DNA of 48,337 nt, from assembly GCA_013002535.1 (NCBI GenBank), contig JABDJK010000040.1, positions 1 to 48,337 of the forward strand, in the 5' to 3' direction. Shown here in pieces: positions 1 to 48,337 of this stretch. Origin of the DNA: Hyphococcus sp. (GTDB lineage: Bacteria > Pseudomonadota > Alphaproteobacteria > Caulobacterales > Parvularculaceae). A model generated the notes under the pieces. It was not told the DNA's origin. It searched no databases and saw nothing but the letters and a program-made list of their open reading frames with translations. Made by a program: the position numbers and the translations under genes. Position 1 is the stretch's first letter; the number at the start of each line of letters is the position of its first letter.

Positions 1-21
1 GAGGCCAATAAGGGTAAGCAT
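1..21 (-). CDS. Possible start of a leftward gene, perhaps proC (partial)
   Basis: An ATG at 21 on the minus strand opens a frame reading MLTLIGL before the window ends. This resembles the first strand of an NAD(P)-binding fold. In many alphaproteobacteria pyrroline-5-carboxylate reductase follows ubiK/ybjN, which is the order expected here. Only seven codons are visible and no clear ribosome binding site precedes them, so this is a weak, context-based call. Confidence 0.25.
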
Positions 22-85
22 AGGAGCCGGTTAAACGGTGAAATGAAACGCGCTGCAAGCAAAAATGTTTGCCGGTTCGATCAGC

Positions 86-589
86 CTACGCATTCCCTGC
101 CGTTTCAAATAAAGACGACTCGAGCGCCTCATTCGGTTTTTTTCCACCCCAGACGAGGAAGTTGAACGCCGGGTAAAACCGGTCAATCGCCTCGCCCGCC
201 GCGCGGATAAACGCGACCGCTTGGCCGGGCTCAATTGTGCCATTTTCAGGCAAGATCGCCGCGTTCCGGAAAACGATAGCATTATCCTCCGTCCACAGAT
301 CGAAATGCCCGGTCCAGAGGCGTTCATTGACCATGGCGACAAGGCGGCTCGCCTCATCAATGCGGCCGGCCGGCGCCTTCAAATCAATGGGCGCGCCCAT
401 TTGCAGCGTTGAGAGTTCATCGCGCCAGGTGAACCACAATCCGATGTCGCGCCAGACGCATGGCAACATCACATGAAGCTCATGGTCCGCGACGCGTTCC
501 ATCTCGATATCGAGGCTCGCCGCCGCGTTCTCGAACACTTCCAACGGATGGATCGCAGATTTTGGCTTGCGAATTAATTCAATCGACAT
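86..589 (-). CDS. YbjN domain-containing protein
   Basis: This 167-residue soluble protein matches the alphaproteobacterial YbjN family. The family is related to type III secretion chaperone folds, and its E. coli member is linked to stress and motility regulation; the molecular role is not settled. The sequence is rich in Trp and acidic residues, with alternating strands and helices (for example WRDIGLWFTWRDE near residues 46-58) and no signal peptide or membrane segment. The start is an ATG at 589. It lies downstream of ubiK on the same strand after a gap of about 130 bp. The family call rests on overall sequence pattern and neighbours. Confidence 0.75.
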   Translation of the reverse strand: MSIELIRKPKSAIHPLEVFENAAASLDIEMERVADHELHVMLPCVWRDIGLWFTWRDELSTLQMGAPIDLKAPAGRIDEASRLVAMVNERLWTGHFDLWTEDNAIVFRNAAILPENGTIEPGQAVAFIRAAGEAIDRFYPAFNFLVWGGKKPNEALESSLFETAGNA

Positions 590-693
590 TTGCGCCCTTT
601 CGGCGTCACGCGGAGGGATGGCCCCGCAACTCCAATTCGAGCGCTATGTCGCGCCGATTCGGAAGCCGGCAAAACGATTCGATTGTTCTGATT

Positions 694-708
694 TTCCTCA
701 ATGAGGAA
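694..708. promoter_or_regulatory. Perfect palindrome between ubiK and ybjN
   Basis: TTCCTCA-A-TGAGGAA is a perfect inverted repeat with a one-base centre, lying just after the ubiK stop and about 110 bp before the ybjN start. The spacing suits a dimeric repressor site better than a terminator, since there is no usable loop or T run. No regulator can be named. Confidence 0.25.
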
Positions 709-720
709 GTTTCGGCGCCG

Positions 721-969
721 TTACGCGCCCAGCTTTTCTTCTAGCGCGGCGATTCGAGCTTTCAGCGTCTCGTTTTCCTCACGCGCCAGCTGCGCCATTT
801 CTTTCACGGCGTCGAATTCTTCCCGCGGCACAAACTCCATATCAGCGATCAGCCGCTGCAACTGGCTGCGCATGGCGGTCTCGGCTTCACGGCGCACGCC
901 GTCCGCAGCGCCGGCGGCCTCGGTCATCATTTTTGCGATCTCGTCAAAAAACTGGCTTTGTGTCTGCAT
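721..969 (-). CDS. ubiK: Accessory factor UbiK family protein
   Basis: This 82-residue protein has the layout of the UbiK (YqiC/BMFP) family: an N-terminal amphipathic helix that begins MQTQSQFFDEIAKMM, a middle hinge, and a C-terminal coiled coil from about residue 55 to 80 (ENETLKARIAALEEKL). Family members form trimers, bind membrane lipid and help the ubiquinone biosynthesis complex (with UbiJ in E. coli). The length and the AALEEKL ending are typical. It is transcribed away from lgt, so the gap at 970-1072 should hold two divergent promoters. The family call is firm; a ubiquinone role in this organism is inferred from E. coli. Confidence 0.82.
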   Translation of the reverse strand: MQTQSQFFDEIAKMMTEAAGAADGVRREAETAMRSQLQRLIADMEFVPREEFDAVKEMAQLAREENETLKARIAALEEKLGA

Positions 970-1072
970 AGAAAAATCCTTTCATGGTTTTATATAAGCA
1001 CGAATTCACCGGGGCGACAGGGCGCCCGAACCGCGCTATTGAGACGCAGATTTGTTTTCGGAGTTTTGAGAG

Positions 1073-1924
1073 ATGAGCCTGCCTTTCCCAGATATCGGCC
1101 CGGTCGCGGTCAGCATCGGCCCGGTGCCGATCCGCTGGTATTCCCTTGGTTATATTGGCGGCCTGGCGCTCGGCTGGTGGTACGCGGCAACGCTACTGAA
1201 GAATATAAAATTATGGCCCGACAACAATGCGCCCATTGAGCGGGCAAAGCTCGACGACATTATCTTCTGGGTCGCTATCGGCGTCATGGCCGGCGGGCGG
1301 CTCGGCTATATATTCTTTTATGAACCGGCGATCCTCATTCAGCCATGGGAGATGCTTGGCGGCGTTGTCCCCTTCCCGCCAGCCTTAATGCTGTGGCATG
1401 GCGGCATGTCGTTTCATGGCGGTCTAATCGGCGTCACCCTCGCCGGCTTTTTATTCTGCCGGAAATATAAACTCGACCCGTTAAGCGTCGGCGATCTCTT
1501 TGCGACGGCGGCGCCTATCGGCATATTTCTTGTGCGCATAGCGAACTTTATCAATGCGGAACTTTACGGCCGTCCATGGGATGGACCGTGGGCGATGGTA
1601 TTCCCGACAGATCCCCTTCAGGTCGCTCGTCATCCCAGTCAGCTTTATGAGGCCGCGCTCGAAGGCCTGGTCCTTTTCATTGTTATTCGCATTGCGACGC
1701 ACAGTTTCGATCTGTTAAAACGCCCGGGCGCAACAATCGGTTTATTCCTTGCCGGCTATGCGGCGTCGCGAATCTTCGTTGAGAACTTCCGCGAACCCGA
1801 CGCGCACATGCCGGACTTCCCATTGGGCATTACCATGGGCATGATTTTGTCGTTACCGATGTTGCTTCTCGGACTGTGGATGATTTGGCGAACGCGTGGG
1901 CAGGGCGCGCCGGAAACAAAATGA
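1073..1924 (+). CDS. lgt: Prolipoprotein diacylglyceryl transferase
   Basis: Lgt transfers diacylglycerol from phosphatidylglycerol to the lipobox cysteine of prolipoproteins in the inner membrane. The 283-residue sequence has about seven hydrophobic segments and the family motifs: WHGGMSFHGG near residues 108-117, and RIANFINAELYGR near 155-167, which is the Lgt signature, followed by RHPSQLYEA. The start ATG at 1073 follows GGAG at a workable distance. The stop overlaps the next start as ATGA, so lgt, midA and pgeF are probably translationally coupled. The length is normal and no odd residues were seen. Confidence 0.96.
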   Translation: MSLPFPDIGPVAVSIGPVPIRWYSLGYIGGLALGWWYAATLLKNIKLWPDNNAPIERAKLDDIIFWVAIGVMAGGRLGYIFFYEPAILIQPWEMLGGVVPFPPALMLWHGGMSFHGGLIGVTLAGFLFCRKYKLDPLSVGDLFATAAPIGIFLVRIANFINAELYGRPWDGPWAMVFPTDPLQVARHPSQLYEAALEGLVLFIVIRIATHSFDLLKRPGATIGLFLAGYAASRIFVENFREPDAHMPDFPLGITMGMILSLPMLLLGLWMIWRTRGQGAPETK

Positions 1925-3039
1925 CGACCAAAACCGACGCCGCGGAACCGACGCCGCTTCAGGAACGTCTTGTTCAACTAATCAAGCTGAAAGGGCCAAT
2001 CACCGTAGCGGACTATATGTCTGACGCGCTGGGTCACCCCCATGACGGTTATTACATGTCTAATAATGCTATCGGCGCTGACGGCGATTTTATCACCGCG
2101 CCGGAAATTAGTCAGGTATTCGGCGAGTTGATCGGGCTATGGTTAGTCGACGCCTGGCGCGCGATGGGCTCGCCGTCGGATTTCAATCTCATTGAATTGG
2201 GACCCGGCCGCGGCGTTTTGATGGATGACATCCTGCGCGCCGCAAGATTACGGCCTGCATTTACCGGTGCCGCGAAACTATGGCTGCTTGAAACATCCGG
2301 CCGCTTGCGTCACGAACAACAGCGCCGATTGCGAACGTCGGAGGTCAATCCAAACTGGGTCGATGAGTTCGCAGACATTCCGCCGGCGCCGTCATTGATC
2401 ATCGCCAATGAATTCTTCGATTGCATGCCGGTCCGCCAGTTTCAACGCATCGAGACTGGTTGGCGAGAGCGTCTGGTGGGCGTCGGCGACGACGGAAAAT
2501 CACTGGAGTTTGTGCTGGGCAAAACCCCACCCCCCAAATCTTTCGGTCTGCCTGAAATCGACGACACGAAACCCGGCGATATATTCGAGCTTTCCTTTGA
2601 AGGGCGCGATCTTGCAATGCAGCTTGCGGAATTTCTAAGGACAAACGGCGGACAAGCGCTCGTCATTGACTACGGCCATATGCAATCGGGCCTTGGCGAC
2701 ACATTGCAGGCGGTTCGCGGCCACAAATTCTGGCCGCCGCTCGCCGCGCCCGGCAGCGCCGACATTACCGCACATGTCGATTTTGAGAAGCTTGCGCAGA
2801 CTGCATTCGATTGTGGCGCAGTTGTTTATGGCCCGGTCTCACAAGGAACATTTCTTGAGCGTCTTGGCTTGAACCTGCGCGTAGAAATGTTGTGCAAAAC
2901 GCAAGACAAGAAAAAGGCTGATGAAATCAGAGCCGGCGCCTACCGCATCGCAGCCCCCGACCAGATGGGGGAGATTTTCAAGGTGATGGCGATCTCGGCG
3001 CCCGGCCTCGATGAGCCTGCGGGGTTTGAAGAAACATGA
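1921..3039 (+). CDS. MidA/NDUFAF7-family SAM-dependent methyltransferase
   Basis: This 372-residue protein is a class I S-adenosylmethionine methyltransferase of the COG1565 family. Mitochondrial NDUFAF7 (MidA) methylates an arginine of complex I subunit NDUFS2 during assembly, so a role in complex I maturation is plausible here. The SAM-binding loop LIELGPGRGVLMDD is clear near residues 90-103, and IIANEFFDCMPVRQF follows near 160. I chose the ATG at 1921 because it overlaps the lgt stop as ATGA; an upstream in-frame ATG at 1876 would lie inside lgt. The gene also ends in an ATGA overlap with pgeF. Confidence 0.88.
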   Translation: MTTKTDAAEPTPLQERLVQLIKLKGPITVADYMSDALGHPHDGYYMSNNAIGADGDFITAPEISQVFGELIGLWLVDAWRAMGSPSDFNLIELGPGRGVLMDDILRAARLRPAFTGAAKLWLLETSGRLRHEQQRRLRTSEVNPNWVDEFADIPPAPSLIIANEFFDCMPVRQFQRIETGWRERLVGVGDDGKSLEFVLGKTPPPKSFGLPEIDDTKPGDIFELSFEGRDLAMQLAEFLRTNGGQALVIDYGHMQSGLGDTLQAVRGHKFWPPLAAPGSADITAHVDFEKLAQTAFDCGAVVYGPVSQGTFLERLGLNLRVEMLCKTQDKKKADEIRAGAYRIAAPDQMGEIFKVMAISAPGLDEPAGFEET

Positions 3040-3806
3040 CACCGCCGTTTCTGACTGTTGATTGTCTGGCGGCGCCGAACATTCGCCACGGATTTTTCGG
3101 GCGGGCGGGCGGCGTTTCTTCCGGCATTTTCGCATCGCTCAACACCGGTCCAGGATCGGGCGACGACCTGGCGCATGTTGCAGAGAACCGGCGACGTTGC
3201 GCGGCAGCTCTCGGTGTTGACGGCGAGAGGCTGGTCACAAACTACCAGATCCATTCGCCGGACGTGCTTGTCATCGACAATCCTCATGACGGCGAGCCGC
3301 ACGAGGCCGACGCAATCGTAACGAATACGCCTGGCCTGGCGCTCGGCGCCCTCGCAGCGGATTGCATGCCGTGGTTATTTGCTGACGCGGAAGCGGGCGT
3401 GATCGCCGCCGCCCATGCGGGCTGGCGCGGCGCCCTAGCCGGCGTTTTGGAAAACACGGTTGCCGCCATGATCAAAATTGGCGCCAGCCCGGAAAATATC
3501 GCCGCCGGGTTAGGCCCATGCTTGCGCCAGCCGAATTTTGAGGTCGGCCTCGACCTGGTCTCCGCATTCACGGACAAACATCCGAACGCAAACGCATTTT
3601 TCGCCCCCGGTCGAAACGATGAGAAGCGTCAATTTGATCTCGCGGCCTTTGCACAATGGCGGTTCCGCGAGGTCGGCGTTTGTCTTTACGGCGACACCGG
3701 CGAATGCACGCTTGCGGCGCCGGAAAAATATTTCAGCTATCGCGCCAGCCGAATGATCACCGAGGGCAATTATGGCCGCAACCTCTCGGCCATCGCGCTT
3801 GTCTGA
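3036..3806 (+). CDS. pgeF: Peptidoglycan editing factor / YfiH-type multicopper-like oxidase
   Basis: The 256-residue sequence matches the PgeF/YfiH/laccase-domain family. E. coli PgeF removes wrongly inserted L-Ser from peptidoglycan precursors, and related proteins act as purine nucleoside phosphorylases or polyphenol oxidases (human LACC1/FAMIN). The metal-site residues are present in order: His of YQIHS near residue 71, Cys of ADCMP near 109, and His of AHAGWRG near 127. [12 protein letters not shown] near 20-31 is the usual N-terminal motif. It starts inside the midA stop (ATGA). Family membership is firm; the physiological substrate cannot be told from sequence. Confidence 0.9.
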
Positions 3807-3904
3807 AATCTGCGGAAAAAAACGCGGGAAACCGGGTTGCGCGACTGTCAATAAACCGTCATGAAACCCACGCATCGCTCAGACGAACAGGATGGGGTAT
3901 CGCC

Positions 3905-4849
3905 ATGAAGCTGATCGCGGGAAATTCCAATCGCCGATTGAGCGAAGCCATTTCCAAACGCCTGTCGAGCAGCGTCGCCAAAGCTGATATTCGCACATTC
4001 AAAGACGGCGAAGTTTTCGTAGAAATTCAGGAGAATGTACGCGGCGAAGACGTGTTCGTCATCCAGTCGACGTCCTATCCTGCGAACGATCACCTGATGG
4101 AACTCCTCATCACGATAGATGCGCTGACCCGTGCGTCGGCAAGCCGTGTGACAGCGGTGATCCCTTATTTTGGCTATGCGCGGCAGGATCGAAAAGCCGG
4201 TCCGCGGACGCCGATTTCGGCGAAGCTGGTTGCAAATCTTATTACAACCGCCGGCGCAGACCGAGTTCTGACCGTCGATCTTCACGCCGGCCAGATTCAA
4301 GGCTTCTTCGATATCCCGACGGACAATCTCTATGCCGTCAAGGAATTTGAAAAACGTGTGCGTGAGATTCACAATGGCAGTCTTGATGATGTCACAGTGG
4401 TATCGCCGGACGTCGGCGGCGTGGTGCGCGCGCGAGCACTTTCAAAACGTCTCGACGGACGCCCGCTTGCAATCGTTGACAAGCGCCGCGAGGGACCGGG
4501 CCAGTCGGAAGTCATGAACATAATTGGTGAAGTCGACGGCCGCCATTGCCTGATCTTTGACGATATTGTCGATAGCGGCGGCACGCTATGCAATGCCGCG
4601 GAAGCTATCATGGAAAAAGGCGCGAAAAGCGTAGCGGCTTGCGTCACCCATGGCGTTCTATCAGACAACGCTGCAGCGCGCGTTATGAAATCCGACGCCT
4701 TGTCACGCCTGATCGTGACAGACTCGATCGAGGCGCCGCAAGATGTCGCCGACTGCCCAAAAATCGAGGAAGTCTCAATCGCAACTTTGTTGGCTGAGGC
4801 CATCCGCCGGATTGCCAACGAAGAGTCTGTTTCAAGCCTGTTCGACTGA
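3905..4849 (+). CDS. prs: Ribose-phosphate pyrophosphokinase (PRPP synthetase)
   Basis: Prs makes PRPP from ribose 5-phosphate and ATP for nucleotide, His and Trp synthesis. The 314-residue protein has the standard class I motifs: FKDGE near residues 32-36, the flexible loop YARQDRK near 94-100, catalytic [12 protein letters not shown] near 128-139, and the PRPP-binding loop [10 protein letters not shown] near 218-227. The frame is open further upstream, but the ATG at 3905 gives the canonical MKLIAGN start and follows a GGGG-type ribosome site. This is the housekeeping copy. A divergent second copy lies at 19376-20296. Confidence 0.97.
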
Positions 4850-4853
4850 CCGG

Positions 4854-5936
4854 CTAGATCACACTGCCGCCATCAAAGAGCGGATCGTCCTGAATTTTTT
4901 CGCCAAGCGCTTCGATTTTCGCGCCGGTGGCGTCCGGATTAAAAACACTCGCCACATGAAACAACGCGTCGCCACGGTTGACGATCGGCAGGTTTACCCG
5001 GCCGATGATCACGCCGTCGGATTTAGCGTAAATGATCTCTTCATTCTCTCCAAAGGGATCTGAAATTGTCGCAAGCTTTTCGTCTTTCGCTACATTTTGC
5101 CCGAGTGATTTAAAGCACCGCATCACGCCGCCCGTGGTCGCGCGCAGCCAATGGCTCGATTGCGAAAATGTTGGCGCCGCCGCCGCTTTGATTTTCTTTG
5201 AGGGCGGTATCATTTCAAGATGCCGCATCACATTGAAAACGCCCTTGATGCCGATAAGGATCGCCTTTTCATCAAAGCGCAGCGCTTCGCCTGCCTCGTA
5301 AACAATGACTTTGCAGTCTTTATCGCTAGCAGCCTGACGCAACGATCCCTCGCGTAATCCGGCATTCAAAACTACTGGCGCGCCGAAGGCGGCAGCCAGG
5401 GCCTTGGTTTTCTTGTCGACGATTTGAGCGCGGATTTGCGGCAAGTTTGATCGGTGCACAGCGCCGCTGTGCAGGTCTATTCCGTAGTCGGCGGGCCCGA
5501 CAATTTCAGCCATGAATGTATTTGCGAGTTGCGACGCCAATGATCCTGTCGCGCTGCCGGGAAAACTGCGATTAAGATCACGGCGATCAGGAAGGTAGCG
5601 GGAATTTGCAATAAACCCGTAAGCATTCACAATCGGTATAAGCATAACCGTACCGCGAATTCGTTTGAGCTGCGAAGACTGGGCAATACGCCGGATAATT
5701 TCAACGCCGATAATTTCATCGCCGTGAACGGCGGCGCTAACAAAAAGCACCGGTCCCGGTTCACGGCCGTGAAAAATTTCGGCCGCCAACGACATCGACG
5801 TGTGATTTGCCAGCCGCGATATTGGAATATCGATGGTGCAGCGCTCACCGGGCGCGACTTCAACGCCGGCGATACGGAACGGGTCATTGGTAGACTTAGC
5901 CTGTGCCACGCGTCTTCGTCTTTCCGGGTTTTGCAT
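4854..5936 (-). CDS. M14-type succinylglutamate desuccinylase/aspartoacylase family protein
   Basis: This zinc-dependent deacylase/carboxypeptidase-like protein has about 360 residues. Visible active-site elements are the zinc ligands in AVHGDEIIG and the DLHSG motif, the substrate Arg region DLNRSFPG, and a catalytic Glu in VYEAGE. A C-terminal beta barrel (about the last 90 residues, with [12 protein letters not shown]) is typical of the AstE/AspA group. It is the last gene of the leftward PAS - rimB - rimK operon. The start is uncertain: ATG at 5936 overlaps rimK by 41 bp, and a GTG at 5909 would overlap by 14 bp. Given its neighbours it may act on glutamate tags or acyl-amino acids, but that is inference. 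Confidence 0.82.
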
Positions 5937-6801
5937 TCTTTTCGATGAATTCAATGACCTTGCCGGCCACATCAAGCCCCGTCGCTTTCTCCATGCCTTC
6001 CAATCCTGGCGATGAATTAACTTCCATGACCACCGGCCCATTGTTGGATCTCAACATGTCTACGCCGCAGAAATTCAACCCCATGGCTTTCGCAGCACGC
6101 ACCGCCGTTGAGCGTTCATCCGGTGAAATTTTCACTTTTTCTGCCGTCCCGCCGCGGTGCAAGTTAGAACGGAAATCGCCCTCTTTGCCTTTGCGTTTCA
6201 TCGACGCAATCACTTTATCGCCGATCACGATGCAACGTATGTCTTCGCCGCCGGCTTCCTTGATAAACTGTTGAACCAGAATGTTTGTATTCACCCCCCC
6301 AAACGCCTGGATAATCGATTCAGCCGTTTTTTCAGTTTCGCCGAGCACCACGCCAATACCTTGTGTTCCTTCGAGCAGTTTTATGATAACCGGCGCGCCG
6401 CCCAGCATCTCTATGACTTCGCTAGCCTGGCTAGTACGGTGCGCGAAAACTGTTACCGGCAATCCAACACCCTTGCGCGCCAACAATTGCATCGATCGCA
6501 ATTTGTCGCGCGAACGGGAAATCGCCACAGACTCGTTCACGGGATAGACACCCATCACTTCGAACTGGCGCAAAACCGCTGTGCCATAAAACGTGACCGA
6601 CGCACCGATGCGCGGGATCACCGCGTCATAGCGCGGCAATGTCTCGCCGCGATATCGAACCGATGGATCGTTAGAGGTAATATTGATGTAACACCGAAGA
6701 TGGTCGATGACATCAATGGTGTGGCCGCGCCCCTCCGCCGCCTCAACTAACCGGCGATGCGAATACAATTCAGCGTTTCGGCACATCAATGCCAGCTTCA
6801 T
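5896..6801 (-). CDS. rimK: RimK-family alpha-L-glutamate ligase (ATP-grasp)
   Basis: The 301-residue ATP-grasp ligase matches RimK, which adds glutamates to the C-terminus of ribosomal protein S6 in E. coli and pseudomonads. Features seen are the N-terminal MKLALMCRN domain, [14 protein letters not shown] near residues 95-108, the ATP-binding [16 protein letters not shown] near 137-152, and the metal site [17 protein letters not shown] near 258-274. It sits 21 bp after the RimB-type gene. In Pseudomonas, RimB is a protease that works with RimK, which supports protein glutamylation as the operon's theme. The actual target protein here is not shown by the sequence. Confidence 0.9.
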
Positions 6802-6822
6802 AACAATACTCCAGTTTTACGA

Positions 6823-7293
6823 TTAGCGGCCGAGCAGAAATGACTTGCCGGGATCGATCAGAAATTTACGACGCAACGCATCACGCCCAAGCAAGAGACG
6901 AAAGCCCATAGAGTCCCGGTTGGCAAGCGTTAAATCAATCATCCAACGCCGCCCGTCCATGTTGAGCGGCGTTTTGATTAAATACCGATCTTCTTCAGCG
7001 CCGTTTGAACTGCGTATGGTGCGAATATCATGAACCTTAGCGACACAAGATATTGATGGGTTTTTTCTTCGCTGGACCGGATGGACGTCGAATTCTACAT
7101 GGTCAACGCCGTCGATTTTAAATTCCCTTATCCCGAACGCATGGATCGCTGACGACTTGGCTCCCGTATCAATCTTCGCATTGATTCGATCAATTTCCAG
7201 GTCGGGCAGCGCCACCCATTCGCGCCAACCGATCAGGCCCTTAGACCGTCGCAGCTTTGATGTCTTCCGCTTCTTGGTGGTCTCGGTGGTCAT
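6823..7293 (-). CDS. rimB: RimB-type retropepsin-like aspartic protease
   Basis: This 156-residue protein belongs to the family formerly annotated as ATP-dependent zinc protease (PF05618) and now seen as a single-domain retropepsin fold. The key motif AKIDTGAKSSAIHA carries the catalytic Asp of the D-T-G triad near residue 41. LLLGRDALRRKFLIDP near the C-terminus is the second signature. The N-terminal 20 residues are basic and Ser/Thr rich. RimB in Pseudomonas trims glutamate tails made by RimK, and the tight arrangement here (21 bp to rimK) fits that pairing. It lies 30 bp after the PAS gene, so the four genes are probably one transcript. Confidence 0.84.
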   Translation of the reverse strand: MTTETTKKRKTSKLRRSKGLIGWREWVALPDLEIDRINAKIDTGAKSSAIHAFGIREFKIDGVDHVEFDVHPVQRRKNPSISCVAKVHDIRTIRSSNGAEEDRYLIKTPLNMDGRRWMIDLTLANRDSMGFRLLLGRDALRRKFLIDPGKSFLLGR

Positions 7294-7323
7294 CGGTTGA
7301 CTAAATTTCGCTGCAGAAATATT

Positions 7324-8406
7324 TTATTCAGCAGCGTGAACATGGGCATATTCGCTCTCGTCAAGCAAGCCGCCATTGAAGACGAAACCTTCAACACCGG
7401 GCACATAGAGCATATTGGTGAGGCGTCCGCCCAGAGCCTTGTAAGTTTCATGGCCGGGCGCGCGCATACAGACATGGGGCAGTTTTGCCACTTCCCCGAT
7501 CTTCGCCAGCGATTTCTCGCCGACGGAACGAAAATGGGAAATGTCATCGGGGTGCACCAACGATTTTGTCGTGGCGCCAATTAGACTTTCTGCTTCGACG
7601 CCAAAAACCGCATGCGCGGCCGGGCTCGCATAAGTCACGCGGCCCTCCGGTGAAAAGATGATCGTCAGGTCGAGCGTCGATTCAACGAGCGCGCGATATC
7701 GCTGCTCCGCTTCGTGAGCGTCATCGACTTTCTTTTGCAATGCATTGAACAATTTGGTGTTCTTGGTATGCAATAGAATGGATCGATCGACCATGCGTTG
7801 TGTCATCACCGCGAGGTAGGTCGTTGCGACGCCATAAAGGAATACAACGCCTGCTATTGCAAATCCGTCAGCACCGGCCATCAACGCATAAACAACGGCT
7901 AACGGCGTTAAGGCCGGTACACTGAACGCAAGCACCGCACGCCAAGATGATCCAGCAGAAACGATCGCGCCCGCGGCTGTCCCGGCGATAACAAACGGCA
8001 ACAGCGGATGTGTAATCAAACCATTAGCCGCAAAAATCGGCGCCAATACGCCCCAGATGGCGCCGTTGATCGCCATTAAAACAATATGCACGCGCGCAAA
8101 CCGGGACATATTTCGACCAGAGGCGCCGGCGATCTTGTAGCGACCCCAAATTGCGAGTCGGATCAGCGCAAAGGAAACGGCAGCCGCGACCCAGAAAAGC
8201 AGCATGTTGTTGTCAAAATCGGACCAGGTAACAGCGGCGACAATTAACGCATTCACGGCGCTGATGGCGACAGCTACCGGCGCGCCGCGAAACAACAACG
8301 CCGCACGCTCGACCTTCAGTTTGACGGCCTCAACGTTGGTCAGATCTTTCAGCCGGGCCCGTCGTCCTGGCGCCTTTGAAACTGCTGTTTGCAGCTCGGC
8401 AATCAT
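7324..8406 (-). CDS. Membrane protein with a C-terminal PAS domain and no output domain
   Basis: The 360-residue product has about six hydrophobic segments between residues 45 and 215 (for example VAVAISAVNALIVAAVTW), then a short coiled linker and one PAS domain from about residue 245 (YRALVESTLDLTIIFSPEGRV, then AHAVFGVEAESLIG). It ends about 30 residues after the PAS core with no kinase, GGDEF, EAL or HTH region, so it is either a truncated sensor or a stand-alone sensory module that acts on a partner. The ATG at 8406 was preferred over an upstream alternative start because GGGAGAG precedes it. It leads the rimB - rimK - M14 operon. Confidence 0.7.
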   Translation of the reverse strand: MIAELQTAVSKAPGRRARLKDLTNVEAVKLKVERAALLFRGAPVAVAISAVNALIVAAVTWSDFDNNMLLFWVAAAVSFALIRLAIWGRYKIAGASGRNMSRFARVHIVLMAINGAIWGVLAPIFAANGLITHPLLPFVIAGTAAGAIVSAGSSWRAVLAFSVPALTPLAVVYALMAGADGFAIAGVVFLYGVATTYLAVMTQRMVDRSILLHTKNTKLFNALQKKVDDAHEAEQRYRALVESTLDLTIIFSPEGRVTYASPAAHAVFGVEAESLIGATTKSLVHPDDISHFRSVGEKSLAKIGEVAKLPHVCMRAPGHETYKALGGRLTNMLYVPGVEGFVFNGGLLDESEYAHVHAAE

Positions 8407-8643
8407 ATGCTCTCCCAATCCATTCGGGCTCGCTATGAGACCACATCGCACGGTTCGGCGATACAGAAATTTCAGCAAAACAACCCAATATTTTTGTTTG
8501 GATATATTAGTTTTTCTGTTGGTATTTCAAGGGACTATGCGATATCGCGCCGCTAATGCGTTAACCTCCGGCGAGACAATTGCCGCACAAAATCTTATGC
8601 TGGTCGAACAATTTTTAGGAGCGTTTTGTCGGTAATTATCACG

Positions 8644-8656
8644 GTTGCATTGCAAC
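8644..8656. promoter_or_regulatory. Small inverted repeat upstream of the aminotransferase gene
   Basis: GTTGC-ATT-GCAAC is a perfect 5-base-arm repeat about 55 bp before the aminotransferase ATG, in the otherwise empty gap 8407-8709. It may be an operator, or chance. The same 12-base string CACGGTTGCATT recurs at 10843-10854 upstream of the aldehyde dehydrogenase gene. Confidence 0.2.
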
Positions 8657-8694
8657 ATCCCGCTAGAATCGGCACAGTTTTTTCCGAATACTAA

Positions 8695-9912
<1,218 letters not shown>

Positions 9913-9955
9913 CGATTTTCTCATATCGATGCTTTCGATATATTGTTTCACTATT

Positions 9956-9970
9956 ATCTATTTGATAGAT
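9956..9970. promoter_or_regulatory. Inverted repeat upstream of dps
   Basis: ATCTAT-TTG-ATAGAT is a perfect 6-base-arm repeat about 60 bp before the dps ATG. A further CTATCTAT lies at 9984-9991. OxyR sites are built from ATAG/CTAT quarter-sites spaced by 7, but the spacing here does not fit that rule, so I call it only a candidate operator. Confidence 0.35.
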
Positions 9971-10024
9971 GGCGCTCACGTCCCTATCTATCGAATGAAG
10001 CAAAATTACGGGAGTCAAACACCC

Positions 10025-10495
10025 ATGTCTATCAACATCGGAATTGAACAATCAGATCGAAACGCTGTCGCCGAAGCGTTAAACAACACGCTTGCTGACA
10101 CCTATACCCTCTATATGAAAACTCACGCCTATCACTGGAATGTAACAGGCCCGCAGTTTCATACGCTGCATGTTATGTTTGAAGAGCAATATAATGAGAT
10201 GTGGACGTCGCTCGACGAGATCGCAGAACGCGTGCGTGCGCTTGGCGTTTTTGCTCCCTCCAGCGGCAAGAGAATTACCGAGAGGGCTGCAATCGACGCC
10301 GCCGATGATGAGCCGCCGTCAGCGCCTGTGATGATTGAACGATTGCTGGACGGCCACGAAACCCTTGTCCGGCGCGCACGCGAAGGATTGAAGGTCGCCG
10401 AAGACGCCGGCGACGCCGCCAGTGCGGATCTTTTGACCGTGCGCATTCAAACCCACGAAAAAACCGCATGGATGCTGCGCGCTATGACGCAGTAG
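10025..10495 (+). CDS. dps: Dps family DNA-binding, iron-storing miniferritin
   Basis: Dps forms a 12-subunit shell that stores iron using hydrogen peroxide and shields DNA. The 156-residue protein carries the ferroxidase signature: His and Asp residues in THAYHWNVTGPQFHTLH near residues 35-51 and in MWTSLDEIAERVRALG near 61-76. The upstream in-frame extension to 9770 is rejected because it runs through the aminotransferase gene; the ATG at 10025 gives the normal length. There is no long Lys-rich N-terminal tail, so DNA binding may be weak. A hairpin terminator follows at 10520. Confidence 0.95.
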   Translation: MSINIGIEQSDRNAVAEALNNTLADTYTLYMKTHAYHWNVTGPQFHTLHVMFEEQYNEMWTSLDEIAERVRALGVFAPSSGKRITERAAIDAADDEPPSAPVMIERLLDGHETLVRRAREGLKVAEDAGDAASADLLTVRIQTHEKTAWMLRAMTQ

Positions 10496-10519
10496 TCGGT
10501 TTAACGCAGACAACGATTA

Positions 10520-10547
10520 GGGCCCGCAAATTTTCACCTGCGGGCCC
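10520..10547. terminator. Hairpin after dps, possibly bidirectional
   Basis: GGGCCCGC and GCGGGCCC form an 8-bp GC-rich stem around a 12-base loop, followed by a loose AATTTCAGTTT tract. It lies between dps and the convergent 51-residue gene, so it could serve both. Confidence 0.75.
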
Positions 10548-10572
10548 AATTTCAGTTTAAGAAGAATTCGAC

Positions 10573-10728
10573 TTAAGAGTCGTCGCCGCCAGGCAGCATG
10601 CCTTCAATATATTCAAAGCCGCCATCGGTCATATTGGTCAGCATTTCCGGCATACCGTAACGGTCGCCAGTTAATCCGCCCAAACCAAAAATAACAGCCC
10701 AAAGAATCAAGGTGATGAGAATTCGCAT
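10573..10728 (-). CDS. Small membrane protein, 51 residues
   Basis: An ATG at 10728 preceded by GGAGG at six bases opens a 51-codon frame. The protein starts MRILITLILWAVIFGLGG, one clear membrane segment, then continues with a short soluble tail ending in EGMLPGGDDS. The strong ribosome site, the hydrophobic-then-acidic layout and the placement between a terminator and its own upstream gap all argue for a real gene. I do not recognise the family. It points away from the aldehyde dehydrogenase gene and toward dps. Confidence 0.6.
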   Translation of the reverse strand: MRILITLILWAVIFGLGGLTGDRYGMPEMLTNMTDGGFEYIEGMLPGGDDS

Positions 10729-10830
10729 CACGCCCCTCCAATTAACTAACCCCTGCGGCGGATACTGCCCGATATGTTAACGAGTAACAAGTCTGAATTT
10801 TTGGCCAATATTCGCGGATTTCTACTATAG

Positions 10831-10846
10831 CGTGTATATCAACACG
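10831..10846. promoter_or_regulatory. Inverted repeat in the promoter gap before the aldehyde dehydrogenase gene
   Basis: CGTGT-N6-ACACG lies about 100 bp before the dehydrogenase ATG and about 105 bp before the start of the small membrane gene. With the palindrome at 10858 it makes this gap look like an operator region. Confidence 0.3.
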
Positions 10847-10857
10847 GTTGCATTTCG

Positions 10858-10874
10858 ACTGATGGACCATCAGT
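10858..10874. promoter_or_regulatory. Perfect palindrome upstream of the aldehyde dehydrogenase gene
   Basis: ACTGATGG-A-CCATCAGT is a perfect 8-base-arm palindrome centred about 72 bp before the ATG at 10938. Its length and symmetry suit a TetR- or GntR-type dimer. No regulator gene lies beside it. Confidence 0.45.
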
Positions 10875-10937
10875 TCGCTATGCAATAGCGTGCGCCGCGC
10901 ACTGGATCAGACACGCCATCAGGCAAAAGGAGCAATC

Positions 10938-12365
10938 ATGCGGGACTACACACAGTTTTATATCGGCGGTGAATGGGTCGCGCCCTCCGGCTCAGAAACG
11001 ATGGATGTCATCAATCCGGCAAGCGAACAAAAAGCGGGCGCAATCGCCCTTGGACAGGCGGCGGATATTGACTGCGCTGTTGAAGCGGCCTCCGCAGCAT
11101 TCCCCGCATTCGCGCGGACATCGCGACAAGACCGGGTCGAGTTGTTGAACAATGTCGCCGCGGAATATCAAAAACGACTTTCGGATATGGCCGACGCAAT
11201 TACCGAAGAAATGGGCGCGCCGTCTTGGATGGCGAATAAAATGCAAGCGCCAGTCGGCCTCGGGCATTTAATGACGGCGTCCAAAATTCTTGCCGACTAT
11301 CAGTTTGAAGAACCGCGCGGCGCCATGATGATCGCAAAAGAGCCGATCGGTGTTTGCGGGTTTATTACGCCGTGGAACTGGCCATCCAACCAGATTGCGG
11401 CGAAGGTCGCCCCGGCTCTCGCGACGGGCTGCACAATGGTCTTAAAACCTTCGGAGATCGCACCGTTCTCCGCTTATCTGTGGGCGGAGATTATTGACGC
11501 GGCGGGCGTTCCCGCCGGCGTCTTCAATCTTGTCAATGGTGAAGGTCCTGTCGCCGGCGCGGCGCTCGCAAGTCATCCAAAAGTCGATATGGTGTCTTTT
11601 ACAGGCTCGACCCGCGGCGGCGTCGCAGTCGCGCAAAACGCGGCGCCAACCGTTAAACGTGTTCACCAAGAACTGGGCGGGAAATCTCCAAACATTATTT
11701 TAGACGATGCGGATTTCGAACGCGCCGTCGCGGGCGGCGTCAAGCAAGTGATGTTGAACACCGGCCAAAGCTGCAATGCGCCGACACGCATGTTGGTGCC
11801 CGCAGCGCGCCTTGAAGAAGCGAACGGAATCGCAGCGGCGGCGGCCGCAAAAACGACAGTCGGCGATCCATCGGAAGAAGTGGCCATGGGGCCGCTGGTT
11901 TCAAAAGCGCAATGGGAAAAGGTTCAGGGTCTCATCGAAAAAGGCATTGAAGAAGGCGCGAGGGTCATCGCCGGCGGCGCCGGAAAACCTGACGGCCTAA
12001 ACCAAGGCTATTACGCAAAGCCAACTGTCTTTTCAGACGTCAACAACGACATGATCATCGCGCGCGAGGAAATTTTCGGGCCGGTACTTTCGATCATTCC
12101 CTACAATTCAGAGGAAGAGGCAATCGCAATCGCCAATGACACCGAATACGGCCTCGCCGCCTATGTGCAAGGATCAGACATCGAACGCATCCGCAACGTC
12201 GCGAGCCAGTTGCGCGCCGGCCAGGTCACCATCAACGGCGCCAATGGCGGCATGATGGCGCCTTTTGGTGGTTACAAGCAATCCGGCAATGGTCGCGAAT
12301 GGGGTGACCTCGCGTTTGATGAATTTCTCGAGGTCAAAGCCGTTATTGGATATGAGGCGGAGTAA
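10938..12365 (+). CDS. NAD(P)-dependent aldehyde dehydrogenase
   Basis: The 475-residue protein is a full-length ALDH superfamily member that oxidises an aldehyde to the acid. Catalytic elements are in place: Asn of FITPWNWPSNQ near residue 145, the general base Glu of HQELGGKSPN near 243, and the nucleophile Cys of NTGQSCNAPTR near 277. EEIFGPVLSIIPY near 377 is the conserved cofactor-linked motif. I chose the ATG at 10938, after AAAAGGAGCAATC, over an upstream alternative start. The substrate cannot be read from sequence; the relatives nearest in pattern act on small or betaine-like aldehydes. Confidence 0.92.
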   Translation: MRDYTQFYIGGEWVAPSGSETMDVINPASEQKAGAIALGQAADIDCAVEAASAAFPAFARTSRQDRVELLNNVAAEYQKRLSDMADAITEEMGAPSWMANKMQAPVGLGHLMTASKILADYQFEEPRGAMMIAKEPIGVCGFITPWNWPSNQIAAKVAPALATGCTMVLKPSEIAPFSAYLWAEIIDAAGVPAGVFNLVNGEGPVAGAALASHPKVDMVSFTGSTRGGVAVAQNAAPTVKRVHQELGGKSPNIILDDADFERAVAGGVKQVMLNTGQSCNAPTRMLVPAARLEEANGIAAAAAAKTTVGDPSEEVAMGPLVSKAQWEKVQGLIEKGIEEGARVIAGGAGKPDGLNQGYYAKPTVFSDVNNDMIIAREEIFGPVLSIIPYNSEEEAIAIANDTEYGLAAYVQGSDIERIRNVASQLRAGQVTINGANGGMMAPFGGYKQSGNGREWGDLAFDEFLEVKAVIGYEAE

Positions 12366-12415
12366 TCGCGCCGATGCACCTGGCAAACTGCGTTGATAGT
12401 AGATCAAAGAGGAAA

Positions 12416-12553
12416 ATGACGCCCCACACGGACTCCAACTGCGGACCTGCAAATCACAAACTAGTTCGCACACCAATGTTTTCAATGGCTTATGCGCTAA
12501 AAATCGAGACGACGGAGAGCATGGCAATTCCTTTCGAAACCTGGTTCTCATAA
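12416..12553 (+). CDS. Possible 45-residue ORF in the gap after the aldehyde dehydrogenase gene
   Basis: The 304-bp gap 12366-12669 holds one short frame, ATG at 12416 to TAA at 12553, with AGAGG very close to the ATG. The predicted peptide (starts MTPHTDSNCGP, ends FETWFS) matches nothing I know and has no membrane segment. Apart from this and the FNR-like site at 12577, I see nothing in the gap. Treat it as doubtful. Confidence 0.2.
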   Translation: MTPHTDSNCGPANHKLVRTPMFSMAYALKIETTESMAIPFETWFS

Positions 12554-12576
12554 TTGCAATGGCGCGCAATCACACC

Positions 12577-12590
12577 ATGATCTTGATCAA
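12577..12590. promoter_or_regulatory. Near-match FNR/FixK-type site
   Basis: ATGAT-CTTG-ATCAA differs by one base from TTGAT-N4-ATCAA. It lies downstream of both flanking genes, so no promoter is obvious for it. It may be vestigial or may serve an unseen transcript. Confidence 0.3.
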
Positions 12591-12669
12591 TAACGAGACT
12601 TAACCGTCCCAACCGGAAGCGATGTGGAAATCCTACATATTTGCAGTACTAAAAATTCCGACACATCAC

Positions 12670-13542
12670 TCACCGCGCCATTAACATTGGCGCCGCCGTT
12701 GTTTTCAGCATATGCCGCGTAAACCCACCAAAGACAGCTTCGCGCCAGCGATTATGAGAATAGGCTCCCATAACAACGAGGTCGGCATTCGCCTCGACGA
12801 CCTCATGAACCATGACATCGATGTGGTCCTGCCCCTTTTCCAGTTCAATTTCCGTTTCGCTCGTTTCAACGCCATGGAGGCGAAGCGATGCAGCAAGATC
12901 AGTCGTTGATGTGTTTCTTTTGGATATATCATGGACTGATAAAATCTTCACCATGTCCGCGTACTTCATAAACGGCAGCGCGGCCGCGATTGCCGCTGCG
13001 GCTTCGACACTCCCATTCCAGGCAATTACTATGCGATTGGGAAATCTCTCGACGCCTTCCTTTGGGCTAAGAAAAAGCGGCCGACCCGACGAAAACAAAA
13101 GCTCTTCGACCAACCGCCATTGGAATTTTTTATCGTCTGGCCCAGGCGCTGCCGCGACAGCAAGGTCGAATGACGACGCGGTCCTGGCGAGATCCTCCGG
13201 TATGCGTCCCTTTAAGTCTCGCCACGAAGCTGTTGCGCCTTTTGCGTCGCTGTGGCGTGCGATATCATTTATGCCGACCCCATGTTCGTCGCATAAATCG
13301 TCGAACTGCAGACGAAGTTTGCTAACGTTTTTTTCTTCAGCTCGCTTCAACGCGTCATCGTCGCCCAGAGGGTAAACGCCGCCGAGCGGAAAATAGACAA
13401 CGCCCGCACTAAGCGGCCGCTGGCGCATGGAGGCCGCGGCGATATGGGCGTCGAATTTTTCAGCAATAACAGCCGCCGCCTTAAACCCGACTGACGCATC
13501 TTGTTTGCTCAAAAACGGCACAAAGATAGACTTTATGGGCAT
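12670..13542 (-). CDS. Universal stress protein, tandem USP domains (copy 1)
   Basis: The 290-residue protein has two Rossmann-like USP domains, about residues 1-145 and 155-290. The second keeps the nucleotide-loop pattern VVMGAYSHNRWREAVFGGFT near 265, which in this family usually binds ATP; the first is more degenerate. The ATG at 13542 follows a GGGGGT purine tract, and a longer upstream frame is rejected because it overlaps the peroxiredoxin-like gene. It is the last gene of the dioxygenase - peroxiredoxin remnant - USP run, likely driven by the FNR-type site at 14841. Copy 2 is at 30154-31035 and shares the closing motif. Confidence 0.88.
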   Translation of the reverse strand: MPIKSIFVPFLSKQDASVGFKAAAVIAEKFDAHIAAASMRQRPLSAGVVYFPLGGVYPLGDDDALKRAEEKNVSKLRLQFDDLCDEHGVGINDIARHSDAKGATASWRDLKGRIPEDLARTASSFDLAVAAAPGPDDKKFQWRLVEELLFSSGRPLFLSPKEGVERFPNRIVIAWNGSVEAAAAIAAALPFMKYADMVKILSVHDISKRNTSTTDLAASLRLHGVETSETEIELEKGQDHIDVMVHEVVEANADLVVMGAYSHNRWREAVFGGFTRHMLKTTAAPMLMAR

Positions 13543-13555
13543 GGGACCCCCTGAT

Positions 13556-13882
13556 TTAAGCCGCGAGTTCCTTTTTGCAGAAGTACCAGTCCGTGCAGTC
13601 ATACTCGCCCTCGACCCGGCTTTTGGCTTCCTCGGCGGTTGCGGGCGTCGGCAAGATGACCTGATCGCCGGGGACCCAACACTCGGGCGTTGCAACGCCG
13701 TGTTCGTCGGTTATTTGTAGTGCATCTACCAAACGCAAAATTTCGTCGACGGAACGACCATTCATCATTGGGTAATAAAGCCGAGCCAGCAACTTGTTTT
13801 CCGGATTTTTTGACTTAAATGGCGGCGCGTGTTCATTCAATCTTGGGTAGGCATTGAATGTGGAATTAACTTCATAACTCAT
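13556..13882 (-). pseudogene. Peroxiredoxin lacking its catalytic core (in-frame internal deletion)
   Basis: The 108-residue frame joins two parts of a Prx6-type peroxiredoxin. Residues 11-25 (AYPRLNEHAPPFKSK) are the normal N-terminal strand. From about residue 26 (NPENKLLARLYYPMMNGRS) the sequence is the C-terminal third, ending in the usual DCTDWYFCKKEL. About 120-130 residues between them, including the peroxidatic Cys in the usual PVCTTE-type motif, are absent. The frame stays open across the junction near 13805-13810. GGAG sits eight bases before the ATG at 13882, so it could still be translated. It cannot be a working peroxidase; it may be a relic or a reused small protein. Confidence 0.75.
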
Positions 13883-13922
13883 TTTAGTCTCCATAAAATT
13901 CGCTAGTGCGGCGAGACTTTGG

Positions 13923-14786
13923 TCAAAACTTGTTCAAAGGGATTTTCAGGTAGGAAACGCCGTTCGATTCCATCGGCGGAAATTCACCGGCGCGAATGTT
14001 TACCTGAATGGACGGAATAATAAGGCGCGGCGGCGGCAATCCTGAATCGCGATCTTGGCGCATTTGAATAAATGCATCTTCGCTCGTTCCGGTGCGAATA
14101 TGCACATTACGCTCGCGCTGTTCACCAACCGTTGTTTCCCACGCATAATTATTGCGGGTCGGCGATTTATAGTCGTGGCACATAAAGAGCCTGGTATTCG
14201 GCTTCAATCGATAAATTTTTTGAATGGATTGATAAAGCGTCGCCGCATCACCCCCCGGAAAATCGCACCGCGCCGTCCCGTAATCCGGCATAAACAGCGT
14301 ATCGCCGACAAAGGCGGCGTCGCCAATAACATAAGTAAGGCATGCAGGCGTATGCCCAGGCGTATGAATCACATGTGCTGATAATTTTCCGATCTTGAAT
14401 TTTTCTAGATTGTCGAAGAGGTAATCGAATTGCGAACCATCTGTCGCGAAGTCGCTGGCGAGGTTAAAGACTTCCGCGAATATGCGCTGGACGTCGACAA
14501 TTCGAGCGCCAATAGCGACTTTACCGCCTAGCTTTTCTCTTAAGTATGCGGATGCTGTCAAATGGTCGGCATGCGCATGCGTTTCCAAAATCCAATCGGT
14601 TTGATAATTCTCACGGGAAATGTAGTCGATAATCGCATCCGCGGAATTCGTCGCTGTCTTTCCTGAATGGAAGTCAAAGTCGAGAACGGGATCGATTACG
14701 GCGCAAATTTTTGATTTTTTGTCGGCGACGACGTAGGAAACCGTATTAGTGTCCTCATCGAAAAATGCCTTGATATCCGGAACCAT
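13923..14786 (-). CDS. MBL-fold persulfide dioxygenase (Blh/ETHE1-like)
   Basis: The 287-residue metallo-beta-lactamase-fold protein has the THAHADHLTA metal motif near residue 71, a second His in IHTPGHTPACLTY, and the Asp-containing VGDTLFMPDYGTARCDFPGGD segment that marks the Blh/ETHE1 persulfide dioxygenases. These oxidise glutathione persulfide to sulfite with oxygen. The ATG at 14786 is preferred over a TTG two codons upstream because AAGG is then correctly spaced. It is divergent from a rhodanese gene and shares an FNR-type site with it, which fits sulfide detoxification. No rhodanese domain is fused to it, unlike some Blh proteins. Confidence 0.85.
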   Translation of the reverse strand: MVPDIKAFFDEDTNTVSYVVADKKSKICAVIDPVLDFDFHSGKTATNSADAIIDYISRENYQTDWILETHAHADHLTASAYLREKLGGKVAIGARIVDVQRIFAEVFNLASDFATDGSQFDYLFDNLEKFKIGKLSAHVIHTPGHTPACLTYVIGDAAFVGDTLFMPDYGTARCDFPGGDAATLYQSIQKIYRLKPNTRLFMCHDYKSPTRNNYAWETTVGEQRERNVHIRTGTSEDAFIQMRQDRDSGLPPPRLIIPSIQVNIRAGEFPPMESNGVSYLKIPLNKF

Positions 14787-14840
14787 TGCCAATCGCCTTC
14801 ATTCAATGCACGGATTTTCGCGCTTTCCAAGTTGAGTTCA

Positions 14841-14854
14841 TTGATCAAGGTCAA
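14841..14854. promoter_or_regulatory. FNR/FixK-type site between the dioxygenase and rhodanese genes
   Basis: TTGAT-CAAG-GTCAA matches the TTGA-N6-TCAA rule. Its centre is 61.5 bp before the dioxygenase ATG (minus strand) and 72.5 bp before the rhodanese ATG (plus strand), so one site could control both directions. Confidence 0.7.
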
Positions 14855-14919
14855 TGCCCGATCACAAAATTGACGGCGATAACGCTGGCGATTGATTGAG
14901 AAACAGAAGGAACGCCCCG

Positions 14920-15306
14920 ATGGACATAGAGATCGCAGATCAGGCCAAATCGAGAGTTATCGACCTTGATCCGGAAAAGGTTTCAACGTTGCTCACCAAA
15001 AATGCTTGCCTATTAATTGATGTGCGCGAAACCGGCGAATTTGAAGCCGAACGTATTCCCGGCGCGATGCTGCTTCCGTTGTCTGAGTTTGACCCAAAAT
15101 CAGTGCCGTTCGAAGGTAGACGCCGCATTATTTCTCACTGTGGTACCGGAAAGCGTTCCCACAACGCTGCATCGCGGTCTTTGTCCACAGCAAACGATGA
15201 TGTCTCTCACCTTACTGGCGGGCTTCGGGCATGGAAAGAGGCAGGACTGGAGACAATTTCCTTTGATCCGGAGACCGGGAAATGGCGTCAGGCGCCGTAC
15301 CGGTGA
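14920..15306 (+). CDS. Rhodanese-like sulfurtransferase
   Basis: The 128-residue single-domain rhodanese has the CH2A-type LLIDVRETGEFEAERIPGA near residues 32-50 and the active-site loop HCGTGKRSHNAA near 76-87, with the persulfide-forming Cys at its start. LTGGLRAWKEAGLE near 105-118 is the usual C-terminal helix. The ATG at 14920 follows AGAAGGA; an upstream TTG is less likely. It probably hands persulfide sulfur between carriers next to the divergent persulfide dioxygenase. The next gene begins inside its last 25 bases. Confidence 0.9.
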   Translation: MDIEIADQAKSRVIDLDPEKVSTLLTKNACLLIDVRETGEFEAERIPGAMLLPLSEFDPKSVPFEGRRRIISHCGTGKRSHNAASRSLSTANDDVSHLTGGLRAWKEAGLETISFDPETGKWRQAPYR

Positions 15307-17078
15307 AGTCGCCTTTGCGCGCATCAATAGCTGGCCAGATCAATAAGACGCTCCCCGCCGCGCACTGGATATCGACTTATGAGCGGCAATACTTAACTGG
15401 CGACATCACCGCCGGAGTCATCACAGCAATAATGTTGGCGCCGCAGGCGATGGCCTACGCCATGCTTGCCGGGTTACCGCCACAAACCGGGCTATACGCC
15501 AGCATTGTTCCACTCATTCTTTATGCCGGGTTCGGATCAAGCCGCACACTAGCCGTTGGTCCGGTCGCGCTTGTGTCTCTTATTACGGCCGATGCCCTTG
15601 GCAGCATCGCTGGCCAGGGCACTGAGGCCTACATAAATGCCGCATTGGCGCTTGCAATCATGGTCGGGTTGATGAACCTGGCGCTAGGGTTTTTGCGCGC
15701 CGGGTTTCTTGTAAATTTCATGAGCCACCCCGTGATCTCAGGTTTTACCAGCGCCGCTGCAATAGTTATTGGCTTCAGTCAGTTAAAACACGTTTTGGGT
15801 GTCGATCTGCCGCGCTCTCACAATATAATTGAGATAGTTGGCAACGCCGCGGGAATGTTTTCCGAATTCAAGTGGATGACGATTGGGATCGCCGCCGCTG
15901 GCGTCGTTTTCCTAGTAGTGTCAAATGGTTGGTTAAACGGATATCTAAAAAGCCGCGGCCTTTCCGAAGAACGCGCTATACAGATTTCGAGAACCGGCCC
16001 GCTGTTTCTGGTTCTTGCATCCACAATTGCAGTTTGGGCGTTGGCGCTGGCGGCAACCCACGGCGTTGCGATCGTTGGTGATATCCCGTCTGGTTTGCCG
16101 CCGATATCAGTCCCGCCCTTTGAGCCCGGATTATGGCGCGCGCTAGCGCCAACGGCGGCATTAATAACGCTAATCGGTTTCCTCGAAAGCGTCTCCGTTG
16201 CGAAGGCACTCGCAGCAAAGCGTCGTCAAAAGATCGATCCAAACAGGGAGTTTGTCGGCCTTGGTTTTGCAAATATTGGCGCGGCGTTTACCGGCGGTTA
16301 TCCCGTAACTGGCGGCTTTAGCCGGTCAAGCGTCAATTTCCAGGCGGGCGCCGCAACGCCCCTCGCCTCAATTATCACAGCTGGATTGATTGCGCTGACG
16401 GTTCTGTTTTTGACCCCAATTTTCTATTTTCTCCCGAAGGCTGTGCTCGCCGCGATTATCATCACGGCTGTCGCCGGCCTTGTAGATTGGCGGATGCCGA
16501 AGCGGCTATGGCGCTATGACCGTGCGGAAGCGATGAGCGTTATCGTCACGTTTCTTGCAGTCCTCACATTTGGCGTAGAAATCGGCATTGTCGCCGGCGT
16601 TGTATTCTCCATTCTTGTATTTCTCGGAAAAACTGCAAAGCCGCACATCGCGATTATTGGTCGCGTTGGAACGTCGGAACACTTCAGAAATATTTTGCGC
16701 CATGAAGTCCATACCGATCCGAAAATTCTCATGATGCGGATTGATGAGAATTTGTATTTTGCAAATTCCAATTACTTCGAAGAACAAATTTTACACGCCA
16801 TGGCCAATCACCAGTCCGCCGAAAACGTTGTTATCAACTGTAACGCAATCAACATGATCGACGGCAGCGCTATGGAGGCGCTCGAAGCACTGGTTGAAAA
16901 TCTTCGCGAAGGCGGAGTTACTTTGCATTTAGCAGAAGTTAAAGGTCCGGTCATGGACCGTTTGTTAAAAACCGATTTTCTCGATCGCCTCAAACCCGGC
17001 AAAGTTTTTTTAAGCGCCTATGATGCAATGATTGAGCTTGAATCACAATTGAACGCAAATAGCGACGCCGTGAAATAG
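15282..17078 (+). CDS. SulP family anion transporter with STAS domain
   Basis: The 598-residue protein has the SulP transport core: about 12 hydrophobic segments from residue 35 to 430, with MLAPQAMAYAMLAGLPPQTGLYAS near 51-74 broken here into its two halves (MLAPQAMAYAMLAGLPP and QTGLYAS) as the family signature. A cytoplasmic STAS domain follows from about 455 to 590 (VVINCNAINMIDGSAMEALE). Such carriers move sulfate, bicarbonate or organic acids. The ATG at 15282 has GGAG eight bases upstream and overlaps the rhodanese gene, so co-translation is likely. Beside sulfide-oxidation genes, export of sulfite/sulfate is a reasonable guess. Its stop abuts the convergent PH-domain gene with no gap. 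Confidence 0.88.
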   Translation: MASGAVPVKSPLRASIAGQINKTLPAAHWISTYERQYLTGDITAGVITAIMLAPQAMAYAMLAGLPPQTGLYASIVPLILYAGFGSSRTLAVGPVALVSLITADALGSIAGQGTEAYINAALALAIMVGLMNLALGFLRAGFLVNFMSHPVISGFTSAAAIVIGFSQLKHVLGVDLPRSHNIIEIVGNAAGMFSEFKWMTIGIAAAGVVFLVVSNGWLNGYLKSRGLSEERAIQISRTGPLFLVLASTIAVWALALAATHGVAIVGDIPSGLPPISVPPFEPGLWRALAPTAALITLIGFLESVSVAKALAAKRRQKIDPNREFVGLGFANIGAAFTGGYPVTGGFSRSSVNFQAGAATPLASIITAGLIALTVLFLTPIFYFLPKAVLAAIIITAVAGLVDWRMPKRLWRYDRAEAMSVIVTFLAVLTFGVEIGIVAGVVFSILVFLGKTAKPHIAIIGRVGTSEHFRNILRHEVHTDPKILMMRIDENLYFANSNYFEEQILHAMANHQSAENVVINCNAINMIDGSAMEALEALVENLREGGVTLHLAEVKGPVMDRLLKTDFLDRLKPGKVFLSAYDAMIELESQLNANSDAVK

Positions 17079-17660
17079 CTAAGTGGCGGCGGCGAAATCG
17101 TCATTGGAAAAGGTTGATTTTTCCACATCATTCCCATTTTGCTGCGCTAAAGCGTGCAGTGAGCGTCGCGCATTTACAACTGCGGTTTCAATTTCGCGCC
17201 TGATTTCCATCGGCCGCGCCAATATCGGAAATTCGATAACCGCGATACCCGTTCCACGAACCGTCAAGACGCCATAGCCGAGAATTCGGCCCAGAAATGA
17301 TTGATGCACTAGCACTTCTTCGATCTTGTCGAGGCTTACTTCATGGGTGTCGCGCGCGATGAGCCCAGTTTTTAAGATAAGGCGCATGGACGTTACGGCT
17401 ATGACCGTCGTCCACTTGTGTATGTATCGTCGCAACAAATAAATACCGCCCAGCAAAAACGCGACAACTGTTAAAATGCTGAATGCCCCACCGACCGCAT
17501 CAGATTGCAAGTAGCTTTTTAGATATTGGAATATCCAGAGCGCCGCCGGAACACAGCCCAGCAAAAACCAAAACCAACTTCCAAAATCATAGGTCCAGTT
17601 GAACTTTGCGCGATAGACGTAGTCTTCACCTGGCGCGAGTGTTTTTCTGACATAAGCCAT
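17079..17660 (-). CDS. Membrane protein with bacterial PH domain (YdbS/bPH2-like)
   Basis: The 193-residue protein has an N-terminal YVYRAKFNW segment, two membrane helices near residues 29-48 and 60-80, then a bacterial PH-like domain (residues about 85-165) with TSMRLILKTGLIAR, SLDKIEEV and GYGVLTVRGTG, the usual markers of YdbS/YdbT-type proteins. The function of these proteins is mostly unknown. The ATG at 17660 has AGGA seven bases upstream. A perfect FNR-type site lies about 125 bp upstream, at the end of the ribonuclease gene. The tail (last 30 residues) is low in complexity. Confidence 0.78.
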   Translation of the reverse strand: MAYVRKTLAPGEDYVYRAKFNWTYDFGSWFWFLLGCVPAALWIFQYLKSYLQSDAVGGAFSILTVVAFLLGGIYLLRRYIHKWTTVIAVTSMRLILKTGLIARDTHEVSLDKIEEVLVHQSFLGRILGYGVLTVRGTGIAVIEFPILARPMEIRREIETAVVNARRSLHALAQQNGNDVEKSTFSNDDFAAAT

Positions 17661-17777
17661 AATCAAATCCTGCAAATCGCAAACAACCGCTCCGCGGGTT
17701 AGGAGTTTATCGTGCGTATTTGAGCAATTGCCGGTAGCGCGGATATTTTAATTATGGCGATAGACGGAATTTCCGCA

Positions 17778-17791
17778 TTGATCAGGATCAA
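17778..17791. promoter_or_regulatory. Perfect FNR/FixK-type site upstream of the PH-domain gene
   Basis: TTGAT-CAGG-ATCAA is a perfect match. It overlaps the stop codon of the beta-CASP gene and lies 124.5 bp before the PH-domain ATG. It suggests the PH gene has its own promoter rather than only read-through. Confidence 0.65.
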
Positions 17792-19392
17792 TCTGGGCGT
17801 TCGTCTTTTTCTAGGGCTCGGCGCAAGCGTCGCAAAATAATTTGCCGCGATCTCTCGTCAGCGGCGCCCTCCAACTCGTCCACGATATCCAGAGATAGTT
17901 GCGCCAGATCATTATGCCAATCAAGGCGCGAAGCCGTCGCCGTCGCTATTCGCGGCTTCGTGTCCCCTTTTGTTTTCTCGGCGCGTTGCGGCGAAAGCTC
18001 ATATTCATTGTCGAGCTCGGGAATGACAACGCGCTCATCAGAAAGGCCCGCCGTAATCAACCGCGAACGTAAAGAGTCCAGCGACGACGGCTCCCCGTGA
18101 ACCAGAAAAACATTCCCGCGGACAGGCATACGATCCAGCACCCACTCTTCCAAACCGTCTGCATCTGCGTGACCGGAATAAACATCTAGATCAGTGATTG
18201 TCGCTCTGACCTTGACGGTTTCACCCTGTATGCGAACGGCTTTTTTCCCGTTCAGCAACAATGCGCCCAAAGTTCCAGGCGCCTGATAACCGACCATCAT
18301 CACCGTCGCATTCGGGTTCCAAAGGCGTCTCTTCAGATGATGCCGAATTCGTCCAGCTTCACACATGCCGCTTGCGGCAATGATGATAATATTATTTTTA
18401 TATGCATTGATCCTCTTGCTCTCATCCGCGTCTTTCGTGAATACAAAATTGTCATTGAACAAAAACGTATCACTATGGCTAACGTCTTCTAAATCGTCGG
18501 CATAGAGTGCAAACGTTTGCGTCGCTTTGATTGCGAGCGGTGAATCTAGAAAAACGAGCGAGTCGTGAATTCTCTTTTCACGAAGCAATATGCCTATATC
18601 GATTAACAGCTCTTGCGTTCGTTCGACGCTAAATGCTGGAACAACAAGGACGCCTTCACCGGAGCGAATGGCTTCATTTATCGCAGCGGCCAATCGGTCG
18701 CGTCGCATTTCCGGGCTTAGAGGCGTTTTGAGGCGATCGCCGTAAGTCGCCTCGCACACAAGGAAATCTATACTATCAGGCGCGTCCGGATTCGGATGAA
18801 AAAGCTTATGCTCCGGTCCAATATCGCCCGAAAACAAAAGGCGAATAGTCTCGCCGGCGCTGTCGGCAATCTCCACTTCAATAGACGCCGACCCCAATAT
18901 ATGCCCGGCATTCCAGTAACGCATCCGGACCCCGGCCATCGGGTCAGTCCATGACGCATAATCGATAGTTTTAATTTGATTGATCGCATCGTGTGCATCC
19001 GACTGATCGTATATAGGCGTTACGGTTTTGATGCCTTTCTGCTCTCGTCGCCTGTTCAAAAACTTGACTTCAGTTTCCTGGATATAGGCGCTATCCGGCC
19101 ACATGAAGGCGAGCAAATCGCGCGTGCCCTCGGTCGTGAAAATTGGCCCCGTAAATCCATGTTTTACAAGCTTTGGAACCAACCCTGAGTGGTCGATATG
19201 CGCATGAGTAAGCAGAACGAAATCGATATCCGCCGGGGAGAACGGAAAATCTCCATAATTCAACTCTTTCAACGTTTTTGAGCCCTGATACATACCGCAA
19301 TCCACAAGGAAGCTGGCCGCATCGCTCTTAATCCAAAAGCACGAACCGGTAACAGTTCCCGCCGCGCCGCAAAATTTAATACGCGGGCGCAT
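17788..19392 (-). CDS. MBL-fold beta-CASP ribonuclease with RMMBL domain
   Basis: The 534-residue protein belongs to the CPSF73/Ysh1-like beta-CASP nucleases, related to Thermus TTHA0252. The motifs are complete: VDCGMYQG near 30, LLTHAHIDHSGLVPKL near 60-75, AGHILGSASIEVE near 162, FSGDIGP near 190, the beta-CASP motif VVPAFSVERTQELL near 251, SGMCEAGRIRHHL near 345, and the RMMBL parts SGHADADGLEEW near 410 and FLVHGE near 430. Members cut or chew RNA. Its ATG overlaps the second PRPP synthetase gene by 17 bp, so it is the last step of a phosphorylase - PRPP synthetase - RNase cassette. The C-terminal 70 residues are a charged extension. Confidence 0.87.
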   Translation of the reverse strand: MRPRIKFCGAAGTVTGSCFWIKSDAASFLVDCGMYQGSKTLKELNYGDFPFSPADIDFVLLTHAHIDHSGLVPKLVKHGFTGPIFTTEGTRDLLAFMWPDSAYIQETEVKFLNRRREQKGIKTVTPIYDQSDAHDAINQIKTIDYASWTDPMAGVRMRYWNAGHILGSASIEVEIADSAGETIRLLFSGDIGPEHKLFHPNPDAPDSIDFLVCEATYGDRLKTPLSPEMRRDRLAAAINEAIRSGEGVLVVPAFSVERTQELLIDIGILLREKRIHDSLVFLDSPLAIKATQTFALYADDLEDVSHSDTFLFNDNFVFTKDADESKRINAYKNNIIIIAASGMCEAGRIRHHLKRRLWNPNATVMMVGYQAPGTLGALLLNGKKAVRIQGETVKVRATITDLDVYSGHADADGLEEWVLDRMPVRGNVFLVHGEPSSLDSLRSRLITAGLSDERVVIPELDNEYELSPQRAEKTKGDTKPRIATATASRLDWHNDLAQLSLDIVDELEGAADERSRQIILRRLRRALEKDERPD

Positions 19393-20296
19393 CGACGACC
19401 TCCGTTTCCAGCGTTTGTGCTAGCAGCGCCGCGATTTGGATAGCGTTTGTAGAATGCGGGACTGTATCGGTGCTATACAAATGCAAAACCCCTGCCTTTC
19501 TTAGCCGCGTCAGATCGTCATTTCCGCATAATGCATGAGCTACGAGCGCTTCAATATCGCCTGCACCGCGCGCTTTCAGTATTTTCGACGCCGCCGCAAG
19601 CGTTTCACCGGTTGAGGCAACATCGTCGATTAAAAAGACTTTTCTGTCCGCCACGGAAATTTCAGAATCCATCGTTAAACGCACATTGCGATCACCATGA
19701 CGCGTTTTTGACATTGTGGCGAACGAAAGACCGGCGTACAGCGCCGTTGCGCACGTCCAATCATGGGCCTCTTCGTCGGGACCGATCAATAACGCATCTT
19801 GTTCGACGTTTTTGATCTGGAGCAATTTTCCGAGCAGCGGCGCGGCCGAAATCATTGTTGTTTTGACGTCAGGAAAAACGTCGCCGAAATTCTTTATTCG
19901 ATGAAGATGTGGTTCAACCGTCACGATGTGATCAATCCACGGCGTAAAGGTTTGCGCCATCACTTTTTGTGAAACGGGCTCACCGCGCCGAAAGGCTTTG
20001 TCTTGACGCATGTAACAAAGATATGGCGCGACCAAAATAATCTGGTCGGCGCCAAGGTCGCGTAATGCTGAGGCGGCAAGGATGAGTGGGAATAGTTTCG
20101 GATCAGGCTCGTAAAGCGAACAATATAATACCGCGATCGCAGCTGATTGCGGCACGAATAATTTCGTTTCGCTATCGGGAAACCGGCTAACCTCGATGGA
20201 AACAACTGGACAGTTCAAACATTCGCCGAGGCGTGTCGCTGGCGCCAGATCCGGCGGCATCGCGACAATCACCATATTCTTGGCGGACACACTCAT
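19376..20296 (-). CDS. Second, divergent ribose-phosphate pyrophosphokinase
   Basis: The 306-residue protein is a PRPP synthetase homologue clearly different from the housekeeping copy at 3905. It keeps the catalytic parts: RFPDSETK near residue 38, the flexible loop [10 protein letters not shown] near 93, TVEPHLHRI near 125 and the PRPP-binding loop [12 protein letters not shown] near 220. Compared with Prs, HAGQIQGFF is replaced by HLHRIKNFG, which may change regulation or substrate. Its ATG overlaps the phosphorylase stop (ATGA), and its 3' end overlaps the RNase gene, so the three are one translational unit. The enzyme may make or use PRPP in salvage. Confidence 0.85.
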
Positions 20297-21813
20297 TGAG
20301 AATTCTCCGACGCTGGCGGCGCCTGCGATAAAATCGTAACGCCGTGATCAGCGGCCGCCATTTTTGACGCAAAGTCAAAGTCAGATTTAAAGCACGAATG
20401 AATACGGTAAAGCGGCGCTCCTTTGACGACCTTGTCGCCAACTTTCTTCAAAAGATCGATCCCCGCGCCTTTGTCCATCGGCGCGCCGGCTAACCTCGCA
20501 ATGCGTCCCAACCGAAAGCAATCCATTCGCATGACCACGCCATCTTGATCGGCCGTTATCTCTTCGGCGATATCGCCCAATTCGCTCGATACGCATGTTT
20601 CGCCTTGCGCGGCGATGATGGTTTCCATTTTCGCCAGGGCGGCTCCCGTGTCTAGCAATTCTTCAGCCCGCGCGCGACCGGCGCCGCCGCGTAGTTCCGG
20701 GTCGAACTCAAGCACCCGCCCCGCAAGAAAGAGCGCGCGCGCGCGCAGATCAACAGGCGCTTCGGGCGCATTGCGCAAAACCGCCATGACATCGCGCGCT
20801 TCCAATGCCGGCCCAATCCCGTTGCCTACAGGTTGGCTGCCGTCGGTAAAAACGACGTCAAGGATAAGGCCGATTTGATCGCCAATAAACTCAAATAGCT
20901 TTCGCAACCGTATGGCTTCGGCCCGCGAACGCACCTTTGCGCTGGGACCGACCGGAATATCAATAACAAGATGCGTCGAACCAGCCGCAATTTTTTTCGA
21001 AAGGATAGACGCCACCATTTGCTCTCTGGTGTCGATGCGCAACGGACGCTCCACCGATATCAATACGTCATCAGCCGGCGACAAATTCACATGGCCGCCC
21101 CAAACGAGGCAGGAATTTTCGCTCTCAACAACGTTGCGCATTTCCTCCATAGTCAGGTCGACCCTCGCCAACACCTCCATTGTGTCGGCTGTCCCAGCTG
21201 GCGATGTTATCGCCCGCGAAGACGTTTTCGGCATGAACAGCCCGTGAGCCGCAGCAATTGGCGCTACGATCATCGAGGTCCTGTTGCCGGGAATTCCACC
21301 GATGCAATGTTTGTCGACGATGATTGGCTTATCCCATTTAAAACGCGCGCCGGATTCTGTCATCGCGCGGGTCAATGCAAGCACTTCATCGGTTGTCATG
21401 AAATTTGCGGTCGACACCAGAAAGGCGGCCACTTCCATAGGTGAATACCGAAATGCTGCAATATCATTGATGATGGCGGCGATCTCGCCCGCGCTCATCT
21501 CGGCCCCAGCTATTTTTTTCCGAACCGCTTCAAGACTGGCCGGCGGGGCCGCTTGCGCGATTTCAACCATAGCGCCGTTTTGCAATCCCAACCGGCGGAA
21601 CGCTGGATTCGCCACGCCAAGTTCATCATCAGCGACCACAGAAGGATCATCGGAAATTATCAGCGACGCCAATAATTTTTTGGCATTGCCCATAACTTCA
21701 ATTTTTTTTAGCGCCGCAAATTCTTCGGCTCGATAGACCGAACAGTCCCTTGCTAGAATAACAGTGTTATCCGGCGCGGTATCAAGGGCGATGTTTTTAA
21801 TTTTTAGCATCAA
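20293..21813 (-). CDS. AMP-phosphorylase-like thymidine phosphorylase family protein
   Basis: The 506-residue protein has an extra N-terminal domain of about 85 residues before the phosphorylase core. The phosphate-binding region reads [17 protein letters not shown], followed by [20 protein letters not shown]. This is the pattern of archaeal AMP (NMP) phosphorylases, not of DeoA thymidine phosphorylases, which have KHSTGGVGD. Those enzymes split NMPs with phosphate into base and ribose 1,5-bisphosphate. The enzyme therefore probably feeds nucleotide salvage together with the coupled PRPP synthetase and RNase downstream. No RuBisCO or R15P isomerase gene is seen in the window. Confidence 0.85.
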
Positions 21814-21839
21814 GTTTGCGCGAACATCAACATTGTCAG

Positions 21840-22097
21840 CTAAAGGGCGCGATCGAATTGCTCAACGCTGACTGGCGCGCCGGGCTTGGCGGTCCGCAAA
21901 TCTGCAATGTCAGCGCCGATAAAATACGGCCACACAAATAGCGCGAGAACGCCTTTCCAAAACCCGAGTTTCAAATACCCAATGGAAAATAACCATCCGA
22001 TCAACCAAAGCACACCAAGCGATCCATGATGTTTGATATTAATGGAATCTGCAATAACGAAACCTCTATGCTGCGATCGCGTCAGCGCCGCCCTCAA
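21840..22097 (-). CDS. Small membrane protein with uncertain start
   Basis: The frame encodes up to 85 residues with a helix-turn-helix pair of hydrophobic segments ([18 protein letters not shown], then [16 protein letters not shown]) and a soluble C-terminal tail. It overlaps the 3' end of cfa and lies 26 bp before the phosphorylase gene, so it is probably in the same operon. No ATG is available at a sensible place. The listed start is a TTG inside cfa, and translation may really begin near the KHHGS segment at about 22040 by a rare start codon. I do not know the family's function. Confidence 0.55.
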
Positions 22098-23301
22098 TCA
22101 TTCGCGCCGGATACATGTAGTTGCGCATCATTGGCGCCGCTTCAATTGATTTCAGCAGCTGAATTTGAAATACGACGTGATCAAGATATCGAAATGACGC
22201 CTCGGAACCGGCAAGATAAAGCTCCCACATGCGGGCGAATCTATCATCATAGAGGTCAACCGCACGCGCCCTGTTCGCAGCGAACCGTTCACGCCAGAGA
22301 CGGATCGTCTCTGCATAATGCAGCCTGAGCGTTTCCACATCGCCGGTGATTAGGTTGGACTTTTCAACGGCTGGCGCAATCTCCGACAACGATGGGAGGT
22401 GCCCGCCCGGGAAAATATGCCGACGGATCCAGGGGCTCGTCGGCGCCGGTTGGCCGGTTCGCCCGATCGTATGGAGAAGCGCAACGCCATTGTGCGCCAA
22501 CAGGTCATGCACAGTATTGAAAAAAACGCTATAATCGCTGGGTCCAACATGTTCGAACATGCCGACTGACACGATGCGATCAAAGACGCCGTCAATTTCG
22601 CGATAATCGCGCAACTGAAACTCAACTCGATTAGAAAGCCCCAATTTCGCCGCGCGCTTTGTCGCGACTTCATACTGGCGCTCCGAAAGTGTTATGCCGA
22701 GCACGTTGACGGGACTGGCTTGCGCGATTGAAATCGCCAATCCGCCCCAGCCGCATCCAATATCAAGGACACGCCCCATTTTCGGCAGGTTCATCTTGGC
22801 GATGATGTGAGCTTTCTTCGCTTGTTGCGCCGCTTCAAGGGTCATCGACGGCGATTCAAAATACCCGCAGGAATACTGCATATCATCGTCGAGAAAGAGC
22901 CGATAAAGGCGTTCGTCAATGTCGTAATGACGATGAACATTTTTCCGAGAGCGCCCACGAGAATTTGCACTTAATATACTTTGGACAAAAACCTGAACAA
23001 GGTTGGGTATTGCAAATGAGGGAGTTGCCTGAAACCGCTCTGCATTTTGGAAAAGGAGCGCAACCAAGTCATAGATTTCACCGGCGCGCAGAGTCAGACG
23101 ACCATCTGAATATGCTTCCGGCAATGCAATACTTGGATTGACAAGAATTTTACGAAGGGCGCCTTTATCACATATCTCGAATTCCACTTTGGCGCCGGCG
23201 GCGCCATAGCACTCTTTTCGTCCGGACGGATATATGACGCTAAGGCGCCCAATTTTAATGATGTTTGTTAGTGCACGATGTAACCCTGTCTCAACTATCA
23301 T
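22066..23301 (-). CDS. cfa: Cyclopropane-fatty-acyl-phospholipid synthase
   Basis: Cfa adds a methylene group from SAM to unsaturated acyl chains of membrane lipids, usually in stationary phase or acid stress. The 411-residue sequence has the N-terminal lipid-binding region (to about 120) and a SAM methyltransferase domain with VLDIGCGWGGLAISIA near 187 and LGITLSERQYEVA near 210. YSCGYFESPSMTLEAAQ near 148 is a family motif. I chose the ATG at 23301, with GGAG properly spaced, over a GTG four codons upstream. An FNR-type site is centred 62.5 bp before this ATG. Confidence 0.92.
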   Translation of the reverse strand: MIVETGLHRALTNIIKIGRLSVIYPSGRKECYGAAGAKVEFEICDKGALRKILVNPSIALPEAYSDGRLTLRAGEIYDLVALLFQNAERFQATPSFAIPNLVQVFVQSILSANSRGRSRKNVHRHYDIDERLYRLFLDDDMQYSCGYFESPSMTLEAAQQAKKAHIIAKMNLPKMGRVLDIGCGWGGLAISIAQASPVNVLGITLSERQYEVATKRAAKLGLSNRVEFQLRDYREIDGVFDRIVSVGMFEHVGPSDYSVFFNTVHDLLAHNGVALLHTIGRTGQPAPTSPWIRRHIFPGGHLPSLSEIAPAVEKSNLITGDVETLRLHYAETIRLWRERFAANRARAVDLYDDRFARMWELYLAGSEASFRYLDHVVFQIQLLKSIEAAPMMRNYMYPARMIEGGADAIAA

Positions 23302-23356
23302 TCCGTGCTCCACCTATTGCCTGGCAACATATTACGCACGCGCGAAATAGTTTGAA

Positions 23357-23370
23357 TTGACCGATGTCAA
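23357..23370. promoter_or_regulatory. FNR/FixK-type site upstream of cfa
   Basis: TTGAC-CGAT-GTCAA is a perfect palindrome of the TTGA-N6-TCAA class, centred 62.5 bp before the cfa ATG. It could drive the whole run cfa - small membrane protein - phosphorylase - PRPP synthetase - RNase. Confidence 0.7.
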
Positions 23371-23434
23371 AAACGCTAAATGATCGTGAATCGGGTGAGA
23401 TTTGACCACTGGACAGCGTCAATTCTGGCGTCTT

Positions 23435-23911
23435 TTATTGTCGAGAAAGAAAGCCCGTTATCTGACCAGCAGAAACCCGGGGGCCAGGCACGAGCAGGCC
23501 GTTCTCAAGCTCGAACCATAATTCAAGACCTGAACCGGCGGCTGCCTCTAGCCATGAGCGCTGAAGCGGTGCGGTATATGTCGAGATATAACCGCACATC
23601 TCGGCGGATCGGGCAAAACTGACGCCGCAGACGCAATCATTGGTTAGACGTTTGGGCTTTACCCGAACGTCATTGTTGAAGCGCACCTCAACAATTCTTT
23701 CGGGGCTGGTATCGTTCGGGTGAAACCCTTGAATGGCGAGGGTCAAGTCCTCACCGCGGCCGCCGAGTTCCACCGTATATTCCGTCGTCTCGCCCTTGCC
23801 TTCATAGACTTTACACTGACCGATAGGCGTCAAACCTGCGCCTGTTTCCGTTGCCGCGTGCTCGCAAGCCGTCAGCGCCAAAATCGACATCCCAAGAAGG
23901 CAGAATTTCAT
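23435..23911 (-). CDS. Putative lipoprotein, unknown function
   Basis: The 158-residue product begins MKFCLLGMSILALTAC, a type II signal peptide with a lipobox ending at Cys16, so it should be an acylated membrane-anchored protein. The mature part has several Cys (QCKVY, DCVCGVSF, EMCGY) that could form disulfides in the periplasm. I do not recognise the family. The ATG at 23911 is preferred over one at 23932 because it gives a compact signal peptide and because the perfect FNR-type site at 23967 is then 62.5 bp upstream, as for other genes here. Confidence 0.65.
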   Translation of the reverse strand: MKFCLLGMSILALTACEHAATETGAGLTPIGQCKVYEGKGETTEYTVELGGRGEDLTLAIQGFHPNDTSPERIVEVRFNNDVRVKPKRLTNDCVCGVSFARSAEMCGYISTYTAPLQRSWLEAAAGSGLELWFELENGLLVPGPRVSAGQITGFLSRQ

Positions 23912-23966
23912 ATTCCAAGTTTCATAACTCATACCTCAAACAAGCCCCATCCTCCGGCGTATATCA

Positions 23967-23980
23967 TTGATCAGGATCAA
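23967..23980. promoter_or_regulatory. Perfect FNR/FixK-type site between the lipoprotein gene and fixL
   Basis: TTGAT-CAGG-ATCAA matches the consensus fully and is identical to the site at 17778. Its centre is 62.5 bp before the lipoprotein ATG and 155.5 bp before fixL, so the lipoprotein gene is the more likely direct target. Confidence 0.75.
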
Positions 23981-24128
23981 ATCTGCCTGTGAAGCAGTTG
24001 GCGCTGTCAGTCGATTCCCGCCAAAATTAGGTTACAACAATGCGCAATTGTCTTTATAAATCGACGTAACTCAGCACGATTTTTTCTAGCCGCCGACCTG
24101 TCCTTAGCAAAACAAAAAAATAGTTGGA

Positions 24129-25646
24129 ATGGATAAAGACGAAAGACGGAGTTTAGGCGACCGGTTCGTAGACGAAATTCTCGATACGGTGGAAACGCCG
24201 ATTGCACTGCTCGACGGCGATGGCTCGATCTTGCGTTTCAACCATGCATGCGAGACATTGACCGACTATAACGAGAATGATGTTGTCGGGAAAAAAGTCT
24301 GGGATTTTCTAATCATCGATGATGAGATCGAGGCTGTACGCCAGGTATTTTCCAAAACCCAAACCGAAAATGTGCCGACACATTTTACCAATTACTGGAA
24401 AACGAAAGGCGGCAAGCATCGGCTGATCCAATGGTCGAACAAGACGGTACGAATGCCGAAAAGTAGTACCGTCGGCGTTCTCGCCACTGGCGTTGACATC
24501 ACCCATTTGAAATCCGTGGAACACAGCCTGAAGGAAAGTCAGGAGTATTGGCGCTCGACAATTAATGCGTCTCCCATTTCAATAATCACAATTAATGATA
24601 GCGGCCTGATACTGACTTTTAGCAAGGCCGCAGAAGAAACGTTTGGTTATTCGGAAAAAGAACTCGTTGGACAAAATATCAATGTTTTGATGCCTGAACC
24701 CCATCACACCCGCCACGACGACTATATCCGTCATTATCTGGAAACAGGCGAAAAGCGTATCATTGGCAAAGCGCGCCGGGTGAAGGCCAAGCGCCGTGAC
24801 GGATCCACTTTTCCCGCCATGTTGCATGTCAGCGAATTTTCTGATGGCATTCGCATTTTCGTCGGTTTCATCGAAGATTTAAGCGAGAAAGAGGAAATTG
24901 AGCAGCGCCTTGACGAAACGAATTTTCAACTGAGGCATGCTGATCGCGTCGGTTCCATGGGCGAGATCGCTACATCTATCGCCCATGAACTGAACCAACC
25001 GTTAACCGCCGCCGCCAGTCTAATCGGCGCTGTTTCCATTCGCCTCAAAAAAGGCGAATGTCCCGAGTGCTCACAATCTATTCCTCTTTTGAACGATGCA
25101 GTCAGCGAGATACGCCGCGCCAGCGAAATCATTCAACAAATGCGCGAATTTGTACGTAAGCAGAAAACCGCAAAGAGCTTGTACGACATCAACAAAGTCG
25201 TGGAAGACGCCGGCGCTTTGGCGATTATTGGCGCTGACGCTGATGGCATAGAAGTGAAATGGGAAATGACGCCGGAGGCAGGCGAAGTTGAACTTGATCG
25301 GATCCAAATCCAACAGGTTGTCACCAATCTTATCCGGAATGCGATTGACGCCATGCAAGGCGCCCCAAACCGCGTATTAAAAATATCGACGGCGCGCGAC
25401 AACGAATATATAACAGTAAGCATAAGCGATACCGGCCCCGGTCTTGAAAATGCCGTGAAAAACAAGCTATTCGAGCCCTTCGTTTCCAGTAAGGAAAATG
25501 GCATGGGTGTGGGGCTATCAATTTCAAAATCAATAATTGACGCACATCAAGGCGAAATTATAGCGACTAATCAAAAATCCGGGGGTTGTGTTTTCACGTT
25601 CAAGCTGCCGGCGGGAGCAAATGACCGACTCGTCAATCACGAATGA
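24129..25646 (+). CDS. fixL: FixL-type oxygen-sensing PAS histidine kinase
   Basis: The 505-residue soluble kinase has PAS-A (about 15-130), PAS-B (about 140-250), a HisKA domain with the phospho-acceptor His286 in IAHELNQPLTAAASL, and an HATPase domain (NLIRNAIDAM, DTGPGL, GMGVGLS). PAS-B carries the FixL haem pattern: LMPEPHHTRHDDYIRHY with His196 at the proximal-ligand position, and IIGKARRV with Arg216 at the place of the oxygen-stabilising Arg of Bradyrhizobium FixL, then KRRDGSTFP. It has no membrane segments, like BjFixL. It overlaps fixJ by 26 bp. Haem binding is inferred from these residues. Confidence 0.88.
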   Translation: MDKDERRSLGDRFVDEILDTVETPIALLDGDGSILRFNHACETLTDYNENDVVGKKVWDFLIIDDEIEAVRQVFSKTQTENVPTHFTNYWKTKGGKHRLIQWSNKTVRMPKSSTVGVLATGVDITHLKSVEHSLKESQEYWRSTINASPISIITINDSGLILTFSKAAEETFGYSEKELVGQNINVLMPEPHHTRHDDYIRHYLETGEKRIIGKARRVKAKRRDGSTFPAMLHVSEFSDGIRIFVGFIEDLSEKEEIEQRLDETNFQLRHADRVGSMGEIATSIAHELNQPLTAAASLIGAVSIRLKKGECPECSQSIPLLNDAVSEIRRASEIIQQMREFVRKQKTAKSLYDINKVVEDAGALAIIGADADGIEVKWEMTPEAGEVELDRIQIQQVVTNLIRNAIDAMQGAPNRVLKISTARDNEYITVSISDTGPGLENAVKNKLFEPFVSSKENGMGVGLSISKSIIDAHQGEIIATNQKSGGCVFTFKLPAGANDRLVNHE

Positions 25647-26259
25647 TCGCGCCGTTTTTCTCGTAGACGATGATGTTGCGGTTCGGCGTGGTGTCGCGGC
25701 GCTGTTGTCCGCCGCGGAATACGAAACAACCACTTTCAAATCCGGCGAAGAATTTCTGTCCGCGCTTCCCGATTTGGAATTGGCCAATGCTGTAATGCTC
25801 GTCGATGTCTGCATGCCGGGCATTCAGGGGTTAGAGCTGCAAGAACAATTAAACAAAGACGGCGTTGATCTGCCGGTCATTGTTATGACGGCTCATGGCG
25901 ATATACCCATGGCGGTGCGGGCTATGCAAAACGGCGCCATAGACTTTTTGCAGAAACCGTTCACTGTCGATGAAGTAACAACGGCGCTGGAGCGCGCCTT
26001 ATCTGTCTCGCCGCGCAGGCAAAGTCCGCTAAAAGACGCCTCGCCCGAATTACGGAGCCATCACCAATCCCTGACGCCGCGTGAAAACGACGTGTTCCGT
26101 GAAATTGTCGGCGGCAATACAAATAAAGAGATTGCGCGTATTCTCGCCATCAGTCCGCGCACCGTCGAAGTCCATCGGCAAAAAATCATGAGCAAGATGG
26201 AGGCCGAAAACCTCGCCGAGCTTGTCCGCATGGCTGTGACCCTTAACATTGGCGAATAA
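25621..26259 (+). CDS. fixJ: FixJ-type response regulator
   Basis: The 212-residue protein has a receiver domain with acidic pocket residues in LVDDD near 15-18, the phospho-acceptor Asp62 in VMLVDVCMPG, Thr90 in VMTAHGD and Lys112 in LQKPFT. A LuxR-type helix-turn-helix follows (LTPRENDVFREIV, then KEIARILAISPRTVEVHRQ near 170-188). The ATG at 25621 has GGGAG just upstream and lies inside the fixL 3' end, so the pair is translationally coupled. In the classic cascade phosphorylated FixJ activates fixK, and a fixK-like gene lies 1 kb downstream. Confidence 0.92.
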   Translation: MTDSSITNDRAVFLVDDDVAVRRGVAALLSAAEYETTTFKSGEEFLSALPDLELANAVMLVDVCMPGIQGLELQEQLNKDGVDLPVIVMTAHGDIPMAVRAMQNGAIDFLQKPFTVDEVTTALERALSVSPRRQSPLKDASPELRSHHQSLTPRENDVFREIVGGNTNKEIARILAISPRTVEVHRQKIMSKMEAENLAELVRMAVTLNIGE

Positions 26260-26304
26260 CTGTCAAAAAAAGTCGATGAACGTTCGTCATAAGCGAACAA
26301 CGGT

Positions 26305-27009
26305 ATGGCGCTTGAACACGAACATACATCGCACGCGATTGCTGCTCGACTGGCGGAGCCGATCCGCCCAAGTTACCTGAGAGATTGGGTTATCGGCGGC
26401 ATTGACGGCGCCGTCACAACCTCTGCCAACGTCGCGGGCGCCGGGCTCTCGTCCATTGTTGTGATCATACTCGGTGTCGCCAATCTTATCATTGACAGTA
26501 TCTCGATGACCGCCAACTCCGGTATCAAAGCGGAAAATGACGATAGTCGACGGCTACGCGATATGAAACGGCGCCATATTCGACTTGCGCCCGAGCATGA
26601 ACGCGAAGAAGTACTCCAGATTTTTCGAAACAAAGGATTTTCTGGCGAAACACTTAATCGCGCGGTTGAAACGATCAGCCGATGAAGAGCACTGGATCGA
26701 CTTCATGCTCACGGAGGAATTCGGCGCGCCAAAAACTGAACGATTACCGTTGCCGGCGGCATTGGCGACCTTCGGCGCGTTCGTCGTCTGCGGCGCAGTT
26801 CCGTTATTGCCCTATAGATTCGGAGTGGGCGCCAGTTTTCCTGTCGCTGCGGATTCGACTGGCGTCTTTTTATTTCGATCGACGCGCTCAAATCCAGGTG
26901 GTCGACTACGCGATGGTGGATATCCGGGGCCGAAACTTTTTTCACTGGCGCAGCGACCGCAACCGCGGCCTATTATATTGGCGACATCCTCGAAAAATTG
27001 GCCGCGTAG
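26305..27009 (+). pseudogene. VIT1/CCC1-family transporter gene with two compensating frameshifts
   Basis: The reading frame starts at an ATG at 26305 and encodes a VIT1/CCC1-type iron/manganese carrier (IGGIDGAVTT, then GVANLIIDSISM, then RHIRLAPEHEREEV). It breaks near 26680 after AVETIS. The family sequence continues one frame over (ADEEHWIDFMLTEEFG) to about 26872, then returns to the first frame (IDALKSRW to GDILEKLAA) and ends at the TAG at 27007. The region after GAVTT also seems shorter than usual. The two shifts restore the original frame, so this is either a decayed gene or a pair of sequence errors. Conserved blocks remain well preserved. Confidence 0.8.
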
Positions 27010-27060
27010 TCACGCCCATACGTAGTTTTACGTAAGGCATTTCTCTTACAAATAAGCACA

Positions 27061-27074
27061 TTGATTTTGCTCAA
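27061..27074. promoter_or_regulatory. FNR/FixK-type site upstream of the Crp/Fnr gene
   Basis: TTGAT-TTTG-CTCAA keeps both TTGA and TCAA halves. It is centred 180.5 bp before the fixK-like ATG. It might give autoregulation, although the distance is long for direct activation. Confidence 0.45.
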
Positions 27075-27247
27075 GTTTTTATCGTCGCCGGATCATTCCG
27101 ACGCAGCTTTGGCCTACTTTGAAAGGTCCGCCAGCGGCGCCCCAAGAAAATCAATAGGTATTCGACCCAACTAAAAAACATCGCTCCCAAATGCTTTTAT
27201 CGCATTGTGTAGCGTACCAGGAAATCCTTTTTTCGGAGAGATTAGCA

Positions 27248-27940
27248 ATGACTGCTCTCGTCAATCCAGACGCCATGCAATCCGGCGCAGCGCCAATAAC
27301 AATCCACAACTCATTTGGTAAACACGACGCCGCATCAAACGCCAATATCCGGCGCCTTAAAGCCGGTGAAACGCTATACGTTGAAGGCGACAGTGCGCCG
27401 TACTGCTTTCAGGTCGTCGATGGTGTGATGAAGGAATATAACACACTGGAAGACGGCCGACGCCAGGTGGCGGATTTCTACGGCAGTGGCGAATTATTCG
27501 GCATCTCCGAACTCAACGAACATTTACATACCGCAGAGGCCATCACAGAGTGCGCAATACGATGTTATCCTCGCGATGCATATTTAAAGGCAATCGCTGG
27601 CTCTCCGGAACTATCCGAGCAATTCCTTGATACGTTGATGACGCGGCTTCACCGTGCAAGGGAACGAATTGTAATGCTTGGTCGAATGAGCGCTGTACAG
27701 AGAGTCGCGACTTTTTTACAACGACTGTCGGATGAGCAAGATACGATTGACAATGTTCAGTTTGTGATGAGCCGGCAGGACATTGCCGATCACCTAGGAC
27801 TTACGATTGAAACTGTGTGCCGGGTTTTGACTGAATTCAAAAAGAAACACATTATCGAAATGCCGTCCGCACGGCTCTTCTCGGTGCCGAATATCGATAT
27901 ACTTGATGACACAGTACATGGCGGCGATAGAGTGCACTAA
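27248..27940 (+). CDS. fixK: Crp/Fnr-family regulator, FixK-like
   Basis: The 230-residue protein has a cyclic-nucleotide-type beta barrel (about 35-120), a long dimer helix (TRLHRARERIVMLGRMSAVQ near 132-151) and a winged HTH with SRQDIADHLGLTIETVCRVL near 175-194. The N-terminal Cys cluster of FNR is absent, so it should not sense oxygen through an iron-sulfur cluster. The recognition helix has Glu188, Cys191 and Arg192 in the E-SR position, compatible with TTGA-N6-TCAA sites. The ATG at 27248 follows CGGAGAG. It probably controls the many such sites around it, itself driven by FixJ. A strong terminator follows. Confidence 0.87.
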   Translation: MTALVNPDAMQSGAAPITIHNSFGKHDAASNANIRRLKAGETLYVEGDSAPYCFQVVDGVMKEYNTLEDGRRQVADFYGSGELFGISELNEHLHTAEAITECAIRCYPRDAYLKAIAGSPELSEQFLDTLMTRLHRARERIVMLGRMSAVQRVATFLQRLSDEQDTIDNVQFVMSRQDIADHLGLTIETVCRVLTEFKKKHIIEMPSARLFSVPNIDILDDTVHGGDRVH

Positions 27941-27968
27941 AGCTGCTTTGTGCATGTTGAAGGGAACA

Positions 27969-28004
27969 GGGCTCCTTCCCCGCCCAGAAAAGGAGCCCTT
28001 TTTT
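27969..28004 (+). terminator. Rho-independent terminator after the fixK-like gene
   Basis: GGGCTCCTT and AAGGAGCCC form a 9-bp stem around a 12-base loop, followed directly by TTTTTT. It lies between the convergent fixK-like and hsp20 genes. The T run favours termination of the plus-strand transcript. Confidence 0.92.
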
Positions 28005-28012
28005 GTCGCCGC

Positions 28013-28507
28013 TTATGCCACTTTGATCGCAATTTTGCGTTCATGTTCTTTGGCTTTTTGTGATTTTGGCATATGAATTGTTAGTACGCCTTTTGTAAAC
28101 TTCGCATCAACAGCGTCTTCGTCGACCTCGCAGGGCAATGAAATAGTCCGGCTGAAAGCGCCATAGGCACGTTCCGAACGGTAATAATTTTTACGCTTTT
28201 CTTCGCTCTCATCTTTCCGCTCACCGACAATCGTAAGGGCGCCGTCACGAAGCGTAATATCGATTTTGTCTTCCGCCATACCGGGGAGATCGACGGAAAG
28301 CTCAAGCGCGTCTTCAGTCTCGCTTAAATCCACAGATGCAAGCGCTCCGAACCTGACGCCGCCATCTCGGCAGTCTGAAAGTTGCGGAAGAAAATCGTCG
28401 AATAGCCGATCCATTTCTTCATGCATCCGCTCAAAAGGGCTTAGCGCACCATCGCGCGTCGCCTGACGGCGCCGGTTTCTAAAGGGTACAAGAGCATTCA
28501 ATTCCAT
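28013..28507 (-). CDS. Hsp20 family small heat shock protein
   Basis: The 164-residue protein has an alpha-crystallin domain from about residue 55 to 150, with VDLPGMAEDKIDITL near 74-88, GERKDE near 97 and the late motif FTKGVLTIHMPK near 138-149. Such proteins hold unfolding proteins for later refolding. The ATG at 28507 has AGGAG seven bases upstream; a start seven codons earlier is less likely. An FNR-type site at 28586 is 85.5 bp upstream, which suggests low-oxygen control rather than only heat control. It converges on the fixK terminator. Confidence 0.93.
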   Translation of the reverse strand: MELNALVPFRNRRRQATRDGALSPFERMHEEMDRLFDDFLPQLSDCRDGGVRFGALASVDLSETEDALELSVDLPGMAEDKIDITLRDGALTIVGERKDESEEKRKNYYRSERAYGAFSRTISLPCEVDEDAVDAKFTKGVLTIHMPKSQKAKEHERKIAIKVA

Positions 28508-28585
28508 GGTGGGTCTCCTGAATTTCATTTCGGGGCAACATTAATTGCCTCGGAGCGCATCGTAGCGGGGACGGCGCGATTGAAA

Positions 28586-28599
28586 TTGAATGGCGTCAA
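28586..28599. promoter_or_regulatory. FNR/FixK-type site upstream of hsp20
   Basis: TTGA-ATGGCG-TCAA matches both half-sites and is centred 85.5 bp before the hsp20 ATG. Confidence 0.6.
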
Positions 28600-28619
28600 A
28601 ATTGTTGATTGAAAAACGC

Positions 28620-30131
28620 CTAAAATTCCAACATGCCGCGCGCGATCTGGAGCGTTTCATTCGCTGAACCAGTTGCATCGACTTCAAGCCACCCGCCAGT
28701 ATCAACTTTGTGTTCCAATTGATTTTCCAATACATCTGAGGTTGCGTCTGATGCGCCGTTCATTCGCTTCGTTATCCGATCCAGCAACACATTGCGCGGC
28801 GCCGACAGCCATACGCCGCTGAACGGTACATCTAGTTTCTCCGCAAGCGCCTCAGCAGCGGTTCGAAATTCTTGATCAAGAAACGTTGCATCAATCACAA
28901 CCGATTGACCCGCACGCAAAGCCCGGCGCGCGTCTTTAAATAGTCGTTGATATGCAGCGTGGGAATGCGCCGTCACGTAGCCGCTTTTTTCCAGTTGCGT
29001 TTCCGGCGTCTGGCCAAGCAACCGCTTACGAACAACATCGCTTCGAAGCATGATGGCGCCGGTTCGATGGTTCATTTCCATGGCGAGCGCGCCTGCAAGT
29101 GTCGACTTTCCAGTTGCGGAATGCCCTCCAATCGCGATTACCCTCAGCTCGCTCTCGCCAACTAAGAATTCCAGAGCCAAATCGAGATATCTTTCCGCAA
29201 CACGCTTTGTCTTTTTCGGCTGCGTCGGCAGGCTCAGCACCATTGCGCGTACGCCAGCTCTCATTGAATGAAAAAGTCGAAGAAGGCGAGCGCCGCTATA
29301 GTCTCTGGTGATGCTAAGATAGCGATTGATCAAAAGGTTTGCGAGCTCGCCGCGATTATGGGCCACGAGGTCCATCGACACAAAGGCGATATCATACAAA
29401 ACGTCGATAATTGCGAGGTCTTCGTTGAACTCAATCGCATCAAACGGCGTGGGATCTCCTTTGAACAGGCAAATATTTGCAAGATGCAAGTCACCATGAC
29501 AATGACGAACCCAGCCATGACGGCGGCGCGCATTTATATACGCGGCATGCCGCTCAAATTCTGTGAATGCAAGGGACGACCAGCGAGCGATATCGCGTTC
29601 GCGTGTCGCGCCGATTTCATGATCGTGCAGCGACGTTGAGATTTGATCCAATACCGATGCAACGCCGCCGCCAAGGCTAAAGTCTCTTTTGATCTCGGCT
29701 GACTCATGAAACTGCGCCAACTTATCCGCGAGCTGTTTTATCAGCGATGCATCAAGTTTTCCGCGACTGACCAGAGTATCGAATTGTTCATCAGTATCGA
29801 AGCGCATCATTTCGACAGCCCAGTCAACTGGTTCTCCGCTGCCCGCCCAGGCAGCCCCTTTTTGGCTGCAGTAGATCGGCACCACGCCAAGATAGATTTC
29901 GGGCGCCGTGCGTCGATTGACTTTAACTTCCAGTTCGCAAGCTGCTTTGCGTTTCGCAACGCTTGAAAAATCGACAAAATCGTAGCGCACCGCACGCTTG
30001 ATTTTGTAGGCGCGATCACCGGTCAAGAATATATGAGATAGATGCGTGTCAATTTGTTGAACCACCGCGCCGCCATGGCTCGCCGGCGATGACAGGAAGT
30101 CGACGACCTGGCTTTGTGAGTCGCAAATCAA
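28620..30131 (-). CDS. Aminoglycoside-phosphotransferase-like and AAA-type P-loop kinase fusion protein
   Basis: The 503-residue protein has two parts. Residues about 1-320 resemble the APH/choline kinase fold, with HCHGDLHLANICLF near 208-221 (catalytic Asp) and FDAIEFNED near 228. Residues about 335-503 are a P-loop kinase with Walker A IGGHSATGKSTLAGAL near 342 and IDATFLD near 413. This fusion (COG2187 plus COG0645) is common near stress genes but its substrate is unknown. Translation seems to start at a TTG at 30131, eight bases after AGAGG, as no ATG is available. It is 22 bp after universal stress protein copy 2 and likely shares its FNR-type promoter. Confidence 0.85.
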   Translation of the reverse strand: MICDSQSQVVDFLSSPASHGGAVVQQIDTHLSHIFLTGDRAYKIKRAVRYDFVDFSSVAKRKAACELEVKVNRRTAPEIYLGVVPIYCSQKGAAWAGSGEPVDWAVEMMRFDTDEQFDTLVSRGKLDASLIKQLADKLAQFHESAEIKRDFSLGGGVASVLDQISTSLHDHEIGATRERDIARWSSLAFTEFERHAAYINARRRHGWVRHCHGDLHLANICLFKGDPTPFDAIEFNEDLAIIDVLYDIAFVSMDLVAHNRGELANLLINRYLSITRDYSGARLLRLFHSMRAGVRAMVLSLPTQPKKTKRVAERYLDLALEFLVGESELRVIAIGGHSATGKSTLAGALAMEMNHRTGAIMLRSDVVRKRLLGQTPETQLEKSGYVTAHSHAAYQRLFKDARRALRAGQSVVIDATFLDQEFRTAAEALAEKLDVPFSGVWLSAPRNVLLDRITKRMNGASDATSDVLENQLEHKVDTGGWLEVDATGSANETLQIARGMLEF

Positions 30132-30153
30132 TGGAAATGCCTCTCGAGAAACT

Positions 30154-31035
30154 TTAGTGCGCCATCAAAATTGGAATTTTCGATTTTCTCAGCAAATGCC
30201 GAGTGAAGCCGCCAAGAATGACTTCGCGCCACCGGCTATGTGAATAGGCGCCCATAACAATGAGATCAGCGCGCTTTTTCTTGACGAGGGCCATAAATTC
30301 CTCTTCAGGATCGACGCCCTTGTTCAGCCGCGCTTGTAACGCTGTTGCGCGAACACCGTGAAGCTTGAGATACGAAGCAACATGATCTGGCGGCTCGCTT
30401 GCCCACGGAAGGTTACCCACCGACATTACTATCACGAGCTTGGCTTGCTTTAAAATGGGCATCGCCGCTGTGATAGCGCGCGCCGCTTCACGCCCGCCAT
30501 TCCAGGCGACAACTACGGTGTCTGGAAAATCTGCAATCGGCTGTCTTGTATCCGCTAGCAGGACCGGGCGCCCGGATTGAAATATGATTTCTTCAACAAG
30601 TTCGAATTCGTATGCGGGCGCATCATCGCCGGCCCTGGCTAATATAGTAAGGTCTGAGACACGGGCGCGGGATGAAAGATCATACGGCAAGGTCGCATCG
30701 ACATCGGCCCAAGCCGCGGTAACACCTTTGTCATCGGTGTGTTCTTCTTCATCGTACAATCCAACATCACGTTGGCGACACAAACGTTCATAGAGTTTTT
30801 TTAGATCTTCCGCTCGATTATTTGCGGCGGCCGTCAACGTATCAATATTGTCCTCAATATAGGTTACAGCGATTGGGTAATAACCATTACCTGTCAGCGC
30901 AGGTGAGATCCTCTGACGCATATGTACAACATCGAGGTGCGCCTTAAATCGTTCAGCAAGGACAACGCCCGTTTCGAAGGCCGCCGTTCCTGACCCTTCA
31001 TCGAGAAATGGAACCATAATCTTTTGAATTGCCAT
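30154..31035 (-). CDS. Universal stress protein, tandem USP domains (copy 2)
   Basis: The 293-residue protein has two USP domains (about 1-145 and 155-293). The second has the nucleotide-loop pattern VMGAYSHSRWREVILGGFT near 266, almost the same as copy 1 at 12670-13542, so the two are paralogues. The opening MAIQKIMVPFLDE is typical. The ATG at 31035 follows a strong GGAGGT site. A perfect FNR-type palindrome is centred 60.5 bp upstream, the spacing of an activated promoter. The phosphotransferase/P-loop gene follows in the same direction. Confidence 0.9.
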   Translation of the reverse strand: MAIQKIMVPFLDEGSGTAAFETGVVLAERFKAHLDVVHMRQRISPALTGNGYYPIAVTYIEDNIDTLTAAANNRAEDLKKLYERLCRQRDVGLYDEEEHTDDKGVTAAWADVDATLPYDLSSRARVSDLTILARAGDDAPAYEFELVEEIIFQSGRPVLLADTRQPIADFPDTVVVAWNGGREAARAITAAMPILKQAKLVIVMSVGNLPWASEPPDHVASYLKLHGVRATALQARLNKGVDPEEEFMALVKKKRADLIVMGAYSHSRWREVILGGFTRHLLRKSKIPILMAH

Positions 31036-31088
31036 GCGCTTGACCTCCGTTTACTCCGGATAAGGTATTGGCGTGAGCGCCTGGCGCA

Positions 31089-31102
31089 TTGATGCGGATC
31101 AA
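31089..31102. promoter_or_regulatory. Perfect FNR/FixK-type site between the USP and phasin genes
   Basis: TTGAT-GCGG-ATCAA is a perfect match. It is centred 60.5 bp before the USP ATG and 104.5 bp before the phasin ATG. A TACCTT element lies on the USP side about where a -10 box would be if the site is at -41.5. Confidence 0.78.
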
Positions 31103-31199
31103 TGGCTTCTTAAGAAAAAATTTGATCGAAATCAGTTTTTTACGGCCCCCTTGAGCTTAAGATATTGCCGGAATCCAGATCGCCTGAGGAGAATGCTCA

Positions 31200-31640
31200 A
31201 TGTCGAACAAAATGTCCGACAAATATGACGATAAATCCCGAAAAGAAATTAGCCCATTTCCGATATTTGATCCCGCAGAATTTTCAATGTTTGGCAATCA
31301 AAATCTTCAGGTTATGACGCGCGCCGCCCGTGCGTATTACAATGGAGCGGCCAAACTTAATCAGGAACTTATGGGTTTCGTCAACGAACGCGTCCGCAAA
31401 GACATTGAAACCGCCACTTCATTCATGTCGTCAAAAACCACTGAAGAAGCATTCCATCACCAGGCGGAATTTGTGGAAGAGGCAATCAGGGATTACGCGG
31501 ACGAAGCTTCCAAAATTCTCCATCTTGCAGCTGATCTGGCTCACGAAACACTGGCGCCCGTTGAAGAGCGAACTGAAGAAGTGTTGCATGAATTTGACGA
31601 GCGCGCCGAGCAAGCAGAGCAAAAGGCGGCGGCGGAATAA
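31200..31640 (+). CDS. Phasin family protein
   Basis: The 146-residue, helix-rich, Ala/Glu-rich protein fits the phasin_2 family. NQNLQVMTRAARAYYNGAAKLNQELMGFVNERV, cited here in its two parts (LQVMTRAARAYYNGAAKL and NQELMGFVNERV), is the typical amphipathic coat segment near residues 37-70. Phasins cover polyhydroxyalkanoate granules, and some act as chaperones. The ATG at 31200 follows GAGGAG. The gene converges on ackA after 13 bp with no clear terminator. No full PHA synthase gene is present in the window, so a granule role is inferred from family only. Confidence 0.82.
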   Translation: MSNKMSDKYDDKSRKEISPFPIFDPAEFSMFGNQNLQVMTRAARAYYNGAAKLNQELMGFVNERVRKDIETATSFMSSKTTEEAFHHQAEFVEEAIRDYADEASKILHLAADLAHETLAPVEERTEEVLHEFDERAEQAEQKAAAE

Positions 31641-31653
31641 ATACTGCTCAATG

Positions 31654-32841
31654 TTACCGGCGCTTGGCTACGAGCCTGTGAGTATGCAGAGCGATCATCA
31701 ACTCTTCGTTTGTTGGAATGACCCACGCGGACGGGAGAATTCGATCTTTTGAAATTTTTCGATTCCCTGCGTTATTTGCCTCGCGATTAATTTCAAAGCC
31801 CAACCATCGGGACGCCTCAAGAATACGCTCGCGAATTACAGGGGAATTTTCTCCGATACCGGCCGTGAATATCAGCGCATCAACCCCGCCCATTGCCGCC
31901 GCCAACGACCCAATTTCTCGTGCGGATCGATGAACAAATAAATCGATTGCTTTGGTCGCGCACGGATCGCTACTCTTTTCCAGTTTGCGCATGTCGCCGC
32001 TCACATTGGAAACGCCGAGCAGCCCCGATTTCGCATATAGGCAGTCGGCCACCTCACCGGGCGACATGTTCTTATTCTCGATTAGGTACAAGACGACACC
32101 CGGATCTAAAGAACCGCACCGGGTCGCCATGGGCAAGCCATCAAGCGCAGTGAACCCCATGGTTGTTGCAATGCTTTTGCCGCCTTTGATTGCGCACATA
32201 CTGGCTCCTGCGCCGAGATGCGCCACGATTATTTTACCGCACGGAATCTCCTCCATATTTTGCGGCGCCGTTTGTGCAATATATTCGTATGACAGACCAT
32301 GAAACCCGTATCGAATGACGCCTTCATCGGCAAATTGCCGCGGCAGCGCAAAAATCTGTTCGACACGCGGTTGAGTGCGGTGGAAGGCGGTATCGAAGCA
32401 AGCAATTTGCTTTGCTTGTGGCCATTTTTCGCTTGCAGCCGAAACCCCAGCCAAATTGTATGGCTGATGCCCCGGCGCCAGCGTTATCAATTCTTGCAAT
32501 GCGCTCATGACTTCATCGTTAAAAAGCACGGGCGAAGAATATTCGGCGCCGCCATGCACAACACGGTGCCCCACCGCCAGCACTGTGGAATCGCTCAACG
32601 CATCTTCAATCCATCCGAGAACAAACGGCCAGGCGCTATCAAGATCGCGTACGCCATTTGCGCGAACCGCTTCCCTGAGTTTTCCGTTTTTCATTTCGAA
32701 GACGCTTAGAACCGGTTCGCCGTCTAGTCCCAACAATTGCCCTCGAATTGCTGGATCGCGCTCTACCTCAGAGTCCTTAACGTCGAAGACTGCGAATTTG
32801 ATACTGGATGATCCGGCGTTGAGGGTGACAATGTTCTCCAT
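31654..32841 (-). CDS. ackA: Acetate kinase
   Basis: AckA converts acetyl phosphate and ADP to acetate and ATP. The 395-residue protein shows the ASKHA-fold motifs: the start MENIVTLNAGSSSIKF, VGHRVVHGG near 86-94, ACFDTAFHRTQP near 170, and IVAHLGAGASMCAIKGGKS near 205-223. The ATG at 32841 is separated from the previous stop by one base (TGA-G-ATG), so it is translationally coupled to the MaoC-phosphotransacetylase gene. Together they form a substrate-level ATP route that would be useful when respiration is limited. An upstream extension within the previous gene is rejected. Confidence 0.95.
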   Translation of the reverse strand: MENIVTLNAGSSSIKFAVFDVKDSEVERDPAIRGQLLGLDGEPVLSVFEMKNGKLREAVRANGVRDLDSAWPFVLGWIEDALSDSTVLAVGHRVVHGGAEYSSPVLFNDEVMSALQELITLAPGHQPYNLAGVSAASEKWPQAKQIACFDTAFHRTQPRVEQIFALPRQFADEGVIRYGFHGLSYEYIAQTAPQNMEEIPCGKIIVAHLGAGASMCAIKGGKSIATTMGFTALDGLPMATRCGSLDPGVVLYLIENKNMSPGEVADCLYAKSGLLGVSNVSGDMRKLEKSSDPCATKAIDLFVHRSAREIGSLAAAMGGVDALIFTAGIGENSPVIRERILEASRWLGFEINREANNAGNRKISKDRILPSAWVIPTNEELMIALHTHRLVAKRR

Positions 32842-32842
32842 C

Positions 32843-34228
32843 TCAAACGCCGGCCTTGTGATAGTGAAAGAGCTTGGCGATAGCGCTGGCTGCGACGCGG
32901 GACAATTCACCTTCTGCGCGGCTCGTTAAAATAATAGGCACGCGCGCACCCAGAACAATGCCCGCCGCGACCGCGCCAGCGAGATAATCAAGTTCTTTGG
33001 CGAGCATATTCCCGGACTCAAGATCTGGAACGACAAGCACGTCTGCACGACCGGCGACAGGCGACTTCAATCCTTTTGCATCCGCTGCCGCCGGTGAAAT
33101 TGCGTTATCAAACGCAAGAGGTCCATCGACCAGGCCGCCTGTAATTTGACCCCGATCCGACATTTTACAGAGTGCGGCGGCGTCAATCGTTGATTGAAGT
33201 TTTGGGTAGACTGTTTCGACGGCTGATAAGATTGCAGTTTTCGGCTGGTCAACACCAAGCGCTTTCGCCAGGTCGATAGCATTTTGAATAATGTCGCGCT
33301 TGGCGTCGAGGTCCGGGCAAACGTTAACGGCGGCGTCTGTGATGAATAGCAACTTGTCATAAGCGGGCGTGTCCATCACATAAACATGACTGATACGCCG
33401 TTCGGTGCGAATACCGTGATCGGCGGAAACAACTTCCGACATGACTTCATCTGTATGAAGGGCGCCTTTCATGAGCGCATCGAGCTTACCCTCGCGCACG
33501 AATGAAACGGCTTGCGCAGCAGCGGCGTGACTATGGGGCGCATCAACCAGCTCTACATTTGATAAATCGAAATCGGCTTCGACCGCAGCCGCCTCGATCT
33601 TTGCAAGCGGCCCGATCAAAACCGGTTTGATCAGTTCTTGTTCTAATGCGCCGGCGACGCCCTGCAGCGTGATCTGATTAACCGGATGGACAACGCCCGT
33701 TCTTATGGGCGCACTCGGTTTCGCTTTGTCTATAAGCTGAATCAATCTTTCGCCCTCTTCCATCAGGAACGTGCGGGGAATTTCACCTAATGGCCGTTTG
33801 ATTTTCCTTGTTGGCGCCATGACGACGGCCGTACCGGCGATTACCGTTTCGCCGTCGTGATTTGCGCATTCGCACTCTAGCGACACACGATATTGTTCGC
33901 CTTTGTCGCGAACGGTCACCTTCACCTTAAGTTCGTCGCCAAGCTTAACGGGTTTTAGAAATTTCAAATCCTGTGATACGTAGCTCGAGCCGGGACCAGG
34001 CAATTGTGTTCCCAGAACGGCGGAGATCAATAACCCGCCCCACATGCCATGGCCGACGATCTCACGAAACATGGACGATCGTGCGAATTCAGCATCAAGA
34101 TACGCGGGGATGATATCGCCTGAAATCGCGGCGAACAGCTTAACGTCTTTTTCCGATAGTTTATGCTTTATCGACGCCTGATCACCGATTTGTATTTCGT
34201 CATAGGTGCGGTTTTCGATTTGGCCCAT
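32843..34228 (-). CDS. MaoC-like domain fused to phosphate acetyl/butyryltransferase
   Basis: The 461-residue protein has an N-terminal MaoC hot-dog domain (about 1-145) and a Pta/Ptb-type acyltransferase domain (about 165-461; for example GVVHPVNQITLQGVAGA, ALMKGALHTDEVM and VAGRADVLVVPDLESGNML). It would turn acyl-CoA and phosphate into acyl phosphate for the coupled acetate kinase. In the MaoC part the usual catalytic motif D-x-N-P-x-H reads SGDIIPAYLD: Asp38 is kept, Asn is Ile40 and the catalytic His is Tyr43. Hydratase activity is therefore doubtful. The start ATG is at 34228. Confidence 0.88.
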   Translation of the reverse strand: MGQIENRTYDEIQIGDQASIKHKLSEKDVKLFAAISGDIIPAYLDAEFARSSMFREIVGHGMWGGLLISAVLGTQLPGPGSSYVSQDLKFLKPVKLGDELKVKVTVRDKGEQYRVSLECECANHDGETVIAGTAVVMAPTRKIKRPLGEIPRTFLMEEGERLIQLIDKAKPSAPIRTGVVHPVNQITLQGVAGALEQELIKPVLIGPLAKIEAAAVEADFDLSNVELVDAPHSHAAAAQAVSFVREGKLDALMKGALHTDEVMSEVVSADHGIRTERRISHVYVMDTPAYDKLLFITDAAVNVCPDLDAKRDIIQNAIDLAKALGVDQPKTAILSAVETVYPKLQSTIDAAALCKMSDRGQITGGLVDGPLAFDNAISPAAADAKGLKSPVAGRADVLVVPDLESGNMLAKELDYLAGAVAAGIVLGARVPIILTSRAEGELSRVAASAIAKLFHYHKAGV

Positions 34229-34236
34229 GATCGTGG

Positions 34237-34371
34237 TTACTTCATCATGACATAGACGCCGGGCGCGCCGGGTTTTTTAAGCGTCAAAGTGGTGTGCGGT
34301 GCATAGTTGTTTTCGACCCATTTTGCAGTTAGCGGCATGATCATTTCAGAGGACCGTTCGGCACTAGACAT
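34237..34371 (-). CDS. Short ORF of 44 codons, possible relic
   Basis: Just upstream of the MaoC-phosphotransacetylase gene, an ATG at 34371 opens a frame whose product ends LKKPGAPGVYVMMK. The ending vaguely recalls the C-terminal tail of PHA synthases (APG-x-YV-x-x-K), and a phasin gene is nearby, but the match is weak. There is no good ribosome site. The rest of the gap to 34527 has short frames with coding-like composition in different phases, which suggests a decayed gene. It could equally be a small real protein. Confidence 0.3.
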   Translation of the reverse strand: MSSAERSSEMIMPLTAKWVENNYAPHTTLTLKKPGAPGVYVMMK

Positions 34372-34517
34372 TGAATGCTTTTGATTTTCCGACACGATTA
34401 CCCGAAAGCAGACCATTTAAGTTCAGGTTTTGCGATAGCGGGACATCGGGGCGAACCTGCACGTTCAAATGGTTGCTCTCGGGTGCTCGACGATGCGCTG
34501 ATACGAGGCGTCGATCA

Positions 34518-34531
34518 TTGATTTCGATCAA
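34518..34531. promoter_or_regulatory. Perfect FNR/FixK-type site at the end of the CBS gene
   Basis: TTGAT-TTCG-ATCAA is a perfect match overlapping the CBS stop codon. It lies 296.5 bp before the MaoC-phosphotransacetylase ATG and 153.5 bp before the short ORF. It suggests a promoter for the acetate-kinase operon with a long leader. Confidence 0.6.
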
Positions 34532-34962
34532 GCTGCAGTCAGTTCACCTTTTTTCGACGCCACTGCTTTTAATACTTCACCCGTCAATGAAGCTGGCGCA
34601 TGGAGCGCCACATCTTCAAGACTCAACATCCCGACAATTTCCTTTTTATCGTTCATAACAGGCAGTCGTCGAACCTGATTTTGCTCCATAATCCGAACCG
34701 CGTCCTCCAGCTCTTCATTTTCGGCACACCAGAGACAATCATCGGTCATGATTTCGCGAACTTCTGTAACGGACGGGTCCATGTTTGCGCCGACGGCTCG
34801 AATTGCGACATCTCGATCTGTAATCATACCAACGAGCTGACGGTCCTCGATGACCGGCAATGCACCAATGTTTTGCGTACGCATCTTTTTCGCGGCGTGC
34901 GCCAAGTTTTCGTCCGGTTCCGCGATGCGAATACCTTTTGTCATTACATCTTTCACTTGCAT
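34528..34962 (-). CDS. CBS-domain pair protein
   Basis: The 144-residue protein consists of two CBS motifs, about residues 5-60 (MTKGIRIAEPDENLAHAAKK, with GMITDRDVAIRAV near 46-58) and 70-128 (MTDDCLWCAENEELEDAVR, with VGMLSLEDVALHA). Stand-alone CBS pairs bind adenine nucleotides and sense energy state; the DosR-controlled Hrp1 (Rv2626c) of Mycobacterium is of this type. GGAGGAATTAAA precedes the ATG at 34962. It follows the BON gene by 20 bp and is likely co-transcribed with it. Confidence 0.9.
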   Translation of the reverse strand: MQVKDVMTKGIRIAEPDENLAHAAKKMRTQNIGALPVIEDRQLVGMITDRDVAIRAVGANMDPSVTEVREIMTDDCLWCAENEELEDAVRIMEQNQVRRLPVMNDKKEIVGMLSLEDVALHAPASLTGEVLKAVASKKGELTAA

Positions 34963-34982
34963 TTTAATTCCTCCAATATACG

Positions 34983-35648
34983 TCAGTTCACACGTAGGTT
35001 ATCAACGACCTGCATAACGCCCTGCGCGGACCACGCGGCTCTTTCAATCAGGGCTTTTTCGTAATTTGCGTTGATGTCACCGGTGAGCGTCACCTTGTTT
35101 CCATCAACTGCAATATTAATTTTTGATTTTTCAAGGTCAGCGTTTCGGTGAAGCGCGCGCGTGATCTGATATTTGATGTCTCGTTCGGAGACTTGTTTTT
35201 TTTGTGCTTTTTTTCGCAGCATGACGCGATTATCAACGCCGCGAACGCCATACATATGGATGACCTGGTTCTTGATGGTGTCCCGTTCAAAGTTCCAATC
35301 GACCTCACCGGTCAGCGTCACGTAACCATTACGGACTTCGGCCTGAATATGAGGATCTGGAATAATCACGTTCCATTCAAGCAAATTGGAGATACGCTCC
35401 GCGATTACCTCATCGGTAACTTTATCGTCATTCGGCAGAGAAATTTCGATATCTTCGGCTACCGCATGAACGCCTTTCACGCGTTTTGCCGCCGTTTCAG
35501 CCGCATAGCGTTCAGCATAAGATGCAACCGTGCCCGTGAGACGCACCGCACCGTTCTTTACTGTAACGCCAATATCCGTTGTTTTGACCCGCGGATCCCA
35601 CGCGATTTCTTCCTGAATATCATTTCGAATGCGTTCGTCTTCCTTCAT
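34983..35648 (-). CDS. BON-domain protein with three BON repeats
   Basis: The 221-residue protein has three BON domains: about residues 5-72 (VGVTV-type GVTVKNGAVRLTGTV), 80-145 (IQAEVRNGYVTLTGEVDW) and 155-221 (INIAVDGNKVTLTGDI, ending in GVMQVVDNLRVN). BON domains are thought to bind membranes or phospholipids, as in OsmY. There is no signal peptide when the ATG at 35648 (after GAGGA) is used, so it may be cytoplasmic. A broken paralogue is at 42769-43419. An FNR-type site lies 90.5 bp upstream. Confidence 0.87.
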   Translation of the reverse strand: MKEDERIRNDIQEEIAWDPRVKTTDIGVTVKNGAVRLTGTVASYAERYAAETAAKRVKGVHAVAEDIEISLPNDDKVTDEVIAERISNLLEWNVIIPDPHIQAEVRNGYVTLTGEVDWNFERDTIKNQVIHMYGVRGVDNRVMLRKKAQKKQVSERDIKYQITRALHRNADLEKSKINIAVDGNKVTLTGDINANYEKALIERAAWSAQGVMQVVDNLRVN

Positions 35649-35731
35649 AGCGACTTCCTCACCGTTTTCGGTCATTGATACGGCAGCTCTTGCTTCATGC
35701 ATAAAAATAGGGACGCTTCGGTGGGCGCACA

Positions 35732-35745
35732 TTGAGCTATATCAA
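35732..35745. promoter_or_regulatory. FNR/FixK-type site between the BON and ABC-exporter operons
   Basis: TTGAG-CTAT-ATCAA has one mismatch to TTGAT-N4-ATCAA but keeps both TTGA and TCAA. It is centred 90.5 bp before the BON ATG and 87.5 bp before the ABC ATPase ATG, so it could act in both directions. Confidence 0.55.
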
Positions 35746-35825
35746 ATGCGTCGTGATTGTATTGTCCGATTATCCAGGGAAACTATTTTTGATTTTAAGG
35801 CGCAAAAACTATGCAGGGACCTGTA

Positions 35826-36575
35826 ATGCCCGCCCCCCACTCACTCAAAACGACCAATGACATCGTGCAAAATGGCGCCATCTATCGCACCACCGGTCTC
35901 ACGAAGGTCTATGGCGAAGGGCCCGCAGCTGTACATGCATTGCGCGGCGTCAATCTGGAAATTCCAACCGGTGAGTTGGTGGTGCTGCTCGGACCATCAG
36001 GCAGCGGCAAATCAACTTTGTTAAACATCCTCGGCGGTATTGATCGGGGAAGCGACGGCGATGTTTTTTTTCAAGATAATGCCCTGAGCGAAATGGATGA
36101 CCGCGGGCTGACGGCTTACCGTCGCGCGCATGTAGGCTTCGTTTTTCAGTTCTACAATTTGATGCCGAGTCTGACGGCGCAAGAGAATGTCGAACTTGTG
36201 GCAGAAATATCGCCCGCACCGATGAAGGCAATAGACGCCCTCGATCTTGTTGATCTCGGCGATCGCGCCAATCATTTCCCTTCAGAATTGTCCGGCGGCG
36301 AGCAACAACGGGTCGCCATCGCGCGCGCCATTGCGAAAAAGCCGACCGTGCTTTTTTGTGATGAACCCACCGGCGCCCTAGACAGCAAAACCGGCGTGAC
36401 TGTCCTTAAAGCCTTACAAAAACTCAATAAAGAACTTGGCGCCACGACATTGGTCATTACTCACGCCGCCGCGACTGCGGCGATGGCAGACCGGGTCGTG
36501 CATTTTGCCGATGGCGACATTCGCGAAGTCATCGAAAACCAAATCCCTGTCACCGCTGACAAAATTAGCTGGTGA
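35826..36575 (+). CDS. ABC transporter ATP-binding protein (MacB/LolD type)
   Basis: The 249-residue ATPase has Walker [19 protein letters not shown] near residues 53-70, the Q-loop [18 protein letters not shown] near 104-121, the signature [14 protein letters not shown] near 153-166, Walker [13 protein letters not shown] and the H-loop VITHAA. The YNLMP/TAQENV segment is typical of LolD/MacB exporters. I chose the ATG at 35826 (AGGG seven bases upstream) over one five codons earlier. It is followed within 6 bp by its permease. Confidence 0.93.
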
Positions 36576-36580
36576 TATAA

Positions 36581-38956
36581 ATGCGCCCTGCTCTATCCAT
36601 GCTGGACCGAAAAATGCTGCGCGACCTCTGGCGCATCAAGGGCCAGGCGCTTGCGATTATTTTTGTCATCGCAGCGGGCATTGCGCTTTTCGTCATGTCG
36701 AGCGGTATGATGATCGCGCTCGAAGAAACCATGCGCGCCTATTATGAGCGCCATCGTTTTGCAGACGCTTATGCGCCGGTAAAGCGCGCGCCCAATCATC
36801 TATTGGCGGATATTCGAAACCTCGATGGCGTTTCAACCGCCGAAGGGCGCATCAATGGCGGCGGCCTTGTTACGCTTGAAAAGGCCAGCGCGCCTGTCAG
36901 CGCCCGGGTTATTTCATATGATCCGGACGCGGCCTCACCGATCAACGCGGTCTATCTCGTCGAAGGGCGCATGCTGCGCACAACCCAAAGCGATGAGATC
37001 ATGCTGCTCAAACCGTTTGCGGACGCCCACAACCTAACGCCGGGCGACTCAATCGCCATAACGATGAACGGTGCACAACACACCTTCATCATCGCCGGCC
37101 TCGTTCTATCCCCGGAGTTTATCTATGCGCTCCCCCCGGGCGAATTTGTCGTTGACGCCGGGCGGTTCGCCGTGTTGTGGGCAAGCGAAGAAGCGATGGA
37201 AGCCGCTTACGATCTTGACGGCGCCTTTAACGAAGTCATCCTCACGACATCGCGCAACACAAATGAAGACGGCCTGATCGATGATCTGGATCGGTTGCTG
37301 GCGCCTTATGGCGCTGTTGGCGCTTTTGTCCGGGCTGACCAGGTCTCCAACAAATATCTAACCGAAGAGTTGAAACAGCTTGAGACCATGGGCGTTGTGA
37401 TGACGCCGATCTTTCTGGGTGTTGCGATCTTTCTCCTCAATATCGTCATTACCCGGCTTGTGCATACTGAGCGCGAGCAAATCGGCCTGTTGAAAGCGTT
37501 CGGCTATTCAAATAATGATGTGGGCGCACATTATCTTAAGTTTGTTCTGGTCATCGCCCTTGGCGGCGCACTGGTCGGTTGGGGCGGCGGGCAATATCTC
37601 GGCCGGTTGCTTTCGGGGATCTATCAGAAATATTTCCATTTTCCGTTCCTGTTGTTCAACCCGGAATTTCGCACTTTAGGACTCGCCGTCCTTTTCAGCG
37701 CGGCGGCCGCGGCGCTCGGCGCATTTTCCGCCGTGCGCGGCGCAGTCTCATTATCGCCAGCTGTCGCCATGCGCCCGCCAGCGCCGCCCCACTTCACACG
37801 CGGCAATGCGTTCAGCAAGACGCTCACGCGCATCCTCGATCAACCAAGCCGGATGATTTTGCGCCGTGTCTCACGCCAGCCCTTTCGCGCTGCGTTAACG
37901 ACGCTGGGGATCGGCGCCGCCATGGGCCTTGCCGTAATGATGCGTTTCAATATGAACGCAACCGACTATATGCTTGATATCAGCTTCAACATTGCCGACC
38001 GCAGCGATGTCTTTGTCACTTTTGCCGAGCCGCTATCGGAAACGACGATCTATGAGCTTTCGAATATTGAGGGCGTAATCTATGCGGAACCGTTTCGCGC
38101 AAGCGCCGTCATGTTTCGCAATGACCGGATTGAACATTTGGGCGCCGTAACCGGACTGCCCGAAAACCCGGTCTTAAACCGCGCGATCGACGCCAATCTC
38201 GCGCTGGTCGATATCCGTGGCGACGGGATCGTTTTTTCTGAGCAGCTGGCAGACATTCTTGAAATTGCGGTTGGCGACACGGTGATCGCCGAAGTGCGCG
38301 AAGGCCGCCGCCCCACTCTTGAAATTCCGGTCACCGGTCTTGTGGAAGCCATGATCGGCACGCCCGCCTATATGACATCCGATGCGCTCAACAAAAAATT
38401 GAAAGAACCGAACCGCGCCTCCGGCGCTTATCTGAAAATTGATATGGCGCAACGCAATAAGGTCTATGATAAACTTAAGTCGATGCCGTTGATTGCCGGC
38501 GTCAGCCTGCGGCGCGAGGCTTATTATAATTTTCAAAAAATGATTGATGAAGGCCCCGGTACATTCCGCAGAATTATGATGGTTTTTTCAATCGTAATTG
38601 CTGCAGGCGTTGTTTATAATGGCGCGCGCATCGCGTTTATTGAACGCCATCATGACCTTGCGAGCCTGCGCGTTCTGGGATTTACGAAAATCGAAACCGG
38701 TTATGTGTTGTTCGGTGAGCTTGCGCTATTGGCGATTTTGGCGCTGCCGGTCGGTTCGCTCATCGGCCTTGGCTTGTGGGTCTATATCGCCGATGCGCTC
38801 AGCACCGAGCTTTACCAGATACCTGTTGTCTTTAAGGAAAGTGGGCTTGGCTATGCGGCAATTGTCGTTCTCGTCTCAACCGCGATTGCCGGCGCATTAG
38901 TCCAGCGTGACATTATGAAACTCGATCTTGCGACAGCGCTGAAGGCGCGGGAGTGA
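36581..38956 (+). CDS. FtsX-family ABC transporter permease, double FtsX type
   Basis: The 791-residue permease has an N-terminal membrane helix (AIIFVIAAGIALFVMSSGMM), a large periplasmic region (about 50-260), three membrane helices (about 270-400, with HTEREQIGLLKAFGYSNNDV near 298), then a second periplasmic domain and three more helices (about 665-785, with ERHHDLASLRVLGF near 690). This repeated layout is that of LolE/DevC-like or lipid-exporting permeases (COG0577). It is joined to an ATPase and an HlyD-type adaptor, so it is the core of a tripartite exporter. The substrate is unknown. Confidence 0.9.
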   Translation: MRPALSMLDRKMLRDLWRIKGQALAIIFVIAAGIALFVMSSGMMIALEETMRAYYERHRFADAYAPVKRAPNHLLADIRNLDGVSTAEGRINGGGLVTLEKASAPVSARVISYDPDAASPINAVYLVEGRMLRTTQSDEIMLLKPFADAHNLTPGDSIAITMNGAQHTFIIAGLVLSPEFIYALPPGEFVVDAGRFAVLWASEEAMEAAYDLDGAFNEVILTTSRNTNEDGLIDDLDRLLAPYGAVGAFVRADQVSNKYLTEELKQLETMGVVMTPIFLGVAIFLLNIVITRLVHTEREQIGLLKAFGYSNNDVGAHYLKFVLVIALGGALVGWGGGQYLGRLLSGIYQKYFHFPFLLFNPEFRTLGLAVLFSAAAAALGAFSAVRGAVSLSPAVAMRPPAPPHFTRGNAFSKTLTRILDQPSRMILRRVSRQPFRAALTTLGIGAAMGLAVMMRFNMNATDYMLDISFNIADRSDVFVTFAEPLSETTIYELSNIEGVIYAEPFRASAVMFRNDRIEHLGAVTGLPENPVLNRAIDANLALVDIRGDGIVFSEQLADILEIAVGDTVIAEVREGRRPTLEIPVTGLVEAMIGTPAYMTSDALNKKLKEPNRASGAYLKIDMAQRNKVYDKLKSMPLIAGVSLRREAYYNFQKMIDEGPGTFRRIMMVFSIVIAAGVVYNGARIAFIERHHDLASLRVLGFTKIETGYVLFGELALLAILALPVGSLIGLGLWVYIADALSTELYQIPVVFKESGLGYAAIVVLVSTAIAGALVQRDIMKLDLATALKARE

Positions 38957-38960
38957 TTTG

Positions 38961-40190
38961 ATGATAGGCGTAAAGCCACGTACCCTTGTTATTGCCGCAG
39001 CCATAATCGTTGTGGGGCTATTTTTCCTCTATGCGTTCTGGCCGCGCGCGGCCCAGGTTGATCTCGCCACCATCGAACAAAGTCACATGATGGTAACGAT
39101 CGACGAAGAGGCAAAAACCCGCGTGCGCGATTCATACGTTGTTTCAATGCCTGTGGCGGGACGGCTCCTGCGCGTTGATGTCGAAGCCGGCGACGCTGTC
39201 ATGCAGGGCGAAACGATTGTTGCGCGCATTGCGCCAGCAAGCCCTACGGTTCTTGATGTTCGAACTGAAGAACAAGCCGGCGCCGCCGTTGCCGCCGCTG
39301 AGGCCGCGCTGGCGCTTGCGAAGGCCGAAGTCAAAAAAGCGGCGGTTGATGAAGACTTCGCCGAGGTTGAGGCTGAGCGCTATCGGGAGCTGCGCCCCCA
39401 CGACGCCGTCTCCCAATCGCAATTAGACAATGCCGAGCGCAGCTGGCGCGCCGCGTCAGCCGCGCTTGAGATGGCGCGCGCAAATGTACGGTTGCGCGAA
39501 GCCGACCTTAAAAGCACCCGCGCCATGCTAATGACGTTCAGCGAAGCCGAAGAACGCAGCGTTGCAACCAACCCGCACCCGCGCGAGGCGCTGGAGGTTC
39601 GCTCACCCATTTCCGGACGGGTCCTGCGGCTTATTCAGGAGAGCGAGACCGTGTTGCCCAGCGGCGCACCGGTGCTGGAAATCGGCGACCCACAAAGCGA
39701 TCTTGAAATTGTCGCAGAGCTTCTTTCAAGGGACGCGGTAAAAACCAAACCCGGTGATCGCGTTATCATTGAAAAATGGGGCGGCGATGCCCCGCTCACC
39801 GGCGAGATTGAACGTATCGAGCCCTGGGGGTTTACAAAATTTTCCGCCCTCGGGGTTGAGGAACAGCGCGTCAACGCCATCATCAAATTCACCTGTGAGA
39901 AAAGCGATCATGAAGCCCTCGGTCACGGCTATCGAACTGAGGTAAAAATTGTCGTTTGGGAAGATGAAGAGGCGTTGGTCGCCCCGTCTAGCGCCCTCTT
40001 CCGCCTCAATGGCGGGTGGGCGGTGTTCAAAGTCGTTAATGGCAGAGCGACCGAAAGCACTGTTGAAATCGGTCGCAATAATGGGACGCAAGCGGAAATT
40101 TTAAGCGGACTGAACGACAGCGATACTGTCATCCTTTATCCGGGCAACCAGATTGTTGATGGAGCGAGGGTGGAAAAACGAAGAATTTAA
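38961..40190 (+). CDS. HlyD/MacA-type periplasmic adaptor subunit
   Basis: The 409-residue protein has an N-terminal membrane anchor (TLVIAAAIIVVGLFFLYAF), a lipoyl-like half (VEAGDAVMQGETIVARIAP near 75), an alpha-helical hairpin rich in Ala/Glu (about 100-190) and the second half with SPISGRVLRLIQESE near 215, then the beta-barrel region and C-terminal tail ending in DGARVEKRR. This is a membrane-fusion protein for the preceding ABC permease. GGGAG precedes the ATG at 38961, only 4 bp after the permease stop. No outer-membrane channel gene is in the window. Confidence 0.9.
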   Translation: MIGVKPRTLVIAAAIIVVGLFFLYAFWPRAAQVDLATIEQSHMMVTIDEEAKTRVRDSYVVSMPVAGRLLRVDVEAGDAVMQGETIVARIAPASPTVLDVRTEEQAGAAVAAAEAALALAKAEVKKAAVDEDFAEVEAERYRELRPHDAVSQSQLDNAERSWRAASAALEMARANVRLREADLKSTRAMLMTFSEAEERSVATNPHPREALEVRSPISGRVLRLIQESETVLPSGAPVLEIGDPQSDLEIVAELLSRDAVKTKPGDRVIIEKWGGDAPLTGEIERIEPWGFTKFSALGVEEQRVNAIIKFTCEKSDHEALGHGYRTEVKIVVWEDEEALVAPSSALFRLNGGWAVFKVVNGRATESTVEIGRNNGTQAEILSGLNDSDTVILYPGNQIVDGARVEKRRI

Positions 40191-40221
40191 AGGATATCGA
40201 GTCTGAATTTTTCGATGCCAT

Positions 40222-40677
40222 TTACCAACGACCAAGACGCTCTTTGAAGTAGTCAAGAAGCTCCGGCTCGGGCATATTCGTAAGATCCTTGTCGAATACG
40301 CCAATATATTTCGCTGTTACCTGCAGTTGGAATTTCGCGCGCAATTTTCCGAGAGCTTGCGGCGGTGCGGCGACAACGATCTGATCAAACTTTTCTCGTT
40401 GAGCCGCTTTGTTCAGCTTTGCAGCGATTTCACCAAGAAACGCAGCTTCAATTTTGTCATGGGGCTCGGCGCCGCCCATGGCAAAGCGTGAGTCCGGGCC
40501 TGTTTTATGCCCGCGGCCCGGCCGTTCCCGGCCAAGCTCGCGGGAGGCTTTGCGCGCATCTTCCGCCTCCTGGTTGTCAATGAGCGTCCACTGTTCCTTC
40601 ATGCCGCGACTTTCAAAGAGCTGCATACGAGCGCCGTCCGCAACTAGGAACCAAGTTGTTCGCTGTGGTGTTATCAT
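40222..40677 (-). CDS. Host-attachment family protein
   Basis: The 151-residue protein matches the family named after an Agrobacterium gene linked to attachment to host cells. Its fold is related to the eRF1-domain-3-like/Host_attach group. Motifs are TTWFLVADGARMQLFES near residues 7-23, SRFAMGGAEPHDKIEAAFLGEIA, cited as SRFAMGGAEPHDK near 63-75, and IVVAAPPQALGKLR near 100. The name should not be read as proof of host contact; it occurs widely in free-living alphaproteobacteria. It is divergent from an NAD(P)H oxidoreductase, with an FNR-type site in the gap. Confidence 0.85.
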   Translation of the reverse strand: MITPQRTTWFLVADGARMQLFESRGMKEQWTLIDNQEAEDARKASRELGRERPGRGHKTGPDSRFAMGGAEPHDKIEAAFLGEIAAKLNKAAQREKFDQIVVAAPPQALGKLRAKFQLQVTAKYIGVFDKDLTNMPEPELLDYFKERLGRW

Positions 40678-40741
40678 GAGATTTCCGAACTCATCTACAA
40701 ATATTTCACCCCGTTCCTAGGGCGCTTCCCACTTTATGGAA

Positions 40742-40755
40742 TTGACGTGCGTCAA
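40742..40755. promoter_or_regulatory. FNR/FixK-type site between the host-attachment and oxidoreductase genes
   Basis: TTGAC-GTGC-GTCAA has perfect half-sites of the TTGA-N6-TCAA class. The centre is 71.5 bp before the host-attachment ATG and 69.5 bp before the oxidoreductase ATG, so it is almost midway and may control both. Confidence 0.72.
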
Positions 40756-40817
40756 AGCGCGCAAACGCTTTGACGCTACTATTTGTCCGACGGATAACAA
40801 TGAATCAAAACTGAAAA

Positions 40818-41399
40818 ATGGCGAAACAAATCTGCATTCTGCAAGGGCATCCCCATGACGACCCGTCTCATTTTTGCCGGGCTCTTAGCGCTGCATACGA
40901 AGACGGCGCCATTCAAGCGGGGCATGGCGTTGATGTGATCGATCTTGGGAAAATGGAAATTCCTTTCCTTCGCGACCCGGCAGACTTTAAAAAAGAGCCG
41001 CCGGCACAGATCATCGAAGCGCAACACATCGTCAAAGAAGCAGATCATCTTTACGTGATCTATCCGCTTTGGATGGGTTCCATGCCAGCGCTTGTGAAAG
41101 CATTTTTTGAACAACTATCACGTCACGAGTTTTCGATCGCCGAGAGCGAGGGCGGCTGGCCACGCAAAATGCTGAAAGGAAAATCAGCTCGGGTTGTCGT
41201 AACCATGGGCATGCCGGCGGCGGCGTACAAAATTTTCTTCGGCGCCCATGGCGTAAAGAGCTTTGAAGGCGCAATTTTGGGAATGGCGGGATTTAAACCA
41301 GTCAAAGAAACATTGATTGGCGGTGTTGGCGGCCTCAGCGCCAAACAAGCCGAGAAACGCCTCGCTAGAATGCGCAGTATTGGCGCCCGGGCTAAATGA
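40818..41399 (+). CDS. NAD(P)H-dependent flavodoxin-fold oxidoreductase
   Basis: The 193-residue protein fits the KefF/MdaB/NQO-like family, FMN- or FAD-binding enzymes that reduce quinones by two electrons. The motifs are ILQGHPHDDPSHFCRALSAA near residues 7-26 (phosphate-binding loop), HLYVIYPLWMGSMPALVKAFFEQ, cited as YPLWMGSMPALVKAFFE near 80-96, and VVTMGMPAAAYKIFFG near 130. The ATG at 40818 follows a weak purine stretch. It is divergent from the host-attachment gene and stands alone; the next gene starts 54 bp later in the same direction. Confidence 0.86.
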   Translation: MAKQICILQGHPHDDPSHFCRALSAAYEDGAIQAGHGVDVIDLGKMEIPFLRDPADFKKEPPAQIIEAQHIVKEADHLYVIYPLWMGSMPALVKAFFEQLSRHEFSIAESEGGWPRKMLKGKSARVVVTMGMPAAAYKIFFGAHGVKSFEGAILGMAGFKPVKETLIGGVGGLSAKQAEKRLARMRSIGARAK

Positions 41400-41453
41400 A
41401 TATTTTTTTCCCACTTTGTAATGATTCACTAATTGTGCGGCAGGCCGGCGTTG

Positions 41454-42707
41454 ATGGCCCTCGATGATTTCAACACGCTATACCAATTAGCGCTTTCCCT
41501 TGCGCTTGGCCTGGTCATTGGAATTGAGCGGGAGTGGCGCGAAAGGGATTTTGATGGTGAGCGGCGCCCGGCAGGATTACGCACGTTCGGGCTCATCGGT
41601 TTGAGCGGCGGCGTCAGCGGGTTAGCTGGTCGCCAGTTTGAAGCTATGCCTGCAATTGGCCTGGCGATAACAATCCTCGTCATGCTGGTTGCTTATTGGC
41701 GGCGATCATCGTCACGTGAATTCATGGGCGTGACAACAATATTCGCTGCCTTTGTTGCGTTCGCCTGTGGGGTTTTGTGCATTATGGGCACGGAAGTCCC
41801 GGCGATTGCGGGGGCAATTGTTGTCGCCATGATACTGGGCGCCAAAGATCGCATGCATGGCTTTGTAGGACATCTTGACCAGAAAGAGATTTTCGCCGCG
41901 CTTCAATTTTTGTTGATAGCCGGCGTCGCCCTACCGCTAATACCGAATGAGCGCATGGGACCATATAATGCAATCAACCCGTTTGAAATCTGGCTGATGG
42001 CGGTATTGATTAGCGGACTTTCTTTCTCCGGCTATATCGCCTTGCGTACCCTCGGCGCCCGCCACGGAATATTGGGCACAGCGATACTCGGCGGCTTCGT
42101 TTCATCTACTGCCGTCACGGTATCCCTTGCGCACATGGCTCGGCGCCAACCTGAACTGCATAATTTGCTAAGCGTTGGCATAATCACGGCGTCTACGATC
42201 ATGTTCGCTCGTGTTGCCGCCATCGCCGCTATTGTTCACACACCCTTATTAGGGCGACTGGCACCGCCCATTGCTTGCGTCATTATCATATCGATTATCT
42301 GCGCCACGTTCATCGCCAGAAAAACAGACGGCGTATCTTTTGAAAAACCCAAAATTGCGAATCCGTTAGATGTAGCGCCAGCAATACTTTTCGCCGGGCT
42401 GCTTGGAATTATCATGGTAAGTTCGCGCGCACTGGAGGCCTTGTTCGGGCCGGAGGGGGTTTATGCGATATCGATCGCATCGGGACTCGCCGATGTCGAC
42501 GCTATAACTTTGACGCTCAGCCGGTTCGCCGCTGAAGGTTTGTCAGTTGAGGTCGCCTCGATTGGAATATTATTAGCGGCAGTGACGAATACATTCGTGA
42601 AAGTCGCGTTGGCGGCTTTCGCAGGCGGAAGCAGCTTACGACCAGCATTCCTATCCCTGTCAGCAGCGATTATCGCAGCCGGGTTATCCGCAGTGATTAC
42701 GATGTGA
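41454..42707 (+). CDS. MgtC/SapB N-terminal and DUF4010 membrane protein
   Basis: The 417-residue protein is very hydrophobic, with about 12 membrane segments. The first 130 residues match the MgtC/SapB family (LALGLVIGIEREWRERD near 14-30, RRPAGLRTFGLIGL near 36-49). The remainder is DUF4010 (ISGLSFSGYIALRTLGARHG and GGFVSSTAVTVSLAHMARR near 215-250; SGLADVDAITLTLSRFA near 345). Function is unknown; MgtC itself relates to magnesium and acid tolerance and to ATP synthase control. The ATG at 41454 is favoured over an upstream TTG. A possible hairpin follows at 42731. Confidence 0.85.
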   Translation: MALDDFNTLYQLALSLALGLVIGIEREWRERDFDGERRPAGLRTFGLIGLSGGVSGLAGRQFEAMPAIGLAITILVMLVAYWRRSSSREFMGVTTIFAAFVAFACGVLCIMGTEVPAIAGAIVVAMILGAKDRMHGFVGHLDQKEIFAALQFLLIAGVALPLIPNERMGPYNAINPFEIWLMAVLISGLSFSGYIALRTLGARHGILGTAILGGFVSSTAVTVSLAHMARRQPELHNLLSVGIITASTIMFARVAAIAAIVHTPLLGRLAPPIACVIIISIICATFIARKTDGVSFEKPKIANPLDVAPAILFAGLLGIIMVSSRALEALFGPEGVYAISIASGLADVDAITLTLSRFAAEGLSVEVASIGILLAAVTNTFVKVALAAFAGGSSLRPAFLSLSAAIIAAGLSAVITM

Positions 42708-42730
42708 GAGATTATGTTACGCTTTAGGCA

Positions 42731-42760
42731 GCGCCGATTCCGCCCAGACGAGATCGGCGC
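42731..42760. terminator. Inverted repeat between convergent genes
   Basis: GCGCCGAT and ATCGGCGC form an 8-bp stem around a 14-base loop between the MgtC-like gene and the 3' end of the BON pseudogene. There is no T run, so it is only a possible bidirectional terminator. Confidence 0.45.
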
Positions 42761-42768
42761 AATCGGTC

Positions 42769-43419
42769 TCAGACCACACGAATATTGTCCACAACTTGAG
42801 TAACGCCAGGCGCAGCCCATACGGCGTCTCCGGCGAGTTTGCGCTCATACCAAGCCTTTACGTTGCCTGAGAGCGTTACTTTACAACCGGTGACGTGAAC
42901 ATCGACATGCGACGCCTCAAGATCAGCATTACGATGGGGCGCGCGATTGATTTCTTTCGAGACATCATCCGGCGCAATGCGAGGCTTCACTGTAATCAGT
43001 TTGCTAACACCCTTTACGCCGCGAACACCGGCGATCTGATTTCGCGCAACTTCACGCTGAAAATTTCATTCAACGTCGCCCGATAACGCCACAAAGCCGT
43101 TCCGAACCTCTGCCTGTACCGTGTCTTTTGGAATAGACGTATTCCATTCGATAATGTGGGAAATGCGCTCGGCGACATTTTCATCGCCAACCGATCGATC
43201 ATAAGGGTATTCGACCTCGATTTCTTCAGCAATCGCATGAACGCCTTTCACCCGTTTTACCGCCCGTTCAGCAGCTAATTTTTCCGTATAACTGCTCACC
43301 ACACCAAGCAAGGATACTGCGCCGTCCTATACAGTTACCCCAACTTCCGTCGGCTCGGTCTGCGGGTCACAATCGATCTCGGCCAGAACGTCGTTCTAGA
43401 TGTCGTCATCCTTTCTCAT
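42769..43419 (-). pseudogene. BON-domain gene with three in-frame stop codons
   Basis: From an ATG at 43419 (after GGAGGAAGAG) to 42769 one continuous frame encodes a three-BON protein paralogous to 34983-35648. It is interrupted by TAG at 43396-43398 (codon 8), TAG at 43327-43329 (codon 31) and TGA at 43066-43068, where the paralogue has Trp in GEVDWNFER. No frameshift is present and the conserved parts (VKRVKGVHAIAEEIEV, VQAEVRNGFVALSGDV, GVTQVVDNIRVV) are well kept. All three stops can come from single transitions (CAG to TAG, TGG to TGA) if the lost codons were Gln, Gln and Trp. It is probably a recently inactivated copy. Confidence 0.85.
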
Positions 43420-43478
43420 CTCTTCCTCCAATAGCTCGTGAGGGCAAATCGAAAATAGATGGGCGAATTTTTAGAAAA

Positions 43479-43492
43479 TTGACGCAGGTCAA
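43479..43492. promoter_or_regulatory. FNR/FixK-type site, first of a tandem pair
   Basis: TTGAC-GCAG-GTCAA has perfect half-sites. It is centred 93.5 bp before the P-type ATPase ATG and 66.5 bp before the start of the broken BON gene. Confidence 0.7.
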
Positions 43493-43493
43493 C

Positions 43494-43507
43494 TTGATCC
43501 CTGTCAA
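43494..43507. promoter_or_regulatory. FNR/FixK-type site, second of a tandem pair
   Basis: TTGAT-CCCT-GTCAA begins two bases after the first site. It is centred 78.5 bp before the P-type ATPase ATG. The centres of the two sites are 15 bp apart, so two dimers could hardly bind fully at once on the same face. Confidence 0.7.
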
Positions 43508-43578
43508 GGAAGACGGCGCGGGGCGAACCTAGAAAAAAGAATGCGCCCCGTTCAATCTGTCAACTCGCCATAACCCAT

Positions 43579-46392
43579 ATGCCAAATACGCAATGGCACG
43601 CCATGCCGCTGAACGAGGTCCTCGTCGCGTTAGGTGTCGGGACTGAGGGGCTTAGCTCATCTGACGCGAACTCAAGACTAAACAAATTCGGTCCCAATCA
43701 ATTGCCGGAAACGGGGCGACATTCAAAATTCTTCATCATCATTCGCCAACTAAACAACCCGTTGACGTTTATTCTGTTCGTGGCGGCGATAATTTCATTT
43801 GCACTTGGGCAAGCGACAGACGGAATTTTTATCTGCGCTGTCGTTATTATCGACATGGCAATCGGCTCTGCGCAGGAATGGCGCGCGGAAGCGAGCGCCG
43901 CATCGCTTAAGAAAACACTGCGCATTTCCCCGATTGTCATCCGCGCGGGAGTCAAGCAAACCGTTGACATCGCGGAGATCGTTCCGGGTGATCTTGTGCT
44001 GCTTGAATCGGGCGTTGTTGCACCGGCGGATATACGCCTAACCGCGGCTCATGATCTGAAGCTTGATGAGTCGCTTTTAACGGGCGAGTCCAAGCCCGTA
44101 GAAAAACAAAGCGACCGTGTATGTACGCCAGATGCGCCTCTCGGCGATCGCAATAATATGACTTATGCGGGCACCATGGTGACCGCGGGGCGCGGCGCCG
44201 GCGTCGTATGCGCGACAGCGGCGAATACAGAACTTGGCCATATTGCAAAAATGCTGGCTGGGCGCGGTGGCCGCGCGCCGTTGCTTTTGCGAATGGAAAA
44301 ATTCTCCAACCGCATTGCAGTGACCACGGTCCTGCTCGCCCTCGCCCTCGGCGCAGGGCAGTATTTTCGGGGCGAAACGCTCAGTAGTGTCTTTATTTTG
44401 ACCACAGCGTTAGCGGTTTCAGCTATCCCCGAAGGACTGCCCATGGCGATTACAGTTGCGCTTTCCGTCGCCTCAAGCCGGATGGGAAAGCGAAATGTTA
44501 TTGTCCGACACTTGCCCGCGGTCGAAGCACTTGGTTCTTGCACTCTGATCGCAGCGGATAAGACCGGCACGCTCACGGCCAACCGTCTGACGATAAAACG
44601 AGTCGTGCTGGCTAACGACGCTGTAATCGATATTGAAGGCGAAGGCCTGGAGGTTGAAGGCGCCGCGACAACGCAAGAAGAAGGTCCGCTTTCTGATCGG
44701 GCGCAAAAAGAATTATTGAATTTGGCCAGCGCCGGCGTGCTCACCAATGAAGCAGACCTTGGCGTTAACAACGGTGCTGTGGAAGCGCGCGGTGATTCAG
44801 TCGATATTGCGTTTCTCGTTCTTGCCGAGAAACTGGGAATTAAAAAAAAGGCGCTTCGCCGGCGACAAAAAAAATGCGCCGAAATTCCTTATGAGCCGGA
44901 AATCGGCTTTTCCGCATGCGCACACAAAGGTGGAGAGAATACAATTATCTCCGTCAAAGGCGCGCCGGAAGCCGTACTTTCTATGTGTGACGGATTTGAT
45001 CGGGCGGCAATTGATACGCAGCTCCACGAACTAACTTCGGTTGGCTATCGGGTTATCGCCGTTGCAAGCGGTGAAAAGGCAGGCGCGCGCGATACACTAA
45101 CACAAGATGACTTAAAGAGCCTTCGGCTTCTCGGGTTTGTCGGTCTGATCGATCCGTTACGCAGCGAAGCGCCGGACGCCGTCACGCATGCGCGCGCCGC
45201 AGGCGTCGATATCCGGATGATCACCGGCGATCATCCCGAAACTGCACTTGCAATTGCGCAACAACTAGGCCCCGCTTGGATGCCGGATAGCACCCTTACC
45301 GGCGCAGAACTGAAAAATCTGGCAGACAAGGAGCGCTCCAAAGCCATTGCAGATACGCCGGTCTACGCCCGCGTTGAACCAGCGCAGAAAAACCTTATCG
45401 TCACGGAATTGCAAAAGCAGGGTCATTTCGTTGCTGTTACGGGCGACGGCGTGAATGACGCGCCAGCGTTAAAGACCGCTCATGTCGGCGTCGCTATGGG
45501 CGCGGGCGGCACAGATGTCGCGCGGGCCGCATCCGACCTGATTATTACCGACGATAACTTTGCCTCTATTGTCGCCGGAATTGAAGAAGGTCGCGCCGCA
45601 TATGACAATATCCGAAAAATCGTTTGGCTTTTAATTAGCACCGCAATAACCGAAGTTGTCGTGTTCGCACTTGCGCTTTTCGCCGGGCTTCCAATCCCTC
45701 TCACCGCCGTTCAAATTCTCTGGCTCAATCTTGTCACCGAGGGCATTCAGGATGTCGCCCTCGCCTTCGAAGGAAAAGAACCCAACATTATGAAGCGCCG
45801 GCCTCGGCGGCCAAAAGAACCGATTTTCGACCGACAAATGATTGAACAATGCCTGCTCGTTGGGCTTTACATAGGCGGTTTGGCGTTTTTAATTTTCTAT
45901 TGGTTATATAATATTCAGGGATATTCCGAAGAAACGGCGCGCAACCTAGTTCTTCTGTTCCTGGTTTCATTCAACAATTTCCAAACACTCAATTGTCGCT
46001 CGGAAACACGCTCAGCGTTCTCGATTCCCTTAAGCGCCAATCCATTGCTCATCGGCAGTATCATTGGCGCACAAGCGCTCCATATCGCCGCCATGCACAT
46101 CCCGGCTTTAGAAGAAGTCCTTGATCTTAATCCGGTCACCATTCGGGAATGGGCGAGCGCCATTGGTCTCGCGGCTACGGTATTCGTACTTGGTGAGTTA
46201 TACAAACTCCTTGTTTCCCGACCCCGCATCCGCCGAACCTTTGAAGCCACCAAATGCAATCATGACTTCTCGAAAACAGGATATGAAACGCCTAAAACAA
46301 TTGACAGCACACCCAATCTGGCGCCTGGAGTAGAACCACATACTCATAAATTGGATCAAGCGAGCAACTATCTCGATGGCAGACCGAACTGA
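43579..46392 (+). CDS. P-type cation-transporting ATPase, P2 (SERCA/PMR-like) type
   Basis: The 937-residue ATPase has an N-terminal cation-ATPase domain (WHAMPLNEVLVALGV), the actuator TGES at residues 168-171, M4 SAIPEGLPMAITVA near 281-294, the phosphorylation site DKTGTLT with Asp327, MITGDHPETA near 550 and the hinge GDGVNDAPAL near 622-631. M6 reads LNLVTEGIQDVALAFE, so the ion-site pattern is N-x-x-T-E. There are about 10 membrane segments and no heavy-metal CxxC domain. It most likely moves Ca2+, Mn2+ or monovalent ions; this cannot be settled from sequence. Tandem FNR-type sites lie upstream, and the next gene overlaps by 17 bp. Confidence 0.92.
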   Translation: MPNTQWHAMPLNEVLVALGVGTEGLSSSDANSRLNKFGPNQLPETGRHSKFFIIIRQLNNPLTFILFVAAIISFALGQATDGIFICAVVIIDMAIGSAQEWRAEASAASLKKTLRISPIVIRAGVKQTVDIAEIVPGDLVLLESGVVAPADIRLTAAHDLKLDESLLTGESKPVEKQSDRVCTPDAPLGDRNNMTYAGTMVTAGRGAGVVCATAANTELGHIAKMLAGRGGRAPLLLRMEKFSNRIAVTTVLLALALGAGQYFRGETLSSVFILTTALAVSAIPEGLPMAITVALSVASSRMGKRNVIVRHLPAVEALGSCTLIAADKTGTLTANRLTIKRVVLANDAVIDIEGEGLEVEGAATTQEEGPLSDRAQKELLNLASAGVLTNEADLGVNNGAVEARGDSVDIAFLVLAEKLGIKKKALRRRQKKCAEIPYEPEIGFSACAHKGGENTIISVKGAPEAVLSMCDGFDRAAIDTQLHELTSVGYRVIAVASGEKAGARDTLTQDDLKSLRLLGFVGLIDPLRSEAPDAVTHARAAGVDIRMITGDHPETALAIAQQLGPAWMPDSTLTGAELKNLADKERSKAIADTPVYARVEPAQKNLIVTELQKQGHFVAVTGDGVNDAPALKTAHVGVAMGAGGTDVARAASDLIITDDNFASIVAGIEEGRAAYDNIRKIVWLLISTAITEVVVFALALFAGLPIPLTAVQILWLNLVTEGIQDVALAFEGKEPNIMKRRPRRPKEPIFDRQMIEQCLLVGLYIGGLAFLIFYWLYNIQGYSEETARNLVLLFLVSFNNFQTLNCRSETRSAFSIPLSANPLLIGSIIGAQALHIAAMHIPALEEVLDLNPVTIREWASAIGLAATVFVLGELYKLLVSRPRIRRTFEATKCNHDFSKTGYETPKTIDSTPNLAPGVEPHTHKLDQASNYLDGRPN

Positions 46393-47407
46393 TAACACGT
46401 TCCCAAACGAAGAAGAATTTGAGAACAGGCTGAAGAAATCACGGCGCTTGATCATGCTTGCCGTCGCCCTCTTTATCGCATTGATAGGAATTGGCTTTGC
46501 CTCTCTCAATCTGGAAAGCCTGCAAGCGCTGGGCGAACAGATAAGAACGGCGCAACCAAGATGGCTCGCTGCTTCGGCGCTTTCTCAGCTAATGACATAT
46601 GCATGCACGGCGCTCATATGGCGGCGCGCGCTCGTAAGCGCCGGTTACAGCTTGCCGTTCCGCGATTTATACTGGCTATCTGTTGGAAAACTATTCGCCG
46701 ACCAGGCGATTCCGTCAGCCGGGCTGTCCGGTGGCGCACTATTCTTCTACGCCTTCGCCAAACGCAACATTCCCAATAAAATAGCCTTTTCGCTCTTCAT
46801 TTTTGTATGTGTTGCTTACTTCATCGCGTTTTTCATCGCCGGAATCATCAGCTTTGCCGCGCTTACTGCTGTTGACAGCGCATCACCGGTAATTTCAACC
46901 AGCATAACTACGGTCGCGATCGTATTGATGAGCATTCTCGTAATCAGTTTTCTAATTATTATCTCACTCCCTAACGCGACGCCGAGATGGGCGCAGAAAG
47001 TTCCACATTTTAATCAGGCGCGTCACTGGGTTTCTACCGCCCTTTATTTCATTAAAACGGAACGCAGATTATTCTTTGAGCTCACGGCGCTGCAGTTTTT
47101 CGTCCGCCTTATTGACGGCATCACATTGTATCTTGCATTTGTTGCAATCAACATAAGCGTACCGATAGAGGTGTGCTTTTTCACTGTTATTATCGGCTCG
47201 ATCGCATCGATGGTGGGATTTATGCCCATGGGCGTCGGCGCCTATGAAGCTGGCATGATCGCGACATTAAAAGTTTTTGGCGTTCCAATAGATAGCGCAA
47301 TCGCAGCAACTGTCATATTCCGAGGCCTGACGTTGTGGCTACCGCTGATACCAGGGTTTTACATTGTTCAACGCGAAATTTTTCGAAAAAAAGCTTCCGC
47401 CGGTTGA
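46376..47407 (+). CDS. Lysylphosphatidylglycerol synthase TM region/UPF0104 family protein
   Basis: The 343-residue integral membrane protein has about eight hydrophobic segments. It fits the UPF0104 / LPG_synthase_TM family, the flippase-like half of MprF, here without a synthase domain. Motifs are SVGKLFADQAIPSAGLSGGALFFY, cited as FADQAIPSAGLSGGALFFY near residues 108-126, and GFMPMGVGAYEAGMIATL near 280-297. The ATG at 46376 lies inside the end of the ATPase gene, so the pair is probably co-translated. The lipid substrate is unknown. Its stop overlaps an FNR-type site for the next gene. Confidence 0.82.
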   Translation: MADRTDNTFPNEEEFENRLKKSRRLIMLAVALFIALIGIGFASLNLESLQALGEQIRTAQPRWLAASALSQLMTYACTALIWRRALVSAGYSLPFRDLYWLSVGKLFADQAIPSAGLSGGALFFYAFAKRNIPNKIAFSLFIFVCVAYFIAFFIAGIISFAALTAVDSASPVISTSITTVAIVLMSILVISFLIIISLPNATPRWAQKVPHFNQARHWVSTALYFIKTERRLFFELTALQFFVRLIDGITLYLAFVAINISVPIEVCFFTVIIGSIASMVGFMPMGVGAYEAGMIATLKVFGVPIDSAIAATVIFRGLTLWLPLIPGFYIVQREIFRKKASAG

Positions 47408-47417
47408 TCTGCATCAA
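47404..47417. promoter_or_regulatory. Perfect FNR/FixK-type site upstream of the phosphoribosyltransferase gene
   Basis: TTGAT-CTGC-ATCAA is a perfect match overlapping the stop of the UPF0104 gene. It lies 234.5 bp before the phosphoribosyltransferase ATG, which implies a long leader if used. The 237-bp gap also holds a hairpin at 47599; I see no ORF or RNA gene in it. Confidence 0.65.
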
Positions 47418-47598
47418 ATTTAATCGAGGTAGTACTTGCTATCGTCCATTTAGCCGCAACGAGGAGCTGAACCAAAGAAACATTGCTCGCGAAATGTCCG
47501 TGAGGGTATGAAACGAACAAATGAAAGAATTGGGAATGCGATGAGACGTTGTGACGGAGCCCGTTGGCGGTTGACGCTATGATGTGAGGGCGACCTCG

Positions 47599-47627
47599 CG
47601 GAAAGCGTTACCGTCTCGGGCTTTCCG
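47599..47627 (+). promoter_or_regulatory. Hairpin in the leader of the phosphoribosyltransferase gene
   Basis: CGGAAAGC and GCTTTCCG form an 8-bp stem around a 13-base loop. It ends just before the GGAGG ribosome site, so it might affect translation or RNA stability. No known riboswitch is recognised. Confidence 0.35.
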
Positions 47628-47644
47628 GTTTTGGAGGAAACTCA

Positions 47645-48313
47645 ATGTTTGCAAACCGAAAAGCAGCTGGCGAGGCGCTTGCAAAAAAACTTGAAGCGCA
47701 TGAAGGCGCCGACACAGTCATCTTTGCGCTGCCGCGCGGCGGCGTACCGGTTGCGGCGCCGGTTGCCAAGAGGTTAAAGGCGCCTTTAAGCCTACTGTTT
47801 GTCAAGAAAATTGGCGCGCCCGGACAACCCGAACTCGCAATCGGCGCCATCGTCGACGGTGAGGAACCAACACAAATTCTGCACAACGATATTATTCGTT
47901 CATTGCATGTGAGCGAGCTTTACCTTTCCACCGAGAGCGATTTGGCCTTGGCCGAAATTGAGCGGAGGCGAGCTTTATACGCTGGTCTATACGCGCGCGT
48001 CTCGCCAAAGGGGAAGACCGCTGTCATTATCGATGATGGCTTGGCCACAGGCGCCAGTATGGAGGCCGCCATAAGCGCGGTGCGGCAGCAAGGCGCGACT
48101 CGGATTATTGGCGCCATCCCAATTGCGCCGACCGACATAATCGAAAAACTGAAATCCGACGTAGACGAACTTATTTGCCTTGATGCTCAAGAATCATTTC
48201 ACTCTGTCAGCCAAGCTTATCACGAGTTTATGCAATTGTCGGATGCTGATGTCATGGAAGTTCTGAACGAATTCTCAGGAGACGAAAGAAGCCTCGTTCA
48301 AAAGAGAGCCTAA
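47645..48313 (+). CDS. Phosphoribosyltransferase family protein (COG1926 type)
   Basis: The 222-residue protein opens MFANRKAAGEALAKKL and has ALPRGGVPVAAPVAKRL near residues 28-44, LFVKKIGAPGQPELAIGAI near 51-69 and the PRPP-binding loop VIIDDGLATGASMEAAI near 126-142. This matches the stand-alone phosphoribosyltransferases also found in the mycobacterial DosR regulon (Rv0571c). Substrate and role are unknown. GGAGG lies eight bases before the ATG at 47645. It has an FNR-type site upstream and would use PRPP, the product of the two PRPP synthetases in this window. Confidence 0.9.
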   Translation: MFANRKAAGEALAKKLEAHEGADTVIFALPRGGVPVAAPVAKRLKAPLSLLFVKKIGAPGQPELAIGAIVDGEEPTQILHNDIIRSLHVSELYLSTESDLALAEIERRRALYAGLYARVSPKGKTAVIIDDGLATGASMEAAISAVRQQGATRIIGAIPIAPTDIIEKLKSDVDELICLDAQESFHSVSQAYHEFMQLSDADVMEVLNEFSGDERSLVQKRA

Positions 48314-48337
48314 ATTGGTGAAGCTCCTTTTCCGCTT

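Follow-up and report, generated by a model that had tools for sequence, protein, structure and literature searches.

On contig JABDJK010000040.1 of the marine alphaproteobacterium Hyphococcus sp., stress and dormancy genes spanning about 33,000 bases carried the palindrome TTGA-N6-TCAA (FixK box) at most promoters, and a regulator of the FixK type was encoded amid them. This island is very probably (about 0.87) a low-oxygen survival regulon with its regulator genes in its middle. The boxes, their density, the types of protein, the conserved box positions, the -10 spacing and the co-occurrence of genes were read directly from sequence. The window, i.e. the whole stretch of DNA analysed, comprised 48,337 nucleotides and contained the following features:

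12670..13542, minus strand, universal stress protein Usp1
14841..14854, FixK box, divergent between MBL gene (minus) and rhodanese-SulP genes (plus)
17778..17791, perfect FixK box before bacterial PH-domain gene (minus); -10-like CATAAT 21 bp on
17788..21813, minus strand, beta-CASP nuclease-like, PRPP synthetase-like and AMP/thymidine-phosphorylase-like genes
23357..23370, FixK box before cyclopropane synthase-like gene (minus); -10-like TAATAT at 22 bp
23967..23980, perfect FixK box, divergent between 165-aa gene (minus) and fixL (plus)
24129..25646, plus strand, FixL-type heme-PAS histidine kinase
25537..25550, intragenic FixK box (3' end of fixL), 77.5 bp ahead of fixJ ATG 25621
25621..26259, plus strand, FixJ-type response regulator
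27019..27034, TACGTA-N4-TACGTA before fixK, putative FixJ box
27061..27074, FixK box between putative FixJ box and fixK
27248..27940, plus strand, FixK-type Crp/Fnr regulator (upstream ATG 27191 also possible)
27827..27840, exact palindrome within the fixK coding sequence
28013..28528, minus strand, Hsp20 small heat-shock protein
28586..28599, FixK box before Hsp20 gene (minus)
30154..31035, minus strand, universal stress protein Usp2
31089..31102, perfect FixK box, divergent between Usp2/kinase-like genes (minus) and phasin (plus)
31200..31640, plus strand, phasin
31654..34228, minus strand, acetate kinase and MaoC-phosphate acetyltransferase pair
34518..34531, perfect FixK box at the end of the CBS gene, 296.5 bp before Pta-AckA (minus)
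34528..35732, minus strand, CBS-domain and BON-domain proteins
35732..35745, FixK box, divergent between BON-CBS (minus; 63.5 bp from ATG 35675) and ABC-FtsX-HlyD (plus)
35811..40190, plus strand, ABC ATPase, FtsX-like permease and HlyD protein
40222..40677, minus strand, Host_attach/baeRF12-family protein
40742..40755, FixK box, divergent between Host_attach-family gene (minus) and flavodoxin-fold gene (plus)
40818..42707, plus strand, flavodoxin-fold protein and MgtC/DUF4010 membrane protein
43479..43492, FixK box, outer of a pair, between degenerate BON gene (minus) and cation ATPase (plus)
43494..43507, FixK box, inner of the pair, before cation ATPase; -10-like hexamer at 22 bp
43579..47407, plus strand, P-type cation ATPase and LPG-synthase-like membrane protein
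47404..47417, perfect FixK box 234.5 bp before phosphoribosyltransferase gene (plus)

No FixK box was present directly upstream of the genes at 17788-21813. A frameshift in the Usp1 gene was considered and dropped, because homology begins only at about 13542. The exact palindrome within fixK had a same-codon counterpart in one of 16 relatives (G013) and may be due to chance.

The window held 15 exact palindromes where 1.09 were expected, and none of 100 shuffled sequences reached 15. An earlier note on this DNA had listed 13 palindromes and a near match at 12577; every one was recovered at its coordinate, as was the claimed excess over chance, but the list lacked 25537 and 27827, both intragenic. 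The five perfect TTGAT-N4-ATCAA sites that it had counted (17778, 23967, 31089, 34518 and 47404) were confirmed. All exact palindromes lay within 14841-47417, so that the assertion of an empty first 12.4 kb held for exact sites, whereas near matches occurred at 8066 and 12577 (ATGATCTTGATCAA). Of the 15 exact sites, 13 touched gene gaps; the near match at 12577 is situated between two converging genes and serves no obvious promoter. The distances of 60.5-62.5 bp from box centre to ATG claimed for four genes were reproduced (61.5 bp for ATG 14786, 62.5 for 23301, 62.5 for 23911 and 60.5 for 31035), provided that translation begins at these ATGs; in three of the four genes a start codon further upstream could be used instead.

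As the earlier note had proposed, density was compared with that in the island's own genome. The 3,436,327 bases contained 112 TTGA-N6-TCAA palindromes and 30 copies of a reversed control pattern, and 13% of the palindromes fell into the island, 1% of the length. For 15 of the 112 sites to fall into a single stretch of 35 kb, the binomial probability was ~8e-13, uncorrected for the choice of the stretch. Seventeen control stretches of the same genome (340 kb on six hand-picked contigs, each with at least one known site) held 14 sites in total. Per gap base the island was enriched about 45-fold (13 sites in 4,034 gap bases versus 3 in 42,016). When 256 half-sites were combined with 13 spacers, TTGA with spacer 6 gave the highest island count (15); the same half-site with spacers 4, 5, 7 and 8 gave 1, 1, 1 and 2, and with spacers 0, 11 and 12 it gave 4, 4 and 5. 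Ranked by island/control ratio, patterns with just one or two island copies came above it. Elsewhere in the genome, at least four of ten perfect sites fell within genes with oxygen-unrelated Pfam domains (queuosine synthesis, FlaF, TIR, VWA/Tad). The 112 genomic sites, many of those inspected being intragenic, might be taken to mean that the cluster is a meaningless product of chance or base composition. This explanation was ruled out by the shuffles and the unenriched spacers 4, 5, 7 and 8; box positions were moreover kept in relatives, and its probability is close to nil.

These relatives were Parvularculaceae, mostly metagenome-assembled genomes of Marinicaulis/Hyphococcus. Around FixK relatives with at least 50% identity, 16 loci contained 77 boxes, compared with a mean of 9.0 for spacers 4, 5, 7 and 8 and with 2 for the reversed pattern. 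In related islands, the distance from box to gene is similar among orthologs: 58-61 bp for Usp2 in 6/8 genomes tabulated, 61-71 bp for the Host_attach gene in 7/8 and 63-85 bp for Hsp20 in 7/7, the own genome included each time. One related locus belongs to a cultured strain, Aquisalinus flavus D11M-2. Across 64 box-gene pairs in 15 gene groups, -10-like hexamers peaked 21-22 bp past the box, which none of 2000 shuffles matched; the tests overstate independence, because promoter pairs share descent. Judged from this -10 spacing, the boxes would be placed as for a class II activator at -41.5. The -10 scores were weak for the 165-aa gene, phasin, the Host_attach gene and the outer ATPase box.

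FixK and FixJ orthologs (at least 60% identity) occurred in the same 13 of 28 genomes of the genus, own included, and a CBS ortholog (at least 72%) was found in 10 of these 13 versus 1 of the 15 others (Fisher P 3e-4). Genomes without this FixK still had 2-21 perfect sites each. One of them (G002) carried a perfect site between relatives of the CBS and Host_attach genes (45-46% identity) and, about 2 kb off, a more distant Crp/Fnr gene. The link between box and regulator is thus not a strict one. G009 and G005 possessed FixLJK, yet the stretches covered (20.6 and 3.2 kb) showed one box and none, respectively; the regions of G007 and G009 contained few island genes.

The three regulatory proteins were compared with known structures and family models. 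Island FixL retained the RHD histidine and a later arginine, which we take to be the heme ligand and Arg220, respectively. Its PAS domain aligned to that of Bradyrhizobium japonicum FixL (8JS5, E 3e-33; 1DP6, E 3e-32), and the protein is predicted to be a heme-binding PAS kinase. FixJ combined a receiver with a LuxR-type DNA-binding domain (PDB match 5XSO, 1e-44). FixK had FixK2 as its best PDB match (4I2O, E 1e-28) and a recognition helix of the FNR-like type, ETVCR versus ETVSR in FixK2. The NCBIfam models for rhizobial FixL, rhizobial FixJ and Caulobacter FixK scored best for the respective proteins, although the equivalog cut-offs were not reached (389.7/850, 216/255 and 146.7/300).

Upstream of fixK, the TACGTA-N4-TACGTA element at 27019 was the single exact copy in the genome; for a FixJ-like element with up to two mismatches, 0.34 chance matches were expected per window. 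Of 17 genomes, 15 had at least one TACGTA ahead of fixK, and five had the exact pair. FixJ consensus motifs vary, and GTAMGTAG is quoted as a SELEX motif in PMC4999443; the element resembles it and is a putative FixJ box. The palindrome at 27061, which had a counterpart near the fixK start in G003 alone among 16 relatives checked, possibly serves FixK autoregulation. Its position, past the putative FixJ box and ahead of fixK, together with the description of Bradyrhizobium FixK2 as auto-repressed (PMC9104804), could indicate that FixK represses rather than activates some of its targets. We consider this quite unlikely, given that the boxes as a group have -10-like hexamers at activator spacing.

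Of 17 related FixL genes, 13 had the box inside the coding sequence, conserved at synonymous positions. It coincides with I-I-D-A-H-Q, a motif of the kinase, the -10-like letters downstream also overlap conserved codons, and the four related FixL genes without D-[AS]-H-Q lacked the box there as well, all of which would fit a mere by-product of a conserved protein motif. Against this, the wobble bases of His and Gln in the box were invariant in 10 genomes while the free wobbles drifted, and two of the four genes (G016 and G021) carried another box in fixL about 110-130 bp upstream. In addition, 25 FixL genes from other families of the order (best 30 loci) had no box near the 3' end; the motif, found in 24 of them, read E-A-H-G in 23 and E-T-H-G in one. 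A by-product without regulatory role therefore appears improbable. It is somewhat probable that the motif, I-[IV]-E-A-H-G in other families, has turned into I-[IV]-D-[AS]-H-Q and that its codons are fixed to spell TTGA-N6-TCAA 77 bp before fixJ, creating an intragenic class II promoter through which FixK would feed back on fixJ alone and alter the FixJ:FixL ratio at low oxygen. FixK-to-fixJ feedback is likewise predicted in Caulobacter (PMC4999443). The conserved box offers a testable case of a coding motif doubling as a regulatory site.

The earlier note had ascribed the island to an FNR/FixK regulon, most of it under one regulator. The regulator is of the FixK type and encoded inside the island; it is not FNR, as the N-terminal Fe-S cysteine cluster was absent on reading the sequence by eye. 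No such cluster was seen by eye in the genome's seven other proteins with cNMP-binding domains either, and canonical FNR control was ruled out. The FixLJK set, conserved positions and -10 spacing support one regulator for most of the island, but control need not be exclusive, because two further Crp/Fnr genes elsewhere in the genome (C42 and C56) encode an FNR-like recognition helix, TPENLSR, and each have the same box close by. At C42 an exact box lay before the gene, at C56 within the upstream portion of the open reading frame. DNR identity was considered for these proteins; the best NCBIfam match of C42, a partial piece, was FtrB, below cut-off. The boxes might be common to several Crp/Fnr proteins, with FixK responding to oxygen, the C42 and C56 proteins to other signals, and the island as joint target; near-identical sites are reported for FNR, FixK and DNR (PMC2908626). 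We regard such sharing as a tentative and rather unlikely alternative, since the fixK gene is itself part of the island, whose genes occur together with FixJ/FixK. Elsewhere, a box was flanked by an ftrB-like gene on one side and, on the other, by a 197-aa gene leading into ccoN-ccoO. Caulobacter FixK targets include ccoN and ftrB (PMC3751524), and FixK probably acts also on the cbb3 oxidase and the ftrB-like gene outside the island.

Box conservation, the FixLJK set, the -10 spacing and the putative FixJ box together point to a chain from FixL via FixJ and FixK to the island, for which we infer binding, oxygen response, direction of regulation and physiological role as follows. Loss of oxygen from the FixL heme would lead FixL to phosphorylate FixJ, which would bind TACGTA-N4-TACGTA and turn on fixK. 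FixK, having no Fe-S oxygen sensor, would then bind TTGA-N6-TCAA at -41.5 of most island promoters and activate Usp, Hsp20, BON/CBS proteins, phasin, Pta-AckA, ABC export, the cation ATPase and phosphoribosyl enzymes, and the box in fixL before fixJ would close a feedback loop. Boxes stand at most promoters around their own regulator, and gene function should therefore be readable from box sharing.

Low-oxygen gene sets of this kind are already known, and the arrangement described here is real and conserved in relatives. Among the literature matches listed, those judged by title were unrelated to this subject, and those of a further listing did not contain the names Marinicaulis or Parvularculaceae. 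CBS proteins and a cation ATPase are also among the protein kinds of the DosR regulon of Mycobacterium, and the DosR DNA site differs from the FixK box. Usp and alpha-crystallin proteins are further kinds in common (PMC6127331); the DosR response regulator binds target promoters itself, according to PMC3029386, whereas FixK would be interposed in the island. Bradyrhizobium and Rhodopseudomonas FixLJ-FixK use the same DNA site, and the core FixK regulon predicted in Table 1 of PMC2908626 comprises FixL, FixJ, ABC ATPase and permease, HlyD, Hsp20, a CBS protein and a kinase, all shared by the island, the host of which, unlike these genera, belongs to the Parvularculaceae. The same source gives Rhodopseudomonas palustris FixK targets with neighbouring locus numbers, RPA4235-4249. 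Caulobacter has the same cascade, with the ccoN and ftrB targets mentioned above; targets in Caulobacterales are described in PMC4999443 as limited to redox processes, whereas the island packs together mostly stress, storage and export genes. The lxa locus of Burkholderia cenocepacia, likened to it by protein kinds, is also a contiguous low-oxygen cluster and likewise encodes universal stress, BON and alpha-crystallin proteins; its 50 genes (BCAM0275-0323) are reported to be required for anoxic persistence, and its proposed regulator, BCAM0049, lies outside the locus (PMC6127331), whereas that of the island lies inside. The island would take the known FixLJ-FixK response to low oxygen into a marine family.

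The palindrome TTGA-N6-TCAA, the predicted FixK box, occurred in exact form 15 times in the window, from 14841 to 47417, against 1.09 copies expected, and none of 100 shuffles reached 15. An earlier note had described 13 palindromes, far more than chance would give; the excess was confirmed and the 13 were present, but the list was short by two palindromes, at 25537 and 27827, both inside genes. A near match at 12577 is located between converging genes. A site-density comparison within the genome, along the lines suggested in the same note, also pointed to local enrichment: with gaps called identically, 13 sites were counted in 4,034 gene-gap bases of the window versus 3 in 42,016 gap bases of own-genome controls, which were 17 stretches of 20 kb, hand-picked rather than random, from six contigs already known to contain sites. 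The whole genome (3,436,327 bases) harbored 112 sites and 30 copies of a reversed control pattern. Five of its 15 perfect sites (TTGAT-N4-ATCAA), i.e. one third, belonged to the window. At least 4 of the 10 perfect sites elsewhere lay inside genes with Pfam domains; thus, sites beyond the island are probably idle in many cases. One outside box, at position 26386 of contig C42, was flanked by an ftrB-like gene and by a 197-aa gene leading into ccoN-ccoO; the Caulobacter FixK targets named in PMC3751524 include ccoN and ftrB. When all 256 four-letter half-sites were surveyed with spacers of 0-12, TTGA with spacer 6 gave the highest island count of all patterns (15, versus 14 in the 340 kb of controls), and some patterns with 1-2 island copies and 0-1 in the controls exceeded it in ratio. 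TTGA at other spacers was seen 0-2 times in the island, except for 4, 4, and 5 copies at spacers 0, 11, and 12. Because the window is an entire contig ending at 48337, the island may continue beyond it.

With gene starts set from reading frame and homology, the boxes were assigned to genes as listed.

Boxes and the genes that they precede
Divergent box: before the MBL gene and rhodanese-SulP
Box: before the PH-domain gene
Box: before the CMAS-like gene
One box: before the 165-aa gene and fixL
Box: before fixJ, inside fixL
Box: before fixK
Box: before Hsp20
One box: before Usp2 and phasin
Box: 296.5 bp before Pta-AckA
One box: before BON-CBS and ABC-FtsX-HlyD
One box: before HostAtt and flavodoxin
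Two boxes: before the cation ATPase
Box: 234.5 bp before the phosphoribosyltransferase

Other features of the window
17788-21813, minus strand: beta-CASP nuclease-like, PRPP-synthetase-like, and AMP/thymidine-phosphorylase-like genes, a recurring set that also turns up, complete or incomplete, close to the island in genomes G006, G024, G003, and G016
27827-27840: exact palindrome within fixK, at the same codon (residue 213) in G013 and absent in 15 other relatives
28620-30131, minus strand: APH-like kinase fused to a P-loop AAA domain, adjoining Usp2 or Hsp20 in several relatives
42775-43419, minus strand: a further BON-domain gene, interrupted by three in-frame stops and sharing 50% identity with the intact BON protein; a stop-free copy adjoins the cation ATPase gene of G023

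The gap before the 17788-21813 genes contained no exact or one-mismatch box, and our guess is that these genes could be transcribed from the CMAS promoter. A copy of the phosphorylase gene had a box 81 bp upstream in G016; none was there in G006, G024, or G003.

Related islands were analyzed at the 16 loci L109-L124 (FixK identity 50% or more), of which 13 matched family genomes and L114, L122, and L123 were assigned by similarity. The relatives comprised Marinicaulis (= Hyphococcus) MAGs, one MAG each of an uncultured Parvularculaceae and of Parvularcula, several MAGs with class-level names, and Aquisalinus flavus (Parvularculaceae). L114, titled Deltaproteobacteria, carries a FixLJK island resembling those of Parvularculaceae and is perhaps a mislabelled MAG. 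Together the loci held 77 boxes in 271,547 bases, whereas spacers 4, 5, 7, and 8 averaged 9.0 and the reversed pattern occurred twice; box counts ranged from 10 (L112, 15.3 kb) to 1 (L119, 20.6 kb) and 0 (L121, 3.2 kb). Several island genes in partly kept order were found in 10 of the 12 relatives whose surroundings were compared, and the G007 and G009 regions had few island genes beyond FixLJK. Among orthologs with estimated starts, matches below 38% identity being excluded, box distances were 63-85 bp for Hsp20 (all 7 genomes), 61-71 bp for HostAtt (7 of 8; 118 in G021), and 58-61 bp for Usp2 (6 of 8; the distance differed in G014, and G003 had no box).

At class II Crp/Fnr promoters, an activator centred at -41.5 gives a box-to-hexamer spacing of 21-22 bp. 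Over offsets 0-55, TATAAT-like scores were maximal 21 and 22 bp past the box (z 3.3 and 3.9) in 64 box-gene pairs from 15 gene groups, which are related by descent and not 64 independent promoters. Divergent boxes were scored for both genes; fixL, fixK, fixJ, matches below 38% identity, and boxes outside a distance of 30-170 bp were omitted. The peak persisted after gene-group averaging, and none of 2000 letter shuffles reached it. As judged from sequence, the predicted spacing is that of a -41.5 activator. Among the window's 13 pairs, 8 reached a score of at least 8 of 12 at gaps 20-23. The low end was made up of the outer ATPase box 43479, which scored 0, followed by the 165-aa gene and phasin (5 each), HostAtt (6.5), and rhodanese (7); the inner ATPase box 43494 scored 8.

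The island encodes a candidate regulator for these sites. The PAS domain of its FixL-type kinase aligned to Bradyrhizobium japonicum FixL (E 3e-33), FixJ matched 5XSO (1e-44), and FixK matched FixK2 4I2O (1e-28); the FNR cysteine cluster was absent from the FixK sequence. The best NCBIfam models were FixL, FixJ, and Caulobacter FixK, each scoring under the curated cut-off. The recognition-helix cysteine of FixK (27248-27940; ETVCR), invariant in 11 of 11 aligned relatives and serine in FixK2 and an FNR-type regulator, would be a possible redox switch. Of 28 genus genomes, own included, the 13 with a FixK ortholog were also the 13 with a FixJ ortholog (at least 60% identity for both). CBS orthologs (72% or more) were present in 10 of these 13 versus 1 of the 15 others, and HostAtt relatives (E 2e-34 or better) in 11 versus 2; two further genomes among the 15 gave weaker HostAtt matches. 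The mean number of perfect sites per genome was 13.0 with FixK and 8.1 in its absence; a one-sided Mann-Whitney test gave P 0.008 for the counts and P 0.016 for values per Mb, genome sizes being rounded. The mean of 8.1 without FixK implies that the site has other users as well. Eight cNMP-binding-domain proteins were found in the window's genome, two of which, besides FixK, carry the helix TPENLSR. In G002, which lacks a close FixK, a perfect box lies between CBS and HostAtt relatives (contig C7, region 180755-184412), ~2 kb from a Crp/Fnr gene with 35% identity; perhaps the same targets are served there by a different regulator.

The box at 25537 is spelled by the fixL codons ATT GAC GCA CAT CAA and lies 77.5 bp upstream of the ATG of fixJ. 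In 10 genomes selected by the residues DAHQG, independently of the box, the third base was identical in only 4 of 81 invariant degenerate FixL columns; two of these 4 are the His and Gln wobbles required by the box, whereas the Asp and Ala wobbles, free for the box, vary. Of the 17 related FixL genes, 13 (the window's own and those of 12 of 16 loci) had a box at this motif, versus none of 50 FixL-like genes of other loci where the motif was located. A second set took the 25 highest-scoring FixL genes found elsewhere in the order, beyond the family: none had a box close to its 3' end, and E-A-H-G was the reading in 23 of the 24 in which the motif was located. Of the four related genes without the motif box, those of G016 and G021 have another fixL box ~110-130 bp upstream, and none was seen in fixL of G009 and G005. 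Past the fixJ box, too, the hexamer score was maximal at 22 bp, but the letters there overlap conserved codons. FixK-to-fixJ feedback is already predicted for Caulobacter in PMC4999443; an intragenic, synonymously constrained form was not found in the literature searched, including the accessible part of that paper. Upstream of fixK, at least one TACGTA was present in 15 of 17 genomes, with the exact pair 10 bp apart in 5; the window's genome has this pair only once, before its fixK. All regions compared held 40 TACGTA in 538,505 bases. PMC4999443 gives GTAMGTAG as one SELEX FixJ motif and notes that the proposed FixJ motifs differ among themselves.

The alphaproteobacterial FixK core regulon predicted in PMC2908626, and described there as best defined in Bradyrhizobiaceae, includes FixJ, FixL, ABC subunits, Hsp20, HlyD, CBS, and a kinase. 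PMC6127331 presents the lxa locus of Burkholderia cenocepacia as a cluster of 50 low-oxygen genes whose products include Usp, BON, and alpha-crystallin proteins, and likens it to DosR. In strain H111, for which PMC9104464 and PMC3759415 describe Anr-type regulators as important for anoxic survival, this locus is reported absent. Given its parallels with the core regulon and lxa as these sources outline them, the window's island is a further example of an already known kind.
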